In this document: one piece after another, positions 1 through 64,000 of the stretch
Layout: every line of letters begins with the position of its first letter
How positions within the stretch are numbered: position 1 is the first letter of the stretch
Source: Plumapathes pennacea
Taxonomy: Eukaryota > Cnidaria > Anthozoa > Antipatharia > Myriopathidae
Assembly: GCA_964036295.1 (NCBI GenBank)
Contig: OZ038462.1
Span: forward strand, 36,989,680-37,053,679
DNA: 64,000 nt
Direction: 5' to 3'
The notes under the pieces: model-generated
Told to the model about the DNA's origin: nothing
Databases searched by the model: none
What the model saw: only the letters and a program-made list of their open reading frames with translations
Program-made: the position numbers and the translations under genes

Positions 1-1987
1 CAAAAGGAGACGCGGGACAGAAGGGAGATGTAGCTGCTGCTGGACCGATTTCTCCTGCAAACTGGAAACAGTGCGTCTGGAATAACATAAACGATGGAAA
101 AGACAGCGGTAAAATCAAGGTCAATTATTTTTCTGATTGCTACGCAGATCGTTACGGACCACTCAATGGCATGTGACTAACACTAGTAGTTGCTTTCAGG
201 TTTTTTCACATAAACTGTGTTTTGAATGGCCTATTCAAGTAAGACCGACTTTATTGATCTCGAGTTTAGTTCTTTAGCAAAAACAAGAAATATCTTAGGG
301 CCCGTTTACACTAGGCAGTTAAAGCGATCTCAGATCGATCTCAGATCGATCCAGGCGTGAACGGTCGACGTTTCCTATAAGTGATCTCACATCGATCCAA
401 CTCAGCTCGCATTAGGAGGTGGTCTCAGATCGATCTCAGACCGATCCAAACTATTCCGCTTTAGGTGTGAACGTAACTGCGTGCTGAAAGTGGGCTGCCG
501 GAGAAATCACCAACTTCAGCGGAGGCAAATGAAACAAGTAAAACGAGTGGGATGAAAGACAAAAACTATATTTTACGGATGCATCATAAGTATGCGAAGG
601 TTGACCAGTCTTACTGTGTACTTTTGAAGAAAACAAACAGTGAAACACCAAAGCCATACCTGCTACTCAGCTCAATACGCATCTTGCCGACTTCATGAAT
701 TCAAAACAAAATGGCGGTGACCGCCGCCATCGTTTTAAAAGTAGTCCTGTAAGACTAGTCCCACGAAACTTTGTTGTAATGACAAGCAAAAAAATGACAT
801 CTTTTGGAAGACGGAAAATTCAAGAATTCAGGACTGAAAGACAACTGACTTACATGAAGATTGTTTCTGGCTCCGATGAGAAGCATCTTTCGCTAAAATT
901 TGAAGAAAACACGGTCGAGTTTTGCGAGAAAATCTGTTCGTTGCCATCCGTTTCAGCAAGTTACGAGAAACTTTCTGTATTAACTCCATGCTACTTTCCG
1001 CAGAGCTCAACCAGTTATCCTCTTCACCATTCACAAGTCACAGAGAAGAATTCAAACCACAAAAACTTTTCAGCCGTAGACTCAGTGATAAATTCACCTT
1101 GGCTGCAAACGTCAAATGCCCATCAAATTTGACAGCCGCGCTTGCAAAAATTATTGTTTACACTTTCATCCGCCATCTCAATCGCCGCGATCATGCCATC
1201 GCCAGAGGCAGAGCGCACGCGCAAGTGCTCGCCAGATGACAAAACACCCTGGCTTCTCCCCTGCCGGGAGATCAGTTTGTTTCAAATTTTACTCAAGTGT
1301 GAACGCGCGCCGATGCGAACTCAGTGTGATCTCAGTGCCAATCTCAGTACCGATCTCAGAAACGATCCAGGTGTGATCAGTATTCACCAAGTATTATCCG
1401 TGTCTAGGTACAATAAATCTTTATTGTCGTTCGGAGCATTATTTTGTGAGATGTATTACTTTTATTCATAGTGTTTTATCCTGAATAGCTACAGTGTTCT
1501 CATCAACTGTTTAGTTTCATTGGCCGAGTAATTATTAAGACTAAATGGATAATGATTTATTAGTGAAAACCACTTCCCATGCGTAAGGAGTGTATGCAAC
1601 AAATAGACTGCTCATTTAATTTTCTTAATCCAGGAATGCTCCTTCAACAAGCTGCAAGGCAGCACCGCACTCAAAGTATCCTGGCAAGGTAGCCTGCGCG
1701 TTATCGGAGATGCTCGTTGTAACCGCTGGTATTTCAAATTCAACGGAAATGAGTGCAGTGGACCCATGACAATAGAGGCTGCGGTCTATAACAACTGGTC
1801 ATCCGGGAACCCAGATAATCATCATCACCGCTCGTTTGAGGGTTACTGTGAGAACCTGCCACGTGGCGCGATTACCGTGGAACTCTGGGTAGGATCTTGT
1901 CCAAGTGGAGACACTCAAGGCGACGCTTACACAGGCAGGTTATCAGTGTCCCGGATCATGGTAGAGGAGGTGCCCAGGCCACAGTGA
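1..1987 (+). CDS. CTHRC1-like secreted collagen, gene 1 (5' partial)
   Basis: Two exons are visible: 1-119 (continuing from outside the window) and 1634-1987; the donor is GT at 120-121 and the acceptor is the CAG at 1631-1633, both phase 0. The first exon encodes the last Gly-X-Y triplets followed by PANWKQCVWNN. The last exon encodes 117 residues plus TGA and starts ECSFNKL. It contains RWYFKFNGNECSGP, EGYCENLPRG, VELWVG and the ending SRIMVEEVPRPQ. This is the C-terminal domain of collagen triple helix repeat-containing protein 1 (CTHRC1), a secreted trimeric matrix protein that modulates Wnt/PCP signalling in vertebrates; that role is not shown for cnidarians. The usually conserved Trp of the TGW-SVSR motif is Arg here (TGRLSVSR). 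The intron carries a transposon-like insertion (298 to about 1380). No reading-frame lesion is seen in the visible part. Confidence 0.88.
298..1380. mobile_element. Harbinger-like non-autonomous element in intron of gene 1 (3' end unclear)
   Basis: The left edge reads GGGCCCGTTTACACTA directly after a TTA, much like the element at 22902. The interior carries repeated GATCTCAGATCGATC words at both ends (about 326-450 and 1325-1372), in direct orientation. I could not find the matching inverted right terminus, so the right boundary is approximate and the element may be truncated. The ORFs inside show no recognisable domain. Confidence 0.5.
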
Positions 1988-2479
1988 TCAGTGCTCTTGT
2001 CACGTCAGCTTTTTTCAATATTGGCGATTTCAAAGTATTCATTTTGAGTTAATATTTAGCTATCATTGCAATTTCATTCTGTTTTAATTGGATTGTATTG
2101 AGTAAGAGAGTGATTGACTCGCGTTTTCGCGAAGTTGATTCTTCGAACAAATCATTAGATGTATTATATTCATTGTTTTCTTTTAACGTGATGCTGAGGC
2201 TGAAAGGAGCAGAGAGGTGTAGCACGTGCGGGCACTGCAAAACTCTAAGTTTAGGTTAATTTTTGTTACGCTTTACGAAGTGTCCAATCCGATATGTTTA
2301 TCGCTTGTTGTCATCATTTTGATGATGCTGAAGAAATCGTGTCTATGTTGAAATGCTTGAACTTAACAGCACCTTAAGAAAATGAATAAATTGTTCAGTA
2401 CATTTTAACTGTAAATTGATCTCAGTCTACTGTGGTGTATATATCATGTATGTTTCTATGGGATATTGGAAGAGTTTAA
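1988..2479. other. 3' flank of gene 1, no gene seen
   Basis: AT-rich sequence after the stop of gene 1. The first 100 bases resemble the 3' flank of gene 3 (12455-12560), so they are part of the old duplication unit. The only ORF here (minus, 2049-2240) has no recognisable feature. Confidence 0.5.
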
Positions 2480-2935
2480 GGTGCACTTAAGCCCAAAAGT
2501 GATATCTTTACAATCGAATCTACATGACGGAAATATGTTGATTATTAGAATAAGTCTGCGTTTCAACGCTGCGCCTTTGAGTTATAAAGGTTTATATTTT
2601 GAATATGGTAATGACGTGACGTCAAAGAAGGAGCAATTTATTATACAAATCTTGTTGGCAGAGATAATTGACATTTTATCAACGTCCATTTTATATTTGA
2701 ATTCTGTGTAAATGATTTTACCAAATAATTTGTATGAATCTGGAAACAGTTCCAATCACGAAGAGAAAGAAATAACATTGAATTACTCCTTTGATGTCAC
2801 GTCATTACCATATTCAAAATATAAACCTCTATAACTTATAGGTGCAATGTTGAAACACAGAAATAATCTACTAGTCAACTATTTACTTTATGTAGAATCG
2901 ATTGCGAAGATATCATTTTTGGGCTTATGTGCACT
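2480..2935. mobile_element. MITE with about 150-bp inverted ends and TTAA target duplication
   Basis: The left arm (about 2480-2637) and right arm (about 2786-2935) are inverted copies: GGTGCAC-TAAGCCCAAAA at the left pairs with TTTTGGGCTTA-GTGCAC at the right. Both sides are flanked by TTAA (2476-2479, 2936-2939). TTAA duplications are typical of piggyBac and Kolobok superfamilies. It carries no transposase; a non-autonomous element. Confidence 0.75.
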
Positions 2936-2939
2936 TTAA

Positions 2940-3368
2940 AGGAAGATAAAGAAACCGGTACAGATGCTGATCTTAAAGTTGCTTCTACTGGCCTTTTCAC
3001 TGAAATGTCAGTGTACGAATGTTCAGTGCATTTTTAATAGCGAATTTACAGTGAGCAATAAAGTAACCCAACAAACAACGTAAAAAAACGTCTCTGATCT
3101 TTGTGCCGTGCCGCGTTGTACTTCAAATTATGCTTGTTAAAATTGGAAGTATAGTAAGAGGACTGGTACAGTTGGCAATGAAAATACTCGCCATTTACTG
3201 TAACTTAAACTGACGGTTCGTTAAAATCAAACTTGCAATGAATACGTAACAGTGGCATAATTTAAATTTGGCAGCATTATTACCAAGCTAAAACAAAGAA
3301 TACTTTACAAGATACTTTGAACTTGTTCGATAAAGCACTCCCAACCTACACTATGCAAAATGAGAATA

Positions 3369-3402
<34 letters not shown>

Positions 3403-4559
3403 TCAAGATTCGCTGACATAATATTTTAGTCATCTTCATTGAGTATCAGAAAAAAGTTGTTTTAGCATTTTCGAATAAAACCGACAGAAGTTTTGTTTCC
3501 CGTTTCCGAAACAATAAAGTTTAGTAAATTAACCTCAATATCGTACTTCACATGTGCCTAAAAACGATAACACCAAATCTATAATCTGTCGTCTAAGACC
3601 TTTACAACGATATATAATACGTGCATATAATACGTGTATATACGTTAAATTGTAACGCTACAATAATTTTTTTCCCGGAAGGGGCGCGCGAACCTTTCAT
3701 CGAGACCGTAGGGGTTTGACTGTATTACAGTTCTCCTCAAAATTTTGGGTGGGAGGGTGCCGCCAGGGACTGAAAACCCTTACCCTAATTCAGACCAAAA
3801 TTGGCAATTTTCAACCCTATTTCAGACCAAAATGTGCAATTTTCGACCCAGTATCAAAATATAGTATCAAAGTATCAAAATCTTCGACCCTATTCCAGAT
3901 CAGAAGGTTAAAATCGATACCCTATTTCAGATTAAAATACTGAAAATGATACCCTTTGGGACGGCACATACCTATATGGCTCATATATGGGTATACTTAC
4001 TCCCCCCCCCCCCCCCCCCCCCTTACCCCTCCCCAACCCAAAACGAGCTAAAACAAAGAATACTCTATAAGATACTTTGAACTTGTTCAATAAAACACTC
4101 CCAACCGACATTATGCAAAAAGATGCTGGGAAGTAGGGTTTTTCTTTGAGAATAGGCTAAGTAACGCTAGACAGCTTGGTTCACTGTTAACAGGCTTATA
4201 TTTGTTTGAATTCCTGATTTGTTAGTTTTACATTTATTTTGTAAACCACGTTATGACAATTAATGGGTGAGTTCAGAAACCGGGCGATTCTATACTCACT
4301 GTGGCACTGTCAAATCATTCGGCTCAGAAGTTGTTCTAGTATGCCGTTGTGTTCTCGATCTCGCCTTTTTTGTTCAATTTTTAATTTTGCTTTGTTTTGT
4401 TTTTGCATGGAACTTATGATGCCTGTCACACTGCTAATTTTGACTGTTTGATCGGCACAGCACATAAATTAGACAGCTGTACATGACGGCAGCTATTGAC
4501 AGACGTAAAAACGAGGAAGCACTTAAGACGTTGCATCAAACATTATTCGGCATTTTAGA
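2940..4559. repeat. Gene-free stretch with 75-bp direct repeats, homopolymers and a minisatellite
   Basis: A 75-bp segment at 3286-3360 recurs in the same orientation at 4046-4120 with few changes. Between them lie an A27 run (3374-3400), a degenerate minisatellite built on TTTCAGACCAAAAT-type words (about 3779-3955) and a C21 run (4002-4022). The 3716-3943 ORF is just the minisatellite. No coding potential is recognised up to the gene 2 promoter. Confidence 0.6.
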
Positions 4560-4758
4560 TCTAAAGGAAGTACTTTGACTCTAGATGACCTCGTTTTAGA
4601 TCTTCTCAGTCATGTTATTTGTCAAAACCATCTTTCCCGTGATCCTTTTATCTTTTCCGTTTGCGAGGAAAAACTGGAGGCGCACACTGCAGTGTTCAGT
4701 TTGTGAATCCGTTTCGTTATTTCCGTAGATGAGGCGAGGTTTTTCGTGAAACTTCGAC
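4560..4758 (+). promoter_or_regulatory. Proximal promoter of gene 2 (diverged paralogous block)
   Basis: This block aligns by eye with the regions just upstream of genes 4, 5 and 6: CTAAAGGAAG, then TTTGACTC, GATGACCTCG, TTTAGAT, a GCACACTGCAGT word and finally AACTTCGAC immediately before ATG. The inverted CCAAT box (GATTGG) present in genes 4, 5 and 6 is degraded here (ATTTGTC), which makes this the most diverged member. Confidence 0.55.
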
Positions 4759-6463
4759 ATGAACAGTAAGACATCATTTGCCATCCTTACACTTCTGTGT
4801 GGTTTAAAATTTGTATGTTGCCAGCAGAAATCAACGAGTCCGCCAGCAAACAGCAATAACGGCCTTGGAAAGTGCGAGGTAAGTGGCTGGAATACAGGCC
4901 GGTCATGATCCGTTCAAACGCATGCCAGCTGTCGTGGGCTGACCATAGGCCGTATATGTTCTTACGCTCAGAAGACATTTTCACCCTCCTTTCCTCAATT
5001 TTTAATTGTATTTAGTGATTTCTTGTGTAGGTAATAACACTTTGTTCCTCTACGATCAAAACGTAAACCAATCCACATTCCATCATGACGGTGTTCATAA
5101 TTAAATTTGTTTACACCAACCTTGTCTTATCAATGAATAAAATCATAATTTCATTGATACATTTTAATTGTTCGACTACAGCAACAGGGCGCAGTTTTTC
5201 AGTATTATTTTAACATAATAATAATAATAATTAAATAATAATGATTATAGTTATTCTGGGTATAGGGCTCATGATAAAATACGAGCAAAAGCTTGTATTT
5301 AAATGCGGTCCGCGCTATGACAGCCGCTTCAGTGCAGATATATTTACTACGACACTGTACGCGTTCTTTACCCTCGGCTCAATGAAATGCTTAATGGACT
5401 GCAAAATATGTTTACCTAATTCCATTGATTACAGAACTAATTCACTGTGGCACTAATATTACCCCTGTATGCTAATTATGATTTAGACTTCCTGTGTAAA
5501 CGGAATCCCAGGGATACCAGGTGCAAATGGCGTGCCGGGGCTTCCCGGGCACAATGGTCAACGAGGAGACAAAGGAGAAAAAGGATCTCCCGGCGGGCCA
5601 AAGGGATCACAGGGGAAGGAAGGAGCTGAAGGTGCGAAGGGGCAGCAAGGATCCCCGGGAAAACCAGGACCAAGGGGGCCGATGGGAGCGAAAGGAGAAC
5701 AAGGAAATCCGGGAACAAAAGGAGACGCAGCTGCTGCTGGAACGATTTCTCCTGCAAACTGGAAACAATGCGTCTGGAAAAGTGATGAAACCAAAGACAA
5801 CGGTAAAATCAAGGTAGGTGTAATGGCACTAGCGTGTCACCATGACTGCCAGTTGTTTGGAAATGCGCAAGAAAGTACAAGTACAATGTGATAAAATTAG
5901 GAATTCTTTTTACAAAATGACTTTTATTTGTAAGTTTTCTTCCCGTTTGTTCAAGGAGAAGAAATTGTGTTGATTATCTATACAAGACATTTTTATAATT
6001 CGACTTTTACGGACTGGGAATGGTGTCAGTTGAGTTCTAAAGTAGTTGCGGGGCAATTCGGTGATTACGGTCATCAAATGGAACTGGATCACGTACAGGA
6101 AAAAACGGCCTCCATTATCATTTTAATAATTTTATTTTTTGTGTGTGTGTGCGGTAAAGGCCAAATATTAATCAAAAGGGAATATAACTGTACCATTCTT
6201 TAACCAGCCAGAGTATGTAATGAACATCTTAAATGAAGCAAAAGTCAATATCCAGTCAATCAATAGTTAACTTATACAATAGATCACATCTAGAAATCCA
6301 GTACATTTCTAAGAATATACAATCACTAGGTGTATGTTATCACAACTGTAAACAGGGGCTCTCCTCGAAAAGCCCAACAGGGTTTCCTGAGAGCTCCTGC
6401 TCCTATTTATCAAGTGTAAAATAGAAACACTATTGTAAAAATATATTCAATAGGGCAAATAAA

Positions 6464-6540
<77 letters not shown>

Positions 6541-7212
6541 TATTATTATTATTATTATTAATATCACTTCTGACTAACTTAAAGTTCTCTTTTTAGGAAT
6601 GTTTCTTCAACAAAACGCAGCAAAATACAGCACTAAAAGTTTCCTTCCAGGGAAACATGCAGGTACTTGGAAACCATTTCTGTAACCGCTGGTATTTCAA
6701 GTTCAACGGGCAAGAGTGCAGTGGACCCATGACCATAGATGCTGCCGTCTACAATGGCTGGTATTCCAGGAACGTGAGTTTAAACGTCTTGTGTGGGCTG
6801 CGTGCGTGCAGGTGTGTATGTATATTTTGCACGTGACTGTGTGTTCAGATGTCTGAACATTAGTGTGTGCCATAATGTCTACCTATCTCGACTCACATAT
6901 ACCTTATATCATTTTTAGATAATCAGCTTGATTAGCTTCAATCTCAGCTATTTTGCCTATCTTTCGACAGACCAGTTGGTCTTTTCCAATCTTTGAACTA
7001 TAGCAATTGTTGTTGACGATAAGCTTAAACCTCAGAACCCACAGCTTCTTCACCACCGCTCGTTTGAGGGCTACTGTGAGAACCTGCCACGTGGTGTGAC
7101 CACCGTGGAACTCTGGGTAGGGATATGTAAAGGCTCGAAACAAGGCAACGCTCACACGGGCTGGAACTCAGTGTCCCGGATCATGGTGGAGGAGGTGCCC
7201 AAGTCCCAGTGA
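4759..7212 (+). CDS. CTHRC1-like secreted collagen, gene 2 (intact, four exons)
   Basis: Exons 4759-4878, 5487-5813, 6597-6773 and 7036-7212, all joined in phase 0 with GT-AG introns; predicted 266 aa. The first exon encodes a signal peptide (MNSKTSFAILTLLCGL) and ends in KCE. The second encodes SCVN followed by 25 Gly-X-Y triplets with one extra Gly (GSP-G-GPK), then PANWKQCVWKS. The last two encode the CTHRC1 C-terminal domain (ECFFNKT, RWYFKFNGQECSGP, EGYCENLPRG, TGWNSVSRIMVEEV). All sibling genes encode that domain in a single exon; here a 262-bp intron splits it after AGG AAC, and the codon AAC is repeated just after the acceptor. Likely a secreted trimeric matrix protein. The start was chosen because the AACTTCGAC-ATG context is shared with genes 4 and 5. 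Confidence 0.87.
6465..6560. repeat. TTA/ATT trinucleotide microsatellite in intron 2 of gene 2
   Basis: About 95 bases of almost perfect TTA repeat ending 35 bases before the exon at 6597. It is likely length-variable between individuals. Confidence 0.9.
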
Positions 7213-7836
7213 CCCAGTGCTTACACGTTTCCGAACTACGGTTCAGTGATTGGCGTTCGAAGAAACGGACCAAACGTTCGAAATATCAGATAGATAATTT
7301 CAGTCGTTTTGAACATTTATAGTTTTATGGAGCTTCACTTCAATCTGTTAGATAAACAAGTTCGGATCATTTGTAAACTCATCACACGGCACACCTAGTT
7401 TACAGAACGTATAATTTTGTTTCAATTTGATTTATCATGTCATTAAACTGCTGAACAGTACAGCTTGGTTATTTTGTTGGTTCCCCCTTTAGCTGAGCCC
7501 TGGATCTGAATCTCCAGCTGTTGGTTAGTTAATATCATTTAATTGGGAAACCAAGACAAAGTGCATGTTCTGAATTATTCTTTGACAACATTGTTTAGAA
7601 ATATATATTCTCCTAATCATTTGAGAAGGCAGCCTGTCAACGATGATTCAGTAATTGATAGGCCAATCAGCCTTTATCTCCAGCACCCACTGATTTGTTA
7701 TATCTTTTCAGCGACGTATACGGACGTGAGAGACATCAGGAGTCAAGCGGTTAACAAAAAATGACTAACGTTTCAGAATAAGTTGGTAAACTTAACGATA
7801 ATTCAGCAAATCAAAGTTAACCAGATGAACTGTTTA

Positions 7837-9299
7837 TCCCCGAACGAAGTGAGGGAAATATTTACGACGCTAATGCATCATAGTCGGCTCATTTGAAGAC
7901 TCCAAGCGCGTCGCCATCTCGAAATCTAATGTTCGTGTGTTTGTTTGTGTGTTTGTGTGTTTGTGCGATGCGACCTTTTTAGGCCAGGTGCCTAAGGCAA
8001 TGTCCAAATAAGGCTATCGACGCGTCACCGCCATGTTTTTAAGAAAGATTTGAACAAAGCAACAATTGTACGTAACTGCGCTCACGAAAATGAATTGAAA
8101 ACTAGAAAACTTGAAACAGAACGGTCTCGCGAAGCTCGTCTTCAAAAGAGAAGGGAACAGGCACTTCAAGAGCAAAAGCGGACCGAAGAAAAGACTCCGC
8201 AGAGAAAACAGCGCATGAATGCCGATCGAAAGCGACATGAAGAGAAGCGGGTAACACAGACAACTCCGCAAAGAGAACAGCGCTTGAAAGCGAATCGAGA
8301 CCTTCAGGAGAAAAAGCGGGCCGAAAAGAAGACTCCGCAAAGACAACAGCGCATGAATGCCGACCAAAAGCGACATGAACAGAAGCGGGTAACACAGACA
8401 ACTCCGCAAAGGGAACAGCGCTTGAAAGGAAATCGGGAGCTTCAGACGCCGTTTTGTGTTAAACTCAGATACTTATTTAGAAAGGACAAGCAACAAAGGT
8501 TAGTCAGTGGAAATCGAACAATCACCGTGACAAATATATTCTATCCCGTATAGCTTGTAACTCGGTCACTTCAAGAATGTATTAAAATCTGTATGCTGAT
8601 CATTTTCCTTCGAAGTATTGTTTTACTACGCTTCTGTCGCCAGTTTCGGCTACCGTATTTGCTCAGAGCAATCGGAACTTGGAGCCTTGAATGATTTAGT
8701 CAGATGTCTTATTTTTCTGTAATCTGACACGCGGTGATTGCAGCGAGAATCGTTCACAAGCCCTTAGAAGTATTACTGGGTCTGAAGCCCGTGTATAATT
8801 TGAAGTAAACTGTTCAAGTTTTGCTTTGATTCTGGGAGAAATCTTGCTGTTTTGAGTGGGTTCACATGCAAAACAATTCGAGCCTATTAAATATGCATGC
8901 CTGAGTCTGGTGAATGCCTTCCAGAGTAAAATCAAATCGCACAGGAAGCCTATTTAATTGTACTGCCTATGAATTCAAAATTAGAAAATCAGTGTTCCTT
9001 TTTTACCAACTTCAAACTTTGAGTATTAAATTTTGAGAACGTGCTTGGCAGACTGTATGAATTAATTTGACGTGCCGACCGTGGGAAATACGTACTTCGT
9101 CACGCAATCGATTCTTTTTTCAACGCAAAAGTATAACACACCATTCTTTTTCTCCTTCCTTTGCGTGTAGCACTTGAGTTCGAAGAAAAGATTGAGTCGT
9201 CATTTCGGTAAAACAAAGGCTACTCTTGTTGGGAGTTACCAAAGTAAAAGTCCCATCAATGGCAGAGTGAGGGGGTTTCTACGATTATCGTATTTCTAG
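7837..9299 (+). mobile_element. Non-autonomous Helitron-like element, copy A
   Basis: The element begins TCCCCGAACGAAGTGAGGG after an A (7836) and ends TTATCGTATTTCTAG before a T (9300). That is the Helitron signature: 5' TC, 3' CTAG (CTRR), insertion between A and T without target duplication, and a short hairpin near the 3' end (cleanest in copy B, where GCGATAATCGC is palindromic). An ORF (8050-8553) encodes repeated arginine-rich units of the type TPQREQRLKANRELQ, which resemble the N-terminal part of eukaryotic Helitron Rep-helicase proteins. It has no Rep or helicase domain. Copies B and C are siblings. Confidence 0.75.
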
Positions 9300-9819
9300 T
9301 ATTTATATTAATCCTCTTGTCATCTTTGAGTCTATAAATTGTATTTCAGAATATGGAGGGCAACCTAGTATAAGCCGTTAATTATTTCCTTGCGTTGATC
9401 ACAAAACGCTTTGTGAGCAGATTCCCGTCTTTTGGCACCAAATGGCCCTATTGCGGTCAATTTAGACAACAACATATGAAAGACACCTCTATGGGCCGGA
9501 CCTGGTTTTGTTGGCCCTAGCCAGTGGAGTTTTACAATGTTTGTCTGTATCATAATCCATAAGCCGGACACTGTAGTTGTTCTACCATTCATACTTTAGT
9601 TTGCCTGTACACAATAATACGGCTGAAGTTAAGCATTGGATGGAAGTGAAGATTCAAAAAAAGACATACCAACCATATCAAATTGCTGATGACTTCCAAC
9701 TCCATAACATAATGAGATGTTTTCAGGATCCAGGATCTGTTGCTTATTAAATGAAAAAATGAGCTATAAATAATTTTACCTTTTAAAGTACAACATTTTA
9801 ATTAACCACAAGGCTCAAG

Positions 9820-10253
9820 GTGAAAGCATGCTAAAACCTGTTCCTCAACTCTTTATCAATTTGAGGGTCGTGATTGGTCAGAACTGACAACTGATAACTC
9901 AACTTGCGCTCACGGCCTTTCACATGATGAGCAACTGACGCATTCCATGAGATAATTTTCACTTCTCCTTTAAATTTACTCAATACTTAATATACTCAAT
10001 TTAGGGAATTTATACACCACAACTATGAACAATCAATTTTACGTGCATCTGTAAGTAAAGCATCTGACACAGCAGCGAGAATATGCCAACGCCTGTTCCC
10101 CAACTCTGAATCTTCCCACGCTTCTGATTGGTCAAAGTGAAAGTAATATCCTCATCTGCTGTGGTTTGATAAGCAGCTGAAAGGAACCCTGATCAGTCAG
10201 TTGAGCCAGTTTTACAGAGCTGAGCTATCACATCAGTCTTTACTACACTCACC
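9820..10253 (+). promoter_or_regulatory. Upstream and proximal promoter region of gene 3
   Basis: This region is unlike the promoter block of genes 2, 4, 5 and 6 but has a second copy at about 18000-18478. The proximal part has an inverted CCAAT (CTGATTGGTC) and a tight cluster at 10160-10179: TGTGGTTT (RUNX-like), TGATAAG (GATA-like) and CAGCTG (E-box), all kept in both copies. The 9300-9819 stretch before it holds no recognisable gene. Confidence 0.5.
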
Positions 10254-12454
10254 ATGGTCCACGCAGCACCATTCGTCGTTTTCGTGCTCCTGTGCGTTGT
10301 ACAAACTAGCGTTTGTCAAAAGACCACCCCAACCCCTCCAGTGAAGAATGAAGACAAGTGCCATGGATGTGAGGTCAGTGAAACGTGTCGATTTTGTCCG
10401 TGTTGGGTTTGCGACGACTTATATGCGTTTAGCGGTTTAATCGAAGAGATTACACATGCTTCAAAATAAGACAGCGCAGAACCCAGCTGTTTAAAACACA
10501 CTTAGGCGAAATCTGTATTTTTCGCCTTTAAGTCTGAAAACGGAAAAGTCCCTCTCGGAATAATTTTCTTGATATGTTTTGAGATAAAACAATCTTCTTT
10601 TGTGGCTTTGATCAGAACCCTGCAGTATTTGGCTAATCCTGGTTTAAACTGCTTCATTGTGCGAGATTTAGACAACCAGGGCAATTAAGCTATTGGAGTT
10701 AACGGAATAATAATAACTATTCACAAAGTAACATCAGATATGCATTTAATGGAGGAAGCAATATTATGAAGTGGATTAATTTGCCAAACATATTTTGGTG
10801 TTGTCAATCATTTTGAGATATTAATTTTTTCTTCTTCTTCACAGAGTGTCACACATGTCCGTGTACAAGCGGAATGCCCGGTATCCCAGGAGCCAACGGA
10901 ATGCCGGGAATACCAGGACCTTACGATACCCGCGGTGACAAAGGAGACAGCGGTGATCAAGGAAAAACCTGGGACAAAAGGAGACAGCGGCCTGCAAGGA
11001 ATTGTGGGCAATCTAGGATCAAAAGGACCCCAAGGAGACAAGGGAGATCGAGGATCCAGAGGACAAAATGGATCTCCAGGAAAAACGGGACCCGGCGGAG
11101 CGAAGGGAAACAAAGGAGAACAAGGAAACTCCGGGAAAAAAGGAGACGCGGGACAGAAGGGAGACGCAGCTGCTGCTGGACCGATTTCTGCTGCAAACTG
11201 GAAAGAGTGCGTCTGGAAAAACATCAACGATGACAAAAACAGCGGCAAAGTAAAGGTAAGGTATTTTTCTAGATGTTTCACAGATCGTTTGTTTTACGGA
11301 CTAGTAATGTGGTTAATTTCCATACATAATTTTATATACTTCATTTTAGAAATGAACAATGCAAGCATGGTCGAGTTTATTGACCTCAAATTTAGTTTGT
11401 CGAAGCCAAATAAAGAACAAATTCCAGATCAGCGGCTCACAATATCATTTGTTTCTTTTATGGCAAACGGTTTGAACCCAGGAGTGTAAACAGTAGGTCG
11501 GTCGAGTTGGTTTGGTTGTGTTTCGTTATTAGTCAGTTGATGTTCTGTTGTCCTGCATGTCATTTTGTCTATTGTTCGGTTGCGTTTGGTGTCATCTATC
11601 AGTCGTTTGTAAGGTGCAGGTAATTGTTGGCATCTGTTGAGAGGTTTTCTTCTAAGTTTGTGACTCGACCAACCATAAGACGATAAAACGGATCAATCAC
11701 TTCAACGACAAGAGACACAAATACCGCCATCTGACAAATCCTTTCACTTGAGTCCAAAGATTACTTCCGCTCAGGGAGTCGAAATGCCAGTCACCAGCAA
11801 CAGTCCTCCTGGAGACTACTCTAACCCGGACAATTACAACCAACCCATTGTTTCTTTGATATAAAAAGAATTGATTTTCTCGTAAATTTGACTCATTTTA
11901 CTGTGTTTTAGTTTTCACTATGCTTTATCCTGAACAGCTACGGTGTTCACGTGAAGTTTCCTTTCTTGGTGAACAAATACTTTGATTATTATACTACCTG
12001 ACTGAATGGATAATGATTCATTATTAAACTATCAACTGCTTCCCATGTGTAAGGAGGACTATGCAACAAATAAACTGCTCTTTTTAATTTCTTAATCCAG
12101 GAGTGTTCCTTTAACGAGCTGCAAGGCAACACCGCGCTCAAAGTCTCCTAGCAGGGTGTCCTGCGCGTTGTCGGAGATGATCGTTGTAATCGCTGGTATT
12201 TCAAGTTCAACGGAAATGAGTGCGGTGGACCCATGACTACAGAAGCTATTGTCTACAACGACTGGTCATCCGGGAACCCGAATCTTCATCACCACCGCTC
12301 ATTTGAGGGCTACTGTGAGAACCTGTCACGTGGTGCGATTACCGTGGAACTCTGGGTAGGATCTTGTCCAAGTGGATACACACAAGGCGACGCTTACACG
12401 GGTTGGACCTCAGTGTCCTGGATCATGGTAGAGGAGGTGCCCGGGCCCCAGTGA
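10254..12454 (+). pseudogene. CTHRC1-like gene 3, broken by a frameshift and a nonsense codon
   Basis: Exons 10254-10373, 10847-11255 and 12101-12454. Exon 1 gives a signal peptide (MVHAAPFVVFVLLCVV) and ends HGCE. Exon 2 starts CHTCPCTSGMPGIPG and continues in Gly-X-Y triplets, but an A5 run at 10963-10967 shifts the frame: upstream triplets are in one frame, the rest of the collagen and NWKECVWKN are in another. Exon 2 is 409 bp, one more than a multiple of three, while intact siblings are exact multiples. Exon 3 starts ECSFNEL and has TAG at 12149-12151 where siblings have Trp or Phe; the rest is intact apart from SRIM to SWIM. Two separate lesions make this a pseudogene. A homopolymer error could explain the frameshift but not the stop. 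Confidence 0.85.
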
Positions 12455-12860
12455 TCAGTTGCTCTTTTCAAGTCATTCGTTTTCATTATCGGCGATTTTA
12501 AAATATTCATATTGAGTTAATATTCAGTTTTCATTGCAATTTTAATCTGTTTTAATTGGATTTTATTGAGTATAATATTTCAATTTATCAGATCCAATTT
12601 CGCCTCTCCTCTATAAAAAGAAAAGCCAACCAAAACGAGTTTGACCAGCAAGAACGGCTTTTCAGCCGGATAATGCTGTAGATATTCTGGTTCAATCTGT
12701 TTTCCAGTTATTGATTTTGAGAGTTGTCAGTTATAACGAAAACTTGCGTCGCAGGCTATGAACTCAACTTAGTTTTAGGTCGCTAAATAATCCAGGCTTA
12801 TTGTGCATGAACTGTGGAAACGCAACTAACCCAACTTATTCATGTACAAGTAACTACATA

Positions 12861-14214
12861 CTAGAAATGCGATAATCGCAGATACCCCCTCACTCTGCCA
12901 TTGATGGGACTTTTACTTTGGTACTCCCAACAAGAGTAGCTTTTGTTTTACCGAAATGTTGACTCAATCTTTTGTTCGAAGTCAAGTGTTATACGCAAAG
13001 GAAGGAGAAAAAGAATGGTGTGTGTTATACTTTTGCGTTGAAAAAAGAGTCGATTGCGTGACGAAGTACGTATTTCTCACGGTCGGCACGTCAAATTAAT
13101 TCATACAGTCTGCCAAGTACGTTCTCAAAATTTAATATTTAAATTTTGAAGTTGGTCGGCCGTCGTAGTGCGGGAAAAAAGGAACACTGATTTTCCAATT
13201 TTGAATTCATAGGCAGTACAATTAAATAGGCTTCCTGTGCGTATTGTTTTTACACTGGACTGCATGCACCAGACTCAGGCATGCATATTTAATAGGCTCG
13301 AATTGTTTTGTATGTGAACCCACTCAAAACAGCATGATTTCTCCCAGAATCAAAGCAAAACTTGAACGGTTTACTTCAAATTATACACGGGCTTCAGACC
13401 TAGTCATACTTCAAAGAGCTTGTGAACGATTCTCGCTGCAATCACCGCATGTCAGATTACAGCGATTGTTACAGTTTTAGTCTTCACAAAAAAAATAAGA
13501 CATCTGACTAAATTATTCAAGGCTCCAAGTTCCGATTGCTCTGAGCGAATACGGTAGCCGAAACTGGCGACAGAAGTGTATTAAAACAATACTTCGAGGG
13601 AAAATGATCAGCATACAGATTTTAATACATTCTTGAAGTGATCGAGTTACAAGATACGGGTAGAATATATTTGTCACGGTCCTTGTCCTTTCTAAAGAAG
13701 TATCTGAATTTAACACAAAACGGCGTCCGAAGCTCCCGATTTGCTTTCAAGCGCTGTTCCCTTTGCGGAGCCGTTTCTTTGGCACGCTTCCGTTGATGAT
13801 GTTGTCGGTTATAACATGTTTGTCGTCTTTTCTCTAGAAGTATTTGGCGCTGTTCGATCGTTTCACGATTTCGCCTTGCCCGTGGTTGTTCCCTTTTCTT
13901 TTGAAGATGACCGTTCTGTTTCAAGTTTTCCAGTTTTCAAATTCATTTTCGTGAACCTGCGTTCGTACAATTGTTGCTTGGTTCAATTTTTTTTCTTCCG
14001 AATGTCAGTAAAAACACTGGCGGAGACGCTAATCGATAATTAGGCACCTGGCCTAAAAAGTCGTACACCAGACAGACTGCCTGACTGACTGACTGACTGA
14101 CTGACTGACTGACAGACGAACATTAAATTTCGAGATAGCGACACGCTTGGAGTCTTCAAATAAGGCGATTTTGCTGCATTAGCGTCGTGATTATTACCCT
14201 CGCTTCGTTCGGGA
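12861..14214 (-). mobile_element. Non-autonomous Helitron-like element, copy B (inverted)
   Basis: On the minus strand the element runs from 14214 (TCCCGAACGAAGCGAGGG) to the CTAG at 12861, followed by T on that strand. The palindrome GCGATAATCGC lies 5 bases before CTAG, a clean 3' hairpin. Minus-strand ORF 13622-13924 holds the arginine-rich repeat (EQRQILLEKRRQ, PQREQRLKANREL). A CTGA tetranucleotide run lies near 14081-14112. This copy shows the empty site for the MITE that sits inside copy C. Confidence 0.72.
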
Positions 14215-14879
14215 ATAATTATTTTGAATTACTAGTTGCAGCCTATCCATTTGGGGGAATGAGACATTCTCTGTAACATTTTGCGGACCTTGTCAGATTA
14301 GAGTCCATTTAGTGGTGTTTGAGTAATGGTACAACTTGTAAAATACATTTGTAAATGTTTATTGAATTGACACCAGTATTTGATGGGCCGTTGGTGCTTT
14401 CATTTGAGCGTGGATAACAAAACAACACGCTATATATTAATCAGTTGATTCGAATGCACATAAACCGCAAGGCGTGTAAACAATAATGAGAAAGCAGAGG
14501 TCTTAAAGAGTAGGACTTTGTAAAGGTAAATATTTTTCTACTTTCTATACATTCTGTTTCAAAATTACAAAAGAATCTATTTGGGTTCCCGAAATGAATG
14601 CAACCAACCCCTAGCACCCCACAACTTACTGCCGCCCGCCTGACAGCTCCAGTCTACTTACAGCGCAAACTATCGTCGTTCGGTTACAGTTGGCCTTGTT
14701 AGTCAACATTCTCTGACTGAGTAGCAGAGTTGCAGAGTTGACTGAACCAAAATTTGCATTAGCAGGGAAGCGTATCGTGACAGCATACAAAAGCGTGCGC
14801 TTGACCCGAATCAAAACATCATACCGGGTGCTGACGTAAACCAAAGAAGCAGTTCAGCGGCAGATTATTTGTTTCAGCT
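14215..14879. other. Gene 4 distal upstream region, no gene seen
   Basis: No coding potential recognised. From about 14829 the sequence (GCTGACGTAAAC, AAGCAGTTCAGCGGCAGATT) is shared with the region upstream of gene 6 (53152 on), so the duplicated promoter is longer between genes 4 and 6 than between either and gene 5. Confidence 0.5.
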
Positions 14880-15090
14880 TTAAAGGAAGAAGTTTGACTC
14901 CAAGTGACCTCGCTTTAGATTTTTTACAGTTTTTGATTGGTCAAAACTGTCATCAATAGCTTCCTGGAGTGCCTTTTAACTTCCGTTTGCAACAAACAAA
15001 TGAGCCAGGTTGAAAGTGCACGCAGCAGTTCTTGAAGTGGCGCTGACAGTGACACGTCTCTTTTTTTCTGTTCTTTAGAGAAACTTCGAC
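14880..15090 (+). promoter_or_regulatory. Proximal promoter of gene 4
   Basis: A block of about 210 bp shared with genes 5 (21212-21418) and 6 (53201-53419): TTAAAGGAAGAAGTTTGACTC at its start, GTGACCTCGCTTTAGAT, an inverted CCAAT box GATTGG at 14935-14940, GCAACAAACAAATGAGCCAG, CAGTTCTTGAAGTGGCG and AAACTTCGAC right before ATG. Its conservation against a diverged background suggests regulatory use. No TATA box is obvious. Confidence 0.6.
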
Positions 15091-16870
15091 ATGGATTACA
15101 AGGCAGCATTTTTCATTCTTGCACTGCTTTGTGGTCTGGCAATTGCATCGAGTCAGAACAAATCAAAAACTCCGCTGGAAAACATTATCAACCGCAGCGG
15201 ATGCGAGGTAAACACAAATTTAACTTTACGCTCCATGGTCATTGCCTGTTCACTATACTCATGGCCTACAGTTATTTTTGGTGTCTTTTTCATTCATTTT
15301 TCCTCCTTTGTGCCAGTTTACTGTTTTCTTTTTTTTTTTCTTGTTTTACTTGTACATTTTTCCAATTTGTAAACTGACGGTAATTATCCCCGTCCCCTTC
15401 GTCTGAATTTTGTCACGTCCGATCCGATTTCCCCACGGCGGAACGTCTGCGGAACGAAACGCCTGCGTTTCAGGCTACATGAAGCCGGTCTGCATTAATT
15501 TGTTTACGACTTAAGGTGGAAAATGGATTCTCACTGCATGCTTAAAAGTTGTATACTTTATCATCTGATAAGGCTAAGACCAAAATTGATGGATCGATTA
15601 ATGTTGTTGTGAGACAACATGTTTGAGTTCAATTCAGAGTTTTTGCATTCACTGCATGATTAGTCCATATCCCTACTTCTTTGTATTGAAAGTTCGATTG
15701 AACTACTACAAGATTAAGCGACTCTGCGGCTCAATTTTGAAAAACAGTGCTAATTCTTCGTCAAAAACAAAAAACCAGCTGAAGAATATTGCTTTGCACT
15801 GAAACTTTGTTTGAGATAAATATTTCAGTTTCTAAGTCAAATATTTAGAAAAGACAACGAGGTCACTAAAACGAAAGCAATTACCTAAGCCAATAAGAAG
15901 CCTAGTACCTTGTCTTGGTGCTTTGATCATGTTAAGCTCAATGACTATTATGTCGACACTGGCTTGAGTAAACGTTTATAATAACAAGTAAGTTTTTCCC
16001 GTGGTGAGTTAAAGTTCCTTTCCTCGCTGTTTTCACAGAGAAGATCCTGCTCTTGTATCAACGGAATGCCTGGCATGCCTGGTATGCCTGGTATGTCAGG
16101 AATGCAGGGACTTCGAGGTGACAAAGGAGAACAAGGGGACCATGGAGAGAAAGGCAACCCTGGAGCCAAAGGAGACAAGGGAGACGCATCTGCTGCTGGG
16201 CCAATCCCTGCTTCAAACTGGAAGCAGTGCGTCTGGAAGGACTTAAACGCCAACACCGACACTGGCAAAATAATAGTGAGTAGATACACTGTCACTATAA
16301 TTTTAGATGGAGCAAAGCGACAATTTCCTTGAGTTGAGTTGTGATTTAGTTTGACCTCTAACTAAAGGACCATGCGATGTTTTAGTGGGTTACAGTGGCG
16401 TATGGCAGTGTGCAAAGCTATATATGTATTTAACATGAGAGAAACCTAGAGGAGAAAAGTACCTCAAAGCACGAAGATAACAGGGAATGAAAACTCATAA
16501 TTTAACACTGTCTCTTCAGCAATGTCCGTTTAAAAAGCTGCAAGATAACACAGCACTGAGAGTGGCATTCCAGGGAGACATGCGGTCTATGACAAATCAT
16601 CACTGTAGTCGCTGGTATTTCAAGTTCAATGGAAATGAGTGCAGTGGACCCATGACCATAGACGCTATAGTCCTTGGTCGTTTCCCATCTGGTGACCCAA
16701 ATATTCATCGCCCCGGTTCGCTTGAGGGTTACTGCGAGAACCTGCCACGTGGTGCGCTTACCGTGGAACTCTGGGTAGGGCCCTGCAGGGGATATTCTCA
16801 AGGTGACGCTTACACGGGTTGGCGGTCAGTATCCCGGATTATGGTGGAGGAGGTGGCCAGGCCTCAGTGA
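15091..16870 (+). CDS. CTHRC1-like secreted collagen, gene 4 (intact, short collagen stalk)
   Basis: Exons 15091-15207, 16039-16275 and 16520-16870, phase 0 throughout, predicted 234 aa. Exon 1 encodes the signal peptide (MDYKAAFFILALLCGLAIAS) and ends SGCE. Exon 2 encodes RRSCSCIN, then 14 Gly-X-Y triplets, five of which begin Gly-Met or Gly-Met-Pro, and ends with ASNWKQCVWKD. Exon 3 encodes QCPFKKLQDNTALRVAFQGD, RWYFKFNGNECSGP, EGYCENLPRG, TGWRSVSRIMVEEVARPQ. About 240 aa matches the usual size of vertebrate CTHRC1. With gene 6 it forms the short-stalk subgroup (exon 3 begins QC rather than EC). Expected to be a secreted trimer in the extracellular matrix. Confidence 0.9.
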
Positions 16871-17999
16871 AAGAGTTAAGGGGCAGTACCGATCTGAAAT
16901 TTTTTGAATGGTACTACAACGCTTAACTTAGTGACGTTTCAGTAGATTGTAGAGATAGCTCTGTATTAAGACCCGTGTTTTTCACTTTAAACTTTCTTGA
17001 CAATGGCAAGGGGCTGTTGCCCTTATTAAAGTACTTTGTGTAGAAGCTCGTCTTAACAGTTGATATTTTTCAGTTTTAACTGTTAGTTTTCTTTCCGTTT
17101 CAAGTATAACGAGCCAACCCGATAGAAGAAACAGTAACAGTGTATTACATTGTTAAAGTAACCCATCCTCAGGCCGCTTGTCGTGTCATTTTTCACTTTT
17201 ACACCTCAGTCGGATAGTTATAGAAAATTTATGCTTTTAGGTACAATAATACAATAGCTGGACTGAGTGAATTGTATTAGAATTTTATAGAGATTCTAAA
17301 CTCTTGCTGAGATCTTCGCAAGTCGCACCCCATCCCACCCCCTCCCAGTACCGAGTCAGTCCTGCTGTGGGGGTCGCATCAATTCAAACAAAGAGTTATC
17401 AGTTACCAGACTTAATTTCACACACTGTCAGATAAAATAGAGCACTTTGGATGTCCAACATTTTCACGTCCGTTAATAGCTATTGGTGCACTACTGCGAC
17501 TTCGATACACTCAAAGTTACAGAACGCGAAGAGCAGGATATCGAGTTGCCTCTATCAGGTAATAGCTGTTCTAATTCCGTGTGTTTGTCACAAGACTTGG
17601 GGTAACGGAACAGGCACATTTATGTCCTTTATCTTTGGCTCTGCGTTTGTACTTCTTGCCACGCGTGCACTTAATTTTGGTGAGAAAAAGTCCACATAAA
17701 ATGGAGCAAATGAAGTTATGAAATTAAATAAGAAAAACCAACCGTAGAATGTTTTGCTCGGGTGAGAAGCCAACGCTCAAAAAGTCTGTCAATACTTCTT
17801 TACGGCACTCAGCATGCCCACTTATCACAAAACTTTACATTGATACACTCTAAATTTCACCGCTCTACACCAACGAAGACAAAACTTACTGTTTTGGGTC
17901 CTACAGCAATGGGCTCTTTGCACGGGATACACTTAAGTTTACTATAAAAAAGTACTCTCTGGCAAAAGGATTAAATTTGGGCAATGATCATTTAAGGTG
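16871..17999. other. Intergenic stretch after gene 4, no gene seen
   Basis: Only short unrecognised ORFs (for example 17451-17699 plus). No repeats with clear ends were seen. Confidence 0.45.
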
Positions 18000-18478
18000 T
18001 ATACATGCAGAAACCTACTCCTCCTGTTTGTCTCAGTTCATCCTTGTGATTGGTCAGAAATGAACACCCGTTATCAACAACTCGCCTCGTGCACAGGTGC
18101 TAGCCACGTGATGATGAACAACTGATACATTCCCTGACCCTGGCGTAACTTTCTTTTCTCGCTCTTCCTATTTATAGTTGCAATAAGCTCAAGGAACATA
18201 ACCAACAGTCCAAATATGCAAATACACCAAACAAAATAGACTCAGTTAGATGGGGAATGCGTCAAGGTGACGCTGGCTGGTAAGAAGATTCAATAAGTAT
18301 ATGATAGCTAGAAGAAAACAAAATCTGGCACAATGGGGAAAACGCGCAAACTTCTGTTCCCGACTCTGAATGCATCCATGCTTCTGATTGGTCAGAGTGA
18401 AAGTTATACCCATTATCTGCTGTGGTTTGATAAGCAGCTGACACAAACCCTGATCAGTCAGTTGAGCCACACTATCTA
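18000..18478 (+). other. Orphan copy of the gene 3 promoter region, lacking exon 1
   Basis: Two blocks match the gene 3 upstream region in order and orientation: 18010-18130 matches about 9835-9955, and 18340-18477 matches about 10080-10205, including CTTCTGATTGGTCA and TGTGGTTTGATAAGCAGCTG (18421-18440). The match stops at TCAGTCAGTTGAGCCA, just before the transcript start. It then jumps to a short match of sequence from the first intron of gene 3 (TATTTGGCTAAT, about 10617), as if exon 1 had been deleted. No CTHRC1 exon follows. Confidence 0.65.
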
Positions 18479-19149
18479 GAGGAATTATTTGGCTAATTCT
18501 TGTTTAGCTCAGTGACCAGGAGTTCTGTTCTTTCTGTTATGATCGAGTTAGCAATACTTTGACTAAAAAGAGGCCACTTGCCATTTTCCCGAGGGTGGCC
18601 GCTTAATAGGGGTTTGAATGTATTAAAATTTCCCCGAATATAATTAGAGCATAATCGGAACAGATCATTAATTATATTGGATACTTTTATAATTGGCAGT
18701 TATAATACTGTAACAAACTTGAAATATAATTGCCATGAAAGGAGAATATTTAAGTGTAAGTCTGGTTTAACTTCTTCAAAAGAAAAAATATCCCAAAATA
18801 TCCCAATTGTTTTAATATTCGAACTTGATTGAGCTTTCCACTCAGAAATTTCTAGTACGGCCACTCAAATAGAAACCTCTCTCAATCAATACACTCTCAA
18901 ACGGTTTATAAACAGAGATTAACCACGGCTGGCACGAGCATCGCAGCTGACATAAAAAGAAAAATGTTTCAATAATTGTGTGTTGGACTGCAATTCAGTT
19001 AATTATTTGTCTCTTGGTATTAATGCGCACAAAGCATATGGCCTTCCAATTCCTTCTTTCTTTGTAATTCAATTCAATTTCAATTTATAATTTCCCTGTA
19101 CATGTGCATCATATCACAATCAATAGAATTGTAAAAAAGGAAACATTAA
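18479..19149. other. Gene-free stretch before Helitron copy C
   Basis: AT-rich, no recognisable ORF or repeat ends. Confidence 0.45.
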
Positions 19150-20631
19150 TCCCCGAACGAAGTGAGGGAAATAATCACGACTCTAATGCATTAATTTGAA
19201 GACTATGTCTTAACTATGTCATTAATTTGAAGAGTGTGGGACCTTTTAGGCCAGGTGCCTAAGGCAATGTCCTAATAAGGCAATTACGTAATCACTGTCG
19301 ATTTGAACGAAGCAACAATTGAACTGCGTTCACGAAAATGAATTTGAAAACTAGAAAACTTGAAACAGAACGGTCTCGCGAAGCTCGTCTTCAAAAGAGA
19401 AGGGAACAGGCACGGGCAAGGCGAATTCGTGAAACGATCGAACAGCGCCAAATACGTCTAGAGAAAAGACGACAAACATGTTATAACCGACAGCATCATG
19501 AACGGGATCGTGCCGAAGAAACGGCTCCGCAAAGGGAACAGCGCTTGAAAGCAAATCGGGAGCTTCAGACGCCGTTTGTGTTAAACTTAGATACTTATTC
19601 AGAAAGGACAAGCAACAAAGGTTAGTCAGTGGAAATCGAACAATCGCCGTGACAAATATATTCTACCCGTATCTTGTAACTCGATCACTGCAAGAATGTA
19701 TTAGAATCTGTATGTTGATCATTTTCCCTCGAAGTATTGTTTTAATACGCTTCTGTCGGCAGTTTCGGCTACCGTATTCGCTCAGAGCAATCGGAACTTG
19801 GAGTCTTGAATGATTTAGTCAGATGTCTTTTTTTTTCTGTCAAAACAAAAACTGTAAAGCCTGGTCCTCACTAGCGCATAAGCATAAGCATAAGCGTAAG
19901 AATAAGAGAGCGAAGGAACGGATGTGTTTGATCTTTATGCTTATGCTTATGTCGCCACTGTCGCTCTCTTATTCTTATCCTTATGCTTATGTTTATGCGC
20001 TAGTGAGGACCAGGCTTAACAAATGCTGTAATCTGACGACATGCGGTGATTGCAGAAGAATCGTTCACAAGCCCTTAGAAGTATCATTAGGTCTGAAGCC
20101 CGTGTATAATTTGAAGTAAACCGTTCAAGTTTTGCTTTGATTCTGGGAGAAATCATGCTGTTTGAGCGGGTTCACATACAAAACAATTTGAGCTCGTTAA
20201 ATATGCATGCCTGAGTCTGGAGCATGCAGTCCAGAGTAAAAAGAAATCGCACAGGAAACCTATTTAATTGTACTGCCTATGAATTCAAAATAGGAAAATC
20301 AGCGTTCCTTTTTTCCCGTACTACGACGGCCGACCAACTTCAAAATTTGGGTATTAAATTTTGAGAACGTGCTTGGCAGACTGTATGAATTAATTTGACG
20401 TGCCGACCGTGGGAAATACGTACTTCGTCACGCAATCGACTCTTTTTTCAACGCAAAAGTATAACACATACCATTCTTTTTCTCCTTTCTTTGCGTGTAA
20501 TACTTGACTTCGAACAAAAGATTGAGTCAACATTTCGGTAAAACAAAGCTAGGCTACTCTTGTTGGGAGTACCAAAGTAAAAGTCCCATCAATGGCAGAG
20601 TGAGGGGTATCTGCGATTATCGTATTTCTAG
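19150..20631 (+). mobile_element. Non-autonomous Helitron-like element, copy C
   Basis: Starts TCCCCGAACGAAGTGAGGG after A and ends GCGATTATCGTATTTCTAG before T, as in copy A. The ORF at 19338-19625 encodes the arginine-rich N-terminal repeats (EQRQIRLEKRRQTCYNRQH, PQREQRLKANRELQ). It carries the nested MITE at 19858-20016. Confidence 0.75.
19858..20016. mobile_element. 159-bp MITE with about 58-bp TIRs and TAA target duplication
   Basis: The ends AGCCTGGTCCTCACTAGCGC and its complement continue inward through GCATAAGCATAAGC-type repeats to GAGAGCG. It is flanked by TAA on both sides (19855-19857, 20017-20019). Helitron copy B keeps the uninterrupted site (CTGTAACAA on its own strand), which confirms both boundaries. 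Three-base TAA duplications fit the PIF/Harbinger superfamily. Confidence 0.85.
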
Positions 20632-21211
20632 TTTAATTCTGCCCTTACTCATCGTTTTTCTAGTTTCACACCTCAGGGTGTCCGGCACTCGTCAGGTTGT
20701 ATAAAACTTATATTAGTTCACAACTAAGTGACAGTTCACTTGAATTCATTGACCCATGTTGTTTGGCTGTTGGTGAATTAATTTTGTGACTTTCAAATGC
20801 TACGTGTTGAATTCAAATATGAATTGACTTCCGGCCTCACATGAGACTTATACGCTCACTGTGACCATGTGCGGAATTTAAATGATTTTTTGTTTCTTTG
20901 AAGGAGCAAATAGAAGCCTTCAAAACTCCAGTCTCCAAAGTCATACTTCATTGACAGAATCCATATCCAGCGGAGTTGAACATCGCTCTTATTGATGCCG
21001 CTGTTGTTACCAGTCTCTCTCGCGTGTACCTTACTCGTACGTTATGTCGGAGCATGGTGTACCTATTGCTGTAAAGGGATGAATGATCGATTTCAACTGT
21101 GACTTTCAAACAAAAGCGTGCGGTCCAAATCAACACATCAAACTCCTTACGTCATTCTAGCAGCTAAACAAAGAAGCAGTTCAGCATTCTGCATCAAATT
21201 ACCTGTTTCAG
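20632..21211. other. Gene 5 distal upstream region, no gene seen
   Basis: No recognised ORF. From about 21160 (AAACAAAGAAGCAGTTCAGC) it aligns with the upstream regions of genes 4 and 6. Confidence 0.45.
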
Positions 21212-21418
21212 ATTTAAAGGAAGAAGTTTGACTCTCGATGACCTCGCTGTAGATTCTTCGTAGTTTCTGATTGGTAAAGACTGTCCGTTAATAGCTTCCC
21301 ATATGCCTTTTAACTTCCGTTTGTAACAAACAAATGAGCCAAGCTAAAAACGCACACTGCAGTTCTTGAAGTGGCGCTGACAGTGACTTGTCTCTTTATT
21401 TTTTAAAGAAACTTCGAC
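21212..21418 (+). promoter_or_regulatory. Proximal promoter of gene 5
   Basis: The same block as upstream of genes 4 and 6: TTTAAAGGAAGAAGTTTGACT, GATGACCTCGCTGTAGAT, inverted CCAAT GATTGG at 21269-21274, AACAAACAAATGAGCCA, CAGTTCTTGAAGTGGCG, AAACTTCGAC before ATG. Confidence 0.6.
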
Positions 21419-22681
21419 ATGGACTACAAGGCGTCATTTGCGACCGCTAGTCTCTTATTTCTGTGTGGCCTACAAATTGCATCGTGCCAGAATAAATCAA
21501 GGACTCCGCTAACAAACAGTGGCAGAAACCATGGAGAGTGTGAAGTAAGTTCAAAACTTTAGGCTGCATGGTCATTATTTAGGGCCCCAGAACTCTTTAG
21601 ATTAAACATTTTTAAATTCCTGTCTTCCATTGATTTCAGTTTGAAACCGAAAGCAATAGTGAAATATATTCAACTGCCACTTGATGTTAACTTTAATGTA
21701 TAATCATGTTTCACTTCCTCTTCACAGAGGGTCGCGTATCCCTGCACAGGTGGAATGCCTGGTATTCCAGGAGCCAACGGTATGCCGGGAATGCCAGGAC
21801 CTTACGGTGCCCGCGGTGATAAAGGAGACAGCGGGGCTGCCGGCAATCCAGGACCAAAAGGACCCCGAGGAGACAAAGGAAATCGAGGATCCAGAGGACA
21901 AAATGGATCTCCAGGAAAAACGGGACCAGACGGAGTGAAGGGAAACAAAGGAGAACAAGGAAACTCCGGGGCAAAAGGAGACGCGGGACAGAAGGGAGAC
22001 GCAGCTGCTGCTGGACCGATTTCTGCTGCGAACTGGAAACAGTGCGTCTGGAAAAACGGCGACAGCAAAGACAGCGGTAAAATTAAGGTCAATTATTTTT
22101 CTGATTGTCACGTACTTAATCATGTGACTAACAATAAAAGTTGCTTTTCAGGATTTTCACATCAACTGTGTTATTTTGAATGGTCTATGCAAGTAAGACC
22201 GAGTCTTTCTTTGGTTAACAATTGCTTTCATTATTATATGAATAGGTAACTATATTCACTGAAAATCACTTCCCGTGCGTAAGGAGAATGCAAGAAATTA
22301 CTAACTACTCATTTTAATTTCTTAATCCAGGAATGTTCCTTCAACAAACTGCAAGACAACACCGCACTCAAAGTATCCTTCCAGGGGAACATGCGCGTTG
22401 TCGGAAATGTTCGTTGTAGTCGCTGGTATTTTAAGTTCAACGGAAATGAATGCAGTGGACCCATGACAATAGAGGCTATTGTCTACAACCACTGGGCATC
22501 CGGGAACCCGAATCTTCATCACCACCGCTCGTTTGAGGGCTACTGTGAGAACCTGCCACGTGGCATGATTAACGTGGAACTCTGGGTAGGCTCGTGTAGT
22601 GGACAAACTCGAGGCGACGCTGACACGGGCTGGAACTCAGTGTCCCGGATCATGATTGAGGAGGTGCCCAGGTCCCAGTGA
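21419..22681 (+). CDS. CTHRC1-like secreted collagen, gene 5 (intact, longest collagen stalk)
   Basis: Exons 21419-21544, 21728-22087 and 22331-22681, all phase 0, predicted 278 aa. Exon 1 encodes the signal peptide (MDYKASFATASLLFLCGLQI) and ends GECE. Exon 2 encodes RVAYPCTG then about 28 uninterrupted Gly-X-Y triplets rich in Lys, Asp and Glu, then DAAAAGPISAANWKQCVWKN. Exon 3 encodes ECSFNKLQDNTALKVSFQGN, RWYFKFNGNECSGP, EGYCENLPRG, TGWNSVSRIMIEEVPRSQ. This is the cleanest member of the long-stalk subgroup and its collagen exon is the best template for reading pseudogene 3. Secreted, presumably trimeric, extracellular matrix. The collagen triplets and the C-terminal motifs together make the family call secure. 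Confidence 0.92.
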
Positions 22682-24230
22682 TTCAGTTTGCTCTTGTCTC
22701 AGCTTCATTTTTATTATCATAGTTACCCTTGGGTTATATAACTTTTTAAGCAATTTCTTTGATACTTTAACTAATCTGAATAGAAATATTAGGATCATTA
22801 TTTTCCTTTGGGACAATATTATTGAATAGGATATAGTAACTTCAAGGCAACTTTTGGTTTCGGCGTAAGTTTGTGGACTGAAAATTAGAATAGCTATATT
22901 AGGCCCTGTTTATACAAGAAAAAATTGACTTGAGGACCTGAGCCACTTTGGGCGCACCAACTATTATAAATCGAAGCGAGCGTTTACATGGCAAATAACA
23001 ACTTGTCTCGGAGAACAGGGTGACCCTGGGGCAGGGACACTCGGTTGATGATATAGGGTGACCCTGGGTGGCAGGACAACGTTTCTCCATGTGAACACTT
23101 TGGCTCGTTGTGGAGGGACAAGTCGCGTTTACGGAAACCTGTTAAGAACAAAATTTCGACATAATCGAAAACACAAGAGCACAGAAATTAACGATAAGAA
23201 AATCTTCCCTCGGTCCGTCATCCGTGGATTTAAATTGAGTTTCAATCTGAGCCTCCAAACCGCTGGGGCCAGCTTTGACCAGGTTTACCGAGGGCAACAT
23301 TTTTCCATATAAACGCTCGGTAAGTTTTCTCGGGTGGTTGATGGAGTTTGTCTCGGGTACCCGGGAAAACTTTTCTCCATTTATATACAAGGCCTTAGAG
23401 TTGATAACCACTCTTTTATCTGACTCATATGTTACGCGTAGACATGTGATGCGTGCACTAGGCACTAAATAGAAAGTGCATAGAACTGTTGAGAGCCAAC
23501 GTGGGACAACGTATAAACTTATATCCAATTACTTATGGGTTGAATTATTATTGTTGAGTTATATTCAGCTTTCGATACTTGGATGCTAACCTGAATAAAT
23601 ATATTTCAATAAATTATCCTAAAAGGATCATTATCTTTCTTGGCGCTATTGAGTAAGATAGTATATGATAAATCCACTGCCACTTTTGCGTTTTGGTGAA
23701 GTTATTTACTGATCAATAACTGGGCCTTCACCTTATGAATTCTACCACGATTGCAGATTGACCCCGTAACAAATATATGTGCATTCCAGTCGGAACTAAA
23801 ATTATAGAAAAGTTGATTAAATTTGTCGCGTCACAACACGTCTCACGCTGCTAATGCTATTCTGCCATATGTGCAGTTGCCAAAAGCAATTCGACTGCGG
23901 GACAGTAATAGAAAACATTCACTCTCTCATAAACTTTCAAATGAAACCTATGGTGTCAACTAAAATGTGATTATAGGATTACCAGGAGTAAAAGGTTATT
24001 CAAACATGCTACAAAATACGGAATATTTTCTAAAAGCTGGAAATGGCTTTGCAGAGCAGTATCAAAGAAAGCAGAAAAACAGTGGCAGTTCGAATAAAAA
24101 TGTTACGTTAGTAACTATCCGTAAAGGTAGAAAGTGAGGAAACTGTTGTGATTTGCTCCAAACCGGTGTCAGTTGATCTGCAGAACCCCATCTTGAAAAT
24201 GTAATTACAATTAATAAAATTAAGTAATAA
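22682..24230. other. Intergenic region after gene 5 with one MITE
   Basis: Apart from the element at 22902-23394 nothing coding is recognised. ORFs at 23058-23528 on both strands lie in the MITE or its flank and show no domain. Confidence 0.5.
22902..23394. mobile_element. 493-bp Harbinger-type MITE with TTA target duplication
   Basis: The left end GGCCCTGTTTATACAAG and the right end TATATACAAGGCC are imperfect inverted copies. TTA flanks both sides (22899-22901, 23395-23397). A three-base TWA duplication with GG-starting ends is the PIF/Harbinger pattern. Confidence 0.75.
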
Positions 24231-25108
24231 ACTAGTAGTAATCAGAGATTAGTCAGGTGCGTTCGACTTCTCTTTGCTTATAACGATCTCGAAAAGTTCG
24301 TGGGTTTCGTCTGAAACCGGAAGTGAGCAGCACGAAGACCGTTCGGTCCGGGTTCAAACCCCGGCCAGCAATATTAAACCAAAACTTTTTCTTTCTTTCT
24401 TTTTATTTAATTTCAATTCTTTGAAGATATACGAAAATTGTAAGACATGGTCAAATGTGATTTATACCTTCGTCGGAAGAAATAAGTTTAGTTGCACACG
24501 AGAGTTTCACAATTCGACCATCCTGTGGCTTGCGATTGAATCACTGCGAGACCTACATGTCTCCACAAAGCCGTATATTTCTTCCAGATAAGTATCTGGA
24601 ACATCAGTAAAGTGTCGGTTGCATATTGAGTATATTTTCATCAACGCAGAAACTGAAATACGGCAATCGCCAGCCGAGTTACATTTTTCTGTGGAATTCT
24701 TGCTGTCGTGCTGCCCTTATTATCCCAGATATTGGCTTCTTTTACTGAAAAGTAGCTGTCTTTGCCTTTGATAGACCTCAGTGTGATCATTCAGAGCCAC
24801 GTACTTGTGCGACACAGAGCGCGACGGCAATCGCGAGTCGATTACATTTTCCTGTGGAATTCTTGCTGTCGTGCTGCCCTTACTATCCAGATATTGGCTT
24901 CTTTTACTGAAAAGTAGGTGTCTTTGCCTTGATAGACCTCGGTGGGATCATTCAGAGCCACTCGTGCGACACAGAGCGCTTATAGTAATTATTCAAAATG
25001 GCGCAGATTTTGCACATCGCCCGCCCACCCACCCGATGACCCAAAAAATCTCGATTCTTCGCGTTGGTCAAAAGCACGGGACAGGTATCCCACCGACCCC
25101 ATAGAACC
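24231..25108 (-). mobile_element. Repeat family R2, copy 1 (truncated; tRNA-like box inside)
   Basis: On the plus strand it starts ACTAGTAGTAATCAGAGATTA, the complement of the 3' end of copies 2 and 3. It then runs through GTGCGTTCGACTTC and a B-box-like GGGTTCAAACCCC near 24351-24363. A segment of about 163 bp beginning CGGCAATCGC is duplicated in tandem (24661 and 24824). Compared with copy 2 it lacks the last part containing the second TGCGTTCGAC repeat. See copies 2 and 3 for the ends. Confidence 0.65.
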
Positions 25109-25376
25109 AAGATTATTTAATAATGAAATTATTAAAAATAGGAAACCATTTTTTACTTAGTCGGTAACACTTGGATGTTATTTATCAAAAACCAATGTCT
25201 TTCATCTGTTTCAAACAACTGTGGTCTTCAGTCATACGCAGAGAAATACAACTTCAGAGTTCTCATCACGAAAAAGCGCCACAAAAAACGAAGCATTTGG
25301 TACAACATCATTTTAACTAAATGAAAGGTCTGACAAATTCGAAGTCTAAAACTTTCCGTAGACTATAAGGCCCCGT

Positions 25377-27226
25377 GGTCCGTGGGTCTTCCGTCCATTC
25401 AATTTTCGTATAAGTTACAAAATCAAAAATTGAATATTTGAAGTTTCCAATTTTTATATTTTATCGTTTATGCGGCAATGAAAATTAGAAATTCCTCTTG
25501 GACTTTGCATCGATGTATATTTTCAACAATCCAAAATTGAATTTAGTTTTCCGATTTCTCCTTTCTAGTGTGTTCGAAAATCAGAAATCTAACCACCAGT
25601 TTCCCTTTTCCATCCGCTGAAAAGCGACAAAAACGGACGCATACTTCGTATGATTCGAACGGGAGATCAATTTTCAATTTTCGTACATACGAAAATTGAA
25701 ACATCGAATTTTGACAAAATTTCCAGAGGGGGAGGGTATGGCTAATCTGTTTCGGCTGCTACTTGGCTCTTCGTTTGTCAAGGGGAGGGGACACGGGATT
25801 TTCTGGACCACTCTTAGCCCGAAAATGGCGGCGCGCAAGAGGTTTATTTTGTAAAGACGACGAATTGATGTGCGATTGCCTGAGTCTACAAAGTGTGGTA
25901 ATGATTGTGGAATGGAAACGCCGAAGATTAGGCGCCGACGTGGGCTAAGTATGGCCGCCGAACGTCGTAATGACAGGTAAGAGATCGAACTCGTGCAACT
26001 GGGTTTTTCTTTCTTTGTTCCTGACAACATTAAACAAAACATCATCGTTAGCTCTCGGAAAATCAAGGAGGCTGTTCGCAGCAAAACAAGGCAAAACGAA
26101 CGAGCGACGACTGCAGCGGCAACAACAAAAGGATAGGCAAAACACATTTGTTACAGTGGGTAATCTTTCGTGTGTCGTGATAGGCAATTGACTAGAAGAC
26201 ATGAACTGAAAACTGGAACAATTTATTTACCAAATATGATAGAGCAGAGTCTCTTTCCATTTAATTGTAATCTAGATGCATATCTCTTTCTAATCTATAA
26301 ACAGGAAGGCAACCGCCAACAGGATACTGGCAAAAGTGTACATACGCCGAAAATTAATCTGAACCGACATATTTGGTAAATAAATTGTTCAAGTTTTCAG
26401 TTCACGTCTTGTAGTCAATTGCCTATTACGACACACGAAATATTGTTTTGCCCATCCTTTTGTTGTTGCTGTGCCGCTGCGGCCGTCGCTCGTTCGTTTT
26501 GTATTGTTTTGCTGCGAACAGCCTCCTTTATTTTCCGAGAGCTAATGATAATGTTTTGTTTAATGCTGTCAGACACGAAGAAAGAAAAACCCAATAGCAA
26601 GCAAGGTGAAATAAACTGCACGAGTTCGGTCTCTTAGCCCACATCGGCGCCTAATCTTCGGCGTTTCCATTCCACAGTCGTTACCACACTTTGTTGACTC
26701 AGGTAATCACACATCAATTCGTCGTCTTTACAAAATAAACCTCTTGCGCGCCGCCATTTTCGGCTAAGAGTAGTCTAGAAAATCCCGTGTCCCCTCCCCT
26801 TGACAAACGAAGAGCCAAGTACCCTCACACACTCGGGAAACTAGCAGCCGAAACAGACTAGCCATACCCTCCCCCTCGGAAAATTTTGTCAAAATTCGAT
26901 GTTTCAATTTTCGTATGTACGAAAATTGAAAATTGATCTCCCGTTCGAATCATACGAAGTATGCGTCCAATTTTTGTCCCTTTTCAACGAATGGAAAAGG
27001 GAAACTGGTGGTTAGATTTCTGATTTTCGAACACATCGGAAAGGAGAAATCGGAAAACCAAATTCAATTTTGGATTGTTGAAAATATACATCGATGCAAA
27101 GTCCAAGAGGAATTTCTAATTTTCATTGCCGCATAAACAATAAAATATGAAAATTGGAAACTTCAATATTCAATTTTTGATTTTGTAATTTATACGAAAA
27201 TTGAATGGACGGAAGACCCACGGACC
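25377..27226. mobile_element. 1.85-kb foldback element with 860-bp inverted arms
   Basis: The left arm 25377-26238 and the right arm 26368-27226 are inverted copies, separated by 129 bp. The outer ends begin GGTCCGTGGGTCTTCCGTCC and the inner ends are CAAATATG and CATATTTG. No transposase ORF is recognised; the ORFs on both strands (for example 25674-26147 minus) are arm sequence. Partial copies of the distal arm lie at 28970-29300 and 34795-35090. Typical of a foldback-type non-autonomous DNA transposon. Confidence 0.8.
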
Positions 27227-27690
27227 TATATTCTACCCAAGCAATATGCACGTAAATAGAGCTTACCCAAGAGGATCTGGAGCCAGTGTTGCGGGTATAT
27301 TCTACCCAAGCAATTAGGCTGACCCTCAGGTAAATACAGCTGACCCTCAGGTAAATACAGCTTACCCAAGAGGACTACCTGGCGCCATAATTACAGGTAT
27401 ATTCCACCCAAGCAATTAGGCTGACCCTCAGGTAAATACAGCTTACCCAAGAGGATCTGGCGCCATAATTACAGGTATATTCTACCCAAGCAATATAGGC
27501 TGACCCTCAGGTAAATAAAGCTTACCCAAGAGGACTATCTGGCGCCATAATTACAAGTATATTCTACCCAAGCAATTAGGCTGACCCTCAGGTAAATAGA
27601 GCTTACCCAAGAGGAACTGAAGCTATAATTCACAGGTATATTCTACCCAAGCAATTAGGCTGACCCTCAGGTAAATAGAGCTTAACAAAT
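27227..27690. repeat. Minisatellite, about 80-bp unit, six imperfect copies
   Basis: The word TTCTACCCAAGCAAT recurs at 27231, 27300, 27402, 27480, 27562 and 27641 (spacings 69, 102, 78, 82, 79). Each unit also holds GCTGACCCTCAGGTAAATA and GCTTACCCAAGAGGA. The array starts exactly at the right end of the foldback element. Confidence 0.88.
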
Positions 27691-28079
27691 TAATAGTGTG
27701 AAACATTAAGTACAGAAAATACTCACTACTCACTTCATTGACATTTTCCTGCGCTGCAACTTAACAATTTACTCTGCGTTGTAGTATCCAAATGCTATTG
27801 CAAGGGCAGCACGTTGTCGTCTCAATTTTCCGATCAACTATTATATTATTTGATGGTGAACGGCTTCGGCCGAATTGCTTCGACTCGCATCCGGACTGGA
27901 TGGCGGCCGGAAATTCAGCATTTCAGAGGTAAAAGAATCGACAAAGTTGAATTTGACGAAGCAGCGAAACACACATACCGAACGTCGACCATGCAAGCGT
28001 AGGGTTTACGGCCCCTGCTGATTTTTAGGGACAAAATTTGTCCCTAACTAGCGGGGACTCCAAATCTCTTGAAGGGTTA

Positions 28080-29520
28080 AGCTCCTTATGTGAGTTGATA
28101 TAAGTGCGTGTGATTGCGTGTGATTATAGGTGCATGGAATCCGACAAAGGACTATATATTAAACGCTCAAAACGTCAGCTTATAAACAATCCTAAAGGCG
28201 TTCAGCTTTCCCACATCGACATTTAGTTAATTCATCATACCATACCAAAAGGCGAATACAAGCTAGGTAAAGAACTTCTTTCACCGCTTAAATTAGACAG
28301 CACATAAGCTTGCGCTCTCGAACAGAGCCTGTTTATATTAGCTACACTTTATGATAAGAGCTGGCAAAACACTTGGTCAAGTAGGAAGACTTTCGGAAAT
28401 TGGCACAAACTGTTAGAATGGAGTTAGACAAATGGTCTAGACTTCCTGGGCTAGCACTGTTTGCGGTATCGAGAAATCGATTTTTACCGGTTACGTATTG
28501 TAACTTATCAAGCTCATGCGCCCAGTCGCTGCATTTTTCTGAAAATATACAGTGATTAACAAATGTCTATCCTTGCGCAAAAGGCAACCTGCGGAAAACG
28601 AGGCCGCTATGACCTGCTGATAACTTTCTCACAATAAGAATCAACTACCCGGCTTCCAAACGCGTCACTTTCACAGATTTGGTTTAGACTTAATTCATGG
28701 ACTGAGTATATTGGTCAGTGAGAATTTTTTTCTTTGGAAACCAATCACAAGAGACGCCAGAAATTCTGAAATGTGCTCTATTGAGTCGGCCGTTTGTATT
28801 TTACTTGCCGGAACAGCAAAGGAAAAATCATGTTCTGTATCTACAGAAATGCGTCAGAACGTGATCACAGTAGTATCTAGAATTGGAAGCACGCCAGGTA
28901 ACAAAACTAATACTTAAACCCTTGCTCAGTGACTTTCGTTTGGCAAATGTAGTGGTTAAATAACATACTATCCCCGGAAAATTTTGCAAAAATTACAAAT
29001 TTTCAATTTTCGTACTCCAGGAAAATTGAAAATTGATCTCCTGTTCGGATGACGCGGTGTATGCGTCCGCTTTCCGTTTTTTTTGGCAGCGGATGGAAAA
29101 GGGAAACCGTTCGATAAATTTCTAATTTCCAGCAAAAAAGAGGAAATCGGAAACTCAAGTTATGTTTGGTGAAAATATACATCGGTGCAAAATCCAAGAC
29201 GAGTTTCTATATTTCGCTTCGCATAAACGTCAATAGTATGAAAATTGGAAACTTTATATTCAGTTTTCAATTTTGTTATTTGTACGAAAATTAAATTAAC
29301 AAAACGCCCACCCACACCTTGCTTAGATACAAAATATTATTGGTTTGTGTTGGATACTGTTGTTATTTCATTTGCGGTTGTCTGCCGTTTCTCAAATGCG
29401 ATAGGCAAGAACAAATTCGTAAAACCCCCTGCTAGTAACGGTTCAAAACACAAAATAAACCGGGATGGCTAAGATATTATAGCGCCAAAGGTATAAACCC
29501 AAAGACAAATACACAAAAAG
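28080..29520 (+). repeat. Interspersed repeat block, copy 1
   Basis: Parts of this block recur in the same orientation at 32040-33075 and 34030-35330. Shared words include CGACAAAGGACTA-AAACGCTCAAAACGTCAGC (a motif common near Penelope-like element ends), CGAGAAATCGATTTT, CCCAGTCGCTGCATTTTTCT, CACAAGAGACGCCAGAAATT and GGAAGCACGCCAGG. The segment 28970-29300 is arm sequence of the foldback family. No intact ORF; the call as retroelement-derived is tentative. Confidence 0.5.
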
Positions 29521-30856
29521 TAGAACGTTTGCCTGAGCGGTAACACATTTGCAATATTTATCAAGCACGAATATGGTATGGTTTTAAAAATTGGGGAAAT
29601 ACCACATTGGCAGAAATATCGGACAAAATAGCCGCCCCGCATGCGCATTGACGCACACAATCCGTTGGCTCTCTCTCAGATCAATAAAGGAAAATGTATG
29701 GGAGAGATCAAAAATTACTTGTTCCTGACGAAAAACCGGCAAAATTTCCAGCTCGGTAGTTGTAGTTATGACTTAAAGACATCGTTTTAACCGTAGCTCG
29801 GTACAGTATTTCGAGTCCTTCATTCTTCTTTCGAGCGATAAAACTTACCTCCATTTCAGGCTCTGTGAGCACACTGTTTCTTTGTAATTTTCGCAATTAA
29901 GCTACATTTCAAGTCCGTCTTCCGATGACTTTCTTGTGTCGGGTAGTTTGTCCAGCTCGCGATATCGAGTCGAAGCTTTATAGAGTCCGTAGAGCCCAAA
30001 ATGACCTTCGTCTTTTGAGCTTTAATCTCTTCTCTAAGCCAAAATATATTGCCATGTTTCCTCTAACTCGATGCCATTATGGAAGGCCCGTAGGCGAAGA
30101 AACCATGACCGTGAGATCAATCTGCCATGTTTTCTGGCCGCCATGTTTTGTTATGTCAGTTCCTAGTCCTCCTCAGTCTTAAGTAAGGTGCCTGACTGTT
30201 TTGGTAGGAACGGGGAGGGTTTTTGTGGAGTTTTTGCCGATTTGCAGGACAGTCATGTCCGAGGTCAAAGGTAATTTTAGACTATGACAGTTATTCGCTG
30301 CAGGAGATCTAGTGCAATGTTAACAAAACATATTTCTAGCTTTGGACAGCACTGTCCAGCTGTTACAATCAGAATCACAAACCGGCTGACTTTTGTTGAC
30401 ACTGTTCTTGGTCGTTATTTGTACCGAGCAGTCAAATCTGGCAGTTTCCCAACGTTTCCATATTATTATTAATGGCAGTATTTCGAATCTGAAAGTGCTG
30501 CTTGTGATGTACTAAAAATGCTCAATACACTCTTCTGGCCAACTTTCTCGCACAATTTAGCGGTTTATTGAAAAACTAAGGGAATAACCGCTGACATCGG
30601 CGTGCGGGCTAAAAATGTCCAACATTTCTTCTGATGGGCCAAAAGATAAAAATACTATAAACCATCTTGCTATAGGTACTAGGTTGAGTTTGATACAATG
30701 CATCCCTTACAACCAGAAGATTTTACGTCGCGGCCAAGACAAGTTTCCAATTTTCGCAAATGCCTAAACGTGACAACACTAGGATCTAGAATTGAAAGCA
30801 CGCTAGGTGAAAACAAAATTACTCAAGGCTTTTGCTCGCCAGTGTATTCAGTGTAT
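29521..30856. other. Gene-free stretch
   Basis: ORFs such as 29925-30182 (plus) have no recognisable domain, and no paired repeat ends were seen. Confidence 0.45.
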
Positions 30857-31796
30857 TCTTTCTCTCCTTCCTTTGCGTGTAGCACTTAACTTCGAAGAAA
30901 AGATTGAGTCAAAATTTCGGTAAAACAAAGGCTACTCTTGTTGGTAGTACCAAAGTAAACTCCCATCAATGGCAGAGCGAGGGGATATCTGCGATTATTG
31001 CGTTCGACGAAGGAGAACGCAACCCTAATCTCAACCGAATTTGGGTACCGTGGGGTCGATGGGATACCTGTCACGTGCTTTCCGCAGCCGCGAGGAATCG
31101 AGATTTTTTCGTTGGTGGGCGATGTTCCAAATCTGCGCCATTTTGAATAATTACTATAAGCGCTCTGTGTCGCACGAGTGGCTCTGAATGATCACACTGA
31201 GGTCTATCAAGGCAAAGATACCTACTTTTCAGTAAAAGAAGCCAATATTTGGATAATAAGGGCAGCACGACAGCAAGAATTCCACAGGAAAATGTAACTC
31301 GACTCGCGATTGCCGTATTTGAAAATATACTCAATATGCAACCGACACTTTACTTATGTTCCAGATACTTATCTGGAAGAAATATACGGCTTTGTGGAGA
31401 CATAGATATCGCGGTGATTCAATCGCAAGCCACAGGATGGTCAAATTGTGAAACTCTCGTGTGCAACTCAACTTATTTCTTCCGACGAAGGTATAAATTA
31501 CATTTGACCATGTCTTACAATTTTCGTATATCTTCAAAGAATTAAAACAAAATAAAAAGGAAAGAAAGAAAAAGAAAAGAAAAAGAAAGAAAGAAAAAGT
31601 TTTGGTTTAATATTGCTTGGCCAGGGTTCGAACCCGGAACGCACGGTCTTCGTGCTGCTCACTTCCGGTTTCAGACGAAACCCACGAACTTTTCGAGATC
31701 GTTATGGGGAAAGCATTTTAGAACAAAAACAACTCCAAGCAAAGAGAAGTCGAACGCACCTGACTAATCTCTGATTACTACTAGTCGTATTTCTAG
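30857..31796 (+). mobile_element. Helitron-like 3' fragment interrupted by R2 copy 2
   Basis: 30857-30998 matches the 3' end of copies A and C (CCTTTGCGTGTAGCACTT, ATCAATGGCAGAG, TCTGCGATTAT). The match resumes at 31786 as CGTATTTCTAG followed by T. The interruption is exactly the R2 element, so this is a nested insertion with no lost bases. Confidence 0.75.
30999..31785 (+). mobile_element. Repeat family R2, copy 2, nested in a Helitron-like fragment
   Basis: Starts (T)TGCGTTCGACGAAGGAG and ends with a hairpin TAATC-TCT-GATTA followed by CTACTAG and T. TGCGTTCGAC also occurs inverted close to the right end (GTCGAACGCACC). The inserted site was GCGATTA|TCGTATTT, with no clear duplication. 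The hairpin-CTAG end and subterminal inverted repeats point to a non-autonomous Helitron/Helentron-type element. It contains GGGTTCGAACCC near 31624, a strong B-box-like word. No coding capacity. Confidence 0.65.
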
Positions 31797-31834
31797 TTCA
31801 ATATGTAAACCAATCCTGGGTGTTTTTTTTGTTT

Positions 31835-31868
<34 letters not shown>

Positions 31869-32039
31869 CTTAAATTTAGTTGAAGTTGAGAGCATTATTG
31901 TTGTGAAGTCACTCACCAGTAGTTGTAAGGACTTGCCTTGTACTCCGGTAAGAGCATCCTCTGACAGAATACGCACTACTTTCACATTTCTGTTTTAGTT
32001 TGTTCATTCCAGAAACAATTTAGGAGTATTTACATCAAC
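31797..32039. repeat. Poly-T run and flank
   Basis: A T-rich tract with a long uninterrupted T run around 31837-31865. Nothing coding. Confidence 0.7.
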
Positions 32040-33075
32040 AACTGCAATGATATAATATATTGCAAGTGCCCCGACGAAGGACTATAACGCTCAAAGCCTC
32101 AACTTAACCTTCCACATCGACTTTTAGTTAATTCATCATATCTTTGTGTGACTCAAACGATTCTATTACATTTAGCCAAACCACTGGTTTTGTGAGTCAC
32201 CGGTTTGCAGTTCAGCTTTACGCAAGGATTAGACAAAGAAAAGCGATAGTGGTTTCTAAAGCAATTTAGTTCCTTGTTTGAATTGTCCCGCGGGTATTTT
32301 GACCCCTGTGGTATTTTATTAAGATTAATGGTGGATGAGTTAGATGAGGTTAAGGGAGTGATCGAGGGGCGAAGTCAAGTATAAATTAAAACGATGTGTG
32401 TTAGTACGTGATTATATGCTGCAGCGCTAAAATGGGGTCCGTTTCAGGGCTTGTATTTGTGTAGGGAACATTTTCGGTAGGGAGACATGTAGTTGGGGTC
32501 GGTAGTTAACACGTGTGTTGGGCAACAAAGGGGACGGGAGCGAAGAGTGAATAAAACCGAGAATACAATAAACAGAGAACTGAAAAACGAAGGGATTAGC
32601 GAAGACGCTAACACAATAACAGTAATTGATAAAAGTGGAAGTTAAACGGGTTGTGTAGGAAAGAGCGCTCTAAAAGGTGGGTCGAACTAATGACCATCAT
32701 TTGAGGTTTGTCCGTTGAAGCAACCGCGCAATTATAATATATATTATAATTGTTTATCCATGCACAGCAACGAAAAAACGAATACAAACTAGGAAACTGA
32801 CTTTTTTCGCCGCTTAAATTAGACAAGCACTTTAACGTGCGCTCTCAAAAAGAGAACTGTTTCCGAGTGGCTTTACAATATAAAATGTCACTATTAGCTG
32901 CACTTTATGATAAGAGCTGAGCAAACACTTGATCAAACATGAAGAGTTTTAGACATCGGTACAAACTGTTAGAAAGGAGTCGAGAAATCGATTTTCGCAC
33001 CGATTACGTATTGTTACTTATCAAGCTCATGTGCCCAGTCGCTGCATTTTTCTGAAAATATACAGTGGTTACAAA
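32040..33075 (+). repeat. Interspersed repeat block, copy 2
   Basis: Matches the block at 28080-28560 in the CGACGAAGGACTA motif, CGCTTAAATTAGACA, CACTTTATGATAAGAGCTG, GAGAAATCGATTTT and CAGTCGCTGCATTTTTCTG. It matches 34050-34310 in the CACGCAAGGATTAGAC-AAGAAAAGCGA stretch. No intact ORF. Confidence 0.5.
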
Positions 33076-34029
33076 TGTCCACCTTTGTTCATGTGGCGAT
33101 GTATTCGGTTATTTGCCAAGAGGCATTGTATTTGAACTCCGGCTACAAAGAGGTTATTACACGGGATGGTTTTCTTGTTTCGAGCTTGCTTCAGGCGAGA
33201 AAAAATAAAATTGACGAGTAAAAATACAGCCGTATTGCACGACTTTTCGTGTAATAAATTGTTTATTATACGACAAACGAAGCAGGGCAAACGTTCTCGC
33301 CGCTCACAAAGTGGAGGAAAAAATAATGCGTTCGTAAACTTTGCTTGCGATACGTCCCCATCTTTGCACTCGTTTTGGCCTTTATTTGCACTCGAAAATG
33401 CGAAGTCGTGTAATAATGGAAGTTACAAAACGTCATGGGCGTCGTGAGGAAAAACCCGTTGGTGTGAAATTTTTTTTTTAAATTCATATTCATGGCTCAC
33501 AACTGCTGGTGAGTTATAATTGCGTTCGTTTTTGGCCAGTCGTCAGTCTTGGCCAGTCGTTCTTTGGCAAGTCGTTTGATGCAAAATAAAGAAGAAGCCA
33601 CCTGTTCTTTGTATGCAGGTAAACTACAACATCGATCTTCCGCCGAAAGCATCAGTAAACCCGCGATATCCACTTGGCGCATACATACTCAAAAACAAAA
33701 CAATTGTTGGCTAGTTTGTATCCAAAGTCGTTTGTTAGTCAGCAACGCGTCAGACATTTTGGGCCTCCAAGCAACAAAAGTAGCCAATGAATATTACTTA
33801 CTTTTAATTGCAAGGTGAAAAAATTGTTAGCTATTTAAGACATGTGTCACTCGTTTAAAGTGTAAACGTGCTGGATGAATTATTTTTTCATTTCAATTCA
33901 TTTAAAGTGGGGAGCATTAGTTGTTGTGAAGTCGCAGTCGATCGTAAGACTCACTTGCCTTGTAATCAGCTAGCATCCTCAGAAAACGCACTACTTTCAC
34001 ATTCCTGTTTTAGTTCGTTCACTCCAGAA

Positions 34030-35330
34030 ACAAAACAGCATTTACATCAACGGCTGCAATGGATTGTTCTGACGAAGGGCTAAAACGCTCAAAACGTCAG
34101 CTAACCTTCCGTAACGGCATTCAGCTTTCCCACGTCGACTCTTGGTTGATTCATCATACTTTTTGTGTGACTCATATGATTCTATTAATTTAACCATTAC
34201 ATTTGACAAACGATGGTTTTATATAAAAGGTTAGTAATTCAGCTTCACGCAAGGATTAGACCAAGAAAAGCGACAATTGGTGGTTTTTAAGCAATTCAGT
34301 TCCTTTCTCAATTGTTTATCCGTGCACAGCGACAAATACACAAGCATCACAAGAGACGCCAGAAATTCTGAAATGTGCTCTTTTGAGTTGGCGGTTTGTA
34401 TTTCACTTGCCGGAGCAGCAAAGGAAAAATCATGTTCAGTACTATCTCGTCAACCCAAGAAATCTACCGAAAAGCGTCTGAACGTGACCACAGTATAGGA
34501 TCTAGAATTGAAAGCACGCCAGGTAACAAAAATAATATGCAGACCCTTGATCAGTGACTTTCAGGTCAAACCGATGAAAATTTGCAAAGAAATCCTTGTT
34601 ATAAGGTGTTAGACTGCGGTTTGTTTATTGCCTGGGGCCTCTGGTGAGGTTCTTAATTCTTACGCCAATTTTCAACTCAAATTGAACTGTGCGAAAAATA
34701 GATTAAACCTAACAAGACTGAAGTTCGCCGGTGGTGCCATCAGCTCAACGATGAAATTGCCATCGTTTGGCAAATGTAGTGGTTAAATAACATACTCTTC
34801 CCCTCGGAAAATTTTGCAAAATTCCGAATTTTCAATTTTCGTACTCTATAGAAAAATTGAAAATTGATCTCCTGTTCGGATGACATGGTGTATGCGTTCG
34901 CTTTCCGTTTTTTGTCAGCGAATGAAAAGGGAAACTGGTCGATGAATTTCTAATTTCCAACAAAAAAGAGGAAATCGGAAACCAAACTTAAGTTATGATT
35001 GTTGAAAATATACATCGGTGCAAGGTCCAAGACGAGTTTTGATTTTCGCTTTATATTCAGTTTTTACTATTTGTACAAAAATTGAATAAACGAAACACCC
35101 ACCCACACCTTGCTTAGATACAAAATATTACTGGTTTGTGTTGGATACTGTTGTCAGCTCATTTGCGGTTGTCTGACGTTTCTCAAATGCGATAGGCAAG
35201 AACAAATTAGTACCCCCCTCCCCCCCCCCCCTGCTAAGTAACGGTTTAAAACCCAAAACAAACCGGGATGGCTAAGATGTTAAAGCGCCAAAGGTATAAA
35301 CCCAAAGACAAATACACAAAAAGTGTTAAT
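34030..35330 (+). repeat. Interspersed repeat block, copy 3
   Basis: Carries CTGACGAAGGGCTA-AACGCTCAAAACGTCAGC at 34070-34102, CACAAGAGACGCCAGAAATT at 34347 and the foldback-derived segment 34795-35090. It also has GTATAAACCCAAAGACAAATACAC-AAAAAGT shared with 29490-29520. So it repeats the 28690-29520 order about 5.6 kb away. The 33076-34029 interval between copies 2 and 3 has no recognised gene. Confidence 0.5.
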
Positions 35331-35522
35331 TAGCCCACGGTCGCACTATAGGAAGTTTAGTCGATAATAGCTCAGCATCGAGAGCAATACGACGGTTTCT
35401 TCGATGTTTGGTAGCAACTTTCTGACATATGTTTCTGGTGACAAGCGCTGTTTGCACTTCAAAGAATGCAAATTCGATCTTAATGTCCTTAAAGATACGA
35501 CTACGACCGGAGTCTTAGTTAA

Positions 35523-35723
35523 CCCTTTCACTCCCAAGAGTGATCAACTTCAATTTTCTCCCTCAGTTTCTCACCAGAGATATATTACAAAGTAAGGAGA
35601 ACTTAGCTTTTGATAGCTTGCTCAGATGACAGCTGATTAAACTATCAGTTCTCTTTTCATCACCCATATATTTCTTCTTAAAAGGTTGAGAGAATCTGCA
35701 TTTTGACCTTGGGAGTTAAAGGG
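35523..35723. mobile_element. 201-bp MITE with TTAA flanks
   Basis: Inverted ends CCCTTTCACTCCCAAGAG and GGGAGTTAAAGGG, flanked by TTAA on both sides (35519-35522, 35724-35727). Related copies are at about 40358-40545 and 60015-60222. The TTAA site fits piggyBac or Kolobok mobilisation. Confidence 0.75.
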
Positions 35724-36029
35724 TTAAAACATGTCACTCGTTTAAGTGTAAAGTGTAAACGCGCCGGGGCAAGTTGTGTAAATCTAGCGCCGACCTGCGC
35801 GGATTTTTATGCCCAATTATCCTTCGTGAGCATTTTGAAAGCATCATTTTTTTCTTCCGAGTTTTTGCACGAGGCAAGAAGCTTTTTTCTAGAGGTATAT
35901 GTGATTTGTAATTTGTCGCTCTACTTCAAAGATGAAAACAGTTTACCCTAAAATGAATATATTTTCATTTTCAAATGTGGCAACTGAATTATAAAGTTTT
36001 CAGTTTTAGGTCCCACTATAGATGCTACT

Positions 36030-37673
36030 ATGTTTTACCAAGCCATAAAATTGCTGACCATTGTGTTGATGTCGGCCATGTTGATGCACTGTGCAAGTTC
36101 CAGCTGCGCAGGAGGACGATGCAGTCAAATGTCGGTGACTTACGAAGAAAAAACAGAAGACTACGCTTTAGTGGGACACACCATCAAAGCTGTTCCTTTC
36201 TTGACCGTTCACGATTGTTTCATGAAGTGCTTTGATGATGAATGCAGATGCCTAGCAGTGCAGATCAACATTCAAGAAAAGCGCTGTGAATTACTGGATG
36301 AAGACAGATTCACAGCTTCGAAAGACTTCAAGCCAACTCAGGGTGTTGACTACTACGACGCGCACCTACAATATACACAGGTAAGCCGACTGAAAAATAT
36401 TAATCTTGCTGTCCACCTCACATTCCGTACATGCAAGCGAGGTTTCGCTGAAATTTATGCCAAAAGGCAATGGTTTAAATTGTCGGAAACTAGGCTGATC
36501 GAGTGTGTAAACATTTCAATTTAATTAACCTTTTCACACAATCACGTGCGCAGTGCATGCAAGTCTGGAAAATGTCAATTTCATAGGGTGTATGTTTGTG
36601 TTGTAATGAGTCGGTGAGAAAACAGTCTTGTGTGTGATGCGATCAAGTTTTTGCAGCGAGAGAAGTGAGCGAATGCAACATTAAAGAAAGTGAGTGACCG
36701 TAACTGTTTTGGAAGTAATCAGCGCGGAGGCTATTCAAAAAAAAAGAAAAACCTCCATTACACCAGTAAGGAGGCATGCTGACCAACGTCAAGGACTGAA
36801 TGCCCCTAAATTAATTTTTGTCCTTAAATTTCTCTCCTTATGTGATCTGTCCTTTGTCAATATGTTCCACAGGACCACGTACCATGCAATGACGTCACCT
36901 GTTCCAATGGCTGCTGTGCGTCCGCGCCTTGTCAGAACGGAGGCACGTGCACCGAGCTGTGTGACGACATCAAGCACAAGTTGAACTGCACTTGTATGCC
37001 AGGTTACACAGGCAAGATGTGTGAAAAGAAGGCGAGGTCCTGTAAAGATTTCCTGCTCACACCGCGTATCGCGTCGGGTAAATACACGCTGTTTGATTCC
37101 AACGAACAAACCTACCAAGTGTTTTGTGACTTTTCACTTGAGGGGAATCAGCTGGTGTGGACTGTGATCGAGTCGTTTGCTCTGAAAAACAACATCAATT
37201 TTAAGCGAAAAGCATTCTTTATGGATTACCCATTGAATGAACAGAAATTCAAGTGGGACAAGTATCGTTTGTCGTTCGATCACATGACGGAACTTGCCGC
37301 CCGGTCTACCCAGTTTAGAGCAACTTGTAACTACAACACTGATGGCTTCAACTTGACAGACCACATCCGTGCAAACCTGAGTCTAATACCGCTTTTGACT
37401 AACGACCCTAGAGCTACCTGCAACAACTACGAGTACCTCAACATCCGGGCTATGCCGTGTGAAAAGTGCAACGCTCCATTCTTTCAGAGTGACAACTATC
37501 ACGCTCATGTCGACAGCTTTCATGATTACAATTGTGATAACAATCAGTGGAGACAGGGTGCAGAAAAAAGCGAGGACAACTTTGGATATTATGATTCAAT
37601 CAACATAAAGCACCGCTGCAGCGCAAACCAAGACTCCACGACTCAGTGGTGGTTTGGAGAGTCAGCTGACTGA
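36030..37673 (+). CDS. Secreted apple/PAN - EGF - fibrinogen-like protein
   Basis: Two exons, 36030-36380 and 36873-37673, phase 0, GT-AG; predicted 383 aa. Residues 1-25 are a signal peptide (MFYQAIKLLTIVLMSAMLMH). Residues 30-115 form an apple/PAN-type module with FLTVHDCFMKCFDDECRCLAVQ and CELLDED. Residues 132-167 are EGF-like (CASAPCQNGGTC, NCTCMPGYTGKMC). From about residue 172, CKDFLLTP-SGKYTLFD-YQVFCDF-WTVIES resembles the start of a fibrinogen-related domain; the rest is divergent, Cys-rich and ends TQWWFGESAD. No membrane anchor is seen, so it is likely secreted, perhaps a lectin-like or matrix protein. Several coral skeletal-matrix proteins have such modules, but I cannot assign this one by sequence alone. 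The ATG was chosen because it opens the hydrophobic leader. Confidence 0.82.
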
Positions 37674-38965
37674 TTTCATGTTTCTCATGCGCAGTTATTA
37701 CGTAAAAACTTTAGAACTCTGTTTTATGGGCTGATAGGCGAGAAAGGTCTCGGTGAAGGTTCGTGGATTCTCTTGCTTAAATTTTTGTTTCTGTGATGAA
37801 CAATTACTACGGACAAGTTATAATAAGACTAGTAATTGTCTGCTATAGTCGAATTAATAGAAGTTTATTCAGAGTCGCAAAATAATGTTTCCGGGAAAAT
37901 AATCAAAATTGGTAGACAAGGCCCAGTGGCTCTATCAAAGTTCAAAATGTTGTCATTCGTTAAACAATTTCCACGTGCACGTATTTGCAACACGCTGATT
38001 AAACAGTAACTATTATCGTATTAGTCAAATTTCACAAAGAAATCTCTACCTTAACTTGCCCGTGGTACTTTGTCTTTTCTCAACAGATGAGTATATAATT
38101 ACAAAGAGAAATACCCAGACCATCAATCTTTATTGGAATCTTACTAGAAAATTTAGTAATTATTTTATTCATTTACAATCAAAATTTGGTTTCATATAAC
38201 TCTTCTGTTACCTTTTGTTTAACACTTCCTGAACTGAGCACCCGTGAGTTCATTTCATGATGTCTAAGTTAACAACTCATCTCTAACTTTACCTTTATCG
38301 GTGGAGATTATTTTGGGTGCGGTGTTAACAGTGCGCAGGTGCAGTCTACTACTGATCTACAGAATAGAAACTGCTAACCTGAGACACTGAAGGACATCCA
38401 TCAAAGTTTTATGAGGCAACACAGCGATGTAAGTGAGTTTTACAAGAGCTCTTCCTTTGTCAGTACATCGAGGTATTTTTAAGTACACGCCATAAAAAGT
38501 AAGCATGGTGAATGCTTTCATTGTCAGTGCAAGAAAACTGTTTTTCTTTTCACCAGTCATCTGTAAAATATTGATTAACTTTCTTCTGTGGCTGTTGCTA
38601 CAACTATAAATATACATATTGTGTAAATATTATACAAAACAAGAGTTCGGCAAATGCAACCCTGACCAAACCTTGTCACTGTGAAACAGGTTGAGATGAA
38701 AAATTTCTTTATTAGACAAGATGCGCTCAAGTAAACCAAGAAAAGTTAATTGCACTCAAACTATGAAGGCACCGTACCATTTGAGCAACTGGTTAATTCA
38801 GCATGAAGCGAAGCAACCCAATTGAAAATATATACTGTAGCAAACAGTATTGTTAAGTGAGGAATTCATACATTTTACCCACGTGATTTTGTAGAACATG
38901 CTAGCGCTAATGCTTACTGTGCAAAAACTATACCAAACCAACTGTATAATAACTTAATATATATA
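37674..38965. other. Intergenic, no gene seen
   Basis: AT-rich; one unrecognised minus ORF (38357-38617). Confidence 0.45.
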
Positions 38966-39331
38966 GGGCGCGTTCTATTGAGACTATTCAGGAATGACAA
39001 TAACGGGACACAAGGTACTGAATCGTGTTCTTTTGAATGTCTAAGTCTAGTGTCCATGCAAGTCCACGGCTAAGCTTTGCACAATAAGGGACGAGTGCTG
39101 AACCGTAAATACGTTTAACAAATTGACGTCAGTTTTTTATGTGTCTGTCCTCTTATTGATCATGAAACGCGTCATAACATTGTCAAAAAGTTGTGGAACC
39201 AAATAGATGTCCGTCAGCTATTCTGTTTTCGGAATAGCGCAAAGTCTGTTCTTTTTGGGACTGGTATTCGTGTATCTGCTATTCCTATTCCGGAATAGGA
39301 ACAGACGACATAGTTCCAAAAGAATGCACCC
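38966..39331. mobile_element. 366-bp MITE
   Basis: The ends GGGCGCGTTCTATTGAGAC and, on the other strand, GGGTGCATTCTTTTGGAAC are inverted copies. The interior has TATTCCTATTCCGGAATAGG. A partial relative lies at 59095-59205 inside a beta-mannosidase intron. The target duplication is not clear. Confidence 0.6.
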
Positions 39332-40357
39332 ATAATTAACGAATCCTGATTACCAGTCTTTAGAACCGAAGAAAGTCTCCTAGAAAAGTAACTATAGGTT
39401 CTTCGTGAAGTCTCAGTTGCCGTGTACGAACATCTAAGACATGTATTAAATTATGGGTTTCATACTAATAAAGACAAACCATTCATCATCATCATTAAAG
39501 TCGCAGAGCATGCTCGATGTCATAAAACATTAAATACAATGGAGGAATAATTTTGAGTTGACGTCCAATATCGGCTCAAAGCGTGCGAGGCGGCACGTAC
39601 TAAAATCCAGCGTCTCTGTTGCTTTCAGACTCGTGCATAATAATCATAATGTATAATTATACACTAGAGCAGCCAGACATGCTTCAGTAAAGATTTCTTA
39701 GTTAACACTTTGTGGCTAAAATGACATGTATGTGCATGCTGAGATACAGTAATCACTTTCCAAATGGATCTGAATTTGCATTTAAAAAGTGAATCAATCC
39801 ATCTCAGATCAACTGAACGAAGGAAACAGACATTGGCTGAAGCCACACAATAATTTATCTATTCATGGGTGTAATCACACAACATGGAACAGTGAGAGCT
39901 GAAAACAGTCAACTCAAACCAATATCAAGCTGACACCCTTAGGGAATTGTGCACTTAATACAGATAAAGTTTACAGTAGCTTACTGGGGAGTAGATGTTT
40001 AGGGCTATGGCAACTTTCCACTTAATACACGTTTGACTGTCTACAATATTTGGGTGTGTTTATGTTTAGGAATCCAAATCCGGATCACAAATTCAAAACC
40101 AGATTATCTGTTTCTTTACTGAATCCAAACTGGATAATAAATCCATGTGATCCACACTTAGAACAGATTCACTGGATCATATCCAAAATTGGATACTTTG
40201 GATCATAGATCCATTAAAGAAATGCAAGTTTTGAAGATTTGAAGCACAATTGCAGGATCATTCAGTTTCATGGATCACTTGACAGTCAATACATCTTAGC
40301 AATAACATCTTCACTATCACTGCAAACATTCTCTTCAGATTTAACAGCAGGTGACTT
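39332..40357. other. Intergenic, no gene seen
   Basis: Contains repeated GGAT/ATCC words around 40080-40215 that look like an old repeat, but no ends could be defined. Confidence 0.4.
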
Positions 40358-40545
40358 AACCCCTTCACACTCAGGTTCATTATGCAGATTCTCCCAACCA
40401 TTCAAGGAGAAAATGCATGAGTGGGCAAAAGGCATGTTTTCCAAAACTATTAAAAGCCAATTTCTCCATACTTTATGATATATTTCTGGTGAGAGACTGA
40501 AAAAGAAAATCTTAGTTGATCACTCTTGGGAGTGAAGGATTATTG
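40358..40545. mobile_element. TTAA-type MITE, degraded copy
   Basis: Begins TTAACCCCTTCACACTCAGG and ends TGATCACTCTTGGGAGTGAAGG, matching the 35523-35723 family in reverse orientation, including TGATATATTTCTGGTGAGAG. Confidence 0.6.
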
Positions 40546-40942
40546 ATATGCGTGGCTTTGATAAGGAAATGTATGGGAGCTTTAAGTCGATTGCGAAACT
40601 CCAAGTTTGCGGCCAATTAAAGCGGAAATTTACATACCTTGTTTCTGTGTGTGTTGCCTTGCTGCTGTAGCGATTTTAGCTCGGTTCTTTCATTCCTAAT
40701 TAGGTAGGAGACTCCAACTGACGTCTTTTTTCAGCTGGATTTGAGTTCCATCTTTCCAACACACTTCTTTTTAAGCTCTCATAACGACACTTATCGAGGG
40801 AAATGTCAAAAGTTTGTCGAGAACATAACACGGTCGGAGCACATATCGCCGCCATTTTTATTGACTCGTTTTGGATGTTGGTTGAGGGAGCCTGGGAATA
40901 GCGATACCTTTGATGCCATGGACAGGATCCTTTTATTGTTCA

Positions 40943-41184
40943 GGACCCGGTTTTTCAAAGCACGATTTGGCTAATCCTGGATTAGGTCTAAAGTTTCATG
41001 TCAATTATATGCCTGAAAATGTGAAGGCTTCGTCAACAACAACTTCCTTTATGCGTTTTTAAGCTGGAACAAGCTTTTTAATCCATCTTCGAGCAAAAGT
41101 CTGCAGTTTATTGGCAAAGGGGTCGAGAGAAAGAATTTCGTTAATCCTGGATTAGCTTAATCGGCTTTCGAAAAACCGGGCCCA
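40943..41184. mobile_element. 240-bp MITE with GGCCCGGTTTTTC ends
   Basis: Left CCCGGTTTTTCAAAGCACGA, right CGGCTTTCGAAAAACCGGGCC. Full copy in inverse orientation at 50033-50275 and a left-end fragment at 49825-49895. AATCCTGGATTAG occurs near both ends. Non-autonomous. Confidence 0.75.
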
Positions 41185-42041
41185 GTATGCCATTTCCGAG
41201 ATTCTGTTGCCTCTGTTCAAAAGGGAGACCCAGTGCAAAAACCTTTCCATGAAAAATGAAAATTACTGGGCGGCTCGGAAATGCCCGGGCCTGTATCAGG
41301 CAAATGTTGGCAGGCGGTGTTTTGTGAGTTCTTATGGAATTTTAATGTGTTATACATTCAGCTTCTTTTTACATTTACATTTTCAGAGCGCTTCGGATAA
41401 CTATGGCAATGCATAGGAAGTTTCTCGACATGATATCGGTGGATTTGGTCAGCTCCGCAATCGCTCAACTCGAGTTCCTGCGGCTTGTGGACAATTTTCC
41501 CTGCTTGTACAGCGGCCCGCATTTACAGAATGCGATAAGAAGGTAACCAACCAACACAGCTTCATTCCAAGCACTTACACAAGACAGAGTGGTTTAGAAG
41601 TAGTACACAAATTAATTGGCATGCATAAAACATTTCTGAAAGCTAGTTCTAGACTTTGTCGGCGTTGAGGTATTAGATACGTAATGCATGAAAAATCAAC
41701 TAAACGTCGATGTGAGAAATCTTATTTGATGTTAGAAATGGCCAACTTTTGGCGATGCAATGGAATGCTAGTCATCATGAAATCTAATTTATTGCGGCGG
41801 TTAATGCATCAGAATTGATAACTCAGTGTGAATCGGTAGAGCGCTGTGAATGACTTTTAGCCGACGTTTCGATCCTCATGCCTTCGTTACAGTAATTTTC
41901 CCGCCATTTAAGCATTCAGCGTTCAGTATCAACCTTGCGTCGATACATTTTCTTGTTTCCTATTTCTAAGTCCCACCTGGAGTTCAGAACCAAACTATCT
42001 CAAGCACATTAACCTGAGTATCAGGTTAATTTTTAGGCTAA

Positions 42042-42280
42042 CTGGTGTATCAACTAAGTGCTGATGAGGGTAATGGAACGCCGTCAAAGAGACAATAGCT
42101 GACGGTTCGAGCGCTAGCCCTTCGTCAGAGCGAATGACGAAGGGCTAGCGCTCGAAATGTCAGCTATTGTCTCTTTGACGGCGTTCCATTACCCTCGTCA
42201 ACACTTAGTTGATACACCAGTTTGTCTTCCGCCACGCCGACGCAGTCAACCCAGTTCTCTTAAGAGCTGGTATTACATAA
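42042..42280. mobile_element. Near-perfect 87-bp palindrome within a 12-bp target duplication
   Basis: The arms 42041-42127 and 42135-42221 are inverted copies around a 7-base loop (GAGCGAA). The centre carries TGACGAAGGGCTAGCGCTCGA, a motif seen at the ends of Penelope-like retroelements. TTTTTAGGCTAA occurs at 42030-42041 and again at 43053-43064, after R2 copy 3, so the palindrome unit appears to have inserted with a 12-base duplication before R2 landed at its right edge. Confidence 0.7.
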
Positions 42281-43052
42281 TTGCGTTCGACGAAGGAGAA
42301 CGCAACCCTAATCTCAACTGGTGTGCTTTCGGCCAGCGCGAAGAATCGAGATTTTTTCGTTGGGCGATGTTCCAAATCTGCGCCATTTTGAATAATTACT
42401 ATAAGCGCTATGTGTCGCACGAGTGGCTCTGAATGATCGCACTGAGGTCTATCAAAGGCAAAGAGAGCTACTTTTCAGTGAAAGAAGCCAATATCTGGGA
42501 TAATAAGGGCAGCACGACAGCAAGAATTCCACAGAAAAATGTAACTCGACTCGCGATTGCCGTATTTCAGTTTCTGCGTTGATGAAAATATACTCAATAT
42601 GCAACCGACACTTTACTTATGTTCCAGATACTTATCTGGAAGAAATATACTGCTTTGTGGAGACATAGGTATCGCGGTGATTCAATCGCAAGCCAAAGGA
42701 TGGTCGAATTGTGAAACTCTGGTCTCGTGTGCAACTCAACTTATTTCTTCCGACGACGGTATAAATCACATTTGACCATGTCTTATAATTTTCGTATATC
42801 TTCAAAGAATTAAAACAAAATAAAAAGAAACAAAGAAAAAGAAAAGAAAAAGAAACAAAGAAAAAGTTCTGGTTTAATATTGCTTGGCCGGGGTTCGAAC
42901 CCGGACCGCACGGTCTTCGTGCTGCTCACTTCCGGTTTCAGACGAAATCCACGAACTTTTCGAGATCGTTATAGGGAAAAGCATTTTAGAACAAAAACAA
43001 CTCAAAGCAAAGAGAAGTCGAACGCACCTGAATAATCTCTGATTACTACTAG
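42281..43052 (+). mobile_element. Repeat family R2, copy 3, in the GRDP intron
   Basis: Starts TTGCGTTCGACGAAGGAG after A, ends TAATCTCTGATTACTACTAG before T, as copy 2. It contains CCGGGGTTCGAACCCGG near 42890, a strong T-arm/B-box-like palindrome. It lies between the palindromic unit and the second copy of that unit's 12-bp target duplication. No coding capacity. The remaining intron (43065-43987) shows nothing recognisable. Confidence 0.68.
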
Positions 43053-46000
43053 TTTTTAGGCTAATTCTTGCTCGGCCTAATAGGCTGGGGATAGAGGAGA
43101 GAAATGAAAATTACGCCTGACACAAACCCATTCAATGACCAGTTTTTAACGTCCAGATTCTGGACATTGCGTTGATTGGATAACAAACAAAAGACCCGGC
43201 ACGTGCAGACATTGACTTGTCAACATGAGCACCACGCACACATTTAATGAGCTACGGTCGTCAACTGAAATTGTTTTGTTTGTAAACCTCAAAGAAAACC
43301 TAAATATTTCCTGAAATCAAAGCAAAATCTGAAGCTCTTGCCTAACTAGTTTCTGCAGCGCTCAAGTCTATTTTAAGCGCCTTGCTCAATGGTTGATAGT
43401 CGTCAGTATTATCGCCGTCGAGTTCAAGTTTAAACGTTGATTTGAATAGAAACAAAAGCGACGAATTTAAAAAAGACTCACAGAAGAACTAACAAGAACT
43501 ACTCTCTGATTAAATGAGCAACTGTTCTGAATGCGCTGGCGGAACCGACAGAATTATATTCAGTGAATGTCTCGCTCAATCAGCACTCGCAGGAACGAAT
43601 TTGATTTTCTTGAACAAGTGAGTAGCCTAGTTTGTTTAGCAGAAGCCGCTTGCGACCGGACGAATGTCAACCAAAAACCAGAAGTCCATTTGATTGGCCG
43701 AAGATATGATGACGCGTGAAGGAGCGGAAGGCTTTTTTAATGGATTGTGTCAGGCTCTTTTCCTCCCTCTCTCGCCCCTATATCGCATCTCCCCAGAAAA
43801 AAGCCTGAAACTCAGGTTACAAGCACATATGAGAAGGAACTTAACAGCTACTTTGTGTGGGACCCTTGTGGTGTAGTCAGCGGCCGGTGAAGAATAGAGC
43901 AATAACCAGTCCGATTATATGAATAATATATCTATATCTTATATATAGTTTCCACCCAACCATGCTTCGATCATTCATATTTTCAAGGTACGAGCTTTTC
44001 TGGTTGCCACTGGCAAAAAACGTCAACAATGCAGGAAAAATTGCAGCTCCCTTGGACATCGCTTGGGTTTGGCATGTGCATATGTTGGCGCCGCAGTATT
44101 ACGAAAGGGACTGCAGAAACGTTGTTTCTGAACTGGTCAATCACCAACCTATGGCAGGTGACGCAAGGAACAGAGGTTTATCAAACGCTAGACTTCTTTG
44201 GATGAATGCCTATCCCGACGAGCCCTTCGAGGTAGACTTTGATGGCCCTGCAGGGGAATACAAAGGTTACTCGAGCAAGATTGAATACGATATAACATCG
44301 GCGTCTGCAAGACAACAAGTTTTCTTTTACCAAGTGTCTCTTCCTCATTATCGCGACAGAAAATTCTTGGAGACGGCAGTTGAACGGTACAAGTTTCATC
44401 TTGAGCTGACGGAACAAAATCCGAGCCAGTTCCTTGTTCCCTGCTTCGATTACGACCTCATTTGGCATGCGCACCAGCTCCATCCGCTGGCTTACAGAGC
44501 AGACACACGGGTGTTGCTTGGCGGCAAAGTGCTCAACCACGACGATTCCGTGAACGACAGAAGCCCAGGATCCAAGCTGATTACCTCAGAAAGCGAAGCA
44601 AGAGCCCTTTGGGAGATTAGTGGCCGACAGTTCTCAAAACATGGAGCGATGTTTCGGGGGATACCTCCATTACCAGCTGACGTGGTTTCCGCCTCAGTGT
44701 CCGATATGAACCACAGCCTCGCTTCACGTAATTATGAAGTTGAGCTGCTGGGCATAAAATTCGAGAACCTCCGCAAAAACAAGGAATACAACATAGAGTT
44801 GTCTGTCGTGAATGGTCGTCGCATCTACAAGAAAGAAGTCCGCGGACCAAGGAGTTTGTACGGCGAAGGATACAACGGGATTATTTGTGTATTTCCATTA
44901 GACATAACAACAGAATTAAGGTCCGCTTAAGCAGGCAAGGTTTCGGTGCCTTTATTCTTGGAGACTACTACGACGATACATCAGAATATTCTTTTTCTAA
45001 GCTCTTGCGATCAGTTACTTATGGAAGTGCCCCGCCCTGTGCCGTCACACATACAGTTTGGTTTGAACACAGGAAGTGCGTTCGTTTTACAACTAGGATT
45101 CGTCCTCCCAAACGTGACTGTTATTTTTTTAAAGTTTGTCCTGAAGACGAGTACATCCGTCAAGTTCAGAATACCGTGGAGGTGTTGAGTTCCCCATCTC
45201 TTTTCTTATCACCCACTGTTCTCACTGATGGAAGTGCGCCATGCTCAATGGACGTGCTTAAGATAGTCGACCAACATCAGCAGCAGGTGTTCTCCTGTCG
45301 TGTCATACATTCCACGGATTCGATGCTCTCTTCCGTGGAAATCATGGATGTGCATGATTGTGTGGTCGCCTCGGCACATCTGGCTGGTAGTGATGTCCTT
45401 CCGTCAGCCGATCAGGTCGATAGAGAAGAAATGTGCTGCACCTTAGACCTCCAGGCTGGAGAGAGGGCTATGCTGGTTCGCGGCCGAAAAGATTGGGCTA
45501 TCTGCGTGGGAAAGTGGAAATGCAAATCCAATGATAGAGGCATTGCGAAAACGTTGCCTTGGATCAAAGGAAACTGTTGGAAGCCAGATAATTTTGACGT
45601 CAAATACTTCTGCCTTCAAAACAACAAATGGCATTACATCGAAAGAAAAGGAAAGATGTTGTATTACCCTAAACACAACAGCTCGCAAATTCAGATAAAC
45701 ATGGAAAGTGGATACATTAGTATTCCCTCAGAAATAGACGACGTCCCGGAGAATATGGCCTTGGGATTCTCCGTGGCTGTCCTGCAGCTCCTCTGCCAGC
45801 CCTATTTTACAAAGGATGCCCATCGCGCTGCTTGTCCGGCTAGTAGCAAGACCAGTCTGTCACGGCATAAATCCACCAACTACGCCTCCCAATCTCTCAT
45901 GTTAGCCGCTGGATAGTATTCTACGAGGGTGCCAACCAACGACTACGAGAGAATAAAGAATGGGTGTGGTGGATGCGGCAGATGCGATGGTTGTGGAGGA

Positions 46001-46243
46001 TGTGACGGGTGTGGTTGTGCTAGCACTTCTAGCGTTAGTTTTGATGCTAGGTGTGCTAGCATTGCTCCTGTTCATACCCATCTTAGCTATGTTAGTGCTG
46101 CTTATAGTCAGCGTATCGACCTGTCATGTGGTGGCGGTGGTGGTGGTGGTGGTGGTGGTTTTGGTGGTGGTGGTGGTTGTGATGGTGGTGGTGGTGGTGA
46201 TTGTGGTGGTGGTGGTGGTTGTGGTGGTGGTGGTGGTGGTTGA

Positions 46244-46740
46244 AATGGTGGCGGGTGCGGTAACTGGAGGATACTGTGGCTGTGGCGATTGAGTTTATGG
46301 ATATTATAGACCTCTGGGAGTCAAAACGGAATGATGTTTGTTATACAAGATATAGTGTCAACTGTTGTGGTACATGAGAAAGTGCGGCTGCAGGCAAAGC
46401 ATGACTGAACGTTTTACAGTGACATTAGATTGTGGCTACATTACATTAGATTGTGATAGGCCCAAGAATAAAGCCCAGACTGACTGGAAATGCGTGGAAA
46501 ACAACGTCCGGCCCGATACACAGCATCATGAATACATAGCTCAGTCTGTGTAATATCCACTGAGCCTCGGCATACGAACGGCAAACTTTGTAACTAGAAC
46601 GGTAGTCTTGTATAGTGCGTCGTCTCTCACCGCATACTTTATCTCTGGTGACATATACGATTCTAATATAATTTTCAGACAGATTTTACCTTAACTGTGT
46701 TTGCATCGAATTAAAAGATTTTGAGAAACTATTTTTGTTT
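46244..46740. other. 3' flank of the GRDP gene
   Basis: No recognised gene. The GGT-rich strand of the Gly tail ends at 46240. The ORF at 46365-46553 shows no domain. Confidence 0.45.
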
Positions 46741-48580
46741 TCCCCGAACAAAGTGAGGGAAATACTCACGACACTAATGCAGTAATATTATACCGCCTAC
46801 TTGTGTTATACCGCCTACTTGGAGACTCCAAGCCTGTCGCCATCTCGAAATTTAACGTTGTCTGTCAGTCTGGCGTACGACTTTAGGCGCGGTTACCCCG
46901 CTAACCAATAACAAAGGCCGGATCGATCACGTGTGCCCTATTGTTTTACTCGGAATAATTGAGAAATTAGATTTGAACGAAGCATTTAGATTTGAACGAA
47001 GCAACAATGTATCGTAGCTGCGTTCACGAAAATGGAAAACTTAACTGAAAAACTTGAAATACAACAGTCTCGCAAAGCTCGTCTTCAAATGAGAAGGGGA
47101 ACAGGCACGAGCAAGGCGAAATCGTGAAACGAGTGAACAACGCCAAAATATTCGAGAAAAGGCAACAATCCTGTTATGATCGACAGCATCATAAAAAGAA
47201 TCGTGCCGAAGAAACGACTCCGCAAAGAAAGCAGCGCATGAATGCCGATCGAAAGCGACATGAACAGAAGCGGGTAACGCAGACAACTCCACAAAGAGAA
47301 TCCAATCGCCAGCGAGTAGCTTCTCGACGTGGCAATGAATCGGAGTACCCGCAGGCTTCAAGCTCAAAATAAAGCAAACACTCGACGCCGACAACAGCGT
47401 GCTGCAGTTTTAATATCGAAGAACGTCGCAGCCAAAAACAACGATATTTGCATAACCGTGGGTGGGCAAATCCAGAAATTCCTCCATTCCACGAACAAGA
47501 ATGGGTGCGGGAAGAACTCACTGCCTTTCACAGCTTTGAGGAAAATCTCCGACACTTACGCTGCAAGGTATGCAGAGAAACATGGCCGATCACCAACCAA
47601 AGACTTGCGACTAAATACAGGAATCGCTCCTGGTTCTGATTGGCCCAACGAACAATGACTTACCGAAGCCCAACCGATCACGTTTCCGAGTGATACACTT
47701 TCCGATTTCTTACACCAGCGACGTACATGAACGTTCTCCTTTTGTACTAAAAGGTCACAAAGGTATAACTGTACAACTTTGGAGCAGACGGGTGTAATTT
47801 AATGCGGATTTTGCGACTGTCCCGAGAGTTCAGTGGTCAGCACCGTCCGGCTGTGACCTCAGCGACTATTGAACCCGTGTCTCTTTTATAACACTGACTG
47901 AAGAAAATGAAGCGTTTAGCGCAATCAGAAATGGATTCACGACACTTCTCTGTACGAAGATTGAACAATGCTGTCGGAGCGATTCCTGTTGTTTAATGTA
48001 ATTAAACACAGGAATCGCTCTGAAGTATGAAATACATCTGCGAGCACCGGCTACTGAGCGATCTTGCGAAATGCGATTACACAACAAAGCAACAATCCAA
48101 TTCTGTCATGTACACATCCACACGGCACTGCTCTTCAGACTGAATGAAGTCGTGCGTTCATTGTCGGAGCGATTCCTGTATTGTATCCAGTTACACTTTG
48201 CATGCAGGAATCGCTCCTGACGAAATGCCGTGCAGACTCTGAACTAAAATGTGTAAGTCGACACAGACGGAGCGATTCCTGCGATTTTAATTACACTACA
48301 GGAATCTCTCGTAATGCGTTGGGCCTGATTCAAACAGCACGACAAAGTTACAGCTGGGGGGGGGGGGGGGTTCAGAGTCTGCAGGGCATTTCGTCAGGAG
48401 CAATTCCCGCATGCAAAGTGTAATTGGATACAATCATGTGTGTTTACCGGAAACACGGCGGCCAGCGTGGGTACAAAGGTCATGTCCTCAACTTGCCACA
48501 GGATGTTCAAGGATTTCTCAGCACTCTTCCAGCCAATGTGAGTGATCTGCCCGTTCTTATCATCAGGAAGCAAGAGGCAG
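46741..48580 (+). pseudogene. Decayed Helitron-like ORF (copy D)
   Basis: Begins TCCCCGAACAAAGTGAGGG like copies A and C. It carries the arginine-rich N-terminal repeats (47124-47372), then a Cys-pair segment in a nearby frame (47448-47617: FHEQEWVREELTAF, LRCKVCRETWP). After about 815 bp of unrelated sequence comes 48436-48580: CVYRKHGGQRGYKGHVLN, LPQDVQGFLSTLP, SDLPVLIIRK, ending at GTAAG. These are hallmarks of the N-terminal region of cnidarian Helitron-encoded proteins (the block often annotated as DUF6570 or helitron-like). Frames shift several times and no helicase domain follows, so it is dead. It is the longest coding relic among the Helitron copies in the window. Confidence 0.7.
47618..48435. 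repeat. Cluster of GGAGCGATTCCTG hairpins inserted in the Helitron ORF
   Basis: CAGGAATCGCTCC or its complement occurs at 47619, 47976, 48008, 48163, 48204, 48269, 48298 (variant) and 48398 (variant), mostly as close inverted pairs that could form three hairpins. In addition 48178-48244 and 48370-48434 are about 66-bp inverted copies with a few mismatches, enclosing a G-run (48355-48370). The block splits Helitron coding sequence, so it looks like an inserted, internally amplified element. Confidence 0.65.
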
Positions 48581-48677
48581 GTAAGAATTGAAAACTATTC
48601 TGTATGGCTTTTATAGTTGCATTTATATTTTTGACCTCGCTGTGTATTGATGGCCAAATTTGCACAATTACGCATTA

Positions 48678-49328
48678 ATTGCAATTCGGCCATTCTTTGT
48701 CATTGTTTCTTTTCAATGAAGAACAGTTAAACAAAGAATGCACGGTGAAATTTTTTTTAAATTGAATTCCTGCTTAATCAGACCACTGATTGTGTTTTGT
48801 TATTATTTGCTGCATTTTTATACACAAGGATCGAAGAGAACACAACACTGTATACACGTGTTTGTACTTTGATTTACCATTGCAAAACCTGTAGTTTGTT
48901 TTTTTAGAATATTTGCCAATTTTTACTACAGTATATCAGTGCCTAATTAATTTACAGTGTTTTATGATCTATGCAGTGAAGTTTCTTTAGCTGTCGATAT
49001 GATGATGTGCATTTGCTTTCATGCCATATACACTTGATATATTCAAAAGCATTTACAGCAGTTTTAGGAAAGAATTGCAATACGGCCATTCTTTGTCATT
49101 GTTTCTTTTCAATGAAGAACAGTTGAACAAAAAATGCATGGTGAAATTTTGTTTAATTTGAATTCCTGCTTAATCAGACCACTGATTGTGTTTTGTTATT
49201 ATTTGCTACATTTTCATACACAAGGATCGAAAAGAACACAATACTGTATACATGTGTTTGTACTTTGATTTACCATTGCAAAAGCTGTAGTTTGTGTTTT
49301 TTAGAATATTTGCCAATTTTTACTACAG
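48678..49328 (+). repeat. Two tandem copies of a 255-bp segment
   Basis: 48678-48931 and 49074-49328 are direct copies (offset about 396) with few changes, both ending TTTGCCAATTTTTACTACAG. The second copy runs straight into the beta-mannosidase exon fragment at 49329. Confidence 0.8.
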
Positions 49329-49415
49329 CCTTCAGGTCGGGGTCCTTTAAACCCACTGAATTCGAGAAACTGGACAGGTAATACGCGTTACTAGGACCCA
49401 GGATCTCTCTGCTGC
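49329..49415 (-). pseudogene. Orphan fragment of a beta-mannosidase exon
   Basis: These 87 bases align without gaps to 56766-56852, the 3' part and splice donor of the second to last internal exon of the beta-mannosidase gene, with about 11 mismatches (87 percent). On the minus strand it reads EILGPS-YYLSSFS-VGLKDPDLK; the functional copy reads [22 protein letters not shown]. The donor GT is GC here. No other beta-mannosidase exons were found nearby. It is a gene fragment, not a working exon. Confidence 0.82.
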
Positions 49416-49824
49416 CTAAATTATTCAAGTGACGACAATGAAATTATTGACACTGTCCCAAATTAGTGCAAAGAGGGCTAGAACGCATTGACACGTCAAT
49501 AATTAAAGTTTACTACTACATTACTTGTCGCTCAAAGAATTACTTTGCCAGTAACTGGAGCTATAAAATGAGAACCAGTCAATGAAGGGGAAAATCCCAA
49601 TTTAAATTAAACCTTGAGCAGGTCAATTAGTTATTTTCTTGTCAATAAAAGATGGGCCTTCAGTTACAGATAATTTACAACTGACTATGAGTACAGATGA
49701 CTTTAACAGAAAAGGAACCAATATTTGATCGGCCGTTGCTGCTTTTACTCAAAGCAATACGCTCTCTATCTATTGGCCAGTTGCCGTTCAGCATAAAACC
49801 GACAACGCGTCTACAGACATCAGC

Positions 49825-50275
49825 GGCCGGTTTCTCAAAGCACGATTAGGCTAATCCTGGATTAGGTCTAAACTTTCTTGTCATTTATAAGCCTCAAAAT
49901 GGTATACAAATCACCGTTATCTCTGGGACAGGGTATATTTTTCGCTCAGTCTGGCTCTCGAACAGGGTCGATATTTCTTCCTGCCCGAATCCTTGATGAT
50001 TCATAGTCGAGTCTGCCGCTGCAAAACAGCTCTGGGCCCGGTTTTTTCGAAAGCCGATTAAGCTAATCCAGGATTAATGAAATTCTTTCTCTCGGCCCCT
50101 CTGCCAATAAACTGCAGACTTTTGCTCGAAGATGGATTAAAAAGCTTGTTCCAGCTTTAAAACGCATAAAGAAAGTTGCTGTTGACGAAACCTTCACATT
50201 TTCAGGCATATAAATGACATGAAAGTTTAGACCTAATCCAGGATTAGCCTAATTGTGCTTTGAAAAACCGGGCCC
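49825..50275. mobile_element. MITE pair: left-end fragment and a full inverse copy
   Basis: 49825-49895 matches the left end of the 40943 element; 50033-50275 is a full copy in inverse orientation (GGGCCCGGTTTTTTCGAAAG to CTTTGAAAAACCGGGCCC). Confidence 0.7.
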
Positions 50276-50809
50276 TGAACTGTTGCTTTTAATCACGCAA
50301 CGCCACATGTTTATTCGAGCACGTCTCCAGTTCTGATTTGTGGAGTTGCCTCTGGAACAGGGTATCTATTTTCACAATTTTGTCTGAAACAGGGTAGGAA
50401 AATGGCCTTTTTTTACTCCGGAACAGGGTCAGGGTCACAGGGACTCAGCGGCACACCCCCATACTTAATTTAAGGGAGTGCCCAACCCGGGGTAATATGC
50501 TGCGTGACAGTCGTCAAAATGCTTGCCCAAGTCATCCAGTGTGCTTTGCGCGCTTGTGTTTCTGTTGTTATCTGAATAATTGGGGTGGTCTCCGGTAACC
50601 ACAAGGTACACTGAATTTAGTGATATGGCGTCGATCGATGTCCGATGTGGAAGGTCAGCATTAGGCACATCGGTCAAAACCACCTAGACCGAGAGGACCT
50701 GGAATCTAATTTTACGAAATCTTCACGGTTTGTTTTCGGACTCCGAACGCTTTCACGACGGGAATAAAATGCGAGTCTGTATGTCGGCCACGCAGCTATA
50801 TGCGATCAT

Positions 50810-51093
50810 GCCGTTGGCGATTATAAAGAAATGTATGTGGTTAATTGGTCGTTCGCCGAGCGGCGGTCGCGGGAACTATTAAACCTAAAAAGTGGCTAAA
50901 TATGTTTAGTTTGCAAGTCTATACCTTATCTCGCTCCAACATCATCTTTTTTTTTTTTTTTTTTTCAGCTTCCGTTCCGAGCAAGGTGATAACGTGCAAG
51001 TAAACATATTTAGCCACATTTTAAGTTTAAAGGTTCCCGAAGACCGCCGCTCGGCGAACGATCAAAATCCACATACATTTCTTTGATCGCCAA
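50810..51093. repeat. Foldback repeat with poly-T loop
   Basis: GTTGGCGAT-AAAGAAATGTATGTGG and CGTTCGCCGAGCGGCGGTC at the left recur inverted at the right (CCGCCGCTCGGCGAACG, CCACATACATTTCTTTGATC). Arms are about 125 bp, around a T run at 50948-50966. Confidence 0.75.
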
Positions 51094-53200
51094 CGGTCAT
51101 GTTCTTTTGTAGTAACATGTGTCACGTACCACTGCGTGACAGACAGAGCCTTGGTCTGAAGAGAGCTTTGACTTTTAGATTTAAAGTATCGGATAATGCC
51201 TGGCTTTGCAACTTATCAAGGAGTTCGAAACATAACAACTTCAAAGTTCTGTTTTTAGTCACAAACACACTAACCTGTCATAAATTGCCCGGTAAATTGA
51301 CAGCTTGATTGTAAGCGGTGTCGCCATGAATGTGAACGTCGCGAGCCGCTCGAACAGCCCGCCAATATGCGTGCAGTTACACCATGCATGAGTTTAAACC
51401 TTACGAATTTCATGTCGAGTGCGACAGAAGCGCGGAGCAGTTCATTGGTCCGTGACGCACTGCGGATTATTTCCGGGGTTCTGGAACTACATATAGGGAG
51501 TGAAACTTCTATCACAGCTGAAAGGATTTACCCCTCATATTTTACCTGGCCCTCTCTAACAGAAGAAATAGAAGTACGTTCACTCCCGAGATCAAGATGC
51601 AGATTCTTGCAACCTCTTTAAGAAGATGATTTATATGATGCAATAAGAATTAATAGTTTAACTAGACTGGCAGTGCCAGTGTACTCATGCCGGAGTATGA
51701 TGTTCCATACGGAATAATATTTTCAATGAGTGATTTGCTTTTGTCTTGAGTGATCGTTTTTGCCGGAAGCATTTTGAACTTGCTTTCCGATGCACGTGAC
51801 AATACTGGTGTGATGCTTGCTGTATATAACCTGGCCACCTTGTTTAGTGAATTTTCAAGCTGACATGTTTTGTGGAGGAACTGTGTTGTCATTTTGTAAT
51901 GGGATTGACTGGGGAAATAGCCTTATCTCATGTTGGAATGCTTTTAGAACATGATGCCCGGTATCACTTTCGGCTATCTGTAGTGCCCACATCCCATAAA
52001 ACTGGTGACTCACACCAGCTATCAACCGACTGCCAGTGGTGAAGTTGCTGCGTCATCTCCACTGGAGTTTTTCGTCTTGACACTGCCGGGTTGTAACGAA
52101 AACGAAGACCTATGACCCGGAAAACGAAGACCCTAACAGCAACAACAAATAGCTTTTCTCAGTGCCACTCTCTTTAATATTGCTTGTTTATGCCTATCTC
52201 TGCAGCAGATGTTGGAATAAACAAATATTCTCGATGTAATAGCCTGCCGGTCTTCCCTGCTTTTGTTAAAGCGGCGTGAGTGAAAGCTAAGTAGCTGATG
52301 ATTCGGGATTCCCCATTCGATGATAATACCCTCGTGACATTTCATTGACAGATCTTGTATCTCTCGCGTGGTATTTGCCTCAAACCTATTAGTAATTTAG
52401 TATTCTCAGACAATAAACAAAGAACCTTTACTTCACGCAAAAAAGAAGTTAAACGCCGACTGTTCGTATAGTACGCCGCGCGTTACACAAAGCCCCCGAG
52501 TTTCCGACAAAGGAAGACGCTCTGCCCGCAGGGTAAATTCGAGTTCAAGTTTTATTAAGTTTCGCCACGTCTTCTGCTTATTCGATGTTCTTTCACACAA
52601 ATATTGCTCAGAACACAAATACATTGGTTGTAGCGGTATCTATAATCGAGCATTTGCACTCGGGAACGTTAAAACGACGCGAATCACGTACGGCCGAGTG
52701 AAACTTGTTTATACATTCTCAGACGCTTCATTTACGACAGAAAGAATATTGCAAAGCAAGATAATTCCAACATAATCCTTCGAGCGACTGGGACTGCCAG
52801 ATTCAGTTCATGACGGCGCATCAATATTTTTGCTTCTGAAGCGGACCAGACTAGTAAAGTTGAAGGCGCATATTAGCTATCCGTTTAAATAAAAATCGCT
52901 ACCACAAGGAAAACCATACAGACATTGACACTTGTCTTTCTCTCTCTTAAAATTTGCTAGTCAATAACAAGTAGGTCATCACAATCACGTGATTGCCAAC
53001 AACCAATTACCGTGTGCAGATTCTCGACGGAGAAAAAATATATATATATTAACGACCTGCACTGCTAGACCCATCGCCCCCCAGGGGGCATGAGTAATCA
53101 GCTTTCATCTAAACACTCAATTGCCAAGTTTGGTCTGTCTTCATCATACCTGCCGCTGACGTAAAACAAAAAGCAGTGTAGCGGCAGATTACTTGTTTCA
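51094..53200. other. Intergenic, no gene recognised
   Basis: Several short ORFs (51270-51515 minus, 51367-51621 plus) have no domain. From 53152 the sequence is the duplicated upstream region of genes 4 and 6. Confidence 0.45.
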
Positions 53201-53419
53201 GATTTAAAGGAAGAAGTTTGACTCCAAGTGACCTCGCTTTAGATATTTCACAGTTTTTGATTGGTCAAACTGTCGTCAATAGCTTCCCGGAGTGCCTTTC
53301 AACTTCTGTTTGCAACAAACAAATAGGCCAGGCTGAAAGCGCACACCGCAGTTCTAGTACAGTGGCGCAGGCAGTGACAAGTACGTTTCTTTTTTCCTGC
53401 TCTTTAAAAAAATTTCGAT
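53201..53419 (+). promoter_or_regulatory. Proximal promoter of gene 6
   Basis: Same block as genes 4 and 5: TTTAAAGGAAGAAGTTTGACTC, GTGACCTCGCTTTAGAT, inverted CCAAT GATTGG at 53259-53264, GCAACAAACAAATAGGCCAG, CAGTGGCG, and AATTTCGAT before ATG. Closest to gene 4. Confidence 0.6.
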
Positions 53420-55474
53420 ATGGACTACAAGGCGTCATTTGCCATTCTTGTACTGCTGTGTAGTCTATCAACTGTATCAAGTCAGAACAAATCAAAATCT
53501 CCGCTGGAACTCAGTAGCAACCGTAGAGGGTACGAGGTAAACACAAACTGTTAACTACTAGGCTACATGGTCACCAGATATTTTAAGTGTCTTTTCCATT
53601 TACTCTTTAATCTGTTAGTTTTCTGTTTTACTTTACTTTTCTTATTTTACTACTGTCTTGTACATTTTCTGGTTTGTCAACTGACGGTAATTTATGCTCC
53701 GATCTTACCATAAAATTTTTGAAATTATGTTGCTCTTATTTGTTAAACAAAAGAAGGACAGTGCACTAATTTCTATTCAGAGACCTCAGTTTACGATTAG
53801 TATAGGTAATCGCATGATTTCTCGTGCAATTTGGAATAAATTAGCACGAGTAAATTTTTCAAAGACCACAAAAATACACGAGCGCCGCGCGAGTGTAATT
53901 TGTGGTCTTTGAAAAATTTACGAGTGCTTATTTATTCCAAAATTGCACGAGAAATCATGTGATTACTTGTTAATAACATGCATACAATAATTTCCGTCGC
54001 GTAATTTTTTTCAATTTCGTTACAATTCACAAGTGTCTCTCAAGAACTTTGTTTTCTCGCAAACAGAATCGGAATCGTCCTGAGGAATTAAAACACGCCC
54101 TTTTGTTTTGTTTTGCTTCGCAAGTACGCGCGCCAGCTGTCGGCAAATTTTAATTTCAAATTTCTGCACTGTTAATTACACATTTTAGTACTGTTTGGGA
54201 TAAATTGACGTGCGCTCAGCCAATCAGAATGCAGAAATTATTTTACTTAGGGTATCTTGCTCAACAAGAGCAGCCTTTGTTTTGCCGAAATGTTGACTCA
54301 ATCTTTTCTTGGAAGTCAAGTGCTACACGCAAAGGAAGGAGAAAAAGAATGGTGTGTGTTATACTTTTGCGTTGAAAAAAGTGTCGATTGCGTGACGCCG
54401 TACGTATTTCCCACGGTCGGCACGTCAAATTAATTCATACAGTCTGCCAAGGACAATCTCAAAATTTAATACTTTAATTTTAAAGTTACACCAGTAAACC
54501 AGTTACAGTTCTCACAAAATCTCTAAGACTTCCGCTGAGGCTTTTGCAACTCGTCTGCTTTCACAGAGATCCTGCTCTTGTGTCAACGGAATGCCTGGTA
54601 TGCCAGGGATGCCTGGTATGTCAGGAATACAAGGACCTCGTGGCGCCAGTGGAGAACAAGGGAACCGGGGAGAGCAAGGCAACCCTGGAGCCAAAGGAGA
54701 TGTAGGACAGAAAGGTGACAAGGGCGACACTCCAAAGTTGGATCCACCATTTAACTGGAAGCAATGCGTTTGGAAAAAGAATGACGAAACCGACGTCGGA
54801 AAAGTTGGAGTGAGTAAAATGGTTGCCATGCACTTCAGCGGCCAAGTGTTACTAGTTTAGTGTCTCATTCTATTAGACAGTTAAGATTAAACCTTGAGCC
54901 TACATATTAATTGTATGATTTAAAGGATTCTCTGCATGTAGAATATAAATGATCAACAAGTGAACAATACCAAAACGTAAAAGATCCCAGAAAAACTCTA
55001 AAAATGTTTTTATAACAGTTATACACTTCAACCACATACTAGTTCACATACTAAATCTTAACCAGAGGCATAGTAATCAGTCTTATACGATTTTGGCCGT
55101 GAGACTAATATTTTATCTCTCAGCAATGCTTGTTTCACAAGTCTCGTGACGACACAGCACTGAGGGTGGCGTTTCAGGGAAATCTGCGCTCCATGGGTAA
55201 CCACCATTGTAGCCGCTGGTACTTCAAGTTCGACGGCAATGAGTGTAGCGGACCTGCAACAATCGAAGCTTTGATCCATCAGATATATCCATCCGGGACT
55301 CCTAATGTTCATCACAACAATTATCTGGAAGGTTACTGTGAGAACCTGAAGCGTGGAGTAATTACCGTGGAACTCTGGGTAGGACCATGTGTAAACAAGG
55401 TCCGGGGGGACGCCTACACCGGCTGGAACTCAATGTCCCGGATCATGGTGGAAGAGGTGCCCAGGTCCCAATGA
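53420..55474 (+). CDS. CTHRC1-like secreted collagen, gene 6 (short stalk, apart from the array)
   Basis: Exons 53420-53536, 54567-54809 and 55124-55474, phase 0, predicted 236 aa. Exon 1 encodes the signal peptide (MDYKASFAILVLLCSLSTVS) and ends RGYE, where all siblings end in CE: the Cys at the exon border is replaced by Tyr. Exon 2 encodes RSCSCVN, 16 Gly-X-Y triplets (GMPGMPGMPGMSG start), then FNWKQCVWKK. Exon 3 encodes QCLFHKSRDDTALRVAFQGN, RWYFKFDGNECSGP, EGYCENLKRG, TGWNSMSRIMVEEVPRSQ. It is sister to gene 4 in exon 2 start, exon 3 start and promoter, though about 37 kb away with two unrelated genes in between. The first intron holds a palindrome and a Helitron fragment. Expected secreted trimer; the lost Cys may alter inter-chain disulfides. 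Confidence 0.9.
53804..53968. repeat. 165-bp palindrome in intron 1 of gene 6
   Basis: Arms of about 77 bp (AGGTAATCGCATGATTTCTC pairs with GAGAAATCATGTGATTACTT) around GAGCGCCGCGC. Likely a small foldback MITE. Confidence 0.8.
54245..54480 (-). mobile_element. Helitron-like 3' fragment (copy F), inverted, in intron 1 of gene 6
   Basis: Matches 12930-13150 of copy B in the same orientation (CCGAAATGTTGACTCAATCTTT, GCAAAGGAAGGAGAAAAAG, ACGGTCGGCACGTCAAATTA). The terminal CTAG is missing. Confidence 0.7.
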
Positions 55475-55875
55475 GATCGCCACTGGTCATCTTAGAATCG
55501 TACAAGTTTTAAAAGACCTTTATAAGCTTTTCACTCTGTAGGTCTTTATTTGCGATTTTCGTGAACTCGTATTCCACATGTTTGATTTATCACAAAACAA
55601 ATATTTAGATCAGGCTGACCGGTAAACGAATCAACAAATGAACTTGGGAGTAGGAGACCTCGTTTCAGCAAAAAGCTTGCGCTTGGTTAGATAACTCCCG
55701 TTATAAGTAAGCATATTACGAATAGTTAGTGTTTCGAAGTAATGTGAAACACTCTGATTGTAAAAAGGATTTGACACCATTAAAATTATAATTGTCATTA
55801 ATTTTGTTGCTTGATGAATGGCGCGAGACCTTCCAACTGATATCCAGGGATTCTTCTACGACTAATAAATTGTAG

Positions 55876-55990
55876 TCCCCGAGCGAAGCGAGGAAAATAA
55901 TCACGACGCTAATGCAGTAGTATCGCGTTATTCGGAGACTCCAAGCGGGTCGCTATCTCGAAATTTAATGTTCGTCTGTCAGTCTTTTAC
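55876..55990 (+). mobile_element. Helitron-like 5' end fragment (copy E)
   Basis: Starts TCCCCGAGCGAAGCGAGG and runs through CACGACGCTAATGCAGTAG and GAGACTCCAAGCGGGTCGC, then stops matching after GTCTGTCAGTC. About 115 bp remain. Confidence 0.65.
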
Positions 55991-56347
55991 ATGGTGGTAT
56001 AGGGATATTTCCATCAATTGGAACTGAATTTTCTTTAAAGATTTTAAAGCCACAATGCACACAACCATGCTTAACGCTTTCGCACAGATTCCTTGGTACT
56101 CATGTTTTACAAGTCCTATCAGAATGACTCTGCTGCATGCAGACGCTTAGTTCTCTTTCCTGTTCGCCAAACCAGTCGACCAAGGAACGCAAATTGTTTT
56201 TCCTGCGTTCGCCGCACCAAACTGACTCCTTACAAAAACGAGTTGTACAACTGACATTTGTCGTCAGTTGAGTGTACTCATAAACTCGCGACTGAAATGA
56301 TCCTTATTTGTCAGATACTTTGCAACGCATCTCGCGTTTTAATCCGT

Positions 56348-59300
56348 TTAGTTGTACACGTCATAAAGAGAAGAGACTGCGAGACTATTTTGCAGTTCGT
56401 CGGTTGTAGTTTGCTGCCAAGCATAAAACAAGATCTGCAATAAAAGAAAAAGGAAATGTTTAGCTACTATGTAAATGCACCTTTACATATATCCATAACT
56501 CTCTCGCTTTGAATAACCCTTGTACCTCTTGAGTAGTCTTTGTTTGAAGGAAGCCATTGTCAGAGAAGCGGCCTCTTATTTTGCCAGACTTAAGCCACAC
56601 AAAACACGCTGGCGACTGGGCCTGCAGGCTCAAGACAAACTGTGTCTTTGTGAGCGACTTCACGGATGTGATCTGCGCAGCAGAAAAAAATAAGCTAAAA
56701 ATTGTAAAATAATTCAGTCGCAGAATACAGGACTCCTGTCAGTAGTAATATTTACGATACTCGTACCTTCAACTCGGGGTCCTTTAAACCCACCAACTCC
56801 GAGAAACTTGACAGGTAAAACGTGTTATTAGGACCCAGGATCTCTCCGCTGCTCAGGTTCACTGGCGTCATGGTGACGAAGCATTGATTACGACTTGCAC
56901 ACCTGGAACTTAACAGTTCAGATGTGTCCGCTGTGTAAACTTGTTTCTGTGTGCAGTATGACAAAAAGAAAAAGACGTTGATATTTTTTTCAGCAATAAG
57001 AGCACAGTTTTAAGTGAACAGTTCATCAAAAGGGCGGGCTGCCCAGTAAATTTTGATTCTTTTAGCACAAGCATCCCTCAGGATTCACTCACGGAAGATT
57101 GTCTTTTGATGCTAAACGGCACTTCTTTTTGGGTTACTGGGACAAATGACGACCAAGACCACGAGACTAGACGGACGGCGCCATTCGTTATGGACTGTGA
57201 ACACAGAAACGAGGCTCACAGTTAGCAAAGCCAATCACTCAAGCACAGAATAGCACAGAATAGCACAAAGTAGAACAGCATAGCATAGAAAAACACAGAA
57301 TAGCACAAAGTAGAACAGCATAGCATAGCACAGAAAAACACAACACAGCAAAACATAGCACAGAAAAACACAGCACAGAAAAACATAGCACAGAAAAACA
57401 CAACACAGCAAAACATAGCACAGAAAAACACAGCACAGCAAAACATAGCACAGAAAAACACAACACAGCAAAACACAGCACAGAAAAACATAGCACACCA
57501 GCAGCACAGCTTAGAACAGCACAGCACAGCACAGCAAAACACAACACAGACCAATTATAAACAGAGCGAAAGATCAGCGAGCATCGAACCTTCGCTAAAC
57601 TGACAAAAAAAGTTGCTGATAACGAACTGCGTTCATTATTACCTGCAGCAGGTCTGACACAACGTATAGTTTGAATTTACCGCCGTCTTCATACGCTGAA
57701 GCAATCACAGGAGAGTAGAAATTCTTGGCGTAATAATGCAACATCTGTAAAGACAAGATATGGTCAGACACTCAGACAAACCATACACATGTCATAATCA
57801 CGTTGTAACAAGAAGCTGAGTGTATTTTCTTGCAATACTTTACCAGCGGAGATATATTGTAGTTTAGTCCCTAGAATTATTGTGTCTTTCACATAAAAAT
57901 AAAACAATAGCATAACTTCCAGAGCAGATGCTAAGCACGTACTTTCGGTGAAATAAAGATCAATAACAGTTATTAATATGCTTATCGGTTTATTCACTCA
58001 GGAGTGTGCCCATTGGTTCATTCATTCATCCAATCATTCACTCATTCATTCATGTCAATCAAACTAGACGTTTAATAAGTGAGTACGCTGAATGCTGCAA
58101 AGTACGGCTTTTCCTAACGTTCAAGTGCTGCCCCTTCGCCGAAGCAAATATGACAACAGGACTCCAAATGTCTGACGTCCGTTCACGGCTCTGTTATTAC
58201 TTCGTTTATTTCTCCATGAATTAGGTCGTTTGAACCTATAATTATTTTTATTTTTGGTCAAACTACCTTCCACTTGCCGCCGTACTCCAAGGACGACCAA
58301 GTCGGAGCTTGCCAGATACTATTTAACCTTAAAAAAAGACGTTGTGTTTAGAGAGTGCCAACGTCCAAACGTAAACAATGAAAACCAAGACAGGCACAGG
58401 CACACTCATGCATATAGACATTTACACAGTCCATGCATGAAATGCGCTCGACAATAACGCAAAAAGTTAAAGTTAGAGTTGGAGAAGAATGTAATCATTG
58501 AGAGTTTTCATTGAAATGATCGCACCTTAAAATTTTATTTTACACTTCAGGAGAATATAGAAGTGAACACTGCTGTTAGAATGTACTCAGTACATGGCAT
58601 CAGGAGCTTTCATTTAGGTTTCATTTGACAGCTCAGATTTGGGTGTGAACACTGCTATTAGAGTTGGATGTGAACGCTGCTATTAGACTGTACTCATTGA
58701 GAGCTTTCATTTGAGTGGTGACACGTTTAGGTTTCATTTGACAGTTTAGGAGCTGGAAGTGAACACTGCTATTAGAATGATCTCATTGGGAGCTCTCAGA
58801 GTGGTCACACGTTTAGATTTCATTTGACAGTGCAAGATTTGGGAGTGAACATTGCTATTAGAATGTACTTATTGAGAGCTTGCCAGACACTTTTCCGAAA
58901 TAGACAGTAACCGTATTCTATGGGACCTAATCTGTCTCCCAACAAGCAGAATTGACGGAACAGCGTTTTGTTTTTGCTTTTGCATTTGCTTTTGTTTTGT
59001 TTTGTTTTGTTGTTTGTTTTTTGTTTGTTTGTTTATTTGTTTGTTTGTTTGTTTGTTTTGCTGTATTCATGTTACGTAAGCTATTATCTCTTCGAAATTA
59101 ATAGCGCAAAGTCTGATCTTTAGGAAACTGGTATTCTTTGTATTGGCTGCTATTCTTATTCCGGAATAAGAATAGACGGAATCCTTCCTTAAAAACTGCA
59201 CCCTAAGATATACTTACTGCCAGTAAATGGTGCCCATGGTTTTTCCTTCACCCTGTGAAAAATAAGGAAGATGTTATTACCAAGAGGAAGACGTAGGACC

Positions 59301-62300
59301 GATTTTAGTTCTTGCATGTTTAGCCAACGTTGCAGGGACTTGAAAACGCTTTTAGACACTGTCTGGCAAATCCCCACAAACTGCACCAAATACACGACTG
59401 TCTGTAAAGGCGCGAGTGTGACACTGCATCACTCTGATACGTAATAGGCTGTTACTTGTTGTGCTCCAAGGGTTTCTTCTGCAGACACCGCGGAAATACG
59501 TTACTTTTTCCACTATGCGGTCACCTTTTCCTTTTTTCTTTTTTTTTTTTTTTTTTTTTTTTTGAGGTAGCGGTCATTGCACAAAATTGTGAATTCAAAG
59601 TTCAGTGTAATGCTCGGAAAACCTTGTGACTTGAAAAAGAAACTCAAATAGTAATACTCAACACTCATCCAATTGTTTAGTTCAATACCTTTTCTATAAG
59701 TTACCTTGTGCAAGATAGATACGCGGTGTGCGCACGAGGTGAAATTTTACCTCCAGTTAGACCGACTTACATAGCAATGGCGACGAATTACGCTGACCAA
59801 CGTATTTCCGCAGTGTCGTATCTTCACCCCATTTTTTGTTCGCTCTTGCCAGAGCATGGGATTACTCGGCAAGATACTTAGTTACCTGTATCAGCTCGCT
59901 TTGTAAGCGTCTGTAGTGTTCAGTTTCTGTTTTCATGCACTGCGCTTGTACTACCTGAAGTTTTTAAACAAATGCATATCAGTCAAGTAATGTAAATAAG
60001 AAAAATTCAGTTATAACCCTTTCGCTGCCAAACTTAAAATGCAGATTCTCTCAACTAGTCAAGAAGAAAATATAAGAGTAATGCAGTGGGAATTGATAAT
60101 TCAATCAGCTTTTATATGAGAAAGCTATCAAATTCCAAGTTCTCCATACTGTGTGATATATATCTGGTAAGAAACTTAAGGAGAAACTTGAAGTTGATCG
60201 CTCTTGGAAGTGAATGGGAACAAAGTCAAACAAGCTAAACACGACAAAAAAACAACCAACACGCCACGATACAGTTATGCCACAGCACTCCAGAAACAAC
60301 ACCACTACTGATAAGACTGGATAAACTCGGCACGACTCAAAACAGCATCCAAAAAGTCGAATATTCGACACAAAAGCCAACCAAATAAGCACAGATCACC
60401 ATTAACCTGTGTAAGGAATAGCGTGTCCTTGAATTTCTTTAGGAGATTTGACGACGTTGGAAGTTTAAAGTGCTGCCTTATTTCCATCAGCAGCTCATTG
60501 TTACCTGAGTAAAATAACACGAAGATAAAAAAGAAGAGTGCCACGAGTGTGAAGAACTGATACCAGGAGTTCCAATTCAATTTTTAAAAACACTGTTTTT
60601 TGAAAACATTGCGCTTTAAAAGCGGGACCATTATTGTAAAACAATAAACGGACATTATAGATGAAAGACATTGTTACGGATACAAGTCTTTTAAAAATAC
60701 ACCACTAGAACATTTGTTTTGCCATGGTATTGGACTAAAGTGTGTTTTCATCTTCGTACCTAGGCTCTTTTCCCTACCCCGCCCCCCAGGCGAGGAGAGA
60801 AAAAGACCCTGGTTGCGGCTGGTCACGTGTCACACTGAAAATAAAGCACCCAAGGGAGGGGTCCACCAAAATGTTATCAAAATCATGTCAACTCGAAATT
60901 AAACCAACTGCAGGATGTTCATGAGTTTTACTCGAAGTGTGCAAAGCCCTATTTGTAACAGCAAGTATTCTAACATTAACCTAAAGCCAAAGCAAGTGAA
61001 GTGTTTGGAAGCGATATATTCCGAACGAGATCTGGTTGCTGTTCTACCGACGGAATATTGTAAATCACTGCTTTCCGAGAGAAACAAACAACAACCGTCA
61101 CCTTCAACTGTTATCGTAGTAGTCGAGCTGAGCTGAGAGAAATACATTATATTGCTCAAAACGCTCTTGACAGGAACCGCAAACGGCGTCCAATTACTTA
61201 TTTGTCACATTTTTAGATCGCTGGACGGAAACATAATGTTCGCTCAAGAAAAATGGAATTGCGCACTGAATGTTCTCGTTGCATAACTATAAAGGAGGCA
61301 TGAATATCAATGCGGCACGGGATATCGTAACGCAAGAAAGTAAACTTAGAGACTTTGAGCAAGTTGATAAAAACGTGCGTGTTGTCTGTCAAGACTGGAC
61401 GGTACCAATCAAAACGGCAAATATTACATTCCTTCGATGAGCGGCCCGGTGAACTAAAAGCAAGTCCACGACGACTTGTTGGTCAAGCAGTTTCGTCAGC
61501 TGTCTTGTTGCTTTTTAGAATTCGCGGCGCCGACGGTGAAACTTCGATACATCTCTTGAACTGTTGTTCGTAAGCTCTTTAGCTGGATAATATCGTTTTC
61601 TTGAACGTTTTGAAATTATTAAGCCTCTGCGCACAAGGCCCACAAACTAGATGTAGTTCTTCAGCGACCGTGAGAAGACAGAAGAGGACGATTTGCTTTG
61701 CTGAATAGATTCTATCAGAACGATGTATGGCCCACAGACTGGCAGAGCCGAACTTGAGTCTGAATGATTTCTTGGCTGATAACATTTTTGCGGCATTTGA
61801 GACAGATCCTTGCTTGCCACATCTGACAACGCGCTCCGCTCTCTGGTACCCTTGGTAATGACAATTTATAAATGTGTGACACCTCCCTCAAGACGACAAT
61901 TTGAAATTTCCCAGATTTTGGGAGACACGTGACCAGCCGCAACCAGGGTCTTTTTCTCTTCTCGCCTGGGGGGCGGGGTAGGAAAAAGAGCCTGTGCACG
62001 AGGATGGTGTGTTTTAACTTGTAGAAAAATTGGCGAAACTTGAAAAATACATTTGTCTCTCACCGCTTCCATGGTGTTGTCTATGGTCCATAAAATCACT
62101 GGAGTAGGTCCAGTCTTCTGCAGTGGACACTTCAGCCAAGGTTTCAAATGATGGATAGGACTGGAACCCATATTCTGATGCAAATCGTGGCTTGGGATAA
62201 CCGCTGACATCCCAGCAGTCCATCGTGTAGTCGTAAAAATGCACTGTAAATTAAAGATTGAGAGTCAGTGGGGAAAGGGGACTTAAAACAGTCGCGTTAG

Positions 62301-62564
62301 TCTGACGTTTCCCTACGTGAGAGAGGCCAGAGCAAATTAGAAAAAAAAAACTCAACTCACTGAACATTTATGTTTAAATCGCTAAAGAGCCTTCCTTGAA
62401 ATTTCCAGGAATTCAAATAATTTCGTTGTAATCTTCACACAAGTTCTTATTCTTCACTCTAGTTGTATATAAAAGGTCACATGAACTAACACGGCAGAAA
62501 ATCAAAGACGAAAGGAGACGCAGTGAGACAGTAAACAACCGCACAGAGAAAGATAGACAAACAG

Positions 62565-62597
<33 letters not shown>

Positions 62598-63709
62598 CGG
62601 TAAAAGTAGAGACGAGGAGACTTCGGAAAGACAAGAATTTCAGTGGCAACAACAACAGGCTTATTCTCTCATATTACCATCTCCCCAGTAAGGACTGTCA
62701 GGTGTGTTGGACACCCATCCTTCTCTCTCTGTCTCCACTCCATTGGAGGGCGAGGAGGAGATGAAAGGGCGACTGGAGTCCTCCTCCAATAACGTTTTCC
62801 TTATTGTGTCGACGTAAAGCTGTTGGGTATCACAGCAAATGAAATGTCAGTTCCGTGATGCGTGTTGCCTCTGTTTCAAACCGAGGCCCAGTGCAAAACT
62901 GTACTTATGAAAAATTGGTGCTCTCACACTTTCACGAAAATACATAGGATTCGCATTAGGCCTCGTTTTGAAACAGAGCAAACAAGCATCTCGGAAATGA
63001 TCTACTTTCACAGTCATGCGCAGTTCGTGAGGCTGAGATATTTTGGTGGACCACGTGATGATAAAACTTGGCGGGCAGAGTGGAGAACAGTTTTCTGGTC
63101 ATAATTCAATTATGTAGAAACAACAGAGATTTACATGAAAGACACTCGTTTATATGGAAAATAGAAAGTACTTTTTGCTGCTGCGCATATTTGTGAAAGT
63201 GGCTACTACCTGCCTGCTGAGAAAAAGAAAATACATTAATGTTTCTTTTTTTTATTTAAACATATTTGAGCGTTCACCCCAAGAACTCATGTCTCATCGA
63301 GGGGGCTTACGTGAATGTTACGGTATATTTTATAATGTAACGGATCGTATGGTGCCTGGCTGACTCAAGAATAAATATTAAAACACATTACACTAAGAGG
63401 AGAAGTGAGATGACACAGACTAGTTAAACATCCAAACACAGCTTGCCTTTACGTAGTCGCTTATATACAGTTTTCTGTGTTCGTCGGTCTGATACCTACA
63501 GAAACGTAAACAAACAAACAAGACAAAACAGAAACGAAGTAAACAAACAAACAAACAAAAAACAAATAGTGAAAGATCAATCAGAGATTTAGAGAAAACG
63601 TCAAGTATGGCTTCCATTTACTAACTCACCAGTCTTGGGCCAGCGCAGCCTCGTTTTCATTGTTGCCGCTCCACACAAACAGCGACGGGTGATGCTGCAA
63701 GCGGCGAGC
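56348..63709 (-). CDS. MANBA: Lysosomal-type beta-mannosidase (GH2), C-terminal half, 13 exons, 5' partial
   Basis: Exons on the minus strand in order: 63709-63630, 63495-63447, 62819-62678, 62243-62064, 60504-60407, 59954-59886, 59252-59218, 58327-58267, 57744-57643, 57194-57093, 56946-56767, 56672-56526, 56434-56348. Together they give 1332 bp, 443 residues plus stop, with every junction phase consistent. The first holds [21 protein letters not shown], whose Glu after NN is the GH2 acid/base; the fourth holds [17 protein letters not shown], whose Glu in SEYG is the nucleophile. Later parts read [74 protein letters not shown] and the end [16 protein letters not shown]. The family removes the terminal beta-mannose from N-glycan remnants in lysosomes. 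Intron 2 has a GC donor. Upstream exons lie beyond the window. Confidence 0.92.
57240..57548. repeat. AGCACA-rich minisatellite with almost no T on the plus strand, in a beta-mannosidase intron
   Basis: About 300 bases of CACAGAAAAACA, TAGCACAG and CAGCAAAACA words, with an approximate 30-bp higher period in the middle. The long minus ORFs here ([12 protein letters not shown] type) are repeat artefacts. Confidence 0.9.
58499..58890. repeat. Imperfect minisatellite, about 100-bp unit, in a beta-mannosidase intron
   Basis: Four to five diverged copies of a unit with GTGAACACTGCTATTAGAAT, GTACTCATTGAGAGCTTTCA and TTTCATTTGACAG. Confidence 0.75.
58978..59060. repeat. TTTTG/TTTG microsatellite
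   Basis: TTTTGTTTTG and GTTTGTTTGTTTG runs in an intron, followed by a degraded relative of the 38966 MITE (59095-59205). Confidence 0.8.
59526..59563. repeat. Poly-T tract in a beta-mannosidase intron
   Basis: A long T run broken once near its start. Confidence 0.85.
60015..60222. mobile_element. TTAA-type MITE, degraded copy in a beta-mannosidase intron
   Basis: AACCCTTTCGCTGCCAAAC at the left and GATCGCTCTTGGAAGTGAATGG at the right match the 35523-35723 family, in reverse orientation. Confidence 0.55.
60749..62006 (+). mobile_element. TIR transposon with a decayed RecQ-type helicase ORF
   Basis: The inverted ends CATCTTCGTACC and, on the minus strand, CATCCTCGTGCA continue through GGCTCTTTT, TACCCCGCCCCCCAGGCGAG and AGAAAAAGACCCTGGTTGCG to GGTCACGTGTC, about 110 bp. 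GTGTGTTTT flanks both sides (60740-60748, 62007-62015), a 9-base target duplication. Inside, 60915-61136 reads [31 protein letters not shown] and TVIVVVELS. This is the motif 0 to Ia region of a RecQ-like helicase in which the Walker A PTGYGKS-type sequence has lost both glycines. It lies in the beta-mannosidase intron between exons 62243-62064 and 60504-60407. Confidence 0.75.
62565..62594. repeat. CA dinucleotide microsatellite
   Basis: About 15 CA units in a beta-mannosidase intron. Confidence 0.9.
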
Positions 63710-64000
63710 CTGGGTTTGAGAATTTAAACATCACACTGTCAGTTGAAAATATGGAAATGGTACGAGGAAATGCTGGTGTCGCCGCCAAGGTCCAGTGATA
63801 AGGAATGCCCAATATTATTATTATCCTGTTTACACTTAAAGAGAACCTGGGTTTGGATGAAAGAAAAACAGGAGACGGGTAAAAAGGAGAGATAAGGAGA
63901 GATAGAGAGATGGATAGTAAGACAGCAAAACAGAGAGACTATCCTTGGTAATTCCTTGGAATTTCATCTGCACAACTGCGGGCAGGAACCAGTGTTCGAG

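Follow-up and report, generated by a model that had tools for sequence, protein, structure and literature searches.

A tandem CTHRC1-type gene cluster in Plumapathes pennacea with two probable stalk lineages and an apparently decayed copy

Does a row of CTHRC1-type collagen genes with stalks of different length reflect selection on the stalk, trimers of mixed composition, alleles or assembly duplicates, or the ordinary birth and death of genes in a cluster? The question is raised by the window, i.e., the whole 64 kb stretch of DNA analysed here, in which six such genes (g1 to g6) lie head to tail, all on the + strand. Five loci (g1–g5) fall within positions 1–22681 and g6 occupies 53420–55474, with a gap of 30.7 kb between the end of g5 and the start of g6. 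The initial annotation had described five copies in 22 kb and a sixth 31 kb on; the six loci and their head-to-tail arrangement stand, but not five working copies, since the start of the window truncates g1 and g3 appears decayed. We consider it very probable that this is an ordinary cnidarian birth-and-death gene cluster with two stalk lineages and one decayed copy. Its features are as follows.

3..119, + strand: g1 exon 2, 3' tail alone (translation KGDAGQKGD...GKIK; GT boundary as in g5; exon start outside the window)
1634..1987, + strand: g1 exon 3, CTHRC1_C, open (PF25815 E=1e-33)
4500..4758, + strand: g2 conserved proximal upstream block (alignment; 67-70% to g4, g5, g6)
4759..4878, + strand: g2 exon 1, hydrophobic N-terminus and Cys (GT donor, phase 0)
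5487..5813, + strand: g2 exon 2, stalk of 25 Gly-X-Y and one extra Gly (PF01391 E=2.8e-13)
6597..6773, + strand: g2 exon 3, first part of CTHRC1_C (PF25815 E=4e-16)
6774..7035, + strand: g2 extra intron-like stretch, 262 bp, inside CTHRC1_C (GT..AG ends; acceptor position putative)
7036..7212, + strand: g2 exon 4, remainder of CTHRC1_C (spliced protein PF25815 7.1e-46)
10254..10373, + strand: g3 putative exon 1 (ORF and GT donor)
10845..11255, + strand: g3 exon 2, stalk in two frames (PF01391 1.7e-14; limits putative)
12101..12454, + strand: g3 exon 3, CTHRC1_C with in-frame TAG (PF25815 8.2e-27 downstream of the stop)
14830..15090, + strand: g4 conserved proximal upstream block (alignment)
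15091..15207, + strand: g4 exon 1
16039..16275, + strand: g4 exon 2, stalk of 14 Gly-X-Y (PF01391 1.9e-09)
16520..16870, + strand: g4 exon 3, CTHRC1_C (PF25815 3.4e-37)
21158..21418, + strand: g5 conserved proximal upstream block (alignment)
21419..21544, + strand: g5 exon 1
21728..22087, + strand: g5 exon 2, stalk of 28 Gly-X-Y, uninterrupted (PF01391 1.1e-16)
22331..22681, + strand: g5 exon 3, CTHRC1_C (PF25815 4.4e-41)
53160..53419, + strand: g6 conserved proximal upstream block (alignment)
53420..53536, + strand: g6 exon 1
54567..54809, + strand: g6 exon 2, stalk of 16 Gly-X-Y (spliced protein PF01391 6e-10)
55124..55474, + strand: g6 exon 3, CTHRC1_C (spliced protein PF25815 5.7e-44)

The proposed CTHRC1 family and tandem arrangement were confirmed by the profile matches, all on the + strand, with PF25815 at all six loci and PF01391 at all five loci whose stalk exon lies inside the window (g2–g6). 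In spliced g2, g4, g5 and g6, CTHRC1_C (PF25815) scored 150-163 bits in 4/4 (cut-off 27), the PF01391 stalk lay N-terminal to it each time and the N-terminus was hydrophobic as judged by eye; exon 3 of g1 reached 117 bits and that of g3, downstream of its stop, 94.6 bits. A six-frame hmmsearch of the 64 kb with the exon-3 profile (segments of at least 12 aa) gave eight matches above the inclusion threshold, all within g1–g6, and Rfam at the gathering threshold together with a tRNA search found nothing in the window. Exon lengths are divisible by three in g2, g4, g5 and g6, the stalk exon has phase 0 on both sides and so forms a symmetric cassette, and the exon 2/exon 3 boundary of g6, judged by eye, lies where it does in the other copies. 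Among the stretches matched to the PF25815 profile, which contain some intron codons, those of the stalk exons of g2, g3, g4 and g5 cover profile positions 3/4 to 28/30, and those of exon 3 of g1, g2, g4 and g5 start at positions 21-25 of 137.

Several copies have peculiarities of their own. Of g1, the window contains only exon 3 and the end of exon 2, starting at base 3, and the stalk is not countable because the window start cuts the gene; in the alignment of exon 3, Arg replaces the Trp of its TGW motif. Exon 1 of g6 has Tyr at the site of the last exon-1 Cys of g2, g4 and g5. The intron-like stretch of g2 is missing from the other five copies, and no second copy of it was found within the window. 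A transposon origin is conceivable; by eye only, its two ends resemble each other loosely and a few bases recur on its flanks. Judged from its sequence, g3 looks like a pseudogene because of an in-frame TAG in exon 3 (12149-12151), a stalk exon that changes frame near 10963-10967, with its triplets divided 6 and 22 between two frames, and a divergent first exon, which is unlike exon 1 of g2, g4, g5 and g6 and has one weak match, to g6 exon 1 (30%, E=0.019).

The C-terminal domain had been called nearly constant, which is too strong, as exon-3 amino-acid identity ranges over 59-85% in the 15 pairs among six copies. Synonymous divergence of this exon is 0.27-1.82, with the upper values near saturation, and dN/dS is 0.13-0.42, below 1 in 15/15 pairs, g3 included. 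Exon-3 trees of all six copies separate g4 and g6 from g1, g2, g3 and g5 (support 92/96 for protein; 95/93 for DNA, read as unrooted) and join g1 with g3 (89/91 and 94/91, respectively). In a quartet test of g2, g4, g5 and g6, the topology ((g4,g6),(g2,g5)) had the highest likelihood in all three regions; both alternatives were rejected for exon 2, with the stalk columns included (AU p 0.001), and were not rejected for the upstream region plus exon 1 (AU p 0.06) or exon 3 (0.11). The triplet counts of the initial annotation all held on recount, i.e., 14 in g4, 16 in g6, 28 in g5 and 25 plus one extra Gly in g2, whose stalk by pattern is 11+14 triplets with one residue between. Stalk length tracks descent in these four countable copies, with the short g4/g6 and the long g2/g5 on opposite sides of the tree.

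We propose that an ancestral CTHRC1 gene with a signal-peptide exon, a phase-0 stalk exon and a C-terminal-domain exon was duplicated in tandem, giving a short-stalk lineage (g4, g6) and a long-stalk lineage (g2, g5) in which exon 3 would also place g1 and g3. Stalk length would have been altered by in-frame gain or loss of Gly-X-Y triplets, probably through slippage, and such changes are easy because the DNA of the stalk exon has a 9/18/27-bp internal periodicity; g3 would have decayed. The intact products are predicted to be secreted, mostly homotrimeric and equipped with a C1q-like head and, like vertebrate CTHRC1, may serve outside the cell as modulators of signalling or of the matrix. The birth-and-death account has a published cnidarian precedent in the many tandem Cthrc1 genes described in PMC7058181. 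Against it stands the exon-3 synonymous difference of g4, which is larger to g6 (0.68) than to g1, g2, g3 and g5 (0.46-0.48), with overlapping intervals, and which could hint at mosaicism of g4. A mosaic origin of g4 was rejected, because the same quartet topology came out best in each of the three regions. No gene conversion was detected by a run-length permutation test of exon 3 in 15 pairs after global correction (lowest p 0.52 for 83 polymorphic third positions and 0.07 for 177 polymorphic sites at all positions); uncorrected, 7/15 pairs fell below 0.05 at all positions (lowest g2-g5 0.0055, g2-g4 0.0095) and 0/15 at third positions.

To the initial annotation, stalk length looked like the trait under change, which would set the spacing or valency of a secreted trimer. 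If stalk length is the selected trait, copies would have been retained for the differing spacing or valency that their lengths give. The four different lengths in four countable copies, the symmetric phase-0 cassette and the wide range of repeat number that is general in cnidarians (PMC7058181) agree with such selection, but we regard it as unlikely. The lengths follow two lineages and can be explained by few independent changes, variation extends beyond the stalk to the heads and the pre-stalk cysteines, and neutral slippage in the 9/18/27-bp repeat would give the identical pattern.

About 255 bp upstream of the start codon are 67-89% identical among g2, g4, g5 and g6, with control comparisons at 34-51% in 23 of 24, which makes shared regulation of the complete copies plausible as far as sequence goes. 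The triple helix rises 0.286 nm per residue. One promoter type could serve a co-regulated cluster whose single trimeric signal comes in two stalk classes (~12-14 nm and 22-24 nm); trimers would be class-pure, sorted by stalk register and pre-stalk cysteines, and their heads would be presented at one of two spacings from an anchor in a membrane or matrix. We find this scheme distinctly doubtful. Even less credence is due to co-expressed copies forming hetero-trimers with mismatched stalks: the common upstream block supports just their co-expression premise, stalks of 14-16 and 25-28 triplets would, by triple-helix geometry, not keep register over their full length, and the cysteines preceding the stalk differ. 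Mixing inside one class, of 14 with 16 or of 25 with 28, is less implausible.

Near-repeats that lie in tandem on a single contig are a familiar hazard of assembly, and g1, g3 and g5 are 81-86% similar on into intron 2 and slightly beyond the stop codon, but that the copies are alleles or assembly duplicates of a single gene, as the initial annotation had itself considered, is extremely improbable in view of the exon-3 synonymous divergence and of 13/15 intron and 3'-flank comparisons among g2, g4, g5 and g6 (all pairs other than g2-g6) that gave no blastn match, the two matches lying in intron 1 (g4-g6, 133 bp at 72%; g4-g5, 22 bp).

Under the preferred birth-and-death account, the locus offers a clean small case of cnidarian Cthrc1 cluster evolution, in which the stalks form two lineages, one copy is decaying and the upstream block has outlasted most intron sequence. 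If the copies are co-expressed, they would form a convenient natural series in which to test the effect of stalk length in a short collagen. No relatives were confirmed among 80 pattern matches in viral_contigs and 46 in genome_contigs, searched with five of the six copies (g2 omitted, g3 entered from after its stop). Exon 3 of g5, the one query compared with PDB sequences at E up to 1, matched solely conglutinin (E=0.79), i.e., no close solved structure.

The C1q/TNF-related short collagens (collagens VIII and X, adiponectin, CTRPs) combine a short stalk with a C-terminal head, as here, and a similarity of head fold between CTHRC1 and C1q-type proteins has been proposed by modelling (PMC7058181); at the sequence level, the PDB comparison with g5 exon 3 gave no match to them. 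Dimers, trimers and multimers of CTHRC1 have been reported (PMC7441421). Vertebrate CTHRC1 is like the genes described here in family and domain order; according to Leclere et al. 2020 (PMC7058181), it is a single gene in most vertebrates, in accord with the initial annotation, and its repeat number stays the same (12 in mammals), in contrast to the six copies here with 14 to 28 repeats in the four countable ones. The same paper puts the number of Cthrc1 genes in corals at up to 31, describes tandem clusters in Acropora digitifera, Nematostella and Clytia, and gives 4-54 Gly-X-Y repeats in cnidarians, so that the cnidarian expansion and the variation in stalk length are both on record. The likeness extends to the variable stalk, the conserved C-terminal domain, an intron in the 5' part of the sequence coding for it, the tandem clusters and the many coral copies, and may include a signal peptide (here a hydrophobic N-terminus, by eye). 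The locus is a tidy example of the published coral and sea-anemone type of Cthrc1 row with no categorical difference from it, to which it appears to add the decayed copy, the extra intron-like stretch and the shared upstream block.

Six CTHRC1-type genes, numbered g1 to g6 in order, lie on the forward strand of the window:

g1: 3-119 (end of exon 2) and 1634-1987 (exon 3), + strand, gene cut by the window start
g2: 4759-7212, + strand, complete gene
g3: about 10254-12454, + strand
g4: 15091-16870, + strand, complete gene
g5: 21419-22681, + strand, complete gene
g6: 53420-55474, + strand, complete gene

All four complete genes match the collagen profile PF01391 (the Gly-X-Y stalk, exon 2) as well as the C-terminal domain profile PF25815, on which they score 150-163 bits where the cut-off is 27; on PF25815, exon 3 of g1 reaches 117 bits, and what follows a stop codon in exon 3 of g3 reaches 94.6 bits. 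A six-frame search of the 64 kb with an exon-3 profile gave eight matches over the inclusion threshold, all within these six genes.

The stalk was counted in the complete genes, g1 being not countable, and the recount bore out the triplet numbers of the initial annotation, i.e., 14 in g4, 16 in g6, 28 in g5, and 25 plus one extra Gly in g2, where the pattern is 11+14 with one residue in between. The stalk exon of these genes is in phase 0 at both ends, so its length can shift by threes with the remainder of the protein unharmed. Among the shifts tried, all of them multiples of three, self-matching of the stalk-exon DNA was strongest at 9, 18 or 27 bases, and the TRF periods are 9, 18 and 27, with 17 also found in g3 and g5.

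Exon 3 weighs against the possibility that the copies are alleles, as its protein identity is 59-85% and synonymous divergence 0.27-1.82, the top values being near saturation (15 pairs of the six copies); dN/dS is 0.13-0.42. Among g1, g3 and g5, a similarity of 81-86% extends into intron 2 and slightly beyond the stop codon, and the introns and 3' flanks of the complete genes had no match in 13 of 15 comparisons (pair g2-g6 left out). For the complete genes, ((g4,g6),(g2,g5)) was the best tree in all three regions; the AU test rejected the alternatives for exon 2 only, which takes in the stalk columns (p 0.001), with p of 0.06 for upstream plus exon 1 and 0.11 for exon 3. Exon-3 trees of all six copies likewise separate g4 and g6 from g1, g2, g3 and g5, with support of 92/96 for protein and 95/93 for DNA, read as unrooted. 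The synonymous differences in exon 3 count against this pairing, g4 being closer to g1, g2, g3 and g5 than it is to g6, although the intervals overlap. Gene conversion in exon 3 was not significant in any of the 15 pairs after correction; uncorrected and over all positions, seven fell below 0.05. The simplest reading of the short and long stalks is two lineages.

About 255 bp 5' of the start codon, a block that takes in any 5' untranslated part, is 67-89% identical among the complete genes (six pairs). Four control regions (introns 1 and 2, the more distant upstream sequence and the 3' flank, six pairs each), aligned with a different MAFFT setting, gave 34-51% in 23 of 24 comparisons, the exception being g4-g6 intron 1 (71%). 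From sequence, control common to the four genes is plausible.

We read g3 as a pseudogene: exon 3 has an in-frame TAG at 12149-12151, 16 codons into the exon, the stalk changes frame near 10963-10967, dividing its triplets into 6 in one frame and 22 in the other, and the first exon hardly matches those of other copies. Despite the frame change of the collagen pattern, one frame of the stalk exon (10845-11255) is open throughout from the usual splice acceptor, starting with about 40 non-collagen codons, and g3 may therefore give a headless product. The C-terminal domain of g2 holds an extra 262-bp intron-like stretch (6774-7035), which may be a gained intron. Six cysteines of this domain are retained in all complete genes; those N-terminal to the stalk differ, g6 being without the last Cys of exon 1. 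The Trp of the TGW motif is Arg in g1 and kept in the other five copies.

Other features of the window were also observed. By eye, the ends of the g2 stretch match loosely and a short run of its flanking bases is repeated. A repeat family with pieces 69-94% identical occupies three inter-gene spacers in both orientations (7831-9305, 12855-14218, 19237-20632, 46736-47300), and about 247 bp of it lie in g6 intron 1 (54241-54487); none of the four of its ORFs examined had a Pfam match. Between the array and g6, a PAN domain and an EGF-like match under Pfam's cut-off occur in ORFs at 35988-37673, and 43923-46243 contains a GRDP-like ORF (PF07173, E=4.2e-42) followed by a second ORF with a glycine-rich stretch.

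Vertebrate CTHRC1 is described as a secreted glycoprotein linked to collagen deposition and to signalling through Wnt/PCP and TGF-beta (PMC7058181), forming dimers, trimers and multimers (PMC7441421), with GPR180 as proposed receptor (PMC12716839). Studies of cnidarians report one upregulated cthrc1 transcript in Acropora cervicornis branch tips (PMC4320547), two in the Exaiptasia pedal disc (PMC6626399) and one in Metridium under heat (PMC12428564), and a gene list for the epidermis/gastroderm of a symbiotic cnidarian includes one cthrc1 (PMC3141003). By analogy, g1-g6 could have a similar role. Tandem duplicates are abundant in coral genomes generally (PMC10236652). According to Leclere et al. 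2020 (PMC7058181), cnidarians have multiple Cthrc1 genes, with as many as 31 in corals; the genes form tandem clusters in Acropora digitifera, Nematostella and Clytia, repeat numbers are 4-54, and both stalk and domain change fast outside the vertebrates. Since nothing closer appeared among the listed literature matches on CTHRC1 genes in cnidarians or corals, we file the array as a further case of these published clusters.
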